A DNA stretch of 64,000 bases from Scenedesmus sp. ARA3 (taxonomy: Eukaryota > Chlorophyta > Chlorophyceae > Sphaeropleales > Scenedesmaceae), in the NCBI GenBank assembly GCA_004335835.1, contig RWJK01000658.1, positions 1,205-65,204 on the forward strand. Direction: 5' to 3'. A model generated the notes under the pieces. It was not told the origin of the DNA. It made no database searches and was given only the letters and a program-made list of their open reading frames with translations. Below, piece after piece: positions 1 through 64,000 of the stretch (position 1 is its first letter; each line of letters opens with the position of its first letter). Position numbers and translations under genes: made by a program.

Positions 1-2887
1 AAGTTGCTGAGGACCACCAGAGGATTCATCGTATCGCCGCTGCTTCACTGAAATCAGGCAGCGCGGTAGTGGTTGTCGTCTGCAGCCAGCAGCACATCAC
101 ACACGCAGGCGGTAGAATAAATGGGGAGAAGTTAATCGCACGTGCCAACATATCAAGTATGTGCTGAGTTTGACCAGTTTTCAACCAACTAGATGTGCTG
201 CATGGCACTCTATCGCCCTGAATCAGTGCAATCTGAAAAGTGAGCTGGCAACAGAGCTGTTTTGTTTATAAAGCAGCTTCCAGCCTGCAACAGCATCACC
301 GCATAGACTGCTCGCACCTGTGGTGGTGTACAGGTGTGCTTCGCTTGTCAGTGAGTGCAGCGCGTTGTCGATGGCGTGCTGCCCAAACTGGCCCGCCAGC
401 TTGGAGTAGATCTGCACACATAGGGCAGGCGATCAAGGGCAAAACTCAGGTTATGCACAGAACACACGGCACTAGTCAAGTAGGGATTTGACTCAGTAGG
501 CACAAAGACATGCACGCACACACCCGGGACAGCTCAGCAGCAGCACTAAGCACACCCAACAGGAGCACACGCTACTGCTGGTCAGCATTGCCACGCACCT
601 CCTGCACGTGGCAGCCTGCCTCGCTGTTGCTGCCCTGGATGATCTGCAGCACCGCATTGGAGCAGGGGTCCATGCCGTTGCCTGCTGCTGCGCCCGCGAA
701 TGCAGTGGCTTGCTGCGGCGCGCCGCCACCCTGCCAGCCGCCAGCTGCTGGCGCGCCGCCCATGGCCATGCCGCCTGCTGCTGCACCGCCCATGCCCTGC
801 AATGCAACGCAAGCAGCAGAAATTGTCCAGAGGAAAGATGGTAGGCAGCAGCATCAGAGGCAGGTTGGTGGCGATGCCTTCCCACTGCATCACCATCATG
901 GCTTGTACACCAGACATACAAACAATATTTCTGTGAGAGGGTACATGATTGCGGCAACCCTGCGCACGATGAGCAGCTGCTGGCAACAGACCCGGGATGC
1001 ACAAGGATGCTGCCGAGCAGGCGTGCTATAAAGGCAAGCTGCGTGCCGCACCTGCCCTGCTGCGCCGCCCTTCGTGAGGTGCACGTGCTCGAAGATGCAG
1101 CGCAGGAAGTAGTAGGTCACCTGCACGGCAGCGCAGGCACAAGAGCAAGGGTGTGAGCTGCTGCCTGTGAATGCGTTAGCCAAGCTGTTTCCTAAAAATG
1201 CATCAGCCGAGTCGCTTCCTGTGATGCATCAGCTGAGCTGTTTCCTGTGAATGCATCAGCTGACACACCAACAAGCGTTGCTTGAAACATTCACCAGAAC
1301 ATAGCCCGCAGCAATTCAGGCACGTGCGCTGCTGCAATACTGGCAGGTTCTGTCAGCAGGAACGTCCTCCAGGCATCAACTGCAATAGAAGCACAAAGCA
1401 ACAACAGCAGAAGCCGCGCACGCACCTCGTTGAAGTCTGTGATGGTGCGCACGTTGAAGCCTGTGATGCGCAGCACCTGGTCGTTGCCGCAGCGCGCATG
1501 GCCAAACACGCGCACATACACCCCGGGGCTCCACTCTGCCTTCTTCTGCGCCGCCTGCAGCGCAGCAGAAAGACCGCGCAGGCATGCGTGCACGTTGTTG
1601 GCTGAGGTGTACTGCAGAAGTATTTTCATGCTCACCCTGTGTTGCGCATGCCATGCAAATCAGCGGACGGCCAACATACAGACATTCTTCAATAAAAATG
1701 CATTTGAAACTCACCACCTGGCCGTCGTCGCTGTCACTGAGGAAGTGGTCCACGTCCACTGTGCCCGTGCCGTCGGTGATGGTTAGCGTCAGCGTCATGT
1801 TGGCGTCACGCACGCTCAGAATCTTGCCGATGACAGTCACCTGCAGGAGATTCAAAGAGCGGGATTGCGAACGCAAACGATAACACATCTGCTGCAAGTG
1901 ATGGCTGTGTAGACGCAACATGCACACAGGGTGTTTGCTAGCGGTGGCGCGCTTGCAGGCAGGCAACCAACCTGTCGCCACTACAGACAGCTGCAGATAC
2001 AGGACAAACAGAGCAGCAAACAGCTGCTGCCAAGCAGCTGACAGTGCCTGTAGCGCGCTACTGGCAGCAGCTGCAGCGCCTGGAGCCACTCACATTAGTG
2101 ATCTCTGAGTTGTCAGCACGCAGCACGTCATCATGCCCGTTTGCAGCCTGCACAGCACACCAGGCAGCGCTCAGATTGAGATTCACCAGGGAGCTTTGCA
2201 AGTACCACGACCGCTGCAGTCCTGCAAGATGCGTCTTGCTGGTAGCATGCAGACGGAGACAGGTGATCGCAGGCAATAAGTGATCTGCCTCCCCAGATCT
2301 GCTGCTTTGGATCCCCAGTTCTGCTGCTTTGGAAGAAGCTGCAACTGGCATGGGAGACAGGCACTACACGGTGCAGTGCTGCATCATGCACGGCTGCACT
2401 GCATTCTGCACCCCTGTGTGTACCTTGGCCAGCTGCCGGATGGTGAGCGTCCGCAATGTCTGCTTTGAACTCCCGGCCTGCAAGCATCAAAGCATCACAA
2501 AGAGGCCAGGTAAAAAAGTCAGATACTGCAACAAATCAAGCTGAAGCTGAACAAGCACAGTACATGGCAGTGATGCATGTGCGAGTGTTGACAGTGCAAG
2601 TGTTGATGTAGCTGCAGTGCTGATGCAGCTGCTGCCGCACTCACCCGGCCACCGCCAGAGCCGCCTCCATAGCCGTCCTGTGCAGGTGCTTGGCTGCAAT
2701 ACATGACACGATTGCTGTGTGAGGCCTCACAGGGATCACAAGGGTCAGGGGCGCACACACCAGCAAGCGCAGCACAGCATGGACAAAGAGGATGAAGCCT
2801 GGGCCTAGCCACAGCTCACCTTGGCATGAAGCCCCCGCCTGCAAACTGATTTCCTGCATCTCCACCGAAGCCGCCCCCTCCAAACAT
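1..2887 (-). CDS. RPA2: Replication protein A 32 kDa subunit (partial, 3' end off window)
   Basis: RPA2 is the middle subunit of the RPA single-stranded-DNA-binding trimer used in nuclear replication, repair and recombination. Exons on the minus strand, joined by phase: 2887-2820, 2693-2645, 2477-2424, 2147-2094, 1840-1715, 1554-1426, 1120-1052, 796-599, 411-318 and possibly 47-1. The start gives the Gly/Phe-rich N-terminus (MFGGGGFGGDAG) typical of the family's phospho-region. The OB fold follows: QTLRTLTIRQL, VTVIGKILSVRDANMT, TITDGTGTVDVDHF, GVYVRVFGHAR and LRITGFNVRTITDFNE, then FLRCIFEHVHLTKG. A Gly/Ala-rich linker leads to a winged-helix end (AIDNALHSLTSEAHLYTT). About 296 codons are recovered against roughly 270 in the family. 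The last exon is the weakest call and no stop is reached. It is transcribed away from the PDH gene. Confidence 0.9.
1156..1263. repeat. ~28-bp tandem repeat in RPA2 intron
   Basis: About four head-to-tail copies of a unit like GCTGTTTCCTGTGAATGCAT plus CAGCTGA lie between the exons ending at 1120 and 1426. The copies differ by a few substitutions and one deletion. It is an ordinary intronic minisatellite and carries no exon sequence, unlike the arrays listed for other genes. Confidence 0.75.
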
Positions 2888-3985
2888 GGTGCTGGCCTGC
2901 GAAAGACTGACAACAACCAGAATGGGCGCCAGGGGACAGGATTCGAAAGTTTAGATGTCAGCAGCTTCGCTGGTAGCTTAAAGGGTTGGTTCAGACGTGG
3001 ATCAAGCTTCTTCCAGACGACAAAACAGAAAGCAGGCACAATACCAGCGATTAGGCTCTCAGCACGGCAAAGCATACATGCTGCAGGGAACTTCACAAAC
3101 TGCATACTCAACAAAACAGATGACGAACGAAAGATTTCAATCAATCAGCAAGTCCTGATCAAAAGCCGTGAGCACCTGTTAAGAAGCGAGAGCTGTGTCG
3201 ACAAGTGCCCTGCAAGCGTGCTGTGGGCTGTATAGTTTAGTAAAGAACAGCTTAGCCAACAAGAAAGCAAGAGGGCTGAACAGCCTTGCCCTTTGCAGAA
3301 GGGCTTCGAATGGAAAAACACGGTAAACCGCGCTTGGCAGAGGGTGTGCTCTCCTCGCCCTGTAACCTCTGCCAGCAGCCTACATTGGGTGCGTGCAAGA
3401 CCTGAGCCGTCACAGAAGGGTCAGAGACCAGCGTTGCGTTCTAGCAGGTGGGCCCTCGCGCTGCACAGCAGTCCAGCGCCGGGGCAGACCAATCAGCAGA
3501 ATTATAGATTTAAGGAAACGCTGATCATGCTGTCAGTGTCAGTTGTTGGGCAGTAGAACGTGCTTTGGCAGGGCCAAAACTGAGCAATCGCAGCTCTGAT
3601 AGTGGAGCGTTACATCGGCTTTTGGTGCTTGCCTGCTGCAACCGACGAGCACGTATAGCAGCGCTTAGTTAGGATACGTGCCGTGCCAATGCGATGCCAC
3701 GCTCGGCCTGCAGCTGCTGCAGGGTGACAGGCGTTGGTTGCTCCTGCCGTTGCAGCTGCCTGTGTTGATCAGGGTTGCCGGGGGGTGCAGTGATTGCAGT
3801 TGATGAAAGCAGGCCACAGGTACCTGCGGGCAGGCTCCAAGGCAGCGGAAGGGCCAAAGCAGGCCGAGAATTCTGGGGCAGCAGCTACTGCTGCTGCAGC
3901 AGTACACCTGGGGACCTGCAGTGTCTGAAGCGGTTGGCATGTGATGTTCCCTGCAGGTGTTCACAGTTCACCAGCACAGGGCGCC
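2888..3985. other. Divergent intergenic spacer between RPA2 and PDH E1-alpha
   Basis: This 1.1 kb stretch separates the two divergent start codons and should hold both promoters and 5' UTRs. I see no convincing coding exon in it. It is less CAG-rich than the neighbouring genes. I could not identify a specific promoter element. Confidence 0.5.
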
Positions 3986-6900
3986 ATGGCCTCCGCCTTC
4001 GCCAGGACACAGAATGGCAGGGTTGCCAGCAGCAGGGCAGCACAGCCATGCAGGTAGGCAGCAATGTGCTTTGTCAGCTGTCGCACACCGGCCTTTATCC
4101 TGTTGCATGGTCATTGTCGCAATTGCTGTTTGATGACAGTCAGGCATGCAGCTTGGTGCAGCCACATGGTGGCCGTGCATCATGTGCTCTGCACAATCAG
4201 GGTTGCATGTGCAGCGCGTGTGCACCAGCATGCTACTGCAGTGCTCCTGTACTGTGCGCAATAGCCTCATTGTCCAGCGCAGTGCATCGTTAATGACAGC
4301 AGCAGCATCGCGCATGCACCATGGCACACTCTCAGCAGCAGCCTCGTAAACACACACCATCTCGCACAGACGACAGCATGTTGTCTCGCATCACATTGCA
4401 TGCACTGCCGCCTGCCCTCGGCCTCACCCTCTGCTGCACTCTCTGCTGCCTTCCAACCGCCGCAGGGCCCCCCTGCGGGTGCGCGCCGTGGCCACCACCG
4501 CCAAGAAGGACTCCAGCAGCGCAGCAGCAAGCAAGGCCAAGCTGACCCCCGAGGTGGCCAAGGACCTGTACTACGACATGCTGCTGGGCCGCGAGTTCGA
4601 GGAGATGTGCGCGCAGATGTACTACCGCGGCAAGATGTTTGGCTTCGTGCACCTGTACTCAGGGCAGGAGGCGGTGTCATCAGGTGCGCGGGGCGCTAGG
4701 GTTTGGGGTGCGAGGTCGCGAAGGCGTGCAAGTGTTTGCGGCTCAGCATGGTGCTAGGGTGGCCTGGTCAAATATGCAGAATGATGGTGAGATAAGACGG
4801 CTGTGTTCGGGTGTGGAGCAGCTCGCGCTGGCTCATACGTGATGCTCAGCAGCGACAGTTCCGTTCTTTGCAGCTGCTGCTTGCTTGATGCGCAACGGCA
4901 TCCTGCTGATGTGTGTTCCACCCGGATTGTCATGTGTGTGTGCTGCAGGCATCATCAGGGCGCTGCGCCCCGATGACTACGTGTGCTCCACCTACCGTGA
5001 CCACGTGCACGCCCTGTCCAAGGGTGTGCCTGCCCGCGAGGTGAGCTGGCTGGCAGCAGCAGCAGCAGCAGCAGCAGCGGTGACCAGCAGCATTGCGGTG
5101 ACCAGGAGCAGGAATGCAGGGAATGCAGCGCCTGTACGCGACTGGTTGCAGCAGCTCGCCTGACCAGCATCAGCAGGTTGTCCGTGTGCGGCTGCTCGAT
5201 GCAGCAGGAGCCTGTGCGCCCCTCAAAAATAGACAGACTCAGCTGGAAACATACGTGTTGCGTGCCAGGACGGTGGCTGCTTGCAGATGTCCTGTGTCTC
5301 CACCCTCCCATGCCACCCACCTCACTGTTACAAGTGTATACGCTGCTGTGTTTTCTGCCAGGTCATGGCTGAGCTATTTGGCAAGAAGACTGGCTGCTGC
5401 CGCGGCCATCCCAGCACCATGCACATTCACACCCTTCCCTCTGCCTTCATGCTCACGTGTAAGCCTCCTATGCGTGCCGCAGGTCATGGCTGAGCTGTTT
5501 GGCAAGAAGACTGGCTGCTGCCGCGGCCAGGGCGGCTCCATGCACATGTTCAGCGCCAAGCACGGCGTGCTGGGCGGCTACGCATTCATCGGAGAGGGCA
5601 TCCCCATCGGCGTGGGCGCGGCCTTCAAGTCCGCATACAAGTATGTTTGAATGCACTGGAATGGTATAAGCACACTGTATAAGCACACACACACTATCGG
5701 CAAGTGTGCGGCGAGCTTAAGGGTGTCCTGGGACAGCAAGGCCGAGAGGCTGGATGCAGCAGCAGTGACAGTAGCCGTGGCAGCCAACAGTGATGGATGG
5801 CTGCTTGAGCCCATCGCACAGGTCATCACCACACATGCTCTCCTCCTGCAAGCCGTGTACACATCACATACTGACGCAGCGGTTGCTGAACATGTGTGCC
5901 TGCAGGCGCCGCGTGCTGGGCGACGAGAGCAGCGACAGCGTGACCTGCTCCTTCTTCGGCGACGGCACCTGCAACGTGGGCCAGTTCTACGAGTCGCTCA
6001 ACATGGCCGCGCTGTACAAGCTGCCACACATCTTTGTGGTGGAGAACAACCTGTGAGTGCTGCGCAGCCGTGCATGCTGGGGCGGGTGTTGAGGTCGCTG
6101 CTTTTAGTTGCAGCTGCAGCGCAAGAAGCCGTGCTCGCGGGACCCACTTCCGCACAGCTGTATTGCCTGCATTCAGTGTGTCATACCGTACAAAACCTCA
6201 AATCTATCATGTTGTTGCATGCAATACCGCAGCTGGGCCACCGGCATGAGCCACATGCACTCCACCAGCCACACACATGTGTTGTGACACATCTTGTTAC
6301 TCATCTTGACACATGCTGTTACTCATCTTGTTATTTATACACACATTTCTCTTGCCACGCGCGCAGCTGGGCCATCGTCATGAGCCACATGCGCGCCACC
6401 AGCCACACACACCTGCTGTCACACATCTTGTTGTCACACGTCTCTTGTTGTCACACAATTCTGTCACGAATGTCTCATATCGTCACGCGCGCAGCTGGGC
6501 CATCGGCATGAGCCACATGCGCTCCACCAGCCACACGCTGGGTGACGCGGACTTCCCCTACATCTACAAGAAGGGCCCCGCCTTCGGCATGCCAGGCGTG
6601 CGCGTGGACGGCATGGACGTCATGAAGGTGGGGTCGAGCACGCGCTGGCGCTGGCCGATATGTGTTGCTGTATGCTGTGCATGCTTGCATGTTTGTGCAT
6701 GCGATTGAACGGCATGGACGTGATGAAGGTGCGTGTGTGGTTGTTGCTGCAGGTGCTGGCGCTGTTGTTGCTGGTTGTTGTATATTGCCTGTTGCAGTGA
6801 GCTTTTCTGAACTGCCCATTATTCTGCTCGCACATTGCAAAGATCAAAAAGTGTGTTGCAGCAGTATCCTTGCGAGAGCTGTCTGTGCGCCCTGCTGCCT

Positions 6901-7171
6901 CACTGCAATCGCAGCTTGCTATGCATCACGCATGCAAGCATGCGCGAAGCACATGCACCATGCTGCTGCAACACTCACTCAAGCGTGCCACACCGCCTCA
7001 CCCGATGCAGGTGCGTGAGGTGGCTCTGGAGGCCATCGAGCGTGCGCGCCGCGGTGACGGCCCCACGCTGATTGAGGCTGAGACGTACCGCTTCCGCGGC
7101 CACTCCCTGGCAGACCCCGATGAGCTGCGCAGCAAGGAGGAGAAGGCCGCCTACGCGGTGCGTGTTTTCAG

Positions 7172-7203
<32 letters not shown>

Positions 7204-7882
7204 TGTTTGCTGGCTGCCTGTTTGCTAATGTACAGCCTGAGGTGGTGGCACCTCGACAGCACAGTGTGCAGCAACAGAGATGCTGGGGCTGTGGCAGCCA
7301 CTGTGTGAGCGGTTTCCCTGCAGAGCAGCCAGATGCATGCGCTGCATATCTTCTGCTACTGATGTGTGGTATCGTGTTGCTGCCGCTGCAGGCGCGCGAC
7401 CCCATCCCGCAGCTGAAGCGTGTGATGCTGGAGCAGGGCCTGGCCACCGAGGATGACATCAAGGCCATCCACGACAGGTGCGGCAGGCCGTGCTGTCAAG
7501 CGGCAAGGCAGCTGAGAGCACAGGCGTGTGTTGGTTTGTGCTGGATGTCTCTGAGCGCTGCTGCCCCCAAGCCTGGAGCACACCAGTGCAGGTGGCCTGT
7601 CTATCATGCTTGTTTGCTGTGTTGTGGCTGTAGCATCTTTGCGGCAGCGCCAGTGTGCCACCCTCACTCACCCACAATCACCAGTGCTGCTGCTGCTGCT
7701 GCCGCAGGGTTGCTGCCGAGGTGGAGGACAGCGTCAAGTTTGCTGACGAGTCACCCAAGCCCGAGAAGGGCCAGCTGCTGGAGAACGTGTTTGCTGACCC
7801 GCGCGGCTTTGGCATTGCAGCAGACGGCCGCTACAGGTACGAGCTGCCAGGCTTCACCAGCGGCACTGCGGCAGTCTCATAA
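3986..7882 (+). CDS. Pyruvate dehydrogenase E1 component alpha subunit, plastid type
   Basis: This is the thiamine-pyrophosphate-dependent E1-alpha subunit, which decarboxylates pyruvate with E1-beta to feed acetyl-CoA to plastid fatty-acid synthesis. Nine exons join in phase: 3986-4053, 4466-4683, 4949-5040, 5483-5640, 5906-6052, 6495-6627, 7011-7157, 7392-7477, 7708-7882 (407 aa). The start was chosen because exon 1 ([12 protein letters not shown]) joins exon 2 ([15 protein letters not shown]) into a Ser/Ala/Arg-rich chloroplast transit peptide. Family motifs follow: [52 protein letters not shown], the TPP motif [18 protein letters not shown] ending in VENN, and [15 protein letters not shown] at the activation loop. 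Introns 3, 5 and 6 contain repeated fragments of the flanking exon edges, listed separately. Confidence 0.95.
5362..5482 (+). repeat. Duplicated 5' edge of PDH exon 4
   Basis: An acceptor plus exon start at 5362 repeats the true exon 4 start at 5483, 121 bp downstream. About 48 bases match with one difference (CTATTT versus CTGTTT). The copy then diverges where the true exon encodes GQGGSMHMF. It has no donor of its own, so splicing into it would read through intron. Confidence 0.9.
6233..6494 (+). repeat. Two duplicated 5' edges of PDH exon 6
   Basis: CAG-acceptor copies start at 6233 and 6367; the functional exon starts at 6495, giving spacings of 134 and 128 bp. Each copy keeps about 43 bases of exon (reading [14 protein letters not shown] and [14 protein letters not shown] against the true [14 protein letters not shown]), then runs into CACA/TTGT-rich intron. 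The changes are nonsynonymous, as expected for unconstrained copies. Confidence 0.9.
6628..6728 (+). repeat. Duplicated 3' edge of PDH exon 6
   Basis: The exon end GGCATGGACGTCATGAAG with its donor at 6628 recurs as GGCATGGACGTGATGAAG ending at 6728, again followed by GTGCGT. The spacing is 101 bp. Here the donor side, not the acceptor side, was copied into the intron. Confidence 0.85.
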
Positions 7883-9106
7883 GCTGCTGCAGCAGCATAT
7901 AAGACAAGCAGCAGCGCGGTGTTGAGCTACAGCACTGCATACGCTGCAGCTGAGGATACAGCCTGTGCGCAAGCTGCAATGAGAAGCATGCTTGTGCCGT
8001 GCTTGGAGTGGGTGGAGTTGAAAAGCGGCAGCAGCGGCATCTGCGTCGCAAGTGACAGCAGATGCCAGCTGCTTGGGTCTACTGCGACAGCGCTTGGAAG
8101 CCAGTGCAGCTATATATGCCTGAATGCCGTAAGGCGTTTGGCAGCTGCAGCAGCCGAGGGTATGCAGGGGGCCGTCTGCAGCTAGATGGCTTTCATTGGT
8201 GGCAGCAGGAGCATCGGCGCGTGTGTGTGCTGCTCTGCTGGAGGTTGTGATGGGATATGGCCACAACAGTGGGGGTCAGCAGCCCACAGTATGATTGCCA
8301 TGCCTTGTACATTGTACATGAATACTATGTACCGGCCTGGTTTTAGGGCTCGACAGTAGCAGTGGTTACTACTGGGACACGCAATGAATATGACTTCCAT
8401 CCGTGCTGGTTAGGCACTGGCAGAGATGTGCACGCATGTGGAGAAGAAGCGCTTAGAAGCCATAGAGGTGGTGCTGCTGCTATGCTGAGCTCGTGATGGC
8501 ACGGGTGCATGCCCGGATGTTATGGGGGATGCAACAAGCAAGCTGCAGCCGCAAAATGCAGGGCTGGCCCATCCGGAATGGGTGTCTTGACAGCAGCCTG
8601 TTGTGTGGGAGTTGTCCTTGGTGTGGCACATGGCCTGGTGTGGCACAGCGTCGCCACTGCTTGGTGTTTGCTGCAGGTGTGTTGTGTAACCTTCTATTTG
8701 CACTCTTTATCGACTCAGAGCATGACGGTAATGCCTGGTCAATGTGCAGGGTACTGCGCGGGACTCGAGCATAATGTAAGACGACGGATCCTAGACACAG
8801 CCAGGATCCCAAAGGACGTTTGGTCAAGTACTATGATGTGTAGCTGCTGTCCCAGCTGCTTGAAGCAGCAACAGCGGCAGCAGCGAACCACATGTACACT
8901 CAATGCGCTTGACTTGCAAGTCCAATTGGATACGCTTGATCGCCCACTACGCTGCAGTGCAAAGGAAGGTGTCAGCAGCAAGTGACAACGTGTCACCTAG
9001 TAGGTGTAGTCATCAACCCCTTCCGAAGGGCAGAATCTGCTGTGTACTACTAGTAGTACTGTGGCATGCCAGCATGCAGGGAGTTGGTCATCCATGCCGA
9101 TGCTGC
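7883..9106. other. Spacer between PDH and the unknown gene
   Basis: This should contain the PDH 3' UTR and the upstream region of the next gene. The only structured element seen is the first of two ~0.5 kb direct repeats (8240-8764). No recognisable coding exon was found, although an upstream exon of the 9107 gene could lie here. Confidence 0.4.
8240..8764 (+). repeat. Direct repeat, copy 1 of 2
   Basis: This segment is homologous in the same orientation to 12466-12944. Shared blocks include GGTTTTAGGGCTCG, GCTGCTGCTATGCTGAGCTC, GGGTGTCTTGACAGCAGCCT, GCCACTGCTTGGTGT and the end block CTGCGCGGGACTC. The copies differ by many substitutions and small indels, so the duplication is old. The two copies bracket 3.7 kb. 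No target-site duplication is evident. Confidence 0.8.
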
Positions 9107-11489
9107 ATGATGTACGGTACGGCCAACGTTGCAGTCTTTACTTATGATCTGCTTCACAAATTTGATGGCTCAAGTCAGTTCAACGGCGCGGAAGCCAGCA
9201 GTACCCGGCACGTGAAAACACCTGGCCCAGTGGGAGAGGTCTACTACAACCTCATTCCGACAGGCTCACATTACAGAGGAACCACTGTATGTAGCGTCCT
9301 GTAATAAACATATAGAGGGGCTGTTTTGCATCTGTAGTTCCTTACGGGCACCTGCTTCCAGCTGTGGGTGTCTTTCTACCGTAGTACGCAAGCTTGCCCC
9401 GTCTTTCCGATCACGACGGACGCGTTAGAAAACGGTTCTTACGAACAACTGCACTACATTGACTGCTGATATGGGGGGCTTGCGCCTGTACAACCTCACC
9501 TCCCGGCCCAAGTTTGCTGCCGTGTTTGCGTTTCATTGGCTGCCCTTGCCTACTGGCTGGTACAGGGACATTGTACGGCTGACTATCAAGGGTTCTAACG
9601 AAGGGTGCCTACAGTGCTCGGGCATGCTAAGGTGTACGCGTGGGATGCATATGGCACCGGTGACGACAAGAAGGACCAGCGCGTCCGGCAAACGCTCCGG
9701 GCCATCTTCATCACCTTCAACCTGAGCAAAGGGGCTATATCCCTCTTCGGGGGGATGCTGGTGGATTGGGCAGTGGTGAGAGTGCCATGAGTGCAGACGG
9801 TCTGAAGCAGTGCTGTACAGCATGACATGTCATACTATGCAGCCACTGGTCAGCGCACAGTGTGCAGCAGGCTGGCAGTTGGATGCTTATTGCAGATCCC
9901 ATCACTTTCTGCCTGAACCTGTTACTGAAAGTGTTGGCAGTTGATTGTACAAGCCTTGCTTGGGGGGTTGCTCCCAGCCAACTCTGTCACTGACAAGGGG
10001 TGACGTCAGGGTCGACCCGCTGCAGTCCTCCTGCAAGAAAACATGTTCAGCTGTACAGCTGCCCTGTCTGACCATGCATCGCACCATCATACCAGCAAGT
10101 CACCCATTCATGCGGTAGCATCAACGCCATCGCGCGCCCCACGATCTATATGGCGTGGGGTGTGTTGAAAAGCACTAGCTAGCAGCTACCAAGTATCTTG
10201 TGCACAAGACACTTGTCTTGACGCTAGTACTATAAACTAGGGTCTCTAGAGCAGATGCATACGGGAAGATAGCACTGCTCCATATCCTGCATTACAAGCA
10301 TATGCATGTCATTGTTGAGACTGGTTAGCAAATAATACTGCACTTGCCAACACTCTGTGCCAGGACATGACCATGGGATGTCTCAGCGAAACTAGAGCCG
10401 CAGTGATGATGTCAATCCACACTGTACATGTTGTACCGTTTGTACATGTTGTACCGCTTTGATGCCTCAGGCCTGCCTATGTGTTCACCATATGATTCAC
10501 AACAAATCGTAGCATCAGCAAATGTACCGGTATAGGTATGCGTGTTTGTGCAGCTAGCTCAGCAAGTTGCTTCCAGCACCAGTTGTGAAGTCACCTGCCG
10601 CTGCCCTAGTAACTGCTTGAACTGCACTGCAGGACTCCTGATTTCCAAAATCCCAAGAGTTTTGGGTCATGCTGCCTACAACATGGTGTTGTTTACAAAC
10701 AGGCCACACGCAGTCAAACCTGGTGCCCTCCCCCGATGCTGCCTGCAGGTGTTTGGCATGCAGTTTGGCGAGTCGCTGGTGGATCGGGTGATGGAATGGG
10801 TGGTGGAGAAAGTGGTGTTGATGGCGCTGAACAACACCCTCTCCGACACAGACAGCGTCATTGCTCGGTTGAAGCAGGCGGCTGGATCGCTGGTGGGGCA
10901 GCCAAGGTGCGTGACCAGCTCTTTTTGTCAGTTTGCTGAATTCACGCTGCATCCTCGAAACAACGCCTTTTACTGAGTGACTTGCCAGTGCTCTATGTAC
11001 ACTGCAATGATGCAGTTGCAACTGCATCATTGCAGTGTACATAGAGCACTGGCAAGTCACTCAGTAAAAGTTCAATTGAAGCGGGCACTCGGTTGGACAA
11101 ATTGACAAATGTATTCTTCATACCATACTCTGCCTGGTGTGTTGCCAGACCCTGTGGTAGGTAGATGCAGCAATGCGCAGCAGATTCTGCCTGGCAGGCA
11201 TAAGTCATGCTCAAAATGCTTCTCTATCCTCATGCCAATGTCACCAACTATACTATAGTGAAGGCTGACCACTCTTGTCACGCCTGCTGCTTCCCACTGT
11301 GATGGCCACGCCTCTTTTGGGGGCGGCGGATGCAGGCCAGCTGCGCAGATCAAGGTGAGCAACACCTTCGTGAAGGTCACACATGGCCTGTTGTCCAGCC
11401 GCAAGGTGTACATTGAGGGTGACGGTGATGACCTGAAGGTGTGCAAAGGCACCATCTTTGACAGGCACTGGGCATTCACTGCTCCCTAA
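9107..11489 (+). CDS. Unrecognised protein, five-exon gene
   Basis: I do not recognise this protein. Exons that join in phase: 9107-9286, 9429-about 9560, 9615-9775, 10749-10906, 11336-11489. The exon 2 donor is not settled, because the obvious GT sites do not give the phase needed for exon 3. Readable segments include VFTYDLLHKFDGSSQFN, EVYYNLIPTGSHYRG, KVYAWDAYGTGDDKK, TLRAIFITFNLSKGAISLFG, a hydrophobic/amphipathic stretch around VDRVMEWVVEKVVLMALNN, and the C-terminus KGTIFDRHWAFTAP before TAA at 11487. Clean splice junctions and codon-like composition on several exons support a real gene. The start (two adjacent ATGs at 9107) is a guess and earlier exons are possible. No signal peptide or catalytic motif is visible. 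The intron before the last exon holds the 104-bp palindrome. Confidence 0.55.
10967..11070. repeat. Perfect 104-bp palindrome with no spacer
   Basis: The left arm 10967-11018 (52 bases) is the exact reverse complement of the right arm 11019-11070, meeting at CAGTTG/CAACTG. Symmetry stops at both outer ends. It lies in the intron 10907-11335 of the unknown gene, so its transcript could fold into a 52-bp hairpin with almost no loop. Perfect spacer-less inverted repeats are also a known form of library or assembly artefact. Confidence 0.95.
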
Positions 11490-13390
11490 GCAGCAGCTGG
11501 TTGGGGTTGCTGTCCGGCTTGCTCGAGTTCAGCGCAGCTTGCTGATCTGTGGCAGGTCTGAAGCGGTAGTTGTGCCAGCCTCTGCCAGCTGGCAGTACCG
11601 CCGACTGCTGCACCGCCGATAGGGTGTTGGCAAAGTGTAGCAGTTTGCAACAAGCCAATGTGGCAGCCGCTGTGGCTGCTGAGCTTTATGGCTGATTCAA
11701 CTGAAGCTGAGCTGTCATGGAAGCTGATTATTATGGTGTGCCAGGGGTTTGCTGTGGTTTACTTTTGTGCTTTGGTGTGCATACCAGTGTACTTTACTCC
11801 TCTGCTGGTTGCTGGCGGCCCCTGAAACGGGAAAGATCGCCTGTGCAGTGTCTTGAACTCAAGTTGTACACCAGGTTGCATGCTTTGGATGTGTGGTACA
11901 GCGTCAGCAGAAGTGTGCTATAGCAGCTGACAAGTTGTGCAGTAGTCGAGCACTGCTGGCAGCGTGGCCAAAATGAGCGGATCAAGCGGGTGAAGTACTG
12001 AAAGTTGGGGGCGCTGTACTGAAGCACACCGTGCGCGGCTATAATCAGACACTGCAGCGTGATGTGCAGTGTAGCATGAAGCATGGGCAGGTCATGCTGA
12101 CACCTCGCTGTTTGTGGCCCAGCATGCGGCCCGGCAGCAGCAGAAGCAGCAACAGCAGCCGCGGCAGTGGCGGCATCGTCAACAAACGCCACAGGCACGC
12201 GTCGATGGGAGCGAGTGTCCAAGGGCTGTTTCTTGACAAAGCTGTGTGTTTGCAGCACACACACACCTGGATGGGCAATGGGCGTATGCAGTATCCGTGA
12301 TTTCAAATACTTAATGAGACAGGGTCTGGAACATGTGGGGGTGCTTCTGCCTGATGCACTGCAAGCTTGTGGCTTGAGCCACTGAACATGACAGGCACTC
12401 GGCCTGGGCCTTCAGCGGGAAGGACTGGCAGCCTTTATTATTGTGGTGACTTATTACAGACGATTGGGTTGCGTGCCACGATCAGTGATCTGGGGTCGGC
12501 AGCCGACGGTATGATCATACATGACTGGCGCACCGGTTTTAGGGCTCGGCGGTAGCTGTGGGTTGTTACTGGGACATGCATCGAATACAATAACCATTTG
12601 TGCTGGGTGGGTACTAGCACAGGCCCACTGGGCCCAGCACACGGTGTGCTCACATGTGGGGATGCAGCTGTTGTGCGTGTTGCTGCTGCTATGCTGAGCT
12701 CGGGATGGCACGGTTGCATGCCCAATGGTATGAGGGATTGCAATCAGCAAGCTGCAGAGGCACTGTGTACGGCTTGATGGGTGTCTTGACAGCAGCCTGT
12801 GGGTGCAAAGGGCCCGGTTTGGCACAGGGTTGCCACTGCTTGGTGTCTGCTGCGGGTGTGCTGTGTAACCCTTTGTTTTGCACTCTGAGTATTGCCTGAA
12901 TACTTGCAACTCTTGACACTAATGTGCAGGGTGCTGCGCGGGACTCACTGCAATTCTCCATGTAGTGTGAGGTGCTGTGCTGCAGCCCTTGGACGCCAGG
13001 CAGGGCACTGGATTTTCCAGCAGAGGCAGCAGCGTTTGAACGACAGCAGCTGCGCGGAACTGGAAAAAAAGCTTATTTCACGAAATTTTTGACGCAGTGA
13101 TGCCACCATTACGGCGAAGCAGCAGCACACAGACCGCCCACCGCTCAACTGGATTCAAACGCAAATGACAACCTGCAGATGACAACAAGCCAAGCACGAA
13201 TGCAGCACCTGACCGCTGAAGTCAATCAAAGAAAGGATACTGCTGATCTCCACCGGCACAAAACGCGCTACAGCTGCTTCGCCTGGCATGCTGTGCTTGC
13301 TGAGGCTCGCTCAGCTTTGCTCAGAAGTCAGGTCGCACATGCATCTGTAGAAAGATTTCACCTTGATCTTGGGTAGAGTTTACAGCGGCC
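11490..13390. other. Spacer between unknown gene and FAS2
   Basis: This 1.9 kb contains the 3' flank of the unknown gene, direct repeat copy 2 (12466-12944), and the FAS2 upstream region. No coding exon could be supported here. Confidence 0.4.
12466..12944 (+). repeat. Direct repeat, copy 2 of 2
   Basis: This is the partner of 8240-8764 and shares the same ordered blocks from GGTCGGCAGCC to CTGCGCGGGACTC. It lies about 450 bp upstream of the FAS2 start codon. Confidence 0.8.
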
Positions 13391-15680
13391 ATGAAGGCGA
13401 AGACGCTGCAAATCATATGGCACAGCAAGGACCCTGTCTTCTCCATCGACTTCCACCCTGATGGCTACTTTGCTACCGGTGGAGCAGATAGGGAGATCAA
13501 GGTAAGCTGCAGATGGCCTTGCTGGCGGGGGCAGGCCGCAGCCTTTGCCAGCAACAGGGGCAGCACGCACAGCACAGACAGCATCAACAACACTACGCCT
13601 GTGCTAGGGTGCTTCTGCAGCTGCCAGTGGTCCCTTGCAAAGTTCATGCCGGGAAGGGCTTGAAACAGCTGTTGATTTCCTTCTTTACAGATATGGGAGC
13701 TCAGCTGTGCAGCAGACGGCACCCCTGGTGTGCGGCATGCTGCTAGCCTGGAGGGGCACAACGCAACCGTCAACTGCGTGCGCTTTTCCAAAACAGGTGC
13801 GGCTTGCTGCTTGATTGTCCAGCTTCCAGAATAATGAAGGGTATTGACCAGCTGTCGTTTGAAAACTGAACACTTTATGTCAACCATGTGGTGCTTGTGT
13901 GCCTTCTGTCAAAGGCAAGAATGCCCTGCAGCACTTGTTTGAGTTGCTGCATTGCTGCTGCACCCGCAGGTCACTGCATGGCGTCTGCTGGCGACAGCGG
14001 TGAGGTCATCATCTGGAAACCCACCCCAGCAGCAGGTGTAGCAGCAGCAGCAGCAGATGGCAGCGGCAGCCCCAGGGGTGCGACCCCGCCCCCGCTAACC
14101 CCTGGCGGTGCAGCAGCAGCAGCAATGCCTGGTGGTCTGGTTGCCAACAGCACTCCTGCAAAGGACGCTGCTGCAGAGGCAGCTGCAGACAGCAGCAGCA
14201 GGGAGGAAAATGTAGTGTCTGGCGTCAAGTGGAAGATGGCCCACACGCTGCGGGGTCACCATGACGATGTGACTGACATTGCCTGGGCGCATGATGATGC
14301 TGTGCTGCTGACTGGCAGCGTGGAGAATGAGGTCATGCTGTTTGACGTGCACAACAGACAGAACCTGGTGAGGCACCCACACAGCGCACGTCAGGAGAAT
14401 GCGACTTCCAGTTGATGATGGCGAAGAGAGAAGCATGATGTGTTTGAAATAATCAGGGGCCTTTTATTCGTGCAAGTGATGCAGCAGCTCATGGCAAATT
14501 GATGCCTGATTAGCATGCACAGCTGAGAACATATATTGCCACGCCAGCAGCAACTCAAACCCTGGCTGAACCCTCCTGCCTGCCGCCTGTCCCCTATGCA
14601 GCAACGGCTGCTGGGCCACCGGCACTACGTGCAGGGCGTGGCCTGGGACCCCCTAGGGGCATGGCTGGTCAGCGCCAGCGCAGACAGGAGCGTTCGCGTG
14701 CACGGCCTCAAGCCGCCACCCTCAGGTGAGTGCACAGTCCCAGTTGGTGTGAGCAGCAGCTGTTGGGCGGTGTGGTTGGAACAGGTGTGGCGTGTTGCTG
14801 TGCTTGATGTGTGCACGGCCTCCCAAGCTGCCACTATGCTGTGAGGGCCAGTTGTGTGCAACATGAGCACAAGTTGTTTGTGTAGCAGATGGCAGGTTGG
14901 CATGTTATGTTGCGTTGCTGTGCTGGGGGTGTGCATCGCCTCAAGCCACCACCCTCAGGCACATGCTGCTGTGAGCAACTGCTGCCAATTTGTTTTGAAA
15001 CACCTTCGACAGCCAAATGCTGCTGTTGCTGCAATGCCTGCCAGGTGGCAAGGCCTCCACAGCAGTGAAGAGCAGCGTGCAGCTGGCCCGGGAGTTCATC
15101 CACTCCGCAACGCTGCTCAAGCGCACAGTGCAGGCACCAGCCACACCGCCCAGGGATGCAGCACCAGCACCAGCAGCACCACCACCAGCAGCAGCAGCAC
15201 CAGCACCAGCAGGCGCAGATGCAGCAGCTGCTGCAGCAGTTGGCGGCTCCCCACAGCAGCAGCAGCAGCAGCAGGTGCCAGCAAAGCCCCTGCAGGCCTT
15301 TCTGTTTCAGGATGAGTCGCTGGCTGTGTTCTTCAGGCGCATGTCATGGTCGCCTGATGGGTCGCTGCTGGCGATACCTGCTGGGCTGGCCAAGGCAGCG
15401 CAAGGCAGCAGCAGCAGCGGCAGCGGCAGCAGCAGCGGCGTGCAGCACACAACATACGTGTATGCAAGGGGCAACTGGTGAGAGGAGCATGGGTGCAGTT
15501 TAGGCTGGAAAGTTATGTTCTGACATGCGCAGCGGCAGTCGAGCTGGCTGGTGGTTTGGAAGTTGCCTGTAGTGTGATGGCAGAAGATCGCATAACGTCA
15601 TGTGGTCTTGCCGCAGCACTACAAACATGGCTGCACTGTTGCTGTGTTTCAGTGTACTTGGACCGTTCTAATCCCTCACC

Positions 15681-15721
<41 letters not shown>

Positions 15722-17208
15722 GCACAGGTCAAGCCCAGAGGCGTCGCTGCCCTGCCCCAGCAAGGCGTCAACAGCAGTGAAGTTCTGCCCTCTGCTGTTC
15801 CAGCTGCAGCAGCAGAGCAGCAGCAGTGACGGCAGTAGCAATGGCGCCCCAAGCAGTGAGGCAGCAGCAGCAGCCAGCGGTGCTGAAGCCGGTGTAGCAG
15901 ATCCTGCTGCCGTCAATGTGCTGGGTCTTCCATACAGGATGGTGCTGGCAGTGGCAACATTGGACAGTGTGCTGCTGTATGACATGCAGGTGAGACAGCA
16001 CAGCAATCGGCAGCACAGCATCAGCAAACATCCAAAATTGCCGTGTATTTGCAAATTAGTGCAGGAGTTATCACAAGTATTGCAGCTGCTGATGCTAATG
16101 CACAGCACACGCCCGCTTGTCCATTGAGTGGATTTGCTGTATAATAATTTACTGTAAATGTCATTTGCAGACGCTGGAGCCCTTCCTCATGGTAGGCCCG
16201 CTGCACTACGCGCCCATCACAGACATCACCTGGTCACGTGACGGCAGCTGCCTGGCAGTCTCCTCACACGACGGCTACTGCAGCCTGGTCACATTCCAGC
16301 CAGGAGAGCTGGGAGTACCACTGGGTGATGACCAGCTGCCTGCAGCTCTGCTGGCATCCCTGCAAAAGGTCGCAGCAGCAGCGGCAGCGACAGCAGCAAA
16401 GGCGGGCGTGGGCTGGGCAGGGGCAGCAGCAGCAGCACTGCAGGCACCTGTGCGGGGTGCTGCTGGTGGTGGTGGTGGTGCTAGCCCTGTGCCTGCTTCT
16501 GCGGAGAAGAGCCAGCAGCAGCAGCAGCAGCACGGTAGTGCTGCAAAGCCAGCAGTCAAGCGCATACAGCCGCAGGCAGTAGCGGCAGGCGCAGCAGGTG
16601 GCGGCAACTTTGGCAGCCTAGCAGCTCCACAAGCAGCAGCAGCAGGAGGAGGCAGTGGCGGCAGCAATCAGCCCCGCAGGATCAGCCCGTCTCCTGTGGC
16701 TGCTGAGGCGAAGCCCGCGCCGCGCAGGCTTACACCAACACCAACAGCAGCAGCTGCACCAGCAGCACCATTTGGCAGCAGTGTGATTGACCTCTCTTCA
16801 GCAGAGGATCAGCCAGCACCAGCAGCTGATGGGACTGCGGCCTCCCCTGCATCTGTTGCAGTGCAGGTAAAGGCAAGCAGCAGTGCAGGCGGAAGCGACA
16901 GCAAGGCCACCCCGCCCCCTCGCAGGCTTACACCACAGCCAGTGCTGCCAGCTGACACACCCCAGCAGCAGCAGCAGCAGCAGCAAACTAGCAGCAGTCC
17001 CGCTGCAGCTGCACCAGCAGCAGCACCAGCAGCAGCACCAGCAGCAGCAGCACCTGCTGCTCCCCAGGGCCGCACTGCTCTTGCAGCAATTGCTGCGGCC
17101 AAGGCAGCAGCAGCCAAGAAGGCAGCAGCGAGGCGGGCGGCTGAAGCTGGCGGTGCTGCTGCTGTTGACATGGAGGCACCTGCCAAGCGTGCAAGGACTG
17201 ATTCATGA
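13391..17208 (+). CDS. FAS2: Chromatin assembly factor 1 subunit B (p60 / FAS2), WD40 protein
   Basis: This WD40 subunit of CAF-1 helps deposit H3-H4 on newly replicated DNA in the nucleus. Exons: 13391-13501, 13691-13796, 13970-14367, 14602-14725, 15045-15477, 15728-15989, 16171-17208, all in phase (823 aa). The start MKAKTLQIIWHSKDPVFSID matches the conserved N-terminus of the family. WD repeats are visible: DFHPDGYFATGGADREIKIW, GHCMASAGDSGEVIIWKP, LRGHHDDVTDIAWAHDD, LLGHRHYVQGVAWDPLGAWL, FFRRMSWSPDGSLLAIP and ITDITWSRDGSCLAVSSHDG. Poly-Ala/Gln insertions sit between blades. The last ~300 residues are low complexity with three RRL/RRI-S/T-P motifs. Its 3' end was copied downstream (21597). 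HIRA shares the fold but has a different N-terminus. Confidence 0.93.
14701..14958 (+). repeat. Repeated 3' edge of FAS2 exon 4
   Basis: The exon end CACGGCCTCAAGCCGCCACC ends at 14725. A clear copy (CGCCTCAAGCCACCACCCTC) ends near 14958, and a degenerate intermediate (CACGGCCTCCCAAGCTGCCA) ends near 14841. Spacing is about 117 bp. The distal copy has GC in place of the GT donor. Confidence 0.75.
15682..15720 (+). repeat. (CTG)13 directly before a FAS2 splice acceptor
   Basis: Thirteen uninterrupted CTG triplets end seven bases before exon 15728, where a polypyrimidine tract would be expected. The array is therefore part of the 3' splice region of intron 5. Confidence 0.9.
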
Positions 17209-18323
17209 AGGGAGCTGTATGCATGAGCTGTGCACATAGCTGCAGGACTGCACTGCAGCAGCAGGACGCTGCACTGGCCAACGGTGACATCAACGGCTGT
17301 TGAGAAACACTTGCAGCAGTGCTGCGTTGGCAGCGAGAAGTGGCAGGAGTTAGCGGCGGGGACTGTGTTAGCAGTGGTGTTGCGTTCTGCACTGCTGCAG
17401 GTTGCTGGCAGCAGCTTGGTGCAGCATATGTCATCCTTGTGAACCTCATCGGCGTGGTTGGCTCCTCGGCAGCAAGTAGCAGCAGGAGTGATCGGTGGGC
17501 GCTACTAGGGCGGTGGGCGCACATAGTATGTGCGCAGTGGTGTTGTGTCCTGCACTGCCGCAGGCAGTTTATTGCTGGCAGCAGCCTCTTGTGTCTCTGC
17601 TGTGACCAACATGGCGAAGCCTGCTCAACATATGTCTTTGTGTGTGAACCAGCAGCTTTATCACAGATGCAGCTGCAACCTGCTCTGCACTGACCAGTTG
17701 CATCAAGATGCTGGTGTGGTTGCACAGCAGATAGCTGTGGCCACAGGCATGATTGCACAGGGGCATATGCCCCATGCATGGATCCCCTTGCTCTCGTGGC
17801 TTCAGCTGCTGGAGGGTGGGGTTTCTGGCTCTTCTTGGAACACTGGCTGTTGCTCACCGTTGGTGGTAACCGTTGTAACGTAGTAAATAACGCCGTTATG
17901 ACAACCATAGAATAGTGTTCAACACAAGTTGTCAGTAGTTCAAGTCCTGTCTCCACATCAGCAGTGCTGAGCACTTGATGACGGCAATCTATCTGCTCTG
18001 GCCCGACCAGTTGATTAGGCCACGGTATTCGGCTTATGGCGCCTCGCAGTGACTTGCACACGATCAAGAAGTGCAGTAGCATGACCTAAACCATTGTGAC
18101 TGTTGCCAGGCAATACCTTAGCTGTTGGTCCCAGAACATGTCATGCCTGCACATCTTGCAATGCAGTACAGCTCCAACCAACGCAAAGGCCAGGTTGAAT
18201 GAACCCATTAGCGCAAGTGGACCAACTGGGGCAAGGCGTGAAGGAAACATCTGCACAGCGTCGACTTCGATTGAGCGGGAAACGTCATACAAGCACAGCG
18301 AACGACATAAGTGCATCTCCGGG
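17209..18323. other. Spacer between FAS2 and F-box copy A
   Basis: This 1.1 kb holds the FAS2 3' flank, which recurs in diverged form at about 21660-21960, and the upstream region of the first F-box gene. No coding exon is supported. Confidence 0.4.
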
Positions 18324-21285
18324 ATGGACGAGGAATATCGTTATTGTGAATGTGATAGCCCTCGGTGCAGAAGGCGAGACACCCAGGTGGGCATGCAACG
18401 GCAGTCACTGCAGCAAGTATACATAAGTGCAGAGACAAACGCAGATGTTGCAGACATGCGTGCCTTAAGCATGCTATACACCTTCCAAAAGGATTTCATG
18501 ATGTCTGGCACATGCTGGAGTGGATGTCATGTGTGCAGTCTGGCTCTGCACATCTGCTGCCTCAACTGCTCTGTTTACACGCTTGTCACGATAGGCTGGC
18601 TGTATATTCATACTGCAGGACGACCTTTATGATACAGATTTGGGACGAGACCGCTACAACACCTATGACAGCCCCATCAACTCTGTTGGCGGTCACTACA
18701 ACACCTATGACAGCCCCCGCCGCACATATTGCAGACGCTACATGACATACAACAACTTTCCCAGCCACTACGACAACTTTGCAGGACCCTACGGCACCTA
18801 TGACAGCTATTACGACATCTGTGGCAGCCCCTACAGAGATCGCTTCTGGAAACGCATACGCGGGCCACCTTGGCAGGGCGAGCTGCCTGCCGACCTGCTG
18901 AAACTCATCCTGCAGTACGTGGACTGCAGGCGGCGGATGAACACCATGGCCTTAGTCTCACGTGCCTGGAGAACAGCAGCCATGCAGCCGCCGTCACAAT
19001 CAGGACGTGCGCCTTCTGCTGGACGACAACCAGGACACAGTTACTGCAAGCCTGGTTGAGTGGCTTCGCAAGCACGGCAGTGGTGTGCGCAGCATCAACC
19101 TGATGTACGTCAAGGAATACCGCTGGCGGTATGTTGACAGTGACCATGTTCGTGACATCAACCCCAACTTGCCCTTCCAGCAGCTGGCAGGGCTGCGCAG
19201 CCTCTCTCTGGTCAATGCTGGCCCAGAAAAGGATGGTAAGGGCTTGCGGCTGCTGCTGCACTGCCACACCCGCGAGCACCCCAGCTTCCACCGTCAGCTG
19301 GGCTGCATGGGCAGCAGCCTCACATCGCTGAAGCTGCATTCCATCCAGCTGAGTGACATATCAAGCGGCTGGCAGTTCATTGCGGCATTGACATCACTAC
19401 AGCATCTGGACCTACAGCAGGCGTCACTTTCTGTGTGCAAGTCAAAGACACTGGCAGGGAGCGAGGCCAAGCTGGGCCATGCGCTGACAGCGCTGTCACG
19501 CCTCATACGGCTGCGCCTACACTGGGAGGTTGACAGCACCATCAAGCTGGCTCTCGGCCAGCTCACACGGCTGCAGGAGCTTACGCTGCACCCCTGCGGA
19601 GCAGCAGCAGCAGGTCATAGGAGCCGCCTCCACCTGCCACACACCTGACACATCTGGATGTGCGCATTCCACAGCAGTACGACAACAGCAGAACGCCTGA
19701 CCTGGAGTCCTTGACACGGCTGCAGCACTTGCAGCTGCAGGACGCTACGTGGCTCGACACTAGCATGATGTTTGGCATGTCTCGGCTCACGCACCTGCAG
19801 CTGTGTACAACGCGCGGCGGCCTCAATGCTTCATGCATGCCACCACTGCTGCATGCACTATCAGGCAACCTACAGCTGCGGCACCTTCAGCTGGAGGTTG
19901 GTGATGCAGACAGCTTGCATGATGCCATGATTCCAATGGAGATGCCACGGCTGTACGGCTTGATGACATCGTCTAGTCGCCTGACCAGCTTGCAGCTGAG
20001 CGGGGTGCAGCTGCCAGCCGCGTGTGGCAAGCTGCTGGTTGCTGAGGGCCAAGTGCTGCCGCACCTGTTCACCTTGAAGTTGCGCGGCAAGCCCCAGCAT
20101 TGGTGGGACAACGGTCATTACTGTGCAGATGGCGCTCCACTTGGACCAGGGGATGTTGACAGGCTGGTCAAGTGCTGCCCAAGCCTGGATGGACTGGATG
20201 TGGCGGGATCAGTGCAGTACGGCGTGGACATGAGCGGGCTGAGGCACCTGCAGCACCTGACATCACTGGTGGTGGGTGGGGAGTCTGTGGACGACGGCTG
20301 TGCAGAAGGGCTGGCGCAGGTGGCAGGGCTGGAGGCGCTGACGGTCATTGACCCTGCAAAGTTCAAAGAGCATCCGGAGGACAGGGATCACTACAACAAA
20401 AGCCGGTACTACGCGTATTATGACAGGAAATGGTACATTGATAATTATGGCCGCGACCGCGACACCAGGGAGGGCAGTTACTTCACATTTGAAGGATTGT
20501 ACAGCTTGATGCGACTCAAGCAGCTGCGGGTGGTTGGCATCAGCCGCAACACTTGCTTGTTCACAGGAGCCCGGTTGAGCAACGGAAGTGATTGCAAGGA
20601 GATGGAGGAGTTTTTGGGGTGGAACGATTACGAGCTGCAAAGCCTGCTGGACAGCAACTGCAAGTGGCAGGCGTTCAAGAAGCGCAAGGACCGCGAGGAG
20701 GAACTTGCAGGTGGGCTACTCAACGCATTATACCAGCATGGCTGCAGCTGCATGGCACCGACACTCATGTCGCTGGCATAGCCGCATGGCATCAGCAGGC
20801 AGCAAGCAGTTGCAGGCAATAGTTGAGCTGTTGGCCGCCAACGTGACATGAAGCAGCTTGATAGCCTGCACCATGCAGTTGCCAAGGCCACAACATATGG
20901 CAGGCTGTCATGTGATTGATGGCAGAGCCGTTGTCAAGGTGCAGTACTTGTTCCTGCGCTGTCAGGCTACATGATGAAACCATGAAACCCCTGCCATGTG
21001 CGTTGCACTACTCTGCATGATGCCGCAGGGCTCAAGGAGCGTGCTGCAGCTCTGGAGCAGGACCTCGCTGAAGAGCAGCAGCAGAACGCAGCTCAGCAGC
21101 ATGAGAATGCTGACCAGCAGCACACAATTGCTGACCTGCAGCACGAGATCATCAACCAGCAGCATGAGATTGTTGACCTGCAGCAGGAGGTGCAAGGCTT
21201 GCGGCAGCAGAAGAGGCATCGCCAACAGGAGCAGAGCAACGAGGACCGCTTTAGGCACAGGCAGTCAAGCCGCAGGCAGTGCTAG
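18324..21285 (+). pseudogene. F-box/LRR/coiled-coil protein, copy A, two frameshifts
   Basis: F-box proteins of this type act as SCF E3 ligase substrate receptors; the substrate is unknown. Exons: 18324-18386, 18619-20710, 21029-21285. Order: short N-terminus (MDEEYRYCECDSPR), Tyr/Asp/Gly/Pro-rich YNTYDSP repeats, an F-box (LPADLLKLILQYVDCRRRM), LRRs (LTSLQHLDLQQ and others) and a C-terminal coiled coil of repeated IxxQQHEI units. Compared with copy B the frame slips near 19000 (one base too many, giving a stop near 19060) and slips back at about 19644 (CACACC where copy B has CACAGC), so about 640 bases are read in another frame. The two slips cancel. This is either a young pseudogene or two sequence errors; if errors, the gene is intact. 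Confidence 0.75.
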
Positions 21286-22657
21286 AGTGCGGAACGTTTG
21301 ACCCGTGCGGTGTTGCAGCAGCAAGAAACAGTTTGGCAGCAAACCAGGATTCTCCTGCAAGCATGCATCAGTGCATGCACATCTTGCAACACTGCAAGCT
21401 GTTGCGCGATGCACAGCCAGTTGCATGTTCTCAAATTGGCCAGCCAAGGTGGCTGTGAATCTACAACTCAACATCGATCAAGCACGAATTCAAGTTCATC
21501 GGGTGGAACCAGTGGCATCCATGACAGCATTGCTTAGCTGGCAGTGTGTGGCGGTCTATCTTAGAAGGCTGCAGCTAGGTGGGCAGCTGTGGCTGGCAGC
21601 GGCGTTGCTGCTGACATTGAGGCACGTGCCAAGCGGGCCAGGACTGACGCAGCATGGCAGGGTGGCTTGACGCATGAGCTGTGAACATGGCTGCAGGAAG
21701 GCACTGCGGCAGCAGGACGGTGCACTCGCTAACGATCTCCTCAACTGCTGTTGAAGGACTCCTGCAGCAGTGCTACATCGGCAGCAAGTACCAGCGAGAG
21801 TAATTGGCGGGAGTTCTGTGAGCAGTGGTGCTGTATTCTGTACAGCTGCATGTCACTCGTATGAACAGCATTGGCGTGCTTGGCTCCTGTGTGTATGTTT
21901 GTTTGTTGACAAGCAGCGTGTGAAGCTACCGTTGTACCCTGCTTTGCATCAGCTGGGACGCTGGGAATGCTAGTATATGTTTGCGTATAAGCATTGCTGG
22001 TGTGGGGCTACAAATTGGTATGAGGTTCCTGCGTGTTTATGTCTCAGCTGCAAGAGAGTTGGATGGCAAATCGGGTTTGCGCTCTCCATCAGCCCTGGCT
22101 CAGCCAGGCCGGCTGCTTGTCTATAACATGGGCCTGTTTTCCTTGAGTTGAAGTGACTGTAAGGGTGCGTGCTTCGGTATATCAAGGTGGGTCGCTCACG
22201 TTTGCAGTTATACTGCAAAACAGGTTTGCTGCAACATCAACTTGGTGATGGTGTGGAAATCTGCAGCAACCACTGCTGCCCGCAACAGCACATCAACCGC
22301 ACAACCCCCTTCAACAATGATTAGAAGATTGAACAAATTCAGTGCATAAAGAAACAAACGAATTATGTCAGCTGAACTCTGGGACCCTCGATCCTGAGCT
22401 GCGTATGACCGTTAATGACGGGTCTTGAAGTACGCTGTAGCTACATGAGGTTCGAGCATGCACTATAAGAGAAGTGACATTTTAGTTGAAATTGTTAGTT
22501 TGAGGGAGCGTTTTGGTCTTGCAGCCAAAGGGCAAGCCGTGCACAGCTTGGAAACTATTGGGCGGGAAGCATGCCTTAAGCGAACCAGCGAACGCCCGGG
22601 GTTGAACCCAGCTCAAGGAAATAGAGCATTTCACGAACGTTTATCTGTGCGTGCAAC
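21286..22657. other. Spacer between the two F-box genes
   Basis: It contains the 3' flank of copy A, the FAS2-derived fragment at 21597 and the upstream region of copy B. Otherwise nothing coding was seen. Confidence 0.45.
21597..21680 (+). pseudogene. Duplicated 3' terminal fragment of FAS2
   Basis: The sequence from GCTGCTGACATTGAGGCACG through the GCATGAGCTGTG block matches the last ~17 codons and 3' flank of FAS2 (17155-17235), which reads GCTGTTGACATGGAGGCACC. The Met codon and the terminal stop context have changed. Similarity continues through the flank to about 21860. It marks the breakpoint of the segmental duplication and has no upstream FAS2 sequence. Confidence 0.85.
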
Positions 22658-25600
22658 ATGGCGCAAGGTGCACACGAGGTGAGAACACCCCGCACAGTTT
22701 GCTGCAGCAAGCTCAGCTTCAGTGTGCTTGCCAGCTGCTCCACAAGTCCGTGATTGATGCAGCTATTGCATCGAATCAACAACAACAATTGAGGGTTTGA
22801 GGCACAGGTTGCAGTAGACAGCGTGTGTGCAGCCCAGGTTGCATAGCTGCTGCTACTGTCAATTGAACACATGTCATGGTGAGCTGCTCTTACCGCAAAG
22901 CACGTGTGCTTCTATGCTGCAGGACACCCCTGATAATGAAGACTTAGTGTTGGGGCCCTGCAACAGGGACTTGAGTCCTCGCAACAGCTGTAGCGGCCCC
23001 CGGAACACTAATGGAGGCCCTCCAAACACCTACGGCAGACCCCCCCTTGCAGCCTCCCCATTGGCCATAAGCTACATCAGCCCCTGCAACTGCTATTTCG
23101 GCCCCCAGAACAACTATGGCGGCCCTTGCAACACCTGTGGAAAGCCCTACCACGCACATGTGGGCTGCAGCGACCCGCTCTGGGGAAAGCCGCGCGGGCC
23201 GCTTCGGCCCGCCCAGCTGCCTGCCGACCTGCTGCCACACATCCTGGAACACATTGACTGCAAGCAGCGCCTTGGCGAATGTGCCTTAGTTGCGCCTGCT
23301 TGGAGAACGGCAGCTGTTGCAGCCACTGAGCACATACAGCTTACACTGGGCAACAGTACAACCGTCAGTGCAAGCCTGGTGGAATGGCTTCGCAGGAGTG
23401 GCAGCGGGATGCGCAGCATTGACCTGGAGTACAGGAGCAACCACAGCCGCTACTATGACAACGGTGATGATGACATCAACCCCAACCTGCCCTTCCAGCA
23501 GCTGGCAGGGCTGCGCAGCCTCTCACTGGTCAATTCCAACCCTCGCCTTTATTGTGACGGCTTGAGGGTGCTGCTGCACTGCCACACCCCTGAGCACCCC
23601 AGCTTTCACCGGCAGCTGGGCTGCATGGGCAGCAGCCTTACATCGCTGAAGCTGCACTCCATCGAGCTGAGCCGCATATCAAGTGGCTGGTGCTTCCTGT
23701 CGACACTGACATCACTGCAGCACCTGGACCTGCAGCAGGCCCCCGCTGAGAACGAGCTCATTGAGTGGGACCAAGCGCGTGTGGGAAGCGGGCCCGAGCT
23801 AGGCCAGGCGCTGACAGCCCTGTCAGGCCTCACGCAGCTGCGCCTGGAGTGGGAGATTGACAACACCATCAAGCTGGCTCTTGGCAAGCTCACACAGCTG
23901 CAGCAGCTTAGACTGCATGCCTGCGAAGACGCTGCAAGGTGTGACAGCCGGCTCAACCTGCCGCACAGCCTGACACATCTGGATGTGAAGCTTTCACAGG
24001 ATTATGACGAGATATGTGCACCCGACCTGGCATCCTTGACAGCGCTGCAGCACCTACAGCTGCAAGACGCGGAAGGTCTGGACGCTGGGATGATGTCTGG
24101 CATGGCTCAGCTCACACACCTGCAGCTATGCATGGCGCCCAACACATTCGACGATGCGTGCATGTTGAAACTGCTGGATGTGCTGTCAGACAACCAGCAG
24201 CTGCGGCACCTTCAGCTGGAGTTCTGCAATGACGACAGCTTGCAAAACAGCATGGTTGCAGAGCAGCTGCTACGGCGGTGCAGTGCGTTGACTGCCTCCA
24301 GCCACCTCACCAGCCTGCAGCTCAGCGACGCTCGGCTGCCTGGAGCTTGCGGCAGGGAGCTGTTTCCTGCAGGCCGTGTCCTGCCTCACTTGACTACGCT
24401 CAAGTTGCAAGGGAAGGCCAAGCCCTGGTCGAATCATTCAATAACACATGGCAATTCACGTGCACCAATCGGGCCATGGAGGGATATCCACAGCCTGGTC
24501 CAGTGCTGCCCAAACCTGGTTGATCTGGACTTGGCGGGATCACTGCAGCGCGGAGTGGACATCAGCGAGCTGCGGGACTTGTGGCACCTGACATCGTTGG
24601 TAGTTGGAGGAGAGTCTGTGGACGACCAGTGTGCTGAAAATTTGGGACAGTTCTCAGGGCTCAGGGCGCTTACTGTCATCAACCCCGCCAAGGACAAGCC
24701 TGAAAACAGAGAGTATGACACAGATGACGATGATGATGACGTTGGAGATCTGAATTGGCTGACACGCACTGTCTATTGCAGAGGGATATACGAGCGCAGC
24801 CATTTCACTTTCAGGGGCCTGCGCAGCTTGATGCAGCTCAAGGGTCTGCAGGTCTTTGCCATCAGCCGCGACACCTGCCTGTTTCAGGGCGTCGGGTCAG
24901 GTGACGAAGATGAGTACAATGACATCACCGCGTTTCAGGGGTGCGATGATGAAGACCTACATAGGCTCCTGCAGCGCAACAGCAAGTGGCACGCATTCAA
25001 CACCAAAGAGCACCAGGAGCAACTTGCAGGTGGGCTGCGTGCACCGCGTTTGAGCAGCTACTGCCAGGCATGTAACGTGTGAGTTGGTACGCTCCACAGG
25101 CTGGCAGCAACCTTGCAGGAAAGAGCTCAACAAGATGCAGTCTCACATGACGTTGCAGTGGCTGTCAAATGACAGCAAGTCCAGCCACGGCCCTGCTGCA
25201 TGCAAGACACCAAAACGCAGGGCTGCAGCCGAAACGCAGGGCTGCAGCTGCACCACCATTCTTCATGCTTAAGACCATGCCAAACATGCCACACCTGCTG
25301 CACCAATGTACATGGCATGTGCAGGGGTGCAACAGCAGGTTGCAACTCTAGAGTGGGAGCTTGCTGCAGCCGCAACTCGGCGCGAATCTCTGGATTACGA
25401 GATGCGTAGCCAGCAGCGCGAGATTGATCAGCAACGGTGCGAGATTGATGACAAGCAGCACACAATCGAGGAAAAGGAGTACGAGATCGGCTGGCAGCAG
25501 CACGAGATTGTTGAGCTGCAGCGCATGATTGTTCACCAGCAAGGCGAGATCATTGACCAGCAGCGCGAGGCTGGTGACCTTCAGGGCAGGATAGTTGACC

Positions 25601-25770
25601 AGCAGGGCGAGATTGTTGACCAGCAGCGCGAGATTCACCACCAGCAGCGCGAGATTGCTGGGCTGCAGCACGAGGTGTGGCGCTTGCGGCAGCAGCAGAG
25701 GTATCACCAACGAGAGCAGTGGGAACAGGACCAGTATGAGCACAGGCACTCACGCCGCAGGCAGTGGTAG
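22658..25770 (+). CDS. F-box/LRR/coiled-coil protein, copy B (intact)
   Basis: Likely a substrate receptor of an SCF ubiquitin ligase; the target is unknown. Exon 2 (22923-25029) is one open frame and joins exon 3 (25325-25770) in phase. Exon 1 (22658-22678, MAQGAHE) is a plausible but weak start; with it the protein has 857 aa. Order: a Pro/Gly/Asn-rich region with NTYGRP-like repeats, an F-box (LPADLLPHILEHIDCKQRLG...APAWRTAA), about 500 residues of leucine-rich repeats (LTSLKLHSIELSRISSGW, LTSLQHLDLQQAPAE, LTQLRLEWEIDNTIKLALG), an acidic insert (DTDDDDDDVGDLN), and a Gln-rich coiled coil of ~7-residue units (REIDQQR, GEIIDQQ, REIHHQQ) ending RRRQW. The coiled coil is about 1.8 times longer than in copy A. 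Confidence 0.85.
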
Positions 25771-27027
25771 GGTGCAGAGCGTTTGCCTGGAGCGGCGTTG
25801 CCGCGGCAGGGACTTCGACACCACACTATGGATTGTCCTGCAAGCTTGCATCAGCACGTACACTCCTCACAACAGCAACCTTGCAAGCTGACACGCCATG
25901 CGTGTCGCGTATCATGTATCTGGCAGCTGCGGCAGCTGTGACGGTTACATCAAGCAGTCAACTTGAATTGAGTCAAGCCTTGACTGTCAAGGCCATATGG
26001 GTGGGCATCACTGGCAGTGTCATCATTCAGCTCTGCCCAGCATTGGCGCCGGGCTGGCAGTGCGTAAACCAGCAGCAGCAGAATGTGGTGCAGCTGTTTT
26101 TTGTGGCATGTTCCCTGACTGGCGCTGTTGCTGGCCAAGGCGGCCTGGGACTGTGCCAAGTCAAGGTCTGGTGTAGGTTTGGTTGCTGCGTCTTCCTGAT
26201 TAGAGTGGTAACACATGTGACATGTGAGCTGCAATGCTTTTTCAGAAGTACACAGTGCTGTGTGTTACGCTCGCAGCAATCAAGTTGCTGCATGCGTGCA
26301 TGCACAATTGCGCAATCGCCAACTGATGCATGCAGTGGCCACCATGGTGCTGAGCCGTACCCCAGTAATTTGTATTGTTGCTCAGTGTTGTCCGTCACTT
26401 GTTGATTCAGCAGGATCTATTTGGGTGGTTTGATGGATAGGCATTCTGCAACACATGCCGTGTAACACGAGCTTTCCTTGAGAGAGACAGCCAACACATG
26501 TGGGGTAGGGTTTGGGGTGGGGTTACATATCACCCGGGCTTCTCACTGGCGCTTCCTAGACTCAGGCCTGGCTGCAGCACTGATTGCTTTGGTCTCATAC
26601 AACGCTTTCTTTGCCACATCATCCTACTCGTACAGCGAACGATTGGGTCCGCCAGACTGAGTCCCTGTCAGGAGTGCTGCTGCTGCCATTTGTTTGAGTG
26701 TAAGCAGCGCAAGTTAGTGACGTTCCTGAGATCTAGAGGTAATTTAACGCATAGCTACTGCTGATGCCGCAGACGCACTTCCAAAAGCACCTGTGGCTTC
26801 CTAAAAGTATCGCCTTCGGACAAAGGCGTCGCAAGCTGCATGCATGCGCCTGCACACTCCACATACTCTGCATCAGCACAGCAGCGCGTTCTTACAAGCA
26901 CTTGAGTCGCATACAGAGCCGCTATACGCTCGCGTGGGCCAGCAGCAGCAGCAACAGCAGCAGCAGCACAGGTGCAGCAGCACATGCACGTCTGCAGCTC
27001 AACAGCACACTGTGCATGCAGGCATCC
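25771..27027. other. Spacer downstream of F-box copy B
   Basis: The first ~290 bases match the 3' flank of copy A. The rest is unremarkable. A long open frame entering the next gene starts at 26764 and is discussed there. Confidence 0.4.
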
Positions 27028-27617
27028 ATGGCGGACCAGCCTATGGAGCAGCAGAAGCCTGTGCTGTCTGAGGAGATGCTGAAGGTCATCCATGGCCGTG
27101 TTGACCAAGGAGACAAGCGAGAAAAGTATCAGGAGTCACTGGGGAGGTACGCCATGCGGCGCGTGCAGAGCATGTGCCTGCAGCAACCATATTGCGTGGA
27201 GCTTGCCACAAAACACATGTCAGTAGTAGCAGTAGCAGCAGCAGTGTCTGCTAGGAGTCCTGGTGGCTGGGCTTAGCTTGTGCACAGTCGCTGTGCCCTC
27301 CCAAGCGCATCATTCTTGCTTGTCTGCTCAGCAGCTGTGCCGCACATTGCCGTCACACAGGCCCGCCTCCTTCTGTTTTGCGGTGTTGCCCCTGCAGGTG
27401 GTGGAAGGACTACAGTGCCCGCAAAAATGACGAGGAGGATATGGTGGCTGACAGCCTGCTGTATGATGAGCGCTGCCACCTGCCACGCACCACGCCAGGC
27501 CCTAAACCTGCGCCAGAGCCGGAAGTGACAGCAGCAGCGCAGCCGCAGACGCCGACGCGGGAGCAGCAAGACGATGAGCAGCAGCAGCAGCAGCAGCTGG
27601 TGCAGATGGAGCAGTAG
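27028..27617 (+). CDS. Small unknown protein, two exons
   Basis: I do not recognise this protein. Exons 27028-27146 and 27398-27617 join across a GTACGC donor and CTGCAG acceptor to give about 112 aa: MADQPMEQQKPVLSEEMLKV, then DKREKYQESLGRWWKDYSAR, KNDEEDMVADSLLYDERC, and a Pro/Gln-rich tail ending QQQQLVQMEQ. It is hydrophilic with a charged central segment and a WWKDY motif across the junction. The same frame is open upstream to an ATG at 26764, giving an Arg/Ser-rich extension that could be an organelle targeting peptide; the shorter start is a conservative choice. No signal peptide or membrane segment is visible in the short form. Confidence 0.55.
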
Positions 27618-29124
27618 GGCAGGAGAGGGGCCTACAACGCAGCGTGAACAACATGTATGTATGTTGCTGGCGCTGGTTGCTGTGGTCATACGAAAGCGGC
27701 ATGCGCGGATGCTGAAGATGCTTTGCAGGTGTCTGGTTGAGCGTTGCTACATTTGTGTGGTGCATATCATGTAGCGCAGGCTGCAAGCATCAAGCCTGCG
27801 CCTGCTTTCAGCGCTGCCACCTTTGATGCGGCTGGCAGCAGATGACAATGCGCGACATAAGTGTGTGTGATAGCTTGCTGTCTTCGGTATTTACTGCCTT
27901 CTGGTTGGGGGGCGTACAAGAAGGTCACTGCACTAGCCTGCATTACACTGTCACTGGTTTTGCAGTCGCAGCGTCTGCTCTGTATCAACATTGCTGTAGT
28001 TTGTGATTGTCAACATGTGTTTCTCAGCAGCAGCACGCTGCTACAAGGGGCTGTTGTTGTGCATACCTTCAGAAATGGTTCCTGGGTTGCTGAACGCAAC
28101 GCTGTTTAGGACAAGAACCCCATCTTGAGCCTCAAAACTCATGCAAATCGCGTTGGCAGTGAGCATGGGCGTCTGGCTTATCATTACGTGGGCGAAATTG
28201 TCTCAGGGCTGTCATCTTGATGGTGACATTGCTAGTCATGCCGTGTGGGTCCCACTTCACTTTTTGGTGGATGTTGTCGGACCCCGTTGTTTTGCGGAGT
28301 TTAAGCAGTACCCATGGTGCTGGTGCCTCCGTCAGCAGCCTGCGTGTGGTGCTCTGCACAGTGTAACTCACACAGCTTGAAGCTGGGCAACCGTCAAGCA
28401 TTCACGTTTCTTGTGTACAGTAGCGCCAATATCCCCCCTCATTCAATGCAGAAGTTCTGCAGAATATCGGTGTCCAAAACCAGTGGAGAACAGGACATCC
28501 CACTCCAGATCCAAGACAGAAGCCACGGAACAGAAGCCAAGTGTCTTGATGTTAGCTAAAACTCAGCTGCTACTCCCCTGCAAGCTGATACAGCTCCTGG
28601 TGTTCATCTACCAAAGATGCCATTCTTAGCAGATCACAAAGCCAGAACCCCACTCCGCATGCGACTCTAACAGTGTTGTTACTTGCGGCGCTAACCCCCG
28701 CCGTCAGCCTAAGCAGGCTACTGCAAAATCAATCTGCTGCACAAAAACCTGCTGCTACGTAGCATGTATGCATCCTGGCACTTGCTCTGCAGCCCTGGAT
28801 TGTACCCATATTCTTCGCAAGCTGATGATGGGGGTAGCTGGATCATCCGTTGAAGCTGGCGTCTGTGTTGTTGCCCCACATCTAGGTGGTGTGCTCGCAG
28901 TTGATAAATGGAAATTTACAAAATGATGTCACGATGACAGCGGTAGACACGACATCTGCCAGTGGGTCTTTGTGCACGCACATGCTGTGTCACTTGGCGC
29001 AATGCCAGTGGGCGGCCCAAGCCTGCAAACTCCTTAAGCCTGGTTCAAGCCGTGAACTGAGCTGTGGTGGGGAAGCTGCCTGTGGCGCCGGGCGTCTTCA
29101 CAGCAGCGCTGCAGCACAGCAAGC

Positions 29125-29162
<38 letters not shown>

Positions 29163-29392
29163 TTTAGTTCCCGCAGCAACTACGGCCTGCAACTAGCAGA
29201 TGCCTGGTGCTTGGGTCCAACAGAAGTCGAGCATGCATAACCCTGTGTGCTGTGCCTGCCACAATCGGCTGTGCAGCATAAATGATAGTATGCTGCACAC
29301 CTGTGCAGGCCAACTGAGATTCAAAAGCAGCAACACACGCTGTCAGTGCCTCTGTGATGTTCTGAGCACATTGATGCCAGCACTCCTCGCAC
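27618..29392. other. Spacer between two convergent genes
   Basis: This lies between the 3' ends of the 27028 gene and the expansin-like gene. Apart from the CAG array at 29126, no gene is supported. A short missing final exon of the expansin-like gene may lie in its right-hand part. Confidence 0.4.
29126..29162. repeat. (CAG)12 microsatellite
   Basis: About 12 uninterrupted CAG triplets lie between the 27028 gene and the expansin-like gene. The longest open frames across it on both strands are repeat artefacts. Confidence 0.9.
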
Positions 29393-31202
29393 CTGAGCAC
29401 TGTGGTTTTGCCAGCCTTGGTGGTCAGCCGCACATCAAAGGGAGGCGTGGGCAGCTTGCTGAGCTCCCAGTTTGCGCCATACGTGTTGTTCATGCCGATC
29501 CATGCACCACTGCCGGCCTGCGTATGGAAGGCGGGAGGATACACAAGCGTTGAAGAACAGATACTTGCTGCTGCATCGCAGGTTCTGCCTGTTGCCGGCT
29601 CCGGCGGCGCCCTCGCATGCGAATGGTGTGCTTGCGCTGGAGCTGGGCAGAGTCTGTGCACGCTGCTGCCGTGCTTGCATGGGCAAGTTGGTCGTCACGA
29701 CAAGGCCCAGCTCCCGCTCACATGACACGCAGCACACTGCTAGGGAATGTGCTGAGGCTGCATATGTGCGCTGTGCTGCAAGCACAGCATGCAATCCTCA
29801 GACATGCCTGGCCGCACCTTGGCCAGCCCAACATGGTGCGGTCACACAGCACGCAGTGCACTGCTTAACAACAAGCTAGGCCATCAACACATGTTTTTTT
29901 GCTTTTGTGCCGCGCGTATGGCTGGCCGCACCTTGGCCAGCTCCACCATGGTGAGGTCACCATCGCCAGCCACGTTCCTGACGCCCAGCCGCAGCCAGCC
30001 GCCTGAGGCTGTGCGGTAGTCGGTCACGCGCACAGTGATGTTGCCCTTGAAGGGGCATGCCACCTGCACACCATCGCAAAGCACGGCGCAAGCATGAGCT
30101 GTTGCTGCTCAAAATCTTACTGTAACCTAAGGAACTAGTGGCATGCCAAAGGTCAAGTAGTGATGTTGCCCTTGAAGGGGCACGCCACCTGCACAGCACG
30201 CGCGGCGCAAGCAGCAGCAGTTGGTCGCAGTGCCGTCAATGTGCTGTACATGGGTGGGCCTGTGGCCCTACTTTCGTAACTCGGTAACAGTGTGCGGCAA
30301 CGCAGGGAACAAGCCAGACGTCATGCAATAAATGCACCTGGCAGCGAAAGGCACTGTGCCTCCTGGAGTTGCGGCACCTGTCTGCATTGCACATCCACAC
30401 GCCCCAGCTGCTAGTTGTCATTTCAGGCATGTAACAGTACTCCTGGCTGCTGCCCTGCCCCAGTCTGCTGCCAATCATCATGGCAAATGTTTGCGCCGCA
30501 CACCTGTCTGTACTGCACGTCAACCCGGCCCAGGCTCAGCGGAGCCAGTGCCTCAAACACCCTTGCATTCACATTCAGCTCCTTGGCCGCACACTTGTCA
30601 CATGTGTCGTAGATCATGACGACCTGGGTGGGTGTGGTAGCCGAGCAGTACTGCTTGTCTGCGCACTTGATTTCGATGCAGCTGCCGCAGCCACCCATGG
30701 CGCGTGCCTTGAGCTCGCTTTTGGGGGAGATGCCCACCAGTTTGAAGCCTGGAAACTCTTTCTCAGTGAGCTCTCCGTAGCCACATGAAGCATCTGGCAC
30801 TGACTTAGGGTAGGGCAGGGCAGGGTCGTTGTCCTGCAAGTGGGGAGTGGAGGGGAGGGGTGGGGCATATTCAGGTTGATCTTTGGTGCTGTGTCACCAG
30901 CAGCAGCGTCACTGGGTAGGTCTGGTGCAGGGGATCATGGGTGTGTTGCCTCGCAAACCATAGTATGGTGATTGCTACCGACAAAGTTAGCCGTCCGAGC
31001 AGGATCGGACGTGTGGATGGTGCACTGGGCGCATACTGCGACAGGGCAATTGCTGCTCAGAACGATCTGTGGACAGTTGCACGGCCAGTGCTCTCACCTT
31101 CGGGCCAAACGAGAACAATACGGTCCCGCTCATCCATTGTGCTTCTGTTGAGAGCACGCCCAGGGCGAGCAGCAGACACACTGACGACAAGATCGAACGC
31201 AT
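29393..31202 (-). CDS. Expansin-like secreted protein (C-terminal exon unresolved)
   Basis: Expansins loosen cell-wall polysaccharides without hydrolysis. Minus-strand exons: 31202-31098, 30833-30504, 30063-29932, 29517-29393. Exon 1 is a signal peptide (MRSILSSVCLLLALGVLSTE). The second is the six-stranded double-psi beta-barrel: CGYGEL, GGCGSCIEIKCADKQYC, VVMIYDTCDKCAAKELNVNA and GRVDVQYRQV (the GxVxxxYRxV junction). The CBM63-like domain follows: CPFKGNITVRVTDY, GGWLRLGVRNVAGDGDLTMV, GMNNTYGANWEL, and DVRLTTKAGKTTVL. In the family about 15-20 further residues containing an ANW-type motif follow; I could not find that exon, so the 3' end is unresolved. DTCDKC stands where plant expansins have an HFD motif. 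Exon 3 has repeated edges on both sides. Confidence 0.85.
29818..29931 (-). repeat. Duplicated 3' edge of expansin exon 3
   Basis: The exon end and donor at 29932 (plus strand GCTGGCCGCACCTTGGCCAG) recur with the same donor at 29818, 114 bp further along the transcript (CCTGGCCGCACCTTGGCCAG). Similarity extends about 40 bases. Confidence 0.85.
30064..30188 (-). repeat. Duplicated 5' edge of expansin exon 3
   Basis: The exon start at 30063 (VACPFKGNIT) recurs with an intact CAG acceptor at 30188, 125 bp upstream in transcript order. About 35 bases match with one or two changes. Confidence 0.88.
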
Positions 31203-31816
31203 CGTGGACGTGCTGGTGTTGACGAGCAGCTGAGGATGTATATGATGTAGACTATCTGTCGATCGTACCAAGCTCGATGCAGTGTGGCGTATATGAGTCG
31301 ATCTGATGTGTCACTGCATCTCTTTGGGCACCCGAGCTTTGGGCAACACGGCAGGGCGGTTTTGGGCTTGCCACTGGGTGGGAACATCGTCGGCTAAAAC
31401 AGCTTTGCCGTACAGTATGCCTTCCTTTACCTCCACAGCCATCTAAAGCGGCCCAATCCAATGCATGCCATGCCAGCACAGTATGGTTACTGGTGCAGTG
31501 GTACTGCATGCAGGACAAGTACTACTGCAAGAGTATGGCGGTATAATAGCTCTGGCTCTTCATCAGCATGCTGTGCACTTATTACATATATAGCACTGCC
31601 ATACCAGAGCTTGCCTTGCTGCCTCCAGTGCCGATCAAACCTCCACAACTTTCTCTACACGTGCGCAGGCACCACGCGTCACTGATGTTGAAAACGTGCA
31701 CCTTGAACCCTGCAAGGTTGCAACCTACGCCCCAAGGGTTCAACCCAACAAACAACACCAACTACCCCCTACATCAACTCAAATCCAAACCCCAGCCAAG
31801 CAAATGGCCCCAACCC
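31203..31816. other. Spacer upstream of the expansin-like gene
   Basis: This 614-bp stretch lies between the expansin-like start codon and the stop of the monooxygenase, both on the minus strand. It should hold the expansin promoter. No gene is seen. Confidence 0.5.
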
Positions 31817-34800
31817 TCAAGCCCCTGCCCATGATACACCCCACACCCTATACGCCAGCACTGCCCAGCGCACTGCCTGCACAGCTGCCCATATCATAGC
31901 ACCCCATGCAAGCCCCAGCAGCAGTGGCGCCCAGTGCAGCAGCGCCCACACACCGCGATATGGCACGCCAGTGGTATGCAGGAATGCCATGAGGGACGCT
32001 CCACTGGGCCGCACTGCTTGCAGGACACTGGTCAAACCCTGTGCTGCTGCTGATGCAGCAGCAGCAGCAGATGAGGACGACACCGTTCCTGCAGCTGACT
32101 TGCTGCTGGTGCTGCCGTCGCTGTATGCTGCTTTGAGCACAGCGGCAACCAGCGGCAGCACAGCAGCCAGGCAGCGCCACTGCAGAGCCAGCCCTGCCCT
32201 TGCCTTGCCAAACAAGCTGGCTAGCCAAGCGAGGCTTGCAGGGGGGGTGGCAGCCAGTGCTGCTGGGGCTGCGGGGCTGAAGGGGTGGCGCAGGTAGGAG
32301 AGCTGCGCCTGTAGCCGCTGCAGCGCAGCAACCTGCATTAAGCGCATGCGGCAGGCACGGGATGAGCGCAGCACATCAATTTTATGGGTTGCAGCTGTGT
32401 CAACTCTCCAGGTATAATTGTGCCGCTGCTGAGCAGATGCAGGCGCATGTTCGCCAGTTTGCACTTCAGCGACGAGTCAAAGTTTGAACATGGGCCTCTT
32501 TTGGCAAACCGCCCTGCTCACCTCTGGCTGCCTCATCTTGTCAAAGTGCTTCAGCGCCTGCTCCACATGCCTATGCAGCTGCTCGCTGCCGCTGCCACCA
32601 CCACCACCAGCCCCTGCAGGAGCAGCAGACCCTGGCACCCACAGGCCGTTGCCTGCTGCACTGCCCTTAGGCAGCGCTGCAGCAACAGCAGCAGCCAGCA
32701 CAGCAGCATCCTGCAAGCCAAGAGATGCTGCAGGGCACAGCATCTGGGGGCTGCTGGTGAGAGCAGCTGCCGGTGACAGCAGCAGCAGGCCGGCTGCGGG
32801 TGCTGCGAGGTGCGGGGGAGGCGGCAGCCAGGGCGCTAGTACCCTGCATGCACACAAGCGCAGCGGACGAGGCGTGTGTTGTATCTATGCACGCACCACA
32901 CAGCAGGAAATTTGACCAGGTATTTCTGCGCATGTGGTATGTTTGGTGTTGAGAGGCATGCTTAACTGCGCAGACATGCAGATGCTCGACACTATCACAG
33001 TGCAGGTGACTGCACAGGGTCAAACAGGAGCAACTGATGTGACCCATGTGCCTGTCTTACACCTGTCTTTTGCCCTGTCAACAGCCCATTCAAAACCATG
33101 CAGCAGCACCTGCAAGGACCTGTACACTTGCAGTTGTGCCTCAAGCGCAGTAAAGCAAACATGACAGCGCCGCACCTGCCCACGCGCTGGCCCTTGCTGC
33201 GCAGCTGAGCAGCGATGCCCTTCACCCACAGCCCAGGCAGGGCGCTGCCGCTGCCGCCTGCTGCGCGCAGGCCCTTCAGCAGCCCCTCATAGTCGGCCTG
33301 GCTGCGTAGCGACTCAAACACCTGCGGACATGTGGCGAAATAACAGTAATTAAGTGTTGGCAAGCAGGATGCAGGAAACTTTGACATGTGCCGGGGCACA
33401 GTAGTGCAACTTACCACGCAGCTGTAACACCAACCCTGCAAGCAGTGGCACATTTGCAGAAGCATGCGCTTTTCAAGCAGAAAGGCAACAGCAGGAGCAG
33501 CTTCTGTAGCCGCCTTCGTTATGGGCAGGCACCAACATACACAAGCACGCCCAGCCTGCTTCTGCAACTGCACTCTCCTGCAGTGCCATCATGCCAATAT
33601 TGTGCCTGCACACCTTCACTCAGCTGCAGCTGCCTTGCTGCACACACACGCACCTGTGGAGCAGTGAACACAGCACCTGACCAGCTGCCGCCTCCCCTGC
33701 TAGGCCAGGCCATCAAGGTGCAGCTGGGCCCTCCAGGAAACATCAGCGTAGCGCCACTGCCGGCACCACCCTTCAACACAGCAGCAGCAGCAGCAGGCTG
33801 TGCAGCTGCTGTTCTGGCACCACCTGAGCCACTCGCATTTCCAGTTCCTGCAGGCATGCTGCTGCTGCTGCTGCTGCTGCTGGTGGTGGATGATGGGGCT
33901 TGGGAGGTGTCTACAACCCATGTTGCCTTTTCAGGCTGAGGGGTGTCGGGGGTGAGTGTGGTGGGGAACGGCTGCGCTGCGCTGCTGCCTGCTGTGCCTG
34001 TCCAGACAAGCAGCCAACCCTTGCCCGGGGCATGCTTGTGGTGCTGCCTGCAGCAAGATATATGCAGATAGCAGCAGCGGGAGAGGCATGAGGAGCTTGG
34101 TGTTTGGGGCATCAAGTTGTGCTTGACGGCGATTGATGGTGGTTTGTGTCTGAAGGGGCTGCCTGACAGGTGATCTGCAACTGTATGCAACAAGCCCGCA
34201 GATGCTACCTGGGTGCACAGTACATTTGTGCGTTGGATTGGCCCAGATACAACCTGAATGGCTGTCACAATCAACATGTGACTGTAATATGTGCAACAGC
34301 TGTCACCCGGCGTTTACATTTGAGTCTAACAAACTGCCACCCACCCAACTTCCTCCAGGGACGCCTGCAGCGCCTCACTGCCTGCAGGCAGCAGCCCCCG
34401 CAGCTCCCGCTGATGTGGCATGTCAGCCCAGGACTTAAACTCCAGCTCAACAAACCCTGCGGCATCCACTGCTGCTGCTGCTGCCTTGCTGCTGCTGCTG
34501 CTGCTGCTGCTGCCACTTGCAGATGTGCTGGCATCTTGCTGGGCAGCACCAACAGCAGTTGCAGCAACCGCAGCTGCCTTAGCACCGCCTGATGCAGCAG
34601 CAGCAGCCAATGAGCCGTAGATCGCCTGATGCTGGTCGGGCGATGTTGCATTTGCCGTGCTGCTGCTGCTGCCGGTGGGAGCAGGGTTTGCATGCTTGTG
34701 TGGCAGCTGCCTCAGCTGCACCTGTGCCAGTGCATCTGCTACTAGGTGGGAGCCTGAGCCTGGCTCTGCGCCTATCAGGATGTCGTAGGGAACCACGACA

Positions 34801-36563
34801 GCTGCACCATCAGGGGCACTGCAGGACAGCAGCAGCAGCAGCAGCAGAGTGAACAGAGCAGTGCGACAGTTCAGTACAGTAGAAGGCATGTGGCTGTTGG
34901 ATGGCATAGGCATAGTTATATTAGACAGGCTGCAGGCACACGTGCGCAGCTGCATAGGCAGAAACCATCCCAATCAAAATGCATGCCGCAGGCAACAGCA
35001 GCATGTGCTGGTGGTGCTGCCATGTGGCAGATGGCAGGCGCGCCGCAGAGCAGCCGGATGCACTGCTGCACAGCAGCCCACATGCACTATATGTCAGTCA
35101 TGCTGGTGCCCGTCCAGCAGCCCACGGACCAAGCACAGACACAAACACACACAAAAATCACAGCACAGCAATCGCCTTCACTACAGCACAGCAAGCCTCC
35201 CTTGCCTTTCCCTGCCCCCCCTGCTATTTATTTTTGCTCACATGAATGTGGCCTGCCTGTTGGCAGTGTCCACCATCAGCAGCTCGCAGCCGTAGTGGCA
35301 CCTCACACCAGGACTGGCAGCAGCAAGGTCAATGCTGCTGCTGCTGCTGTCGCTGCCTGCTGCTGTTGATGCTGGCGCTGCAGCAGCAGCAGCAGCAGCA
35401 GCAGCAGCTGGCAGCACAATGCTTGGTGCTGCGGGGCGCGGCTGCTCTGTTGCTGCTGCTTCTGCCAGCAGGGTGGCTGTCAGGGTGTGGCTGTCCATCA
35501 CGGCTGCAGCAGCGGCAGCAGCAGCAGCAGCATTCAGAGGTGCGCAGACTTGCAACATGCAGCCGCAACTGCAAGCACCAAACAGCAGCAACGCCCACAC
35601 CACCACCCAGGCAGTCACCCATCCACCTACTCGCACCCACACGCCTACCTATGCCAGCAGGTACTTCCAGGCCTGTTGACGCAGCAGCAGCCGCACCACC
35701 CGCAGCAGCAGCAGCAGGCCTGCCATACGTCTCCAGCCGCCGCATCCTGCCAGGCCCCAGCAGCAGCATCCCCTGCAGCAGTGTGAGCCCAGTGGGGGGC
35801 TTCACACCACCCAGCAGCCCCGAAATAGCTGCAGCATCCTCCAAATACGAAGCAGTAGCAATGCCTGAGGCAGCACCCAGGTCCCGTGGGGCAGCAGCAG
35901 CAGCATCAGGCGTGAGGATGGTGCCGCTGCTGCTGCTGCTGCTGCTGCTGCCAGGTGTTGTGGTAGGGGTGGGTGAGGTGCTGCGGGAGCCTGGGGAGGG
36001 GTTGGGTAGGGGGCTGCTGCTCCTACTGGCTGGTGGCTGCTGCTGTGGCGTGGTGAGGGGGATGTGGAGGTCGGAGAGGGCTTGAAGGCCCCTGGCCCCT
36101 GCACGCGAAACAACAGATGGTTTGATTGTCACGCAATGTACGGAAAACACTGGTGCATGAGGGCTTGACAGACCAGCTGACATAGACACAGACAAGCTCG
36201 CAAGCTGTGCGCCAGAACACCCAGAGGAGCATCGGCATGTGCAGGCAGGCACCAGCAGCAGCAGCAGGCATGCACTCACTTGCACGCTGTGTGTGAAATC
36301 AGCAGCATACAGTATGTGCAGGCAGGCAGCAAACAGCAGTAGCATCAACCTCAGCAGGCAGGCAGCAGGCAGCAGGCAGCAGCTTACCTAGGGCCACTAG
36401 CAGTGCCTCTTTTGAGCTGTGGCTGTCACTTGCAGGGTTTTGCCGCGCATCAAACACATCAACCCTGAACCCTGCCTGCCTGGCGAGGCCAATGGCAGCA
36501 GCAAGGCCAGCCGGGCCACCACCCACCACCACTGCCCTGCCGGTGCATTGTGGGGAGCTGTCA

Positions 36564-36598
<35 letters not shown>

Positions 36599-36790
36599 AC
36601 TGCTGTTAGTTTGTGATGCTGCTGCAGCTGTGGTTGTGGTGGTCCTGTGGAAGTGCTGTGGTGAAGTGGGAACTACTACTGCTGCTGCTGCTTCTGCTGT
36701 GCGTGGCAAGCGCTGTGCATGACGTGGCCAGGTGCACGCCGCTATGCCTGATGCCTGCAGCAGGCACAAACAGGCAGTGCAAGAAAACAT
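31817..36790 (-). CDS. FAD-dependent monooxygenase, kynurenine 3-monooxygenase-like
   Basis: Predicted flavoprotein aromatic hydroxylase; the substrate is not established. The first exon (36790-36388) has a Ser/Ala/His-rich leader, then the Rossmann motif AVVVGGGPAGLAAAIGLARQ. The second (36098-35649) gives GARGLQALSDLHIPL, matching the family's ALSxRG segment. Further exons near 35570-35240 (VMDSHTLTATLLAEA, GVRCHYGCELLMVDTA), 34830-34330 (YDILIGAEPGSGS, FVELEFKSWADM), 34080-33700 and 33320-33180 follow, then 32845-32530 with LGLQDAAVLAAAVAA in the position of the second FAD-ribityl motif. The last exon (about 32400-31817) carries two hydrophobic helices, as in membrane-bound KMOs. Internal exon borders are approximate. 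Long Ala/Ser/Gly runs lengthen the protein beyond the usual ~450-500 aa. Other class A flavin monooxygenases remain possible. Confidence 0.72.
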
Positions 36791-38540
36791 GATAGCAACG
36801 TTTGGTGGGAAATGCTTGAGGGTTTGCGTCGCAGGATCGTCGTGGGTGTGGATTTGGGGCTTTTGCCTGCCTGAAAGGCATGCGAGGTTTGCTGTGCTCC
36901 CCTTGCGTATCAGGTCGCCAAAGAGAGGTTAGTCGACTGAAGCCAATGGCCCTTTGAACGCCTGTCGCTATACATCACTTGCACCGCTGTTCGTTGCTTT
37001 CACAACTGTGAGAATGCACATTACACACATGTGCTGCTGCTGCTGCTGCTGCTGCTGCTGACCTGGCTGGCTCTGGAACTGAGCTTGCAGCGCAAACTCT
37101 GGCCTCTTAGCGCCAACGTCGTCGCATTGAACTGCTGGCGAGGGCAACATGCCCCTGTCACCCTCGTGGAGTTCTGCATAGTGCCGTTCAAGCTTACGCC
37201 ATGCGTCAGAGGACACCTTTTTCAGCCTGTAAAGATTAAGGCGACCTGATCAATTCAGACCTATAGCGATCTGAGTGCGGCATGCGGGCTTGAACGTACA
37301 TGACACACTTCCTAGGAAAGAACCGGAGCTAGGGCTTGCGTGGAAGGGACGAACTTGTTGCTTTAAGGCGTTGCCAACAGGAACAGACACCGCTGAGGTA
37401 GCTGGAACGTTTTTTGAGCTCAAAGCAGCGATCTTGTGGTTGCTATCGAAGCGCGTCCGGTGAACCTCCCTCTGCGCCAAGCTCGGATACTGTCTCAGTT
37501 GAGTGCAGCCGTACCCTAGCAGTACCTCGCACTGAACCTGTTGTGCCGTCAGCCTGTATCTTCAACAGTTGCTGTTTCATCACTATTCACTCAGCAAGAT
37601 CACCCCATTCTGCTTGCTGCTGGCCAGCGCTGGCTGTCTTCCTGATGGCATGCCAGGTGCTGCAGCCTGCAGCAACCTGGTGGCCAGTATGCAGATTCGC
37701 AGGAAAGGCGGCACAAAGACAGCCTGGCCAGCATGCCGCCGTGGTGTGCTGATGTACAAATTCATGTCCAGCAGAGTTGCAAGACCTTGCTTTGTGTTGA
37801 TGTGCTGCCCCAGGTGATGCACATGTGCAGCTGTTACAACGCAACGTAAAGGACTCAGTGTGCTTGGCACGGGCCACTGACAGCCAATACACTCCAAACC
37901 GTACTCAAGTGCAACACTAGGGTACTCGATAGCCAATTGAGCCTGCAACTTCAACTTGATCGGGCACACACCACAATGCCGCTGCGGTGAAGGACATGAA
38001 CAGCAGCCGCATCGCTGCACCTCAGCAGCCAAGTGGCCCAGCAACTTGCAACCAACAACAAACGCTGAGCGTGATGCATGGACGTGCAGCTGAGATACAC
38101 AGTGCTACCAGGCCCATACGGCGAGTTACAGCAACACTGCAGGCGCTAGCTGTGCTAGTGGCAGGCCCCCAACAGAAAAAAAAACTATTGTGTACACAGC
38201 AACGCCAGCACCGGTACAGTGGGCGCCGACCAAGCACATGCAGCTCGCGGATGCAGGCAACAACCAGAAACACACAATACCTGTAGAACCTCAGCTGCCC
38301 TGCAAGCACACATGCATAGCGCTCACCACAGCTTGCATATGGATGACCCCGCTTGAACGTGTATATACACAGCCGTACCAGCATGAACGTATATATACAC
38401 AGCCGTACCAGCATGCGCCACACATGCTTGCACCATCTCACGCGCTCCTCACAGCGGGGCTGCAGCTCCAATCAAACCAGCCAGTGCGCCCCCACTGAGA
38501 CAATGCCAACCCGACATGAGTGCTTAAACCAGTCGCCGCC
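36791..38540. other. Region upstream of the monooxygenase, possible stray exon
   Basis: Mostly empty. On the minus strand, about 37222-36970 reads RLKKVSSDAWRKLERHYAEL followed by a short charged stretch, after a TTTACAG acceptor-like site, and could be one exon of an unrecognised gene. I found no partner exon that joins in phase. A (CTG)10 array sits at about 37030-37060. Confidence 0.35.
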
Positions 38541-38935
38541 TCAGTGCAGCCGCTGCAGCTCCTCCACGTGCCGGCTGACCGCTTCACAGCTGAACTCCCC
38601 AAATGGCTTGAGGTTTCAGCAGACCCCAAACCCTGCCAGCCCTACGGCCTCACTGCCTCAGTGCAGCCGCTGCAGCTTTTCACCCAACGAATCACTGCAG
38701 CTGCTGCAGCTGCCGTGCCGCATGAATCAGTGCAGCCGCCGCAGCTGCTCTGCTATTGATGCAAGTTGTGCAACCAAACCCTGCCTCAGTGCAGGCGCTG
38801 CAGCTCCTCCACGCGCTGGCTAACCTCCTCGTAGCTGAACTCCCCGCCTGGCCACAGCCCCGCCACCAGCTCCCGGCCCCTGCCGGGCGGCAGGTCAGCA
38901 AAGGCCTCCACAAGGTCACCATCAATGAAGCCGCT
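38541..38935 (-). repeat. Partial copies of the last DDB1 exon, downstream of the stop
   Basis: The segment encoding the last residues plus stop of DDB1 (39030 onward; EELQRLH then TGA) recurs at 38790-38935 (about 145 bases, including [16 protein letters not shown]), 38541-38600, 38657-38680 and 38729-38745. The copies shorten and diverge with distance. They would lie in the 3' UTR or beyond it. Confidence 0.88.
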
Positions 38936-39029
38936 GCAGCTCCCTCACTCCTCCCATCAGCGCAGCTGCTGCGGCTGCTGTGCTCCACCAGTCAATGCAG
39001 CACCTGCAGCTCCTGTGCTGTCCGCCATC

Positions 39030-41505
39030 TCAGTGCAGCCGCTGCAGCTCCTCCACGCGCCGGCTAACCTCTTCATAGCTGAACTCCCCGCCCGGCCACA
39101 GCCCCGCCACCAGCTCCCGCCCCTTGCCGGGCGGCAGGTCAGCAAAAGCCTCCACAAGGTCACCATCAATGAAGCCGCTGGCCGGCTCGCTGCGGCGCTC
39201 GTCCTTGAAGCGGCGCCAGGAGTCATGGTCTAAGCCGCCCACGCCACGCACAACCTGCAGCAGCAGCAGCAGCAGCAAATGGTTCAGGCATGGAGCGGCG
39301 CTCGTCCTTGAAGCGGCGTTAGGAGTCGTGGTCCAGGCCGCCAACGACACGCACGACCTGCAGCAGCATCAGCAGCAGCAGCGCAAGGTTCAATCATCGA
39401 GCGGCGCTGGTCCTTGAAGCGGCGCCAGGAGTCGTGGTCAAGGCCGCCCACTCCACGCACCACCTGGCAGCAGCAGCAGCAGCAGCAGCAACCAAGAAAC
39501 CTTGAGCACAACACCACATAGGGAGCTCCTTTATCGACACAAATGTAACACCCAAACCCTGCAACTTCTCCCCGCACCTTTTTCAAGCCCTCCTGCAGCG
39601 TTGCCAGCATCTCAAACCACTCCCGCGGCAGGCTCGCCACCAGCCCCGCACTACCAATGACCCCTTCCTACAGCAGGCTCGGCACGGTGCCTAGCTCGCT
39701 GTCAGGCAGCCGCATGACCAATCAACAACCTCGCTGGTTACTCAAGACTGGCACGTTTCAAGCTATTGTAATGCAACTGTAACAAACCAGTCCTGCAGCC
39801 CAGCCCTGTAGCCGCACCTTCTTCAAGCCCTCCTGCAGCGTCGCCAGCATCTCAAACCACTCCCGCGGCAGGCTCGCCACCAGCCCCATGCTGCCATTGA
39901 CCCCTCCATATAACAAACTCGGCACGGCGCCTAGCTCGCTGTCTGGCAGCCGCATGACCAGCGACACCCAAAACTCAACTTCCAACTTTTGAACAGAGAT
40001 ACAAACCACATTTTGAGCTCCTTTTGACACAATTGTAACGCCCAAACGCTGCAGTTCCTCCCCGCACCTTCTTCAGGCCCTCCTGCAGCGTCGCCAGCAT
40101 CTCGAACCACTCCCGCGGCAGGCTCGCCACCAGCCCCACGCTGCCGTTCACGCCGCCATATAACAAACTCGGCACGGCGCCAAGCTCGCTGTCAGGCAGC
40201 CGCATGACTAGGCTGCCGGGGCGCAGCCGGTTTACAAACTCGCCGCAGTGGAAGCGGCCGGTGACCTCCAGGCGCGCACGCTCTTCATCGGTGGCGGCGT
40301 CGGGGTTCTTGCGCACCACGACCTGCGGCAGTTTAGACGCAGCAGCCGAATGTAAGTGCACAAGAAGCAATGACATGTTGGCGGCCGGTGACCTCCAGGC
40401 GTGCGATCTCCTCGTCCATGGCGGCGTCAGAGTCCTTGCGCACCACCACCTGCGGTGGCGAAGGCAGCAGCACACACATCAAACGTTGAACATAAGGACA
40501 TTGCATGATCAGGCGCGCGCTCCTCGTCGGTGGCGGCGTCGGTGTTCTTGCGCACCACGACCTGTGATAGCAGTGTGATGCAGTGGGGCGAGGATGCACA
40601 CATCAATCTGTCAATCGTTTGTATGTGTGCACGCATCTCGTCGGTGGCAGCTTCGGGGTGCTTGCGCACCACCACCTGTAACAGCGTGCCGACAAATGAC
40701 TGAGTTTGAATAACCAGCAAGCAGCGTTGAATAGCCTTGCAACACATACAGCTGGTCCTTGTTGATGGCAGCAACGAGGTTCTTGCGCACCACAACCTGT
40801 GTCAGTGTAGATATAGCAGTGATGAGGACATGCACAAGTAGCAGCATTGGGTTGGATTGTACGTACCATCAATGGCAACCAGATCTGCAAGTGCAGCATA
40901 GTGACAAATGAAATGAGCAGACAGCTGTCCAACAGCCCTAGAGCTCCATTGGTGCAAATGCCAACCTCTTATAGCAGTAACAGAAACAGTACCGCACCAT
41001 GTTTGAGCTGTTGTCTGCTGCCAGGTATGTGTCATCGTCCATGAGCGCCAGCGCGGTCAGCCACTTGCTCTCCTGGTCACGCGCACGCACCTACGCAGCA
41101 CCAAACAGCATGAGGGACAGGCCACAACACGTCACTACCCTAGTCACCAAGGTGCTGATGCTGCAGCTGTACTGTGCGGAAACCGCGGCTTGCCATGCGC
41201 TGCGCAGCGGTAGTACGTCAATGATATGCCATGCTGTTGTCAATATCAGCCATGCAGTCATCAGCATTTTCTGCCAGCAGTAGCTTGCAAAGGAGAATCA
41301 GGGGCGCCACTCCGCCTGTGGCGATCAAGCTGTGCACACAGGTGCTGTGCATACGCGACAACTTGCATGTCGCCTGCATGCGCTGATTAGTCTGCTGAGG
41401 TCGCACCTCCAGCGCTCCCTCTGCCGCCTTGTACACCAGCAGTGTGATGCTGTTCATGAGGTCACCCACCACCACAAAGTCGCCCCTGCAACGAGTGGCC
41501 AGAGC

Positions 41506-41539
<34 letters not shown>

Positions 41540-43803
41540 GCACAGCAAAATGAGAGTGTGCAGCAGTGTGATGCTGTTCATGAGGTCACCCACCACCAAC
41601 CACAAAGTCGCCCCTGGGAGCAGCGTGACAGCAGCAGAACAGCACCGCACAGCAGGGTCAGAGGACAGCGTGACAGCATCTGCGGCTACTGCACAGTAGG
41701 GAGAAAGGCGCTGCTGCGTCGGCTGCCAGGCACATACTGCCACAAGGGCAAACCTGCTGGACACACAGCCGGCTGCGCTGCTGGCAGAAGCCAGCATGTT
41801 GAACTGCATGCAGGCTGAAGATCAGGCCAGCACAAAATGGACAAGCACCACATGCTCAACACAGCGTAGTGCTGTCAACAAAGCTGAAGGCCTGCATGCA
41901 TGTCAGGTACCAGCAGCAGCAACGTCAATAGCAGCAGCAGGGGCAAGAAGCGACACAGTAGGACATGCAGCAGAAGCATGTCAAGCACGCAGCAGGCCAG
42001 CCTGCCTGCAGTACACACAAAAAACCACCACATACAACAGCGTCGCTCGCACGCTTACATGTCAAACTTCAAACTACAAACTCTCTGTCAACAACCACAC
42101 GTTGCAAACCCGCACCAAGGCCGCCTCACCTCACAGCCAGGATCGGGCACAGCACCAGCACCCCAATCGGGCTGCAGCCACTGACCAGCCAGCATGCAGT
42201 GCAAATCAGCGTATACGTACCACCAAACCAGCAACACAACAAGGCCGCCTCACCTCACAGCCAGGAACAGGCACAGCACCTGCACCCCAATGGGGCTGCA
42301 GTCGCTGACCAGCTCGTGCCGCCCCGCTGCTGCTGCCGCCCACTTGAACAGGTGCACCTTGTTGTTCACTGTGGCCAGCAGCTTGCCTTGAAATTCACAC
42401 AGGTTGTAGACTGCACCGTGGACTTCCATCTGCTCTACTAGGGTGAGGCTGTTGGAGCCTGGTGCGTAGTGCAGCAGCAAGATGTGGCCCTTGCTGGGCT
42501 CAACCTCCTGCAGGGGNNNNNNNNNNNGGGGGGGGTACAGCAGGCACACAAACATGGCACTCAGCTCTCGCTTCAGTTTTTTTGGTTTCAGAGCATGTGA
42601 CAACGGATGCGAGCAGGATGTGGCCCTTGCTGGGCTCCACCTCCTGCAAGGAGATGTACAGAGGGCACAATTTCTTGGTGTTCGGCTCTTGCACCTTTGT
42701 AGGTTTTAGACCATGTGACAGCGGATTCAAGCAGGATGCCGCCCTTGCTCTGCTGCCCCTCTTGCAGGGACTGGGAGATGCAGCCACATGTGTAGTGGTT
42801 GGGGTTGTTGGAAGACTGTAGGCAAAGCACAGAAACCACGGTGTGCTGTTCTCCTCCTCTTCTGAAACCCAACCCATGCGACAATGGAGGCGGCAGGATG
42901 AGCCCCTTTCTAACTCGGTGCAAGTGCCACCCTCTGCTGCTGCGTGCCTCAACAACATCCTACAAACCCTGCAGCACCTACAGCAGGGAATGCCTGCCAA
43001 TGCTGATGCATCACACGCTTACATTTGGCTTGATGACTGCCGTGCCAACTATGTAGTACGAGGGACTCCGCTCACTGCTGCTGCCACCTCCCCCTGCCAC
43101 TGCGGCAGCACCCTCCGGCTTGTCTGCTGCTGCTGCTGCTGCTGTGCTGCTGCTGCTGCTGCTGCCGAAGGCCATGCTGGTGATGGCAGTAGGTATCTCC
43201 TGTGCCCCCAGCTGGTATGAGGCCAGTAGGTCGAAGCTGCTGTCACTGAACACGCGCAGGTAGCTGCGCCCGATGTCGCCTGCAAAGAATGATAGGGACA
43301 TTGCAGGAGTAACAAACGCGTTGGCAGCATATTGAATCATTGGTGCTGATGCTGAGTTAGCAGCACTTGCAGCTTGCAGAAAGTACAGATTGCTGCTGCA
43401 AAGAGTCTTGGCCTGCCTGGGCTGTTCTGCGTTTAACAACGCCACAAGACAACACGACAATGTTGCCTGCAGTTGCAGCGTTTGTCACGTGCAAACCAGT
43501 TCCAGCAGTGCAGAGATTTTGGGCAGCACTGTCGCTCACTGGGGTTGGCGCCTGCTGGTGTGCTGATAGTGACCACCCCAAGGCTCCTGCTGCCGGGCTG
43601 GTGCGCAATGCGGCGCGGCTGCTCGCCCAGCGGCACCGTGCGGATGTGCAGCTTCTGGATGCCTGCGGCAGCAGCAGCGGCAGCAGCAGCAAACACACAG
43701 GGGGTACTGCTATACGCGAGCAGCAGATGAGCAGATAAGTCACAATATGACATGCTGCCTTGCTTGCTGCTGGCACATGATATTGCACGTGCCAGCTGCC
43801 TCT

Positions 43804-43868
<65 letters not shown>

Positions 43869-46800
43869 CATTGCATGATCCCGAGGCGCCTCACCGTCTA
43901 TGGTGCCCAGGCTGAGGCTGGCCTCCTTGACCAGGGCCAGGCTGTCAGGGAAGCTGGCAGTGCTGAAGGAGGCCAGGAACGCCACCTGGGGCACATGCAA
44001 ACAGCAGTAGCAGGAGCAAGTAGTCAGTCACGTTTGAGATGATTCAGCACAGATCAGCAGCACAGATCAGCCAGCGTTGCGTAAGGACGTAACGAAGGCC
44101 ACCCAAAGTGGAGATGGCAGGAAGGGGGAAAGGGAGAAAGGGGAGAGAACAAGCAGAGCCGGGGCGTGCTGTTGACCCTGGTTGTAAGGAGCAGCTCAGA
44201 TCAGCAGTGATACCTGTTTGTGATACTGCGTTGGGTAGAATGGCAGTCAGGGTGTGGAGCTGGCTTAACAGCACTAGTAGGCTGGAAGGGAAGAAGCATA
44301 CTGCTGTCGGACACTGCCACAACAGCTCCACAGCATGGTGCGACACACACAGGTCTTTGCCGCGGCAGCAGCTGCGTTGCTGCTGTAAAATGTGGACTCG
44401 TTCCAAACATATGTTGCACATATGTTGCACCCGGATTTACCAGCAGGGGCTACCCGCCAAGCCCAGCTGGAAAGAGTGGTGCGCTGCCTCGCTGTCCCCC
44501 CACTCAACATTAGAGCTGAGCACGCCAAGGGAGACTGGCCCGCACAGCACAACGCATGTGGAGGGATGCACATCAACAACTCATTGCCACGGCACCACCA
44601 CAGGAGACACCAGCAGGTGCCATGTTCCAAAACAAACACACACAAGTGCGCCACGCCAGCTGCATGCGTGCCACAATCTGCTGCAGTGCATGAACATGTT
44701 TGTGTGGCCGCCAGGAGGCTTTGTCCCGCACCTCGTTCTCGTTGAGGTTGCTGTAGAGCAGCTTGCGGTTGTTGGAGTAGATGATGGTGGGCCTGTCGCT
44801 GGCTGCAAAGATGTGGCGCTGCCCGCCGCTGCTGAAGGCGGACAGCAGGATGGGCTTGGTGCCCAGCACCACCTTGCGGTGGTCTGGGGTACAACACCAG
44901 AAAGCAGAACAGCAGAACAACACAACAGCGAAAAGCAGCAGGAAACAAAAGAATAGTCAGAGCGGGTGCATGCCAGGATGGGGATGGGGCCCAGCACTAC
45001 TTTGCGGTGGTCTGGAACAGTAAAAGAACAACAGAAAGCAGCAGAATGCAGCAGACAGCAGCAGAAGATAGCAGAGCTGTAGTCAGAACAGGGGCATGCC
45101 GGTATAATTTGGTGCACAGCACCACCTTGCGGTGGTCTGGGGTACAACACCAAAACCACAGCAGAACAGCACAACAGCAAAAAGCAGCAGGAAACAAAAA
45201 AACAGAGCGGCTGCATGCCAGGATGGGCTTGGTGCCCAGCACTACTTTGCGGTGGTCTGGGACAGTAAAAGAACAGCAGAAAGCAGTGGAAGACAGCAGA
45301 AAGCATCAGAAGATAGCAGAGCCATAGTCAGAGCAGGTGCGTGCCATGGTGATGTGGTTCCCAGCACCACCTTTTGGTGGGCTGGTGACAGGGACAAGTA
45401 GGAGAACAGCAGGAAGCAGCAGAGAACAGCAGGAGGCAGCAGAAAGTGGATGTACGGTCAGATCAGGTGCATGCCAATGATTGGTGCCCAGCACCGAATT
45501 GCGGAGGTCTGTCCAGCAATGCAACAGCATGCACAAAACAGCAGCTCCTCCTTTCGGCATGTTTCAACACAACAAGCAATGCAATGCAACACAAACGCTC
45601 CTCCACACACCGCTCAAGCTGCTGCTCTCCGGCTCCCAGCGCCAGTTGTGCAGCTGGCCGTCGCCCAGCCTGCACAGCACGTAGGTCCGGCCCTCAAACC
45701 AACCTCAAACCCCCATCGAGCCAGCCTCAAAACTAGCCTCCAAGCAAGCAAATCTAACCCTTCCGCTCACCGCTGAGGCTACTACTATCCGGCTCCCAGC
45801 GCCAGTTGTGCAGCTGGCCGTCCCCAAGGCCACACAGCACATAGGCCTGGCCCTCAAACCAGCCTCAAACCCGCATCAAACCAGCCTCAAAAACCAGCCT
45901 CAAAAACCAGCATCAAAGCAAGCAGGATACGCCTCCCGCTCACCGCTGAGGCTGTTAGTCTCCGGCTCCCATCTCCAGTTGTGCAGCTGGCCGTCCCCAA
46001 GGCCACACAGCCCGTAGGCCTGGCAATCAAACCAACCTCAAACCCCCATCAAGCCAGCCTCAAAACTAGCCTCAAAGCAAGCAGATATAACCCCTCCGCT
46101 TACCGCTGAGGCTGTTACTATCCGGCTCCCATCTCCAGTTGTGCAGCTGGCCGTCACCAAGGCCACACAGCACGTAGGCCTGGCCCTCAAACTCAGCCAG
46201 CGCTACGCTGCGAGGGATGACCTCGCTGCCCAGGTCTTCTGTTACAATGGGTTTTAGGTCTGGCAGTGATAGCAGTGCCACCTGCATGGACCAGCTGCCC
46301 ACGGCTGCCAGGCTGGCACGTGTGTTGTCGGGGCCTGGGGAAAGAGGGAGGTGCGGCGATACGGCAGCCAAGCAAGCAGACGTGATTAGGTAGCAAAAAC
46401 GTGCCAGCGTTCTTGTAGCGTGGGTTTGAATTGCAACAGGGCTGTTACAAAAATGTTCCATGGCACAAGATCCTGCAAGTGCCCTGCTTATCAGCCAGCA
46501 CCTGACGTTGGTAAGCAAAAAAGTGTTGTTATGTAACAAAACACGTGTGACGCTCACCCACTGGTGTGATGTCCAGGCAGGCCACCTCAGCGTCCATCAC
46601 CACAGCACCAACTTCCTGCAGCTGGCCCCCCTCAGCCACCTCCAGCATCATCTTCAACACCATTGCAACACTACTATGACACTGTTGTACCACTGTTATA
46701 TAACACAAGTAACACTCACCCACTGGTGTGATGTCCAGGCAAGCCACCTCAGCATCCATCACCACAGCACCAACTTCATGCAGCTGCCCTCCCTCAGTCA

Positions 46801-49800
46801 CCTCCAGCAGCCACACCTTGCCGCCCCCAGAGGCCACCAGCACCTGGCAGGGGCTGGCAGCAGCAAGCGTGATGCTGCTGCTGCCGGCGTTGGCTGCTGC
46901 TGCTGCTGGGGACCACTGAGTGAGCAGCTGCCCAGAGCTGGCGGAGATGAGGCGCACTGCTGAGCTGGTGACCTGCAAGATTTGAAATCAGACATACAAC
47001 AGGTTGAGGAGGCGGGTAGCAGCAGGAACAAGCACTGCTGCGCACATCTGCGCAAAGCAGCAACCGCGGATACCAGCCGCCGCACCGCACCTGCAGCAGC
47101 TGGTCATGCAGCGTGGTGGCTGCAAGCAGCGTCTGGCTGTCTGCTGCTCCCAGATCCCCAACCATTGGGGGGACCTGCTCCCAGACACCGCTAACCACAT
47201 GCAAAGTTCCAGCCGGAGTTGACAGCAGCATAACAGCCGCCCCACCACACCTGCAGCAGCTGTGCAGACACCCAACGTGCAAACAGGACAAGCTTTGCTT
47301 TCCTGCGCAGCAGAGCCGGGCTCACCTGCAGCAGCTGGTCATGCAGCGTGGTGGCTGCCAGCAGCGTCTGGCTGCCGCCATCAAAGCCGGGGATGGACGC
47401 CTCATCCAGCACATCCTCCTCACTGATGGCCAGCAGCCGCGTCTCGCCAACAAAGGACAGCACCAGGTGAGAGTCAAACGCGTCCATCCAGCTGGCGCGC
47501 AGGCTCCACACGCCCTTGATGCCTGCGGTCATGTTTGGGTAAAACAAACGGGGCGCATTACAACAGTAGTTTCGTGGTGTTGACTTGTGTTACACTATAA
47601 GGTGTAGTATAACCCAGTGCAGCAGAGTTGTTGAAAGACCTGAAGGTTATGTGCTGTGCGTCATCGCTGTTGAAAGAGCAGATGACCATGAGCTAACACC
47701 GCCTCAATGTAGGCGAGCATTGTCATATCTGGGCACATGCATGCACAAACTTAACACCATCGCACTGGTGCCGCATCATCACAACGGTGCAGGCAGCATA
47801 CATAGAAACACAGTGCTGTCCGCGCACCTGGCAGCTGCATGGATGCGGCCTCATGCATGGATGCAGCGCTGAGCACGGATTGGTGGACCTGGCAGATCAG
47901 GCCAAGGCAACAGAGCGCCACGGGCCCGTCCAAACCCACCTGGCAGCTCCATGGCTGCGGCCTCGCGTATGCATGCACAGCTGCAGCACTCATTGACTGG
48001 CAGATTAGCCCCAGGCAGCATACTTGGCACTAACGCCACAACACCCTCCACAACCTCTCAACCCACCCGGCAGCTCCATGGCTGCCGCCTCGTGGATGCC
48101 AATGCCGTTGCGCACCACGCGCAGGCTGCCGTCCTGGAACACGCCGCTGCACGTCACCATCTGCGGCAGCAGCAGCGGCAGCAGCAGCAGCAGAAATACT
48201 TTTCCCTCAGTCAGACAGCTCTTGCAAGCGGTACCCGGTGATACCACTTACACATCTGCACCTGACAGCAGCAACTCCCAAAACCCACGTCATGCTGCTG
48301 AGCTGCTGCATTTGACTCCAGCAGTCAACACCAAATTTGACAGCAGGCCTGCAGTGCTGCCGTACTGCCGCGCGCTCTGGAGTGCCTTGCACCCACCAGG
48401 CCCTGGGTGGCACCAGCAGCACGCGTCCCTGTGCTAAGCTGTGTCACTTCAACCAGGAACTTCCCAGCAGTAACAGCCCCACAATGCACGCCGGCAAACC
48501 CACCTGGCCCTGCCCCTGCCGCTCCAGGTCCATCACAACAAAGTCCACAATGGGAGCCAGGCTGGGCCAGGAGTCCACAACCTCCACGTGATTGGGACCC
48601 TCATCGCCACCAGCAGCAGCAGCAGCACTGCCAGACCCTGCGGCTGCCGCTGCAGCTGCATCATCATCTGCTGCAAGGCTGGAGATAGGCCCTGCTGGTG
48701 CCCCTGCTGCTGCTGCTGTGGGAAGTGGCTCTGCATGCAGTTTTATGAGCTGGCTGTCGCCGCCTTTGCTGCCTAGGAAGACGTAGCCGCTGTCTAGGTA
48801 GGCCATGCAGTGTGTGCTGGTGGTGCGGCCTGCAGGAACGTTGAAAGTAACACCATAATTACCATTGCACATCTGCTCCTGTTCATGTTCTATGATGGTG
48901 GGCGGGCTGCAAACTGCACGAGAAAGTGTTGAGTTCAAACGCATCTTGCTCCTCCTGCCTCCCTCACCCTGAACAGCACTCCCAGCCACTCTCTTAAAGT
49001 TTGTCTCAAGCTCTCTCTCACTCTCTCTCACTCACCCAGCGTCTGCACTTTGAGCCCCGCCACCCTGTTGTCGGCGTGTGCCAGCACTAGCAGGTGCAGC
49101 CCGCCCGCATGGTCACTCAGCAGGTAGCGGCTGCCATCAGCATCCACAGCAGCCCAGGACTGCAGCCACACAGATACAAGGCGCTCAAAGCACATTCAAG
49201 CATACAGCACATCATGGTGGCGGCGACAGTGTTGGCAGAGGCATAGAGACAGGCGAGCAGGTAGGCAGCAAGTAGGCAGGAAGACAGAAAGGCAGGGGCA
49301 GGCAGACAAGCAGGCAAGTGGCTCGCCCGCACAGTCACTCAGCAGGTAGCGGCTGCCATCGGCATCCACCGCAGGCTAGGACTGCAGCCGCATACAGATT
49401 CAAGCAGTGTTGCAGCATAATTTGAATGATGGCATGAAGTAAGGCAATAGCAGCATCGGCAGCGACAAACACAGGCAGGCAAGCAAGCATACAAATGCTA
49501 CAGTATGGCAGCTGCAGGCGCGTTGAGCAACACACCTACACACGCGCACCCCCGCAGCCACGCCCGCACCCACCTGTATGGACGTGTTGGGCTTGATCTG
49601 CGTGCTGCGCGTGGCGTGCTGCGTGTTGAAGTAGCTCAGCACACTCTCACCCAGCACTATGGCGCCGCCTAGCGGCTGCGGCACTGGGATGATGCGGCTG
49701 CTGCCTGCATCAACGTTGGCTTGAGACCAGGGGCCGTCCTCCAGCTCCTGCAAGCAGCATGTGTGTATATGGATGTGCAAAAATCACACTGTGTGAAGCA

Positions 49801-52430
49801 TAAGCACGGGGATGATGCGGCTGCTGCCCGCATCAACATTGGCTTGGGACCAGGGGCCGTCCTCCAGCTCCTGCAAGCATGATTATGTATGTGTGTGTTA
49901 TGTGTGTGTTATGTGTGTATGTCATGTTGGTGTTGTGTGCACCTAAGGGCTGCGGCACGGGGATGATACGGCTGCTGCCCGCATCTACATTGGCCTGGGA
50001 CCAGGGGCCATCTTCCAGCTCCTGCAAGCACCACGCCGTGTGTGTTTGGTGTGTGTTATGTGGGCATGTCGATGTTTGCGGTGTGCAAGCATCACACCTA
50101 GCAGCAGATGATAGTAAGTGAGCTGCAAGCACCGCTCGCTGCAGGCCTGCCCATGCGGCCAGCAGCGGCATGAAGCTGGCGGCAAGTTACAGGACCACAG
50201 TCGGCAAGCCGTTCCATTACAAACTGCCACCAGGACGCACTTTGCATGCACCATTCTGCACTAGCCAAAACGTCACCTACCCGTGTCTTGAGGTTCAGCG
50301 TGTAGGTCTTCACATGCCGCGCATGCTTGTTGTCCTCATACAACAGCGCCAGCACAGGGTTCACTGCTGCTGCCGCTGCTGCTGCAGAGCTGCCCGCGCC
50401 GCTGCTGCTGCTGCTTGCTGCCAGGAAGGCCACGTCAATCACTGCCAGCTCTTCTAGCCGCAGGTTGAATGTTTCCGGGGCCATCTGCAGTGAAGGACCC
50501 TCCTCCATTTGCAGCACCTGGCAGTTGGTGGCGCGGCAGGATATTGTTGGCGGTGTATGTGCAGGCAAGGTGTGAGGCACGGAAAGCGGTGCGCATCGTT
50601 CAAGTCTGATTGCCTGGAATACAGTCGTGCCTGTTGCCGCAACACAACTAGTAAGCAGGACCCCTGCCGTCACCTCCCTCCTGCTGCAGCAACACTCAAG
50701 CTGCCCTCAAGCACGCATGCTGCCATGGCCCCAACATGAAACCCTGCTGCTGTTGCAGCTGCTGCTGCTGCTGCTGCTGCTGCTGCACCTACCTTCAGCT
50801 GGCCCTCATACAGGTGCAGCGCGATGGCCCTGCACTCAGGGTCTACTGCCGCAAGCTGCCCGGCCTCCACTGGCCTGCCAATGGCATCTTTAACGTCACA
50901 TGTCGCACGTGTAACAAGCTCAGGCTGGCCTGAGGGCCCTGCTGCCACCCACTCCAGCACAGCAAACTTGTAGTGCTCAGTGAGCAGCAGCAGCAGGTCC
51001 TTGGTGGCATTCTGTGTGCAGCACAAGTGGAGGCACACAGGCATAGCGTGAATGCAAAGGGAATCAAGGATGAGGTGTGCGGTGTGTTGGCATGGCGCAG
51101 CAGCAGCTTGGGACAACAGCTACGGCAGCAGTGCCAGGTCATCCTGCAGCTGCCTCGTCCCACGCATGGTGGTCTCACCATGCCTGCAATGAGCAGCTGC
51201 TCCTGCTATGCACTCACCCCTTCAAGCATGTGATGCTGCTCCTGCCGCTGCCGCTGCTGCTGCCACCGCTGCTGCTGCCGCCGCTGCTGCTGCCGCCGCT
51301 GCTGCCGTCACTGCCGCTGCTGCTGCTGCTGCCGTCACTGCCGCTGCTGCTGCTGCTGCTGCCGCCGCTGCTGCTGCCGCCGCTGCTGCTGCTGCTGCTG
51401 CTGCTGCCCCGCACCTTTGGCCTGAAGAGCTTCAGTGCTGACAGCACACCATACAGCGGCACCGTCTGCACAGCCTGCATGCCACCAGCACAGCAGCACA
51501 AGAACATAGCTCAGCACAGCACAGCACAGGCTGCAGGGGTCAGGGTGAAGCCTTCATGACTATGGCAGCATTTGCAGCAGAAAGTGTGGCACTGCCTGGA
51601 AGGGGCAGCTGCCAGCAGATCCAGGGTGGAAGGTTAGCTTGATGCAGCACCAGTGCTGCTTGAGGGATGAGAAGCGAGAGATGCAGCTGCAAGTGATGGC
51701 ATGCAGCCCGCCGGTGGCGTGAATGCCATGTTGCAGCTGCTGTTACTGTGGCTGTGGCTGCTGCTGCTGGGTATCACTGGCTTGGCGGTCTAAGCAGTTG
51801 TAGTAATCTATCCATGTGCATTGCATGCATGGTGTTGCTGGCAGTGCACACAAGTCAAGAAAGCGTCCTTGTGTAGCACCTGCAAGCCACCTAAAACAAG
51901 CAGCCTTGCAATCTGCCTGTGGGAACTTGCATACACAGAACTGGCATACCAGTGCAGCTCCAAGGTTATCGAAGCAACACTAGGCTGCCTTGATCATGTG
52001 ATCCCCATGCACAGTGTTGCATGCAACAGCTGCTGCCATGGCGGACTTGAAGTGGCTGCATCTCATCAGCAGGCGAATGCCTCTGCGGTAATACAAGCCG
52101 GCTCAACAATAACAGATTCACCCACCTTGAGACCTTCAGGCGTTAGCACTTGGATGTCCAAGTGTGTGGAGCGCCTGTTGTAAACACAGCAGTGCGGTGC
52201 GGCATCAGTTCATCTGCTGTGCAGGCCTGCTGCGTGATCAGCCGTGGCAGGCTGCCCTGCGCTTGAAACATCGTGTCACATCTTTCTTCTCACCCTATGA
52301 TCAAGTTTGTTTCATTTGGGCTGGTGAAGCTCCCCACAGCACAGTGCCTGACAGCAGTGGGCTTGTGCGCAGTCACGTGGTAATTGAACAGGCAGCCCTG
52401 AGGCCCCACGTCCGTCACCATGGGTTCCAT
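39030..52430 (-). CDS. DDB1: DNA damage-binding protein 1
   Basis: DDB1 is the three-propeller adaptor linking DCAF receptors to the CUL4 ubiquitin ligase and binds UV lesions with DDB2. Twenty-one exons join in phase, about 1209 aa: 52430-52294, 52174-52126, 51474-51415, 51011-50793, 50517-50281, 49747-49574, 49159-49036, 48829-48504, 48160-48067, 47522-47326, 46972-46720, 46334-46104, 44883-44732, 43985-43895, 43662-43540, 43279-43023, 42507-42254, 41485-41407, 41090-40998, 40322-40068, 39254-39030. Landmarks: [106 protein letters not shown], and the C-terminus [13 protein letters not shown] to EELQRLH. Ala/Ser-rich loop insertions make it somewhat longer than usual. Most introns hold repeated exon edges, so the gene covers 13.4 kb. 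Confidence 0.95.
39255..39463 (-). repeat. Two copies of the 5' edge of DDB1 exon 21
   Basis: The true acceptor is at 39254 ([18 protein letters not shown]). Acceptor-side copies start at 39357 and 39463, spacings 103 and 106 bp. Each keeps about 60-65 bases of exon before CAG-rich intron. Confidence 0.9.
39577..40067 (-). repeat. Two copies of the 3' edge of DDB1 exon 20
   Basis: The exon end encoding [18 protein letters not shown] with its donor (40068) recurs at 39824-39960 and 39577-39720. The longer copy spans over 130 bases, back to [15 protein letters not shown] sequence, and both keep a GTGCGG donor. The spacing is about 240-250 bp, larger than in other arrays. Confidence 0.9.
40323..40796 (-). 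repeat. Four copies of the 5' edge of DDB1 exon 20
   Basis: The exon start [20 protein letters not shown] at 40322 recurs with CAG acceptors at 40449, 40561, 40675 and 40796. Spacings are 127, 112, 114 and 121 bp. Copies retain from about 70 down to about 45 bases of exon. Confidence 0.92.
41486..41617 (-). repeat. Copy of the 5' edge of DDB1 exon 18
   Basis: About 50 bases encoding [16 protein letters not shown] recur upstream of exon 18 at 41566-41617. The copy carries a short insertion (CAACCA) and its acceptor context has changed, so it looks decayed. Confidence 0.85.
42117..42178 (-). repeat. Copy of the 3' edge of DDB1 exon 17
   Basis: The stretch around the donor of exon 17 (42240-42305 on the plus strand) is repeated at 42117-42178 with about 10% difference, including the paired CCTCAC donor motif. 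The spacing is about 123 bp. Confidence 0.85.
42508..42765 (-). repeat. Copies of the 5' edge of DDB1 exon 17, with sequence gap
   Basis: The exon 17 start ([11 protein letters not shown], 42507) recurs at about 42643 and, more decayed, at about 42761. Spacings are about 136 and 118 bp. Eleven undetermined bases (42517-42527) flanked by a G run sit inside this array, so its true copy number is unknown. Confidence 0.85.
42517..42527. other. Assembly gap (11 N)
   Basis: Eleven undetermined bases are flanked by G runs and sit 10 bp upstream of DDB1 exon 17, inside a repeat array. The gap size is probably nominal. Confidence 0.98.
43804..43866. repeat. (CAG)21 microsatellite in a DDB1 intron
   Basis: Twenty-one uninterrupted CAG triplets lie in the intron between DDB1 exons 14 and 15. 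On the transcript strand this is (CTG)21. It is the longest pure triplet array noted in the window. Confidence 0.92.
44884..45508 (-). repeat. Five copies of the 5' edge of DDB1 exon 13
   Basis: The exon 13 start ([10 protein letters not shown]) with its acceptor at 44883 recurs at about 45011, 45136, 45256, 45381 and 45508. Spacings are 128, 125, 120, 125 and 127 bp. The intron parts of the units (AGAACAGCAGAAAGCAGCAG-like) are also shared, so whole units are repeated and only the last meets the full exon. Confidence 0.93.
45611..46103 (-). repeat. Three copies of the 3' edge of DDB1 exon 12
   Basis: The exon end encoding [18 protein letters not shown] with its donor at 46104 recurs ending near 45944, 45771 and 45611. 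Spacings are 160, 173 and 160 bp. Each unit ends in intron built of CAAACCAGCCTCAAA-like motifs. Confidence 0.92.
46553..46650 (-). repeat. Copy of the 3' edge of DDB1 exon 11
   Basis: About 98 bases, including the donor and the [18 protein letters not shown] codons, recur downstream of exon 11 (46720) with a few changes. The donor is intact. Confidence 0.9.
47086..47265 (-). repeat. Copies of the 3' edge of DDB1 exon 10
   Basis: The exon end encoding [13 protein letters not shown] (47326 onward) recurs at 47089-47160 and, shorter, at about 47247-47265. The longer copy keeps about 55 well-matched bases but its donor context is altered. Confidence 0.82.
47827..48066 (-). repeat. Two copies of the 3' edge of DDB1 exon 9
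   Basis: The end of exon 9 ([10 protein letters not shown] with its donor at 48067) recurs at about 47938-47975 and 47827-47860. Spacings are roughly 120-130 and 110-115 bp. Donor-like GTGGGT or GTGCGC follows each copy. Confidence 0.85.
49160..49384 (-). repeat. Copy of the 5' edge of DDB1 exon 7
   Basis: The exon 7 start ([20 protein letters not shown]) recurs at 49381-49321, 222 bp upstream in transcript order. It has a small deletion and a changed first codon region (TAGGACTGCAG instead of CAGGACTGCAG). Confidence 0.85.
49748..50028 (-). repeat. Two copies of the 5' edge of DDB1 exon 6
   Basis: The exon 6 start ([20 protein letters not shown]) at 49747 recurs at 49870 and 50021, spacings 123 and 151 bp. 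Copies retain about 65-85 bases of exon with scattered substitutions. Confidence 0.9.
51232..51410. repeat. 180-bp CTG/CCG compound array in a DDB1 intron
   Basis: Nearly pure CTG and CCG triplets, with occasional TCACTGC breaks, fill most of the intron between DDB1 exons 3 and 4. On the transcript strand it is CAG/CGG. Open frames across it are repeat artefacts. Confidence 0.9.
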
Positions 52431-52782
52431 GCTGGCTGGATAAGCCTGTACAGTGGCTTAAACGCTGACGGGAACCATACAGACCAAGATGCGTGGCATC
52501 ACAGGCTGGGCAGTAGCAGCAGCAGTTCTGTGGTGTTTAAAGCGGGAGTTTCGAGCACGTACACACATTCAACAGAGATAACCTTTGCCACGCACGGAAC
52601 CGAAGGTGTAAGATCGCAGATGCTGCATCGGTCACAGCGTACAGCACCACATAAGTAATCTGCTGTGTGACAAGCAGTGCCAGTGTGTCAAAAGCCCTAT
52701 CGACGATCAGTACCCAGTTGTTTCAGCGCTGTCCGTGGATAAATTTTGCTTTGATCAGTGTCGGAACGATGCAGGGTGGATC
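52431..52782. promoter_or_regulatory. Shared head-to-head promoter region, DDB1 and receptor-like kinase
   Basis: Only 352 bp separate the DDB1 start codon (minus) from the kinase start codon (plus). Both 5' UTRs and core promoters must fit here, so a bidirectional promoter is inferred. I could not assign specific elements. Confidence 0.5.
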
Positions 52783-55700
52783 ATGTCGCTGACGTTTGCG
52801 GTGCTTCTTGCACTGCTAGCCTGTCCGTTCTCAACAGCATTGCAAGTAGGGAACCCAAAGCAGCTGAAGAATGCGCTGGTGGACTCGGCCGTGGTGGAAA
52901 TCCACCTGGTCAGCACCGTCCGGGTCACCAAGCAGGACTGGCCCACTGCCATTCGCATCAGCAGAGCTGTGGTGCTCCACGGCGCTATTGGAGTTTTCCT
53001 TGACTTGAATGAAGCAGCAAAGGGCTTGATTCAGGTCGCTGCGCCTGGCAGGTTGACGCTGAGCTCTCTTACCCTAGCAGTGAGCAGCTTGCCTAGTGCA
53101 GAGGCTGGCTCAAGTCCTGTGCCGGCGTTTGTCAGCACAGGCGGTAGCATCACCTATGATTGGGTGTTGTTCTATTCCAGTGGCCCAGCTGCAGGCCAGC
53201 AGCAAGCCAGCAACAGCAGCAGCAGCACGCTAGACAGGCAGCAGCACCACTCGGGCAGGACGCAACAGCATGCGCTGCTGGCAGGCAGCAGCAGAGCCTG
53301 GAGGCTGCATGATTGGGCTTCTGGCTTGCAGGAGATTATCAGCTGCAGTGCTGTGGCTGATGTCCAGTCCTGCTTTGGTCACATCAGCAAGCCAGGCAGC
53401 GTGTTGGCATATGATAGTGCCAGCCTTAGGGATGCTTTGTTGAACCCAGCTGTGCACAGCATCACTGTCCTGCAAGACATTCAGCTGCAGCCACAGCACT
53501 GCAGCTGCACCAATGGCGAGCAGCTGGTCATAAGCAGACAGCTGTCACTTGGCAGCTGTGCTGGAGCCACGTTGAGGTTCAACAACCTCCTATCATGCTG
53601 GCTGGTAGGCTCTGGGGGGCTGCTGCAGCTGCAGCGGGGGCTGCGGCTCTCCCACTCACCAAAATTTGCAAACTTAGGGATCAGCAGCAGCAGCAGCACT
53701 GCGCACAGCCTGCTGCTGCCAGCTGTTGCCGTGGAAGGAAGCGGAGCAGTCACCATGCAAGGCGTTGAGGTGCAGCTTGCGTCAGCTCCAGCAGCAGCAG
53801 CGGCAGCAGCAGCAGCAGCTTGGCAAGCTGCGCTGCACTACCACCAGCAGCAGGGGCAGCTCACGTACCAGGCATCAGCGCGTGACAGCATCGCAGTGCT
53901 GGACTGGCGGTTGCCCAGTATGTCAGTGGTGCAGCAGCAGCTGGGGCAACACATCGCAGGTGTGCAGCTGGTGCAGCAGTCATCGTCAGCAGCACCCCTT
54001 GGCGTGCAGCAAGGTGTCGCAGCCACCAGACGACTCCTGCTGCGTCAGCGGCTGAATAGCAAGCAGCAGCAGCAGCAGCAGCAGGAGGGGCCGTGGCGCT
54101 TGCAGGAAACTTCATCAGCAGCCGCTCAACGGCAGCTCCTGCAAGCTCCTGCAGCACCTTCAGCACCAGGCAACGCTTCCTCACCAGCGCCAGCTGCGGC
54201 GCCGCGCAGCAGCAACAGCAGCAGCAGCAGCGCGCCTGCAGACGCGCCAGCGGCTGTCAGCCGCAGCAGCAGCAGCGTACAGTGGGGCACTGCTGGCGAC
54301 AGCAATGCAGCGCTGGGTGCGGCATACCCCAAGGGCCGCTGCTTTGCTGACTTCCCTGGCTTCCTTGCATCAAACATCGTGGAGTTTGTGAGGCTGATCA
54401 AGGATCCTGCAATCACACGCATCGAGCTGACAAATGACATAACGTTCACGGAGGACCTGTTTCCGCCGGACCATGCCAACAACCAGTCCCTGGGGATCAA
54501 CGTCACACATGCGGTGAGGCGGAGGTTGTGTTGTGATGTTTAGTGTCACAACAGCAGGCAGCTCTTGCTGCGGGCTTTGCTGGTTGGTGGTTTTGTTGGT
54601 GTCAGGAGGCTGTTTTTGTGTGATGAGGGCAGTGCCGCAGCTGCTTGCACGCATGCAGCTGCAGCTGCATCTCAGCAGTATGCCGTGCTCTAGGCCTTTG
54701 ACGACACAGACTTCAGGCTTTGTTGGTGACTGCGCCGTCTGCTCTTAATGGGACCCCTGATTGCGTGTGCTTGGTGCCAGCAGCCGTGCGCTGCGCAGTA
54801 CATTAGTTGCAGTTATTTGCATGCCAGCGGCTGCGAGCCAGCATCTATGGCAGTCTATTCAGTCACCTCGCAACCCAGGGCACTATCCCCAGTGCTGCAC
54901 CTGTTCACTGCACATTTCCTCACTCACCCTGGTTGTGCTGCATTTCACTGAATCGCCGCCACCAATGCTGAACCTCCTGCGTGCCATCCACCAGGTGACC
55001 ATCCGAGCATGCACCGGCGATGCCTCCCAGCCCATTATTGTGGACGTCAACAACCTGCAGCAGCAGATCTACGTGTATGGGGAGATGCGCTGGGAGGGCA
55101 ACATCAAGTTTGTGAACAGCTTCCCCTCGCAGCGGCGCGCCGGGCTGTTCCCGCTCATCAGCGTCCTGTCAGTGGAACAGGATGGCATCATTGGCTTCAA
55201 GGTGCGCGCTGCGCGTGCTGCGCATTGTTGTTGCGTCAACAGGGGCTGAGTGTATCGCACATTGAGTGTATCGCACATTGACCGCATTGAGTGTGTATGA
55301 CTTACGGCATTGGCTTTGCGCAGCGGTTGTGGGACGTCGAGCTTTCCATTCGCAGCAGTGTTTCTGATGCGCTTCTTAGGTGTGTATGTCTCCTCGTTGT
55401 GCACGCAAAGCCATGGCAGCCCGGGCAAAACATATGTTCTGGCAAAGAGTGCATTACGCCATCCTAGGAAAGGGTCAGAAAACAGCGCTCCTTGCCTCTG
55501 TTGCTCAAGCTGAGATATCCATGATATCAGCAGCACTTGCTGCGGCAAGCACCAGCTGAGCATCGCCTGGCGCCCACCACACTGCAATCCTGACCTGCTG
55601 CGCCTGCTGGGGTGTGTTGTCATTCCTGCCTGCAGGACCTGCAAATTCATGGCAACGAGCCCTGCCCGCTGTTCAATTTGAATGACCCTTTCTGGGACCG

Positions 55701-58700
55701 CTACGGCAGCAGCCCGCTGTCTCCACAGTTCGTGCCGCAGCAGGGCGACTTTGAGCTTCGCAGCCAATACGAGGTGCTGCTGCTGCATTGGAAGTTCAAC
55801 AAGACAGCCTGGGTCACAAACTCGCAAGGGCCCCACGGCGTGGTGAAGGCAGTGGGCGATGCCTATTGGCTGTGGGAGGATGTGCTGGTGACGTGGTCAA
55901 AGGCAGCAGGTGGCGGGGCAAAGGGTGGTGCGCTGGCGGCTGCGATTGCTGTGCCGATCGTGGTGGTGGTGCTGCTGGCGGCGGCCGCAATCGGCTTTGT
56001 GCTCTGGCGCAGGTGCGGGGTGGGGCTGGGGGTATGGGGAGTGCACTTGTGTGGCGCTACTTGTTGCAGGATGAGGTTGTCTCTGGACTGAGGTGTTTGT
56101 TGCAGGCGCTGGCTGGAGGTGTTGCTGGCCCTGCTTGGCTGCACTGAGACGCTGGGTGTGCTCAAATTCGGCATGGTGGGGTGCTTGCGGTTGCTGCCAG
56201 CGTGATGCAGCCCGCACCTTCAGGTTAGCTGCATCATGTCGTCATGTGCCGCCTCCTGCAGCAGCAGCAGCAGCAGCTGCTGACACCTACTTCCGCCACT
56301 GCCGCAAACCTTGCTGCCCGCCACAATTACTGCTGCTCAGGCGCCGCGCCCGGGCTGCTGCTGCAGCAGGGGAGAGCAAGGACTTCTTCCCTACTGCTGA
56401 CCCCTCGCTGCAGCCTGGCGGCATTGGCGCCCACTCTGTGAACGGCATGCCGCCCGCCAGCACCACCTACGACGGCAGCACCAGCAAGCTGGAGAGCAGC
56501 AAGTACAGCTACAACACGCACGGTGCGCCGCGCGCGTAGTGACATGCTGATTGGTATATGTGTGCACACGCGCGTTTGACTTGGTTCTGGAGAAGACAGC
56601 GTGTTGTTGCTGCTGTGGGCCGAGCATGGTGCTGCAGCGCCAGATGCAGAGACAGGCTGTACAGCGTGCGTGTGTGGCCCACGCCTTCTCCACGTTGCTG
56701 CTGCTGCTGCTCACTCTGCAGAGTTGATCGAGGAGGCGCGGCGGCGCATGCAGGTCACTGCTGGTGGCCGGCGTGACACCGCCATCGTGCTGGAGGGGCT
56801 GCTGGGGGAGGGCACCTTCGGCAAGGTGTACAAGGGTGAGCGCAGTGATGCATGGCGTGTGCTGTGCGCCATGTGCTGTGTGCTGTGTGCAGTACATGGT
56901 GTGCTGTGTATTGTGTGCTGTGTGTTGCTTGGGGAGGGCACCTTTGGCAAGGTGTACAAGGGTAGATGGCATGGCTCTTACTCGGATCTAGCAGCGGGCT
57001 GTGGGGTGTGTGTGCTGTGTGGTGGTTGCCTTGTGTGCTGTTGTGATGTAGAGAGGCTGGCGTACCAGCTTCGCAGGCCAATGCGCTTCCGCAGCAGCTT
57101 GCGTGAACGCGCAGTTCATGTGCAAGAGCCAGCGTGGTTGTTGGGTTGTGAATGCACTTGCTTTCTTCCTTGCGACCTTTCACCATCGCAGGCACCTGGC
57201 AGGGCACTGTGGTGGCTGTTAAGACGATGCTGTTCCCCGCCGCCATGACGCAGCCGCAACATATCCCACAACGCTAACAACCATGGTGACACATGTGCAT
57301 TGCAGGCACCTGGTAGGGCACCGTAGTTGCTGTCAAGAAGATGCTGTTCCCTGCCGCCATGTCGCCATAATTAAAGCCATCATCATAATGTACAACAATG
57401 CTAACAATTATGGTCACACATGTGCACTGCCGGCACCTGGCAGGGCACCGTGGTTGCTGTCAAGACGATGCTGTTCCCTGCCGCCATGACGTATCAAAGC
57501 CATCATCACAATGTACAACAACACTAACAGCCATGGTGACACATGTGCATTGCAGGCACCTGGCAGGGCACTGTAGTTGCTGTCAAGACGATGCTGTTTC
57601 CTGCCGCCATGAGCGGCAAGGAGAAGCGCGAGAAGATGGCCATCATGGAGACAGCCATCAGCTCCACGCTGTCGCACCCCAACATCGTGCAGACCTACAC
57701 CTACGTGGTCAAGCCGCTCACTGGGGAGCTCGCGATGCAGGTGCGGCTGCTGCGCTGCTGGGGGGTGGGGGCTGAGCAGGCGGCAGGGCCCGCTTGTTGT
57801 GGTGTTGCGCTGCTGCGGGGTGGGGGCTGAGCAGGCGGCAGGGCCCGCTTGTTGTGGTGTTGCGCTGCTGCGGGGTGGGGGCTGAGCAGGCGGCAGCTTG
57901 GGGAAGCACATGCAGATGAGGGGAAGCGTGGCGCTGGCAAGTGCGGGCTCTGCCGCATGTTCAGGTGTTGCACGTAAAGCACGTGATGGTAATGCTTCAA
58001 GCACACACCGCAGCTTACATTCGCTTGCTGTTGCTTTGGCTGACGCTGACCAGCTGTCTGACGGCCTGCTGCGTGCTTCTTGTGTGTCTTGCTGCAGGCC
58101 ATTGAGCGCAGCAAGGGCGGCGCGCCGCAGCACGGCAGCGATGACACCGACCCCTCCTCGCTGCTGGGCAGCGAGCTAGGAGAGAACCATGGCTGGGAGG
58201 TGAGGCGGCAGCGGAAGGCGGGAGCGCTGCCACAATTGCATGGCTCTGCTTGTTAGTCTTTATGCATCCCGCTCCGTGCGGCGGTAGATAGACACTATGA
58301 ACTTGAGTGCATTTGGTAGGGCAGGCCCTTGCACTGCACCACACATTACGTGGAAGAATGCCGGCTGTGTTGGAACCTAAACCGGACGGGCTGCTGCTGC
58401 TGCTGCTGCCGCAGGTGCGGCTGGTGCTGGAGCTGTGTGACCTGGGCAGCCTCAAGGAGCTGCTCAATGCAGGGGGGCTGCGGCGGCCTGACGGCAGGCC
58501 AGACATGGTGGGGGTGGTGGCGACAGTGCTGGACATCGCGCGTGCCATGCTGCACCTGCACAGCGAGAACATCATCCACTCCGACCTCAAGGTGAGCGGG
58601 CTGTTGTAACATGACATGGTGTCACATGATATGGCTAAAGCTGTGGCTGATGGGTTGCCTGACGCCGCCAGTACCTGTGCAATCGGTTCTGCTGGGTTCG

Positions 58701-60902
58701 AGCTTGACTAGTAGCGGCTGCAGAAAGCTGCGGCAGCTCGCGGCAGCTGCCGTGCCATATGTGCCTGGCCTTGCTTCTTCTGCTCTGTACTGCTTGCTGT
58801 GCTGCTGCCCCTCAACGCCACTGTACCGCTGTCAACCGCCATCACGCTGCTGCCTGCCCCTGCAGTGCCGCAACGTGCTGCTGAAGTCTGCTGGCTCTGA
58901 CGCGCGCGGCTTTGTGGCCAAGGTGTCCGACTTTGGGCTCAGCGTGCGCATGGACCCCAGCGAGACACACGTGTCCAACGTGTACCAGGTGGGGTTGAAC
59001 AAAGCAGCCCTTAGAATGCGAAAGCAATAACATCTGCGGCCGGTGTGCTGCAGCAGACACATGCTGACAAGCTGCAGCTGCATGCTGCTGCTGACTTTTG
59101 TGCCCTTGGTCGCACGACAGACTGCCGCACATTGCTGGATGAAAGCGCTGCCTTATTGTCGCTCTTTGCCGCACATGACATCATGCTGCAGGACACGCTC
59201 ACGCACATGGCGCCCGAGGTGCTCACGTTTGGCCAGATCAGCCACCCTCTTCCTTTTTACAACACTAACACACATGCTGCTGCGCTGTTGTCCTGCAGGG
59301 CACGCTGACGCACATGGCGCCCGAAATGCTCATGTTTGGCAAGATCAGCCCCCTTTTTCCTTGTTTTCATACCAACACACACGCTGCTGTGCACTTGTGC
59401 TGCAGGGCACGCTGACACACATGGCGCCCGAGGTGCTCATGTTTGGTAAGATCAGCCGCGCCAGCGACGTGTATGCCTTTGGCGTGCTGCTCTGGGAGCT
59501 GTACACAGCACAGCAGGCCTTCAAGGGCATGCCTAAGGCCCTGCTGGGCCACGAGGTGACCAAAATGGGCCAGCGGCCAGAGTTCCCGCCTGATAGCCCG
59601 TTTGACTACCAGCTGCTGGCCTGCAGGTGCTGGGAGAGCGACCCGGCCATACGGTGAGGAGATGCTGTTGTTCCTGTGCGGGTCTGGGCAGAGCTGTGCT
59701 GCCTTGTTGCTGTGATTGTGCTGGCACATACTGGAAGGGTGTGCCATGCACTGTGGTGAAGCCACCAGCGCTCGACTATTGCATGACCACCAAGACAGCT
59801 TCCACAGAATAACATCAACTGCACTGTTATAACATGTCATGTAACACACTCGTGCTTGTTATGTTCTTGCAGGCCGTCGTTCCAGCAGATCCTCGCTGAT
59901 TTGCAGCGCATGGCCAGCAAGCTCGCCACTGCAGGCTGCGACTCAGCCTCCAGCTTACCAATGCAGCAGCAGGCCTGCCCACAGCCGCAACAACAGCAGC
60001 AGCAGCTGCCGCCGCCGCAGCAGCAGCAGCACGGGTCGGCAGCAGCTGCTGCCGCAGCCGGCGGTGTCACGGGTGCTGGTGTTGGCATCGATCTTGCGAA
60101 GCTACACAACTGGGAGCCGCAGACGAGCCTGCTGGACCTGCAAACAAACTCCAGTGTGCACGGATCCTTGGGGCCGGATCGCGGGTCGCCGCCGCTTGTG
60201 AGTAACGCAAGTAACATCCAGCAGGCGGCGCTGCATGACAGCATGAGCTGGGGCACGCAGAGCGCTGGCGGCGGGCTGTGGCTGGGCGGCGAGTTTGCGC
60301 CCAGCAACATGCCGAGCGACGTGCAGCTGCCTCCCGTGCATCATGGCGACGAGCCGGTTCCTGCAATGCCTGGGCTGCATGAGGCGCTGGCGGCAGCAGC
60401 AGCAGCGCAGCAGCAGCAGCAGCTGCTGCTGCAAGTAGTGCAACAGCAGCAGCTAGCAACGCAGCAGCAGCAGCAGTCGGGCGGCAACCTTGTGCAGTGG
60501 CCAGGCCTCGCAGGCCCAGCAGCCGCACCACAGCAGCAGCAGCAGCAGGTTCTGCACCAAATGCACCCTGGGGAGGGCAGCAGCTCTGATCCGGATGCAG
60601 CCCCCAACACCCACAGCAGCAGCAGCAGCGGCGTGTACCTGGATAACTCCAGCACCATGGAGGGGCTGTATGACCCAGCGGGGTACAGTGGCTCGCCTGC
60701 TTCGCAGGCGCCGGCTGGGGCTGCTGCGCTGAGCAGGCAGTTGGCACAGCCTGGCAGCAACATGGCCACAATCGCAGAGGAAGCAGAGCACACAGCTGGT
60801 GGCACCAACTCAGGTGCAGCAGTGCCTGCTGCTGCTGCCAGCAATGCTGCTGCTGGTGCCAGCGTTGAGGTGGATGTGGCTAGGGGTGCAGGCCGCAGCT
60901 GA
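52783..60902 (+). CDS. Receptor-like protein kinase with beta-helix-like ectodomain
   Basis: Predicted plasma-membrane receptor kinase; the ligand is unknown. Exons join in phase: 52783-54513, 54995-55201, 55636-56012, 56341-56522, 56722-56835, 57556-57740, 58098-58199, 58415-58591, 58866-58988, 59406-59653, 59873-60902 (1491 aa). The start MSLTFAVLLALLACPFSTAL is a clean signal peptide. The ectodomain (~760 aa) has pectin-lyase-like repeats. The membrane helix is AAAIAVPIVVVVLLAAAAIG followed by FVLWRRRR. The kinase domain has GEGTFGKVYKG, VAVK, a C-helix Glu in METAISSTLSHPNIV, HSDLKCRNVLL in place of HRD, DFGL, MAPEVL, SDVYAFGVLLWELYT and CWESDPAIRPSF, i.e. a TKL/RLK-type, non-RD kinase. 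The ~340-residue tail is Gln/Ala-rich. Introns 5 and 9 contain repeated exon edges. Confidence 0.88.
56836..56961 (+). repeat. Duplicated 3' edge of kinase exon 5 (glycine-rich loop)
   Basis: The exon end GGGGAGGGCACCTTCGGCAA with its donor (56835) recurs 126 bp downstream ending at 56961, with one change and GTAGAT in place of GTGAGC. The repeated piece encodes the ATP-binding glycine loop. Confidence 0.9.
57192..57555 (+). repeat. Three copies of the 5' edge of kinase exon 6
   Basis: Copies of the exon start (GTWQGTVVAVKTMLFPAAM) begin at 57192, 57306 and 57433; the true exon begins at 57556. Spacings are 114, 127 and 123 bp. Copy 2 has TAG in place of the CAG codon after ACCTGG, and copy 3 has CCG in place of the CAG acceptor, so at least two are defective. 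Each includes the catalytic Lys codon or a neutral variant of it. Confidence 0.93.
57740..57900 (+). repeat. Three ~54-bp tandem copies at the kinase exon 6 donor
   Basis: From the exon 6 donor, units of the form GGTGGGGGCTGAGCAGGCGG followed by CAGGGCCCGCTTGTTGTGGT repeat about three times within 160 bp. It is a G-rich intronic minisatellite on the coding strand. Confidence 0.85.
59192..59405 (+). repeat. Two copies of the 5' edge of kinase exon 10
   Basis: The exon start GTLTHMAPEVLMFGKIS (59406) recurs at 59192 and 59299, exact spacings of 107 and 107 bp. Both have intact CTGCAG acceptors and about 55 bases of exon; copy 2 reads APEML. The repeated part encodes the APE motif. Confidence 0.93.
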
Positions 60903-63900
60903 TTCTGGGTCTGGTCAGTTGCTGCTGGTGGTGTGGGGATAAGCAGCATGGTGCAGCACTGTGTGAGGGTTGATGACGCCTCTGCATCTGTTGCAGCTGC
61001 GGGAGGTGTTGAGGCGCAACCAGCACATACCTTTGGCTGGTCAGAGATACATATTGTCTTCTGACTGCTGAGGTCCTCATTGTTGCCACGCAGGCGTTGA
61101 GCTCAGCGCTGCGTGGCACTACGCTCTGATGCAGAGCTGTTGCATTGTTGATGGGTGCAGATCTGATCATGCATGCATTGGCATGCAATTGAAGCTGGTG
61201 GGGAGCTGCAGCGCCGCACCAAGCACAGTTGCATGTTGTGGATTGTTACATGTTTGGGCGCATCATGGGGGAGGGCTTGCACGCGTTGTTGCATGTGCAT
61301 GCAAGTGGGCAAGCAGTGCCAAGTTGCAGTGCGTGGGCAGCAGCAGTGCATGTACGGCTCGACCTGCAAGGGGTGCTGTGCAGGACTGTGATAGTGTGAC
61401 AGTGGGGTGCTGCTGCCGGAAGTGCTCAACCCAATTCCAAAGTGTGTGGCCGTGTGCAGTAGCTGCACGCGGTCATACAGCATGCATTGCATGGTGGTGG
61501 ACATGTGGATACTTGCGGGCTCTCTTCAGCAGGCGTGGGTTTGCGGCTTGTCACAGCAGCATGTCTCGCAAAGAGGCTCTGCTGTGAGGATACGGGCGGC
61601 GGCGAATGTCAGCGTCTCTGCGCATTGTCAGCAGCCACAAAACATTGGCGGAGTACATGCTGTTGGGAAAGGTCTGCAGCTCAACAGCAGCAGCAGCCGC
61701 AGTGTTAGTGTGGTGAATGCTCAATCTGCCTGGCAAGCTCAGCGAACAGCAACCAACTGAGTTGTGTAGATATCGGTATACACTGCTTGTTCTGCCCTCT
61801 GCTGCGTCTGTCATGTCATCTGGCTTGCACATATCTTGGTGTACGCGTTTTGGTTGCTGATAAGGTGTGCGAGCGGCGAACCTTGCCAACAGCTGCAGTG
61901 GCCGTGCCAGTGACAGCGGATGCCTGTTGGGGTGGGCTGCAGCGCTGCTGCAACTGCTGTGCGATCGCACCTATCTAGGTGAATGCATGCCAGCTGGCGC
62001 TGCTGCAACTGCTGTGAGATCGCGCCTATCTAGTTGAATGCAGCGCTACAGCAGTGGCGCAGCTGCATGCTTGCTTCATTGCGTTGCTAGCATGGTATGC
62101 CCTTGACGCTGCATTGCTGCAGTTGGCACTGCCGATTGGGTGGCGTAGTACCGCAGGAGTATCTCGTACTTTGCAGCTGTAGCTGTGGCAAGCTCTGCCC
62201 TGGCGTTAAAGCCTCCTGGGCTATTTTAACAGCAGTGCTGGCAAGGGTTGGTGTGTCTGTGAATGCTGCATGTGTGTGTGTGGGCAGTCGTACTAGACCT
62301 AGGGAGGAGTCTGCACGCCGGATGGAACGTGAGGGGGGCGCTGTGCACGCACAGCATGCTGTGCTGCGCCTGGTTATGTACTTATGCACATGTGCCGCAG
62401 GCGCTTCTTGACTCACGGCTGAATCCTGTGAGGCTTGCAAGAGGTCCGCTGAGGGCATGCTGCACCCCCGGGGGCATGCAAACGGTGCTTGTGTAGCTAG
62501 TGTACACTTGCACCTGCTCTGTTGAACCACCGCTATCGGTCGCGTGGGTGAGATGATGGACTGCGTGTGTGTATGTGTGCGCGTGTGTGTGGGTGGTACA
62601 CAGGGAGAGCGTGCGGCGATAAGTGATGAGTAGTATATGTATGCGTGAGAACCTTGGCCGTCTTCAGGTGCCATGTGCAGCTGCTCGACTGCAGTGCAGT
62701 GCAGTGCCTTGCGGCAAAGAGAGTGCGCTGCCTGCTGCTGTTGCTGCGCACTGTGTGAGCTGCAGCCGCAACATGCAAATTCGTAAACATGCATATGCAG
62801 GCGTGCTGAGTTAAACTGCCCAGCAGCGATGGCGGCTGCAGGCTGCTCTGCGGCGCGCAGTGGTGCTAATTGAGCATGCTGCTCTTTGCCGGGCAGTGGT
62901 GCTAGGAGCTTGCGCCACAGGGCAGGCTGCCTGGCTCTTGACGCGAGAGGGGCTGTCGCAGATGGTAGCTGTCTCCGTAGTGTATGACCAGGTGCGACCC
63001 TGGACTCGGAGTTGTCGCTTGACTGGGTAAGGGATGGGGCTGTGTGTAGCTCTGAGTCTATGTGAGCATCTGATGGTGGGTTGAGGCTTTCAGGCTACAC
63101 TGGTGCAGGCTGGGTGGTGTTGCATTGCCTATATATTATATGATAGCTTCCAGTACTTGCTTGGCCGAACTCTGACCCTTGTCATGTGCTGCGTTGTGTA
63201 TTGTTATGTTGTGGTAGCAGCTGCTGCAGCGTGCACCGCCGCGCCTGCTGGGCAAGCTCGCGCACACGAGTGCAAGTACTTGCACTATGCATTGACCGCC
63301 AGTTGTGGTTCTGCACATATAGTGGTGGCTGTTTATCAACTCAACCCGGCTGATCCTGGTTGAATGGTTGAGCAAGGCGTGCCTTGATTCGTGTGTTTGA
63401 ACAGTCGCTGCCTGCAGTGGGAGCAGCAGCCACAGAGGTGGCAGCAGCATCGAAGCACCAGCATGGCATCTGGCCTGAACACAAATGAAGTTGGTGAGAT
63501 GCCTGCCGTGTAACAGCCAAACTCTTGTTGAACTTCTGCATTCCTGTCTAGCAACAGGGCTGCAATGCCTTCGTCAGCGATGTACGCACTAAAACAGCAC
63601 AATCACAGAGCTGTAGTGCCTTGTGCCAAGGGGGCGCCCTGGCTGGAGGCGTCCTCAGGCAGGGCCCTTCTGCGTCGCAAACAGTGATGAGCCCTGCCAC
63701 TAGACTGGTCATGGCTCACAGGGTGGTGTGTGCTGGATGCGTTCACGTCTGTATCGAGTTCTGCCTATTACATGTATTTGGTGAGCAGCGGGCCATGCAC
63801 TTTCAAACCTGCAACTGTCAGGTACGTGGCCCCTTTTGCAGTTGCTTCCAAACCTTGCAGAACACCAATACAGAGGAAAGGCTCCTTATATGCTTTGAAA

Positions 63901-64000
63901 ACAGAGGAAATGAGCAACAAGCGCAGCTCGCACAGCTTGCACAGCTGTGCACCTGTTGCAGGTGGGGAGGGAATCAGCTGTCGCTCACCTCAAAAGATGC
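60903..64000. other. 3' flank of the kinase gene and unassigned sequence
   Basis: No gene could be supported across 3.1 kb. The first part is presumably 3' UTR. Near the right edge a minus-strand open stretch (about 63600-63370; EGIAALLLDRNAEVQQEF, then SPTSFVFRPDAMLV) and a donor-like GAG/GTGAGC at about 63975-63985 hint at a minus-strand gene continuing past the window, but the exons could not be joined. Confidence 0.35.

Follow-up and report, generated by a model that had tools for sequence, protein, structure and literature searches.

Tandem arrays at exon edges in introns of Scenedesmus sp. ARA3: possible selection-trapped minisatellites

The window, by which we mean the whole 64-kb stretch of Scenedesmus sp. 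ARA3 DNA that was analysed, carries genes for PDH E1-alpha, CAF1B/FAS2, expansin, DDB1 and a receptor kinase, in each of which exon edges recur in tandem within introns, together with their splice sites and neighbouring intron sequence; we call the extra copies decoys. The gene names given in an earlier note on this DNA hold (E1_dh, CAF1B/HIR1, expansin and protein kinase domains were found, and DDB1 was confirmed), and every spacing it quoted, for kinase exons 10 and 6, DDB1 exon 13, PDH exon 6 and expansin, was reproduced. On the forward strand, PDH E1-alpha has an acceptor edge with one decoy (5359..5547, step 121 bp), the exon 6 acceptor edge with two (6228..6536, steps 134/128) and a donor edge with one (6596..6731, step 101), and CAF1B/FAS2 has a donor edge with one (14698..14959, step 233). 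The reverse-strand expansin gene shows a donor edge (29804..29960, step 114) and an acceptor edge (30034..30198, step 125), each with one decoy. The receptor kinase, again on the forward strand, has a donor edge with one decoy (56800..56963, step 126), the exon 6 acceptor edge with three (57184..57612, steps 123/127/114) and the exon 10 acceptor edge with two (59184..59457, steps 107/107).

DDB1, on the reverse strand, is the most densely arrayed. Its acceptor edges are repeated at 39192..39463 (last exon, two decoys, steps 103/106), 40254..40819 (four, steps 127/112/114/121), 41437..41616 (one, step 124), 42476..42770, 44846..45511 (exon 13, five, steps 128/125/120/125/127, with a junction continuous with human DDB1), 49099..49404 (one decoy, containing a stop, step 222) and 49668..50085 (two, steps 123/151). 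Donor edges are repeated at 39508..40211 (two decoys, steps 250/240), 42113..42313 (one, step 124), 45600..46198 (three, steps 160/173/160), 46532..46809 (one, step 162) and 47933..48099 (one, step 127). Dimer periodicity is seen among these arrays. The gene finder misplaced the junction in 2 of the 13 DDB1 arrays, the protein placing the exon start of 42476..42770 at 42507 and the donor of 46532..46809 at about 46720. The former array also holds an 11-N gap (42517-42527). The remaining array, 38527..39180, is not an intron edge: it occupies the end of the final DDB1 coding exon, and two more copies follow past the stop codon, about 244 bp apart. Its first copy encodes a peptide that agrees with the second of a pair of segments in protein P0002 of Tetradesmus obliquus.

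Homologous proteins back the copy nearest the exon as the true edge, both in DDB1 and in six of nine arrays of a starch-branching enzyme, and each mapped intron edge is represented once in such proteins (one of them from a transcript record). The segment from the terminal DDB1 exon departs from this: the T. obliquus proteins P0002 and P0003 each contain two copies of it. A paralog of the starch-branching enzyme has arrays of its own, at least some of them at edges that are array-free in its relative; one arrayed edge may be common to the two. A search for annotated decoys in betaine lipid synthase named no T. obliquus protein among the 120 listed of 543 matches, many of which are nameless.

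The window was joined with 22 other stretches of the same assembly, for a sample of 250.6 kb, and the scan followed masking of CAG-type and short-period repeats, which make up 7.6% of bases. In one sampling draw of 20 stretches, 5 turned out to be non-existent and another 5 short, which leaves contigs below 20 kb under-sampled there. Repeat pairs less than 1 kb apart were direct in 195 cases and inverted in one, which rules out an inverted or palindromic origin; a single 2-mer-block shuffle of the 250.6 kb gave none. We found 97 local tandem arrays covering 11.5% of bases. In gene models trained without annotation, so that edge classes rest on predicted exons, 76 of the 97 straddle an exon/intron edge (one of the 76, 38527-39180, proving not to be an intron edge), or about 10% of the 730 predicted edges. 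Both splice sides are affected, as the earlier note had it, and about equally (42 donor, 34 acceptor). Ten of the other arrays are neither edge nor pure, two lie within exons and two are intergenic. The note's count of over twenty edges in the window agrees with 22 edge arrays among 25 in the models, 38527-39180 included. The arrays extend beyond the window, with 54 edge arrays in 10 of the 22 other stretches; the other 12, two of them just 889 and 2045 bp long, have none.

The units run head to tail in several copies, as in minisatellites. Decoys number two or more at 31 of 71 junctions and one at 40, with a maximum of five. The median step is 126 bp, less than a usual nucleosome repeat; the earlier note had raised a chromatin-sized unit as a possibility. 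The proposed spacing of 100-135 bp is typical but not universal, since periods of 233 (FAS2), 222 and 162 bp also occur. Step lengths show no preference for multiples of three (36/52/35 for remainders 0/1/2), which rules out selection of units for keeping the reading frame. Among edge arrays, the 68 of 76 whose period is 80-170 bp have units centred on the junction, with a median exon fraction of 0.47 at acceptors (quartiles 0.38-0.58) and 0.48 at donors (0.39-0.61), in a distribution truncated by the difficulty of detecting exon parts shorter than about 28 bp. Arrays reach a median of 52 bp into the exon at acceptors and 61 bp at donors, and at most 0.85 of the predicted exon length. The earlier idea of one class across unrelated genes gains from the common unit size and the occurrence in other stretches, but its suggested CTGCAG/CAG microhomology is not supported: CTGCAG|G is simply the acceptor consensus in Scenedesmus sp. 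ARA3, which accounts for the motif.

Real and decoy copies were paired at all but 5 of the 76 edge arrays, where no copy lay within about 12 bp of the junction or passed the filters. Canonical dinucleotides (GT or GC; AG) are kept in 116 of 123 decoys and lost in 7, and the decoys encode amino acids identical to the real copy at 89.8% of codons (1235/1376), with 6 stops; the stops and lost splice sites emphasized previously thus occur, but in a minority. Decoy splice sites score nearly as high as real ones and greatly exceed the intron background, though real sites outscore them (p about 0.003 on each side). As the introns hold copies about 125 bp apart, the spliceosome must choose the true site among near-identical decoys, and use of a decoy would bring a frame shift or stop in 115 of 123 cases. 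Mismatches between real and decoy copies cluster at third codon positions (0.190, versus 0.067 and 0.053 at the other two), hinting at coding constraint on decoys. That hint is weakened by the changes private to decoys, which are nearly even over codon positions (27/33/47); with so mild a third-position excess, no clear constraint is apparent. Changes in the real copy (6/0/25 over codon positions) keep a silent excess that is only partly explained.

In arrays with at least two decoys, 67% of inner spacers match another inner spacer (n=83), compared with 37% of outermost flanks (n=30), a homogenisation of inner units like that of minisatellites, though a third of inner spacers have no match. 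A short flank removed one of 123 pairs from the flank analysis, and stretch ends cost further comparisons. Where there is a single decoy, real and decoy flanks remain weakly homologous, above control level (acceptor p=6e-5, donor p=0.026); this would fit flanks duplicated once and now old, beside a decoy exon part that appears young. Even for decoys with less than 8% exon mismatch the outermost flank is homologous in just 3 of 17, and flank homology is absent in 23 of 52 pairs of true edge and inner decoy. Because duplication and drift do not yield such loss, recycling of units has to be invoked. Exon identity is a weak clock of flank decay, the homologous fraction rising from 0.31 in the 0.80-0.85 class to 0.48 in the 0.95+ class, and array rank gives none (rho -0.18, p=0.14).

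Edge arrays are far commoner than random intronic ones, which the earlier note had named as the comparison that could undo its claim. Outside the window, 54 edge arrays face 6 in intron interiors (p=1e-9 at the scale of this sample), an 8-fold excess there, and 8- to 9-fold overall, over a null model of random duplication with exon-internal events purged and simulated detection bias corrected, which predicts about even numbers; edge and intergenic arrays stand at 76:2, where a ratio of 2.66 is expected. The explanation we tentatively put foremost, at somewhat under an even chance, is that these are minisatellites trapped by selection. Small tandem duplications of about 100-145 bp would arise through ordinary break repair or template switching; those inside exons would be purged, while one across a junction would survive because the site nearest the exon body is used despite decoys some 125 bp off, as the protein evidence partly shows. 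Once two exon edges are present, minisatellite-like recycling could produce the observed pattern of homogenised inner spacers and unhomogenised outermost flank. Contraction between exon edges would insert a decayed decoy into the coding exon (53 of 71 nearest decoys would alter the protein if so recombined), making edge arrays hard to lose; with loss selected against and expansion neutral, they would outlast arrays in intron interiors. Among full-unit arrays, those of at least 85% identity comprise 3 edge and 2 intron arrays and the less similar ones 23 and 1, a contrast that leans towards persistence over junction-born duplication (p=0.07). That p value is a weak point of selection-trapping, as are flank losses at low exon mismatch, and the gene-to-gene heterogeneity, with more than half of the other stretches lacking edge arrays, counts against it and is left unexplained by it.

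The edge excess, the near absence of intergenic arrays (2/97), the narrow unit size and the centring of units on the junction could also be expected if splice junctions in transcribed DNA provoked breaks or template switches, for example through RNA:DNA hybrids, a stalled polymerase or a chromatin border, so that duplications of about 125 bp were born there. We regard such targeting as possible, if unlikely: of the five full-unit arrays with the highest identity, two are intron-internal, which suggests births away from junctions too, and the truncated exon-fraction distribution weakens the argument from centring. Its broader form, in which junctions are a mutational hotspot for transcription- or splicing-coupled duplication on both sides, introns grow from their own exon edges and keep older exon sequence as a fossil record, and splicing has to proceed by recognition of exons, not introns, we likewise consider possible but unlikely. 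Retention of decoys for splicing regulation (poison sites, intron retention, delay) might be read from their intact dinucleotides and strong scores, and their exon parts diverge less than the co-duplicated flank should allow; it is nonetheless improbable, given the near-even private changes, the higher scores of real sites and the different positions of at least some paralog arrays, while drift at 6% per site would by arithmetic estimate already leave about 88% of dinucleotides intact, against 94% observed.

Artefacts fare worse. A short-read assembler might have joined the exon edges of two divergent alleles: mismatches favour third codon positions, the step approaches the length of a short read (101 bp in the reads behind another T. 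obliquus draft, PMC5255914), and a relative is probably diploid, with contigs for alternate haplotypes, according to the covered part of PMC7955037. Yet the extra copies do not look like functional alleles, having stops and an amino-acid identity far below the 98.3% that two DDB1 proteins of T. obliquus share, and many junctions have two or more of them; P0002, whose record lies on an 11.1-Mb contig, has a copy with the two diagnostic residues of one decoy, and no allelic contig appeared for three arrayed regions among 40 candidates scored per search. We judge misassembly decidedly improbable. Very improbable indeed, and already largely refuted, is a bias of detection or annotation. One exon copy is conserved, so the exon part decays more slowly and stays recognisable longer, and a gene finder trained without annotation, with its DDB1 errors, could make exons of repeats; but in simulation the detection effect is only 1.22-1.26 fold, and proteins back the true edges in DDB1 and most starch-branching-enzyme arrays.

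Human minisatellites and VNTRs likewise form multi-copy arrays with unit turnover and inner homogenisation; the algal arrays differ in that one unit works as an exon edge and is subject to purifying selection. Zhuo et al. reportedly described in 2007 alternatively spliced human introns of modern origin from tandem arrays, where array units also supply splice sites; there arrays would create introns, whereas here existing introns gain decoys. The limited reach into exons excludes tandem duplication of whole exons with both splice sites, and within the 250.6 kb none of 67 spacers had a hit elsewhere at E<1e-3, ruling out introner elements or another dispersed element family in the sample. Titles and abstract openings of the open-licence literature yielded no description of exon-edge arrays in green algae. 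The earlier statement that no named description is known is partly wrong: De Grassi & Ciccarelli (2009, PMC2812944), in the part of the paper covered, describe internal tandem repeats at the exon-intron boundaries of duplicated genes in humans. These straddle boundaries like the 76 arrays here, expand as minisatellites and alter intron structure, but as far as that text goes involve units of about 30 bp, 27 curated intron modifications and recent paralogs only, compared with our units of about 125 bp, a tenth of sampled edges and conserved genes such as DDB1. Introns can also be gained when an exon segment bearing AGGT is duplicated in tandem in the genome (passages of the review PMC3443670), which is again an in-gene duplication tolerated through splicing; the algal unit differs, already containing a junction and intron-like flank, so an old intron enlarges and none is created, and we reject that route. 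Break repair yielding small tandem duplications, from engineered breaks with 43- and 50-bp overhangs, is a candidate birth mechanism, with no link to splice junctions in the text covered (PMC8355091).

Should this hold, roughly one exon edge in ten of this compact algal genome would be a natural experiment in splice-site competition, with near-identical decoys at a typical distance. The duplicated segment in two T. obliquus DDB1 protein models is a warning for annotation. The arrays, at about 11% of sampled sequence, would represent a concrete route of intron growth and leave exon edges behind as fossil copies. Green algae have been proposed to use intron definition (PMC4378016, in the portion covered); with the exon-side site apparently the one used, exon versus intron definition would become directly testable in this group.

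The assembly to which the window belongs amounts to 87.27 Mb in 1567 contigs. In a protein search, two annotated Tetradesmus obliquus proteins, P0002 and P0003, were the top matches of the window DDB1. Exon matches of P0002 on this gene are mostly 80-100% identical, seven of them exceeding 95%; another two, at 71%, extend past the exon or cover a segment duplicated in P0002. From these DDB1 matches we infer that the source alga is T. obliquus or a strain close to it. The gene names in the earlier note were borne out, DDB1 by homology, and E1 dehydrogenase, CAF1B, expansin and protein kinase by domains. Gene models came from a small hidden Markov gene finder, trained, with no annotation supplied, on the window plus 22 stretches of other contigs (250.6 kb), which were picked by contig number before inspection, contigs below 20 kb being under-sampled. 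The resulting consensus can be written as CAG/GTGNG for donors and CTGCAG/G for acceptors; thus the CTGCAG that had been remarked at unit borders is the 3' splice consensus. CAG/CTG runs are very frequent throughout the window (e.g. 43804-43867 and 51234-51407), in introns and in predicted exons as Gln/Ala/Ser stretches, and dozens of similar stretches occur elsewhere in the assembly.

After masking of CAG-type and short-period repeats, self-comparison of the 250.6 kb yielded 195 direct repeat pairs and one inverted pair less than 1 kb apart; a single 2-mer-block shuffle of the sampled sequence gave none. The commonest offsets are 100-140 bp, and another cluster lies around 220-260. Grouping produced 97 arrays covering 28.7 kb, of which 76 straddle an exon/intron edge, against 36.9 when the same intervals are placed at random; the edge and intron classes are not independent of the first gene-finder pass, since the second barred decoy areas (extra intronic copies) from exon calls. 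Array density is strongly gene-specific, with no edge arrays in 12 of the 22 sampled stretches and up to 11 in others. Edge arrays are absent from L005, L007 (which has 18 predicted introns), L009, L012, L014-L017, L019 and L022. A starch-branching-enzyme paralog (stretch L026, G000 C906:18500-24500) bears many tandem arrays of its own, with steps mostly of 117-242 bp and up to five copies, some at least at edges that are arrayless in its relative. Other window repeats include a 55-bp minisatellite in the kinase gene (57762-57896, units 98-100% identical), among the few highly similar arrays that are entirely intronic; a direct pair with 69% identity 4.2 kb apart (8339-8766 and 12535-12946), where gene models are poor; and 21-bp tandem repeats in a predicted coding exon (25410-25671), giving a coiled-coil-like repeat.

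Because duplications within exons do harm, they have to be left out of a fair null. We placed duplications of about 125 bp at random and removed exon-internal and multi-edge ones; the remainder should fall 39% at edges, 42% in intron interiors and 19% between genes. The observed arrays number 76, 7 and 2, respectively, a 9.4-fold excess of edge over intron (p=6e-14), one window array scored as edge being that of a terminal exon (38527-39180). Without the window, which was selected for this feature, the counts are 54, 6 and 1 (7.9-fold, p=1e-9), and for arrays with whole-unit homology 26 edge against 3 intron (p=4e-5). In a decay simulation with the identical search, edge copies were only 1.22-1.26 times more detectable, a bias that the fold excesses of edge over intron take into account. 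The case that the earlier note had named against itself, edge repeats no commoner than random intronic ones, failed in the sampled stretches (54 against 6).

We compared 123 pairs of true (exon-side) and decoy copies from 71 junctions, 59 acceptor and 64 donor. Identity is high across 40-60 bp of exon and over the splice site, and falls to about 0.65 on the intron side (random sequence, 0.5-0.57); the exon share of the unit has a median of 0.47-0.48 on both sides (68 arrays, period 80-170). Decoy sites are canonical in 61/64 donors (GT or GC) and 55/59 acceptors, scoring slightly under real sites and far over other intronic GT/AG. Their use would cause a frame shift or stop in 115/123 cases. 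P0002, mapped onto the DDB1 exons, supports the view that the true edge is the copy on the exon side, and shows that the gene finder had set the junction wrongly in 2 of 13 DDB1 arrays; the human DDB1 alignment runs unbroken over the junction that conceals five decoys. In a starch-branching enzyme gene from a sampled stretch, six of nine edges are backed by the homologues P0242 and P0243 (the latter from a transcript record), in which each edge occurs once. Since the homologues have a single copy, the site closest to the exon body is the true one in the mapped cases.

The arrays might have been produced by the assembly, and most likely were not: decoys share 89.8% amino acid identity with the true edge, against 98.3% between P0002 and P0003; at least two decoys occur at 31/71 junctions; and P0002, recorded on a contig of 11.1 Mb, has a second DDB1 C-terminal copy with the two diagnostic residues of the window decoy. 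P0003 likewise has two C-terminal copies, both with the residues of the window's true copy. The doubled segment is about 27 residues long in both proteins. By P0002 mapping, the window array located where the last coding exon ends (38527-39180) has two copies past the stop codon, one of which matches the second P0002 segment; the doubling in P0002 and P0003 is probably an annotation error due to the array.

True/decoy mismatch at codon positions 1, 2 and 3 is 0.067, 0.053 and 0.190. Changes private to a single decoy number 27/33/47 by position, and sites at which every decoy disagrees with the true copy 6/0/25, so decoys drift and the exon is constrained. In one-decoy arrays the exon part has diverged by 0.070 at positions 1+2. 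A simulated simple tandem duplicate of about this age (divergence 0.06) should give a flank median z of 23-28; observed values are 3.2 for acceptors (n=17) and 1.4 for donors (n=23), exceeding those of unrelated controls (0.6 and 0.3). Among longer arrays, 67% of the inner spacers have a counterpart in another inner spacer; for the outermost flanks, the share with any such match is only 37%. Flanks are homologous in 29/52 true/inner-decoy pairs, where divergences of 0.089 (exon) and 0.146 (flank) are consistent with drift; homology is missing in the other 23, which argues against a simple history. In our reading of these data the duplication would be old, with its inner part recycled through minisatellite-type exchange as the outer flank drifts. 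At DDB1 residues 604, 695 and 697, where P0002 and P0003 differ, the true copy has the P0002 state and at least one decoy the P0003 residue; by eye, the decoy state at 604 and 697 and the true-copy state at 695 are seen in the relative P0004. On this small sample of three residues, such decoys may be viewed as fossils.

Why edges? In our preferred reading, contraction would act as a ratchet: 53/71 nearest decoys would change the protein if exchanged into the exon, which means that contractions would frequently be selected out at edges yet go unhindered within introns. A ratchet predicts that the youngest arrays lack edge bias. Arrays of at least 85% identity comprise 3 edge and 2 intron, those below 23 and 1, a split that fits the ratchet but falls short of significance (p=0.07). 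The main rival holds that births of duplications are targeted to splice junctions.

Introns arising by tandem duplication are established (PMC3443670), and the arrays resemble the tandem repeats described at exon-intron boundaries of human duplicated genes (PMC2812944). In the literature searched we found no account of exon-edge repeats as a genome-wide class, and neither 'intron' nor 'splice' turned up when the main text of PMC7955037 and that of PMC12571836, both of them genome papers on Sphaeropleales, were searched for these terms. Choice of the exon-side site in the mapped cases is what exon definition would predict, whereas intron definition is proposed for Volvox and Chlamydomonas (PMC4378016).
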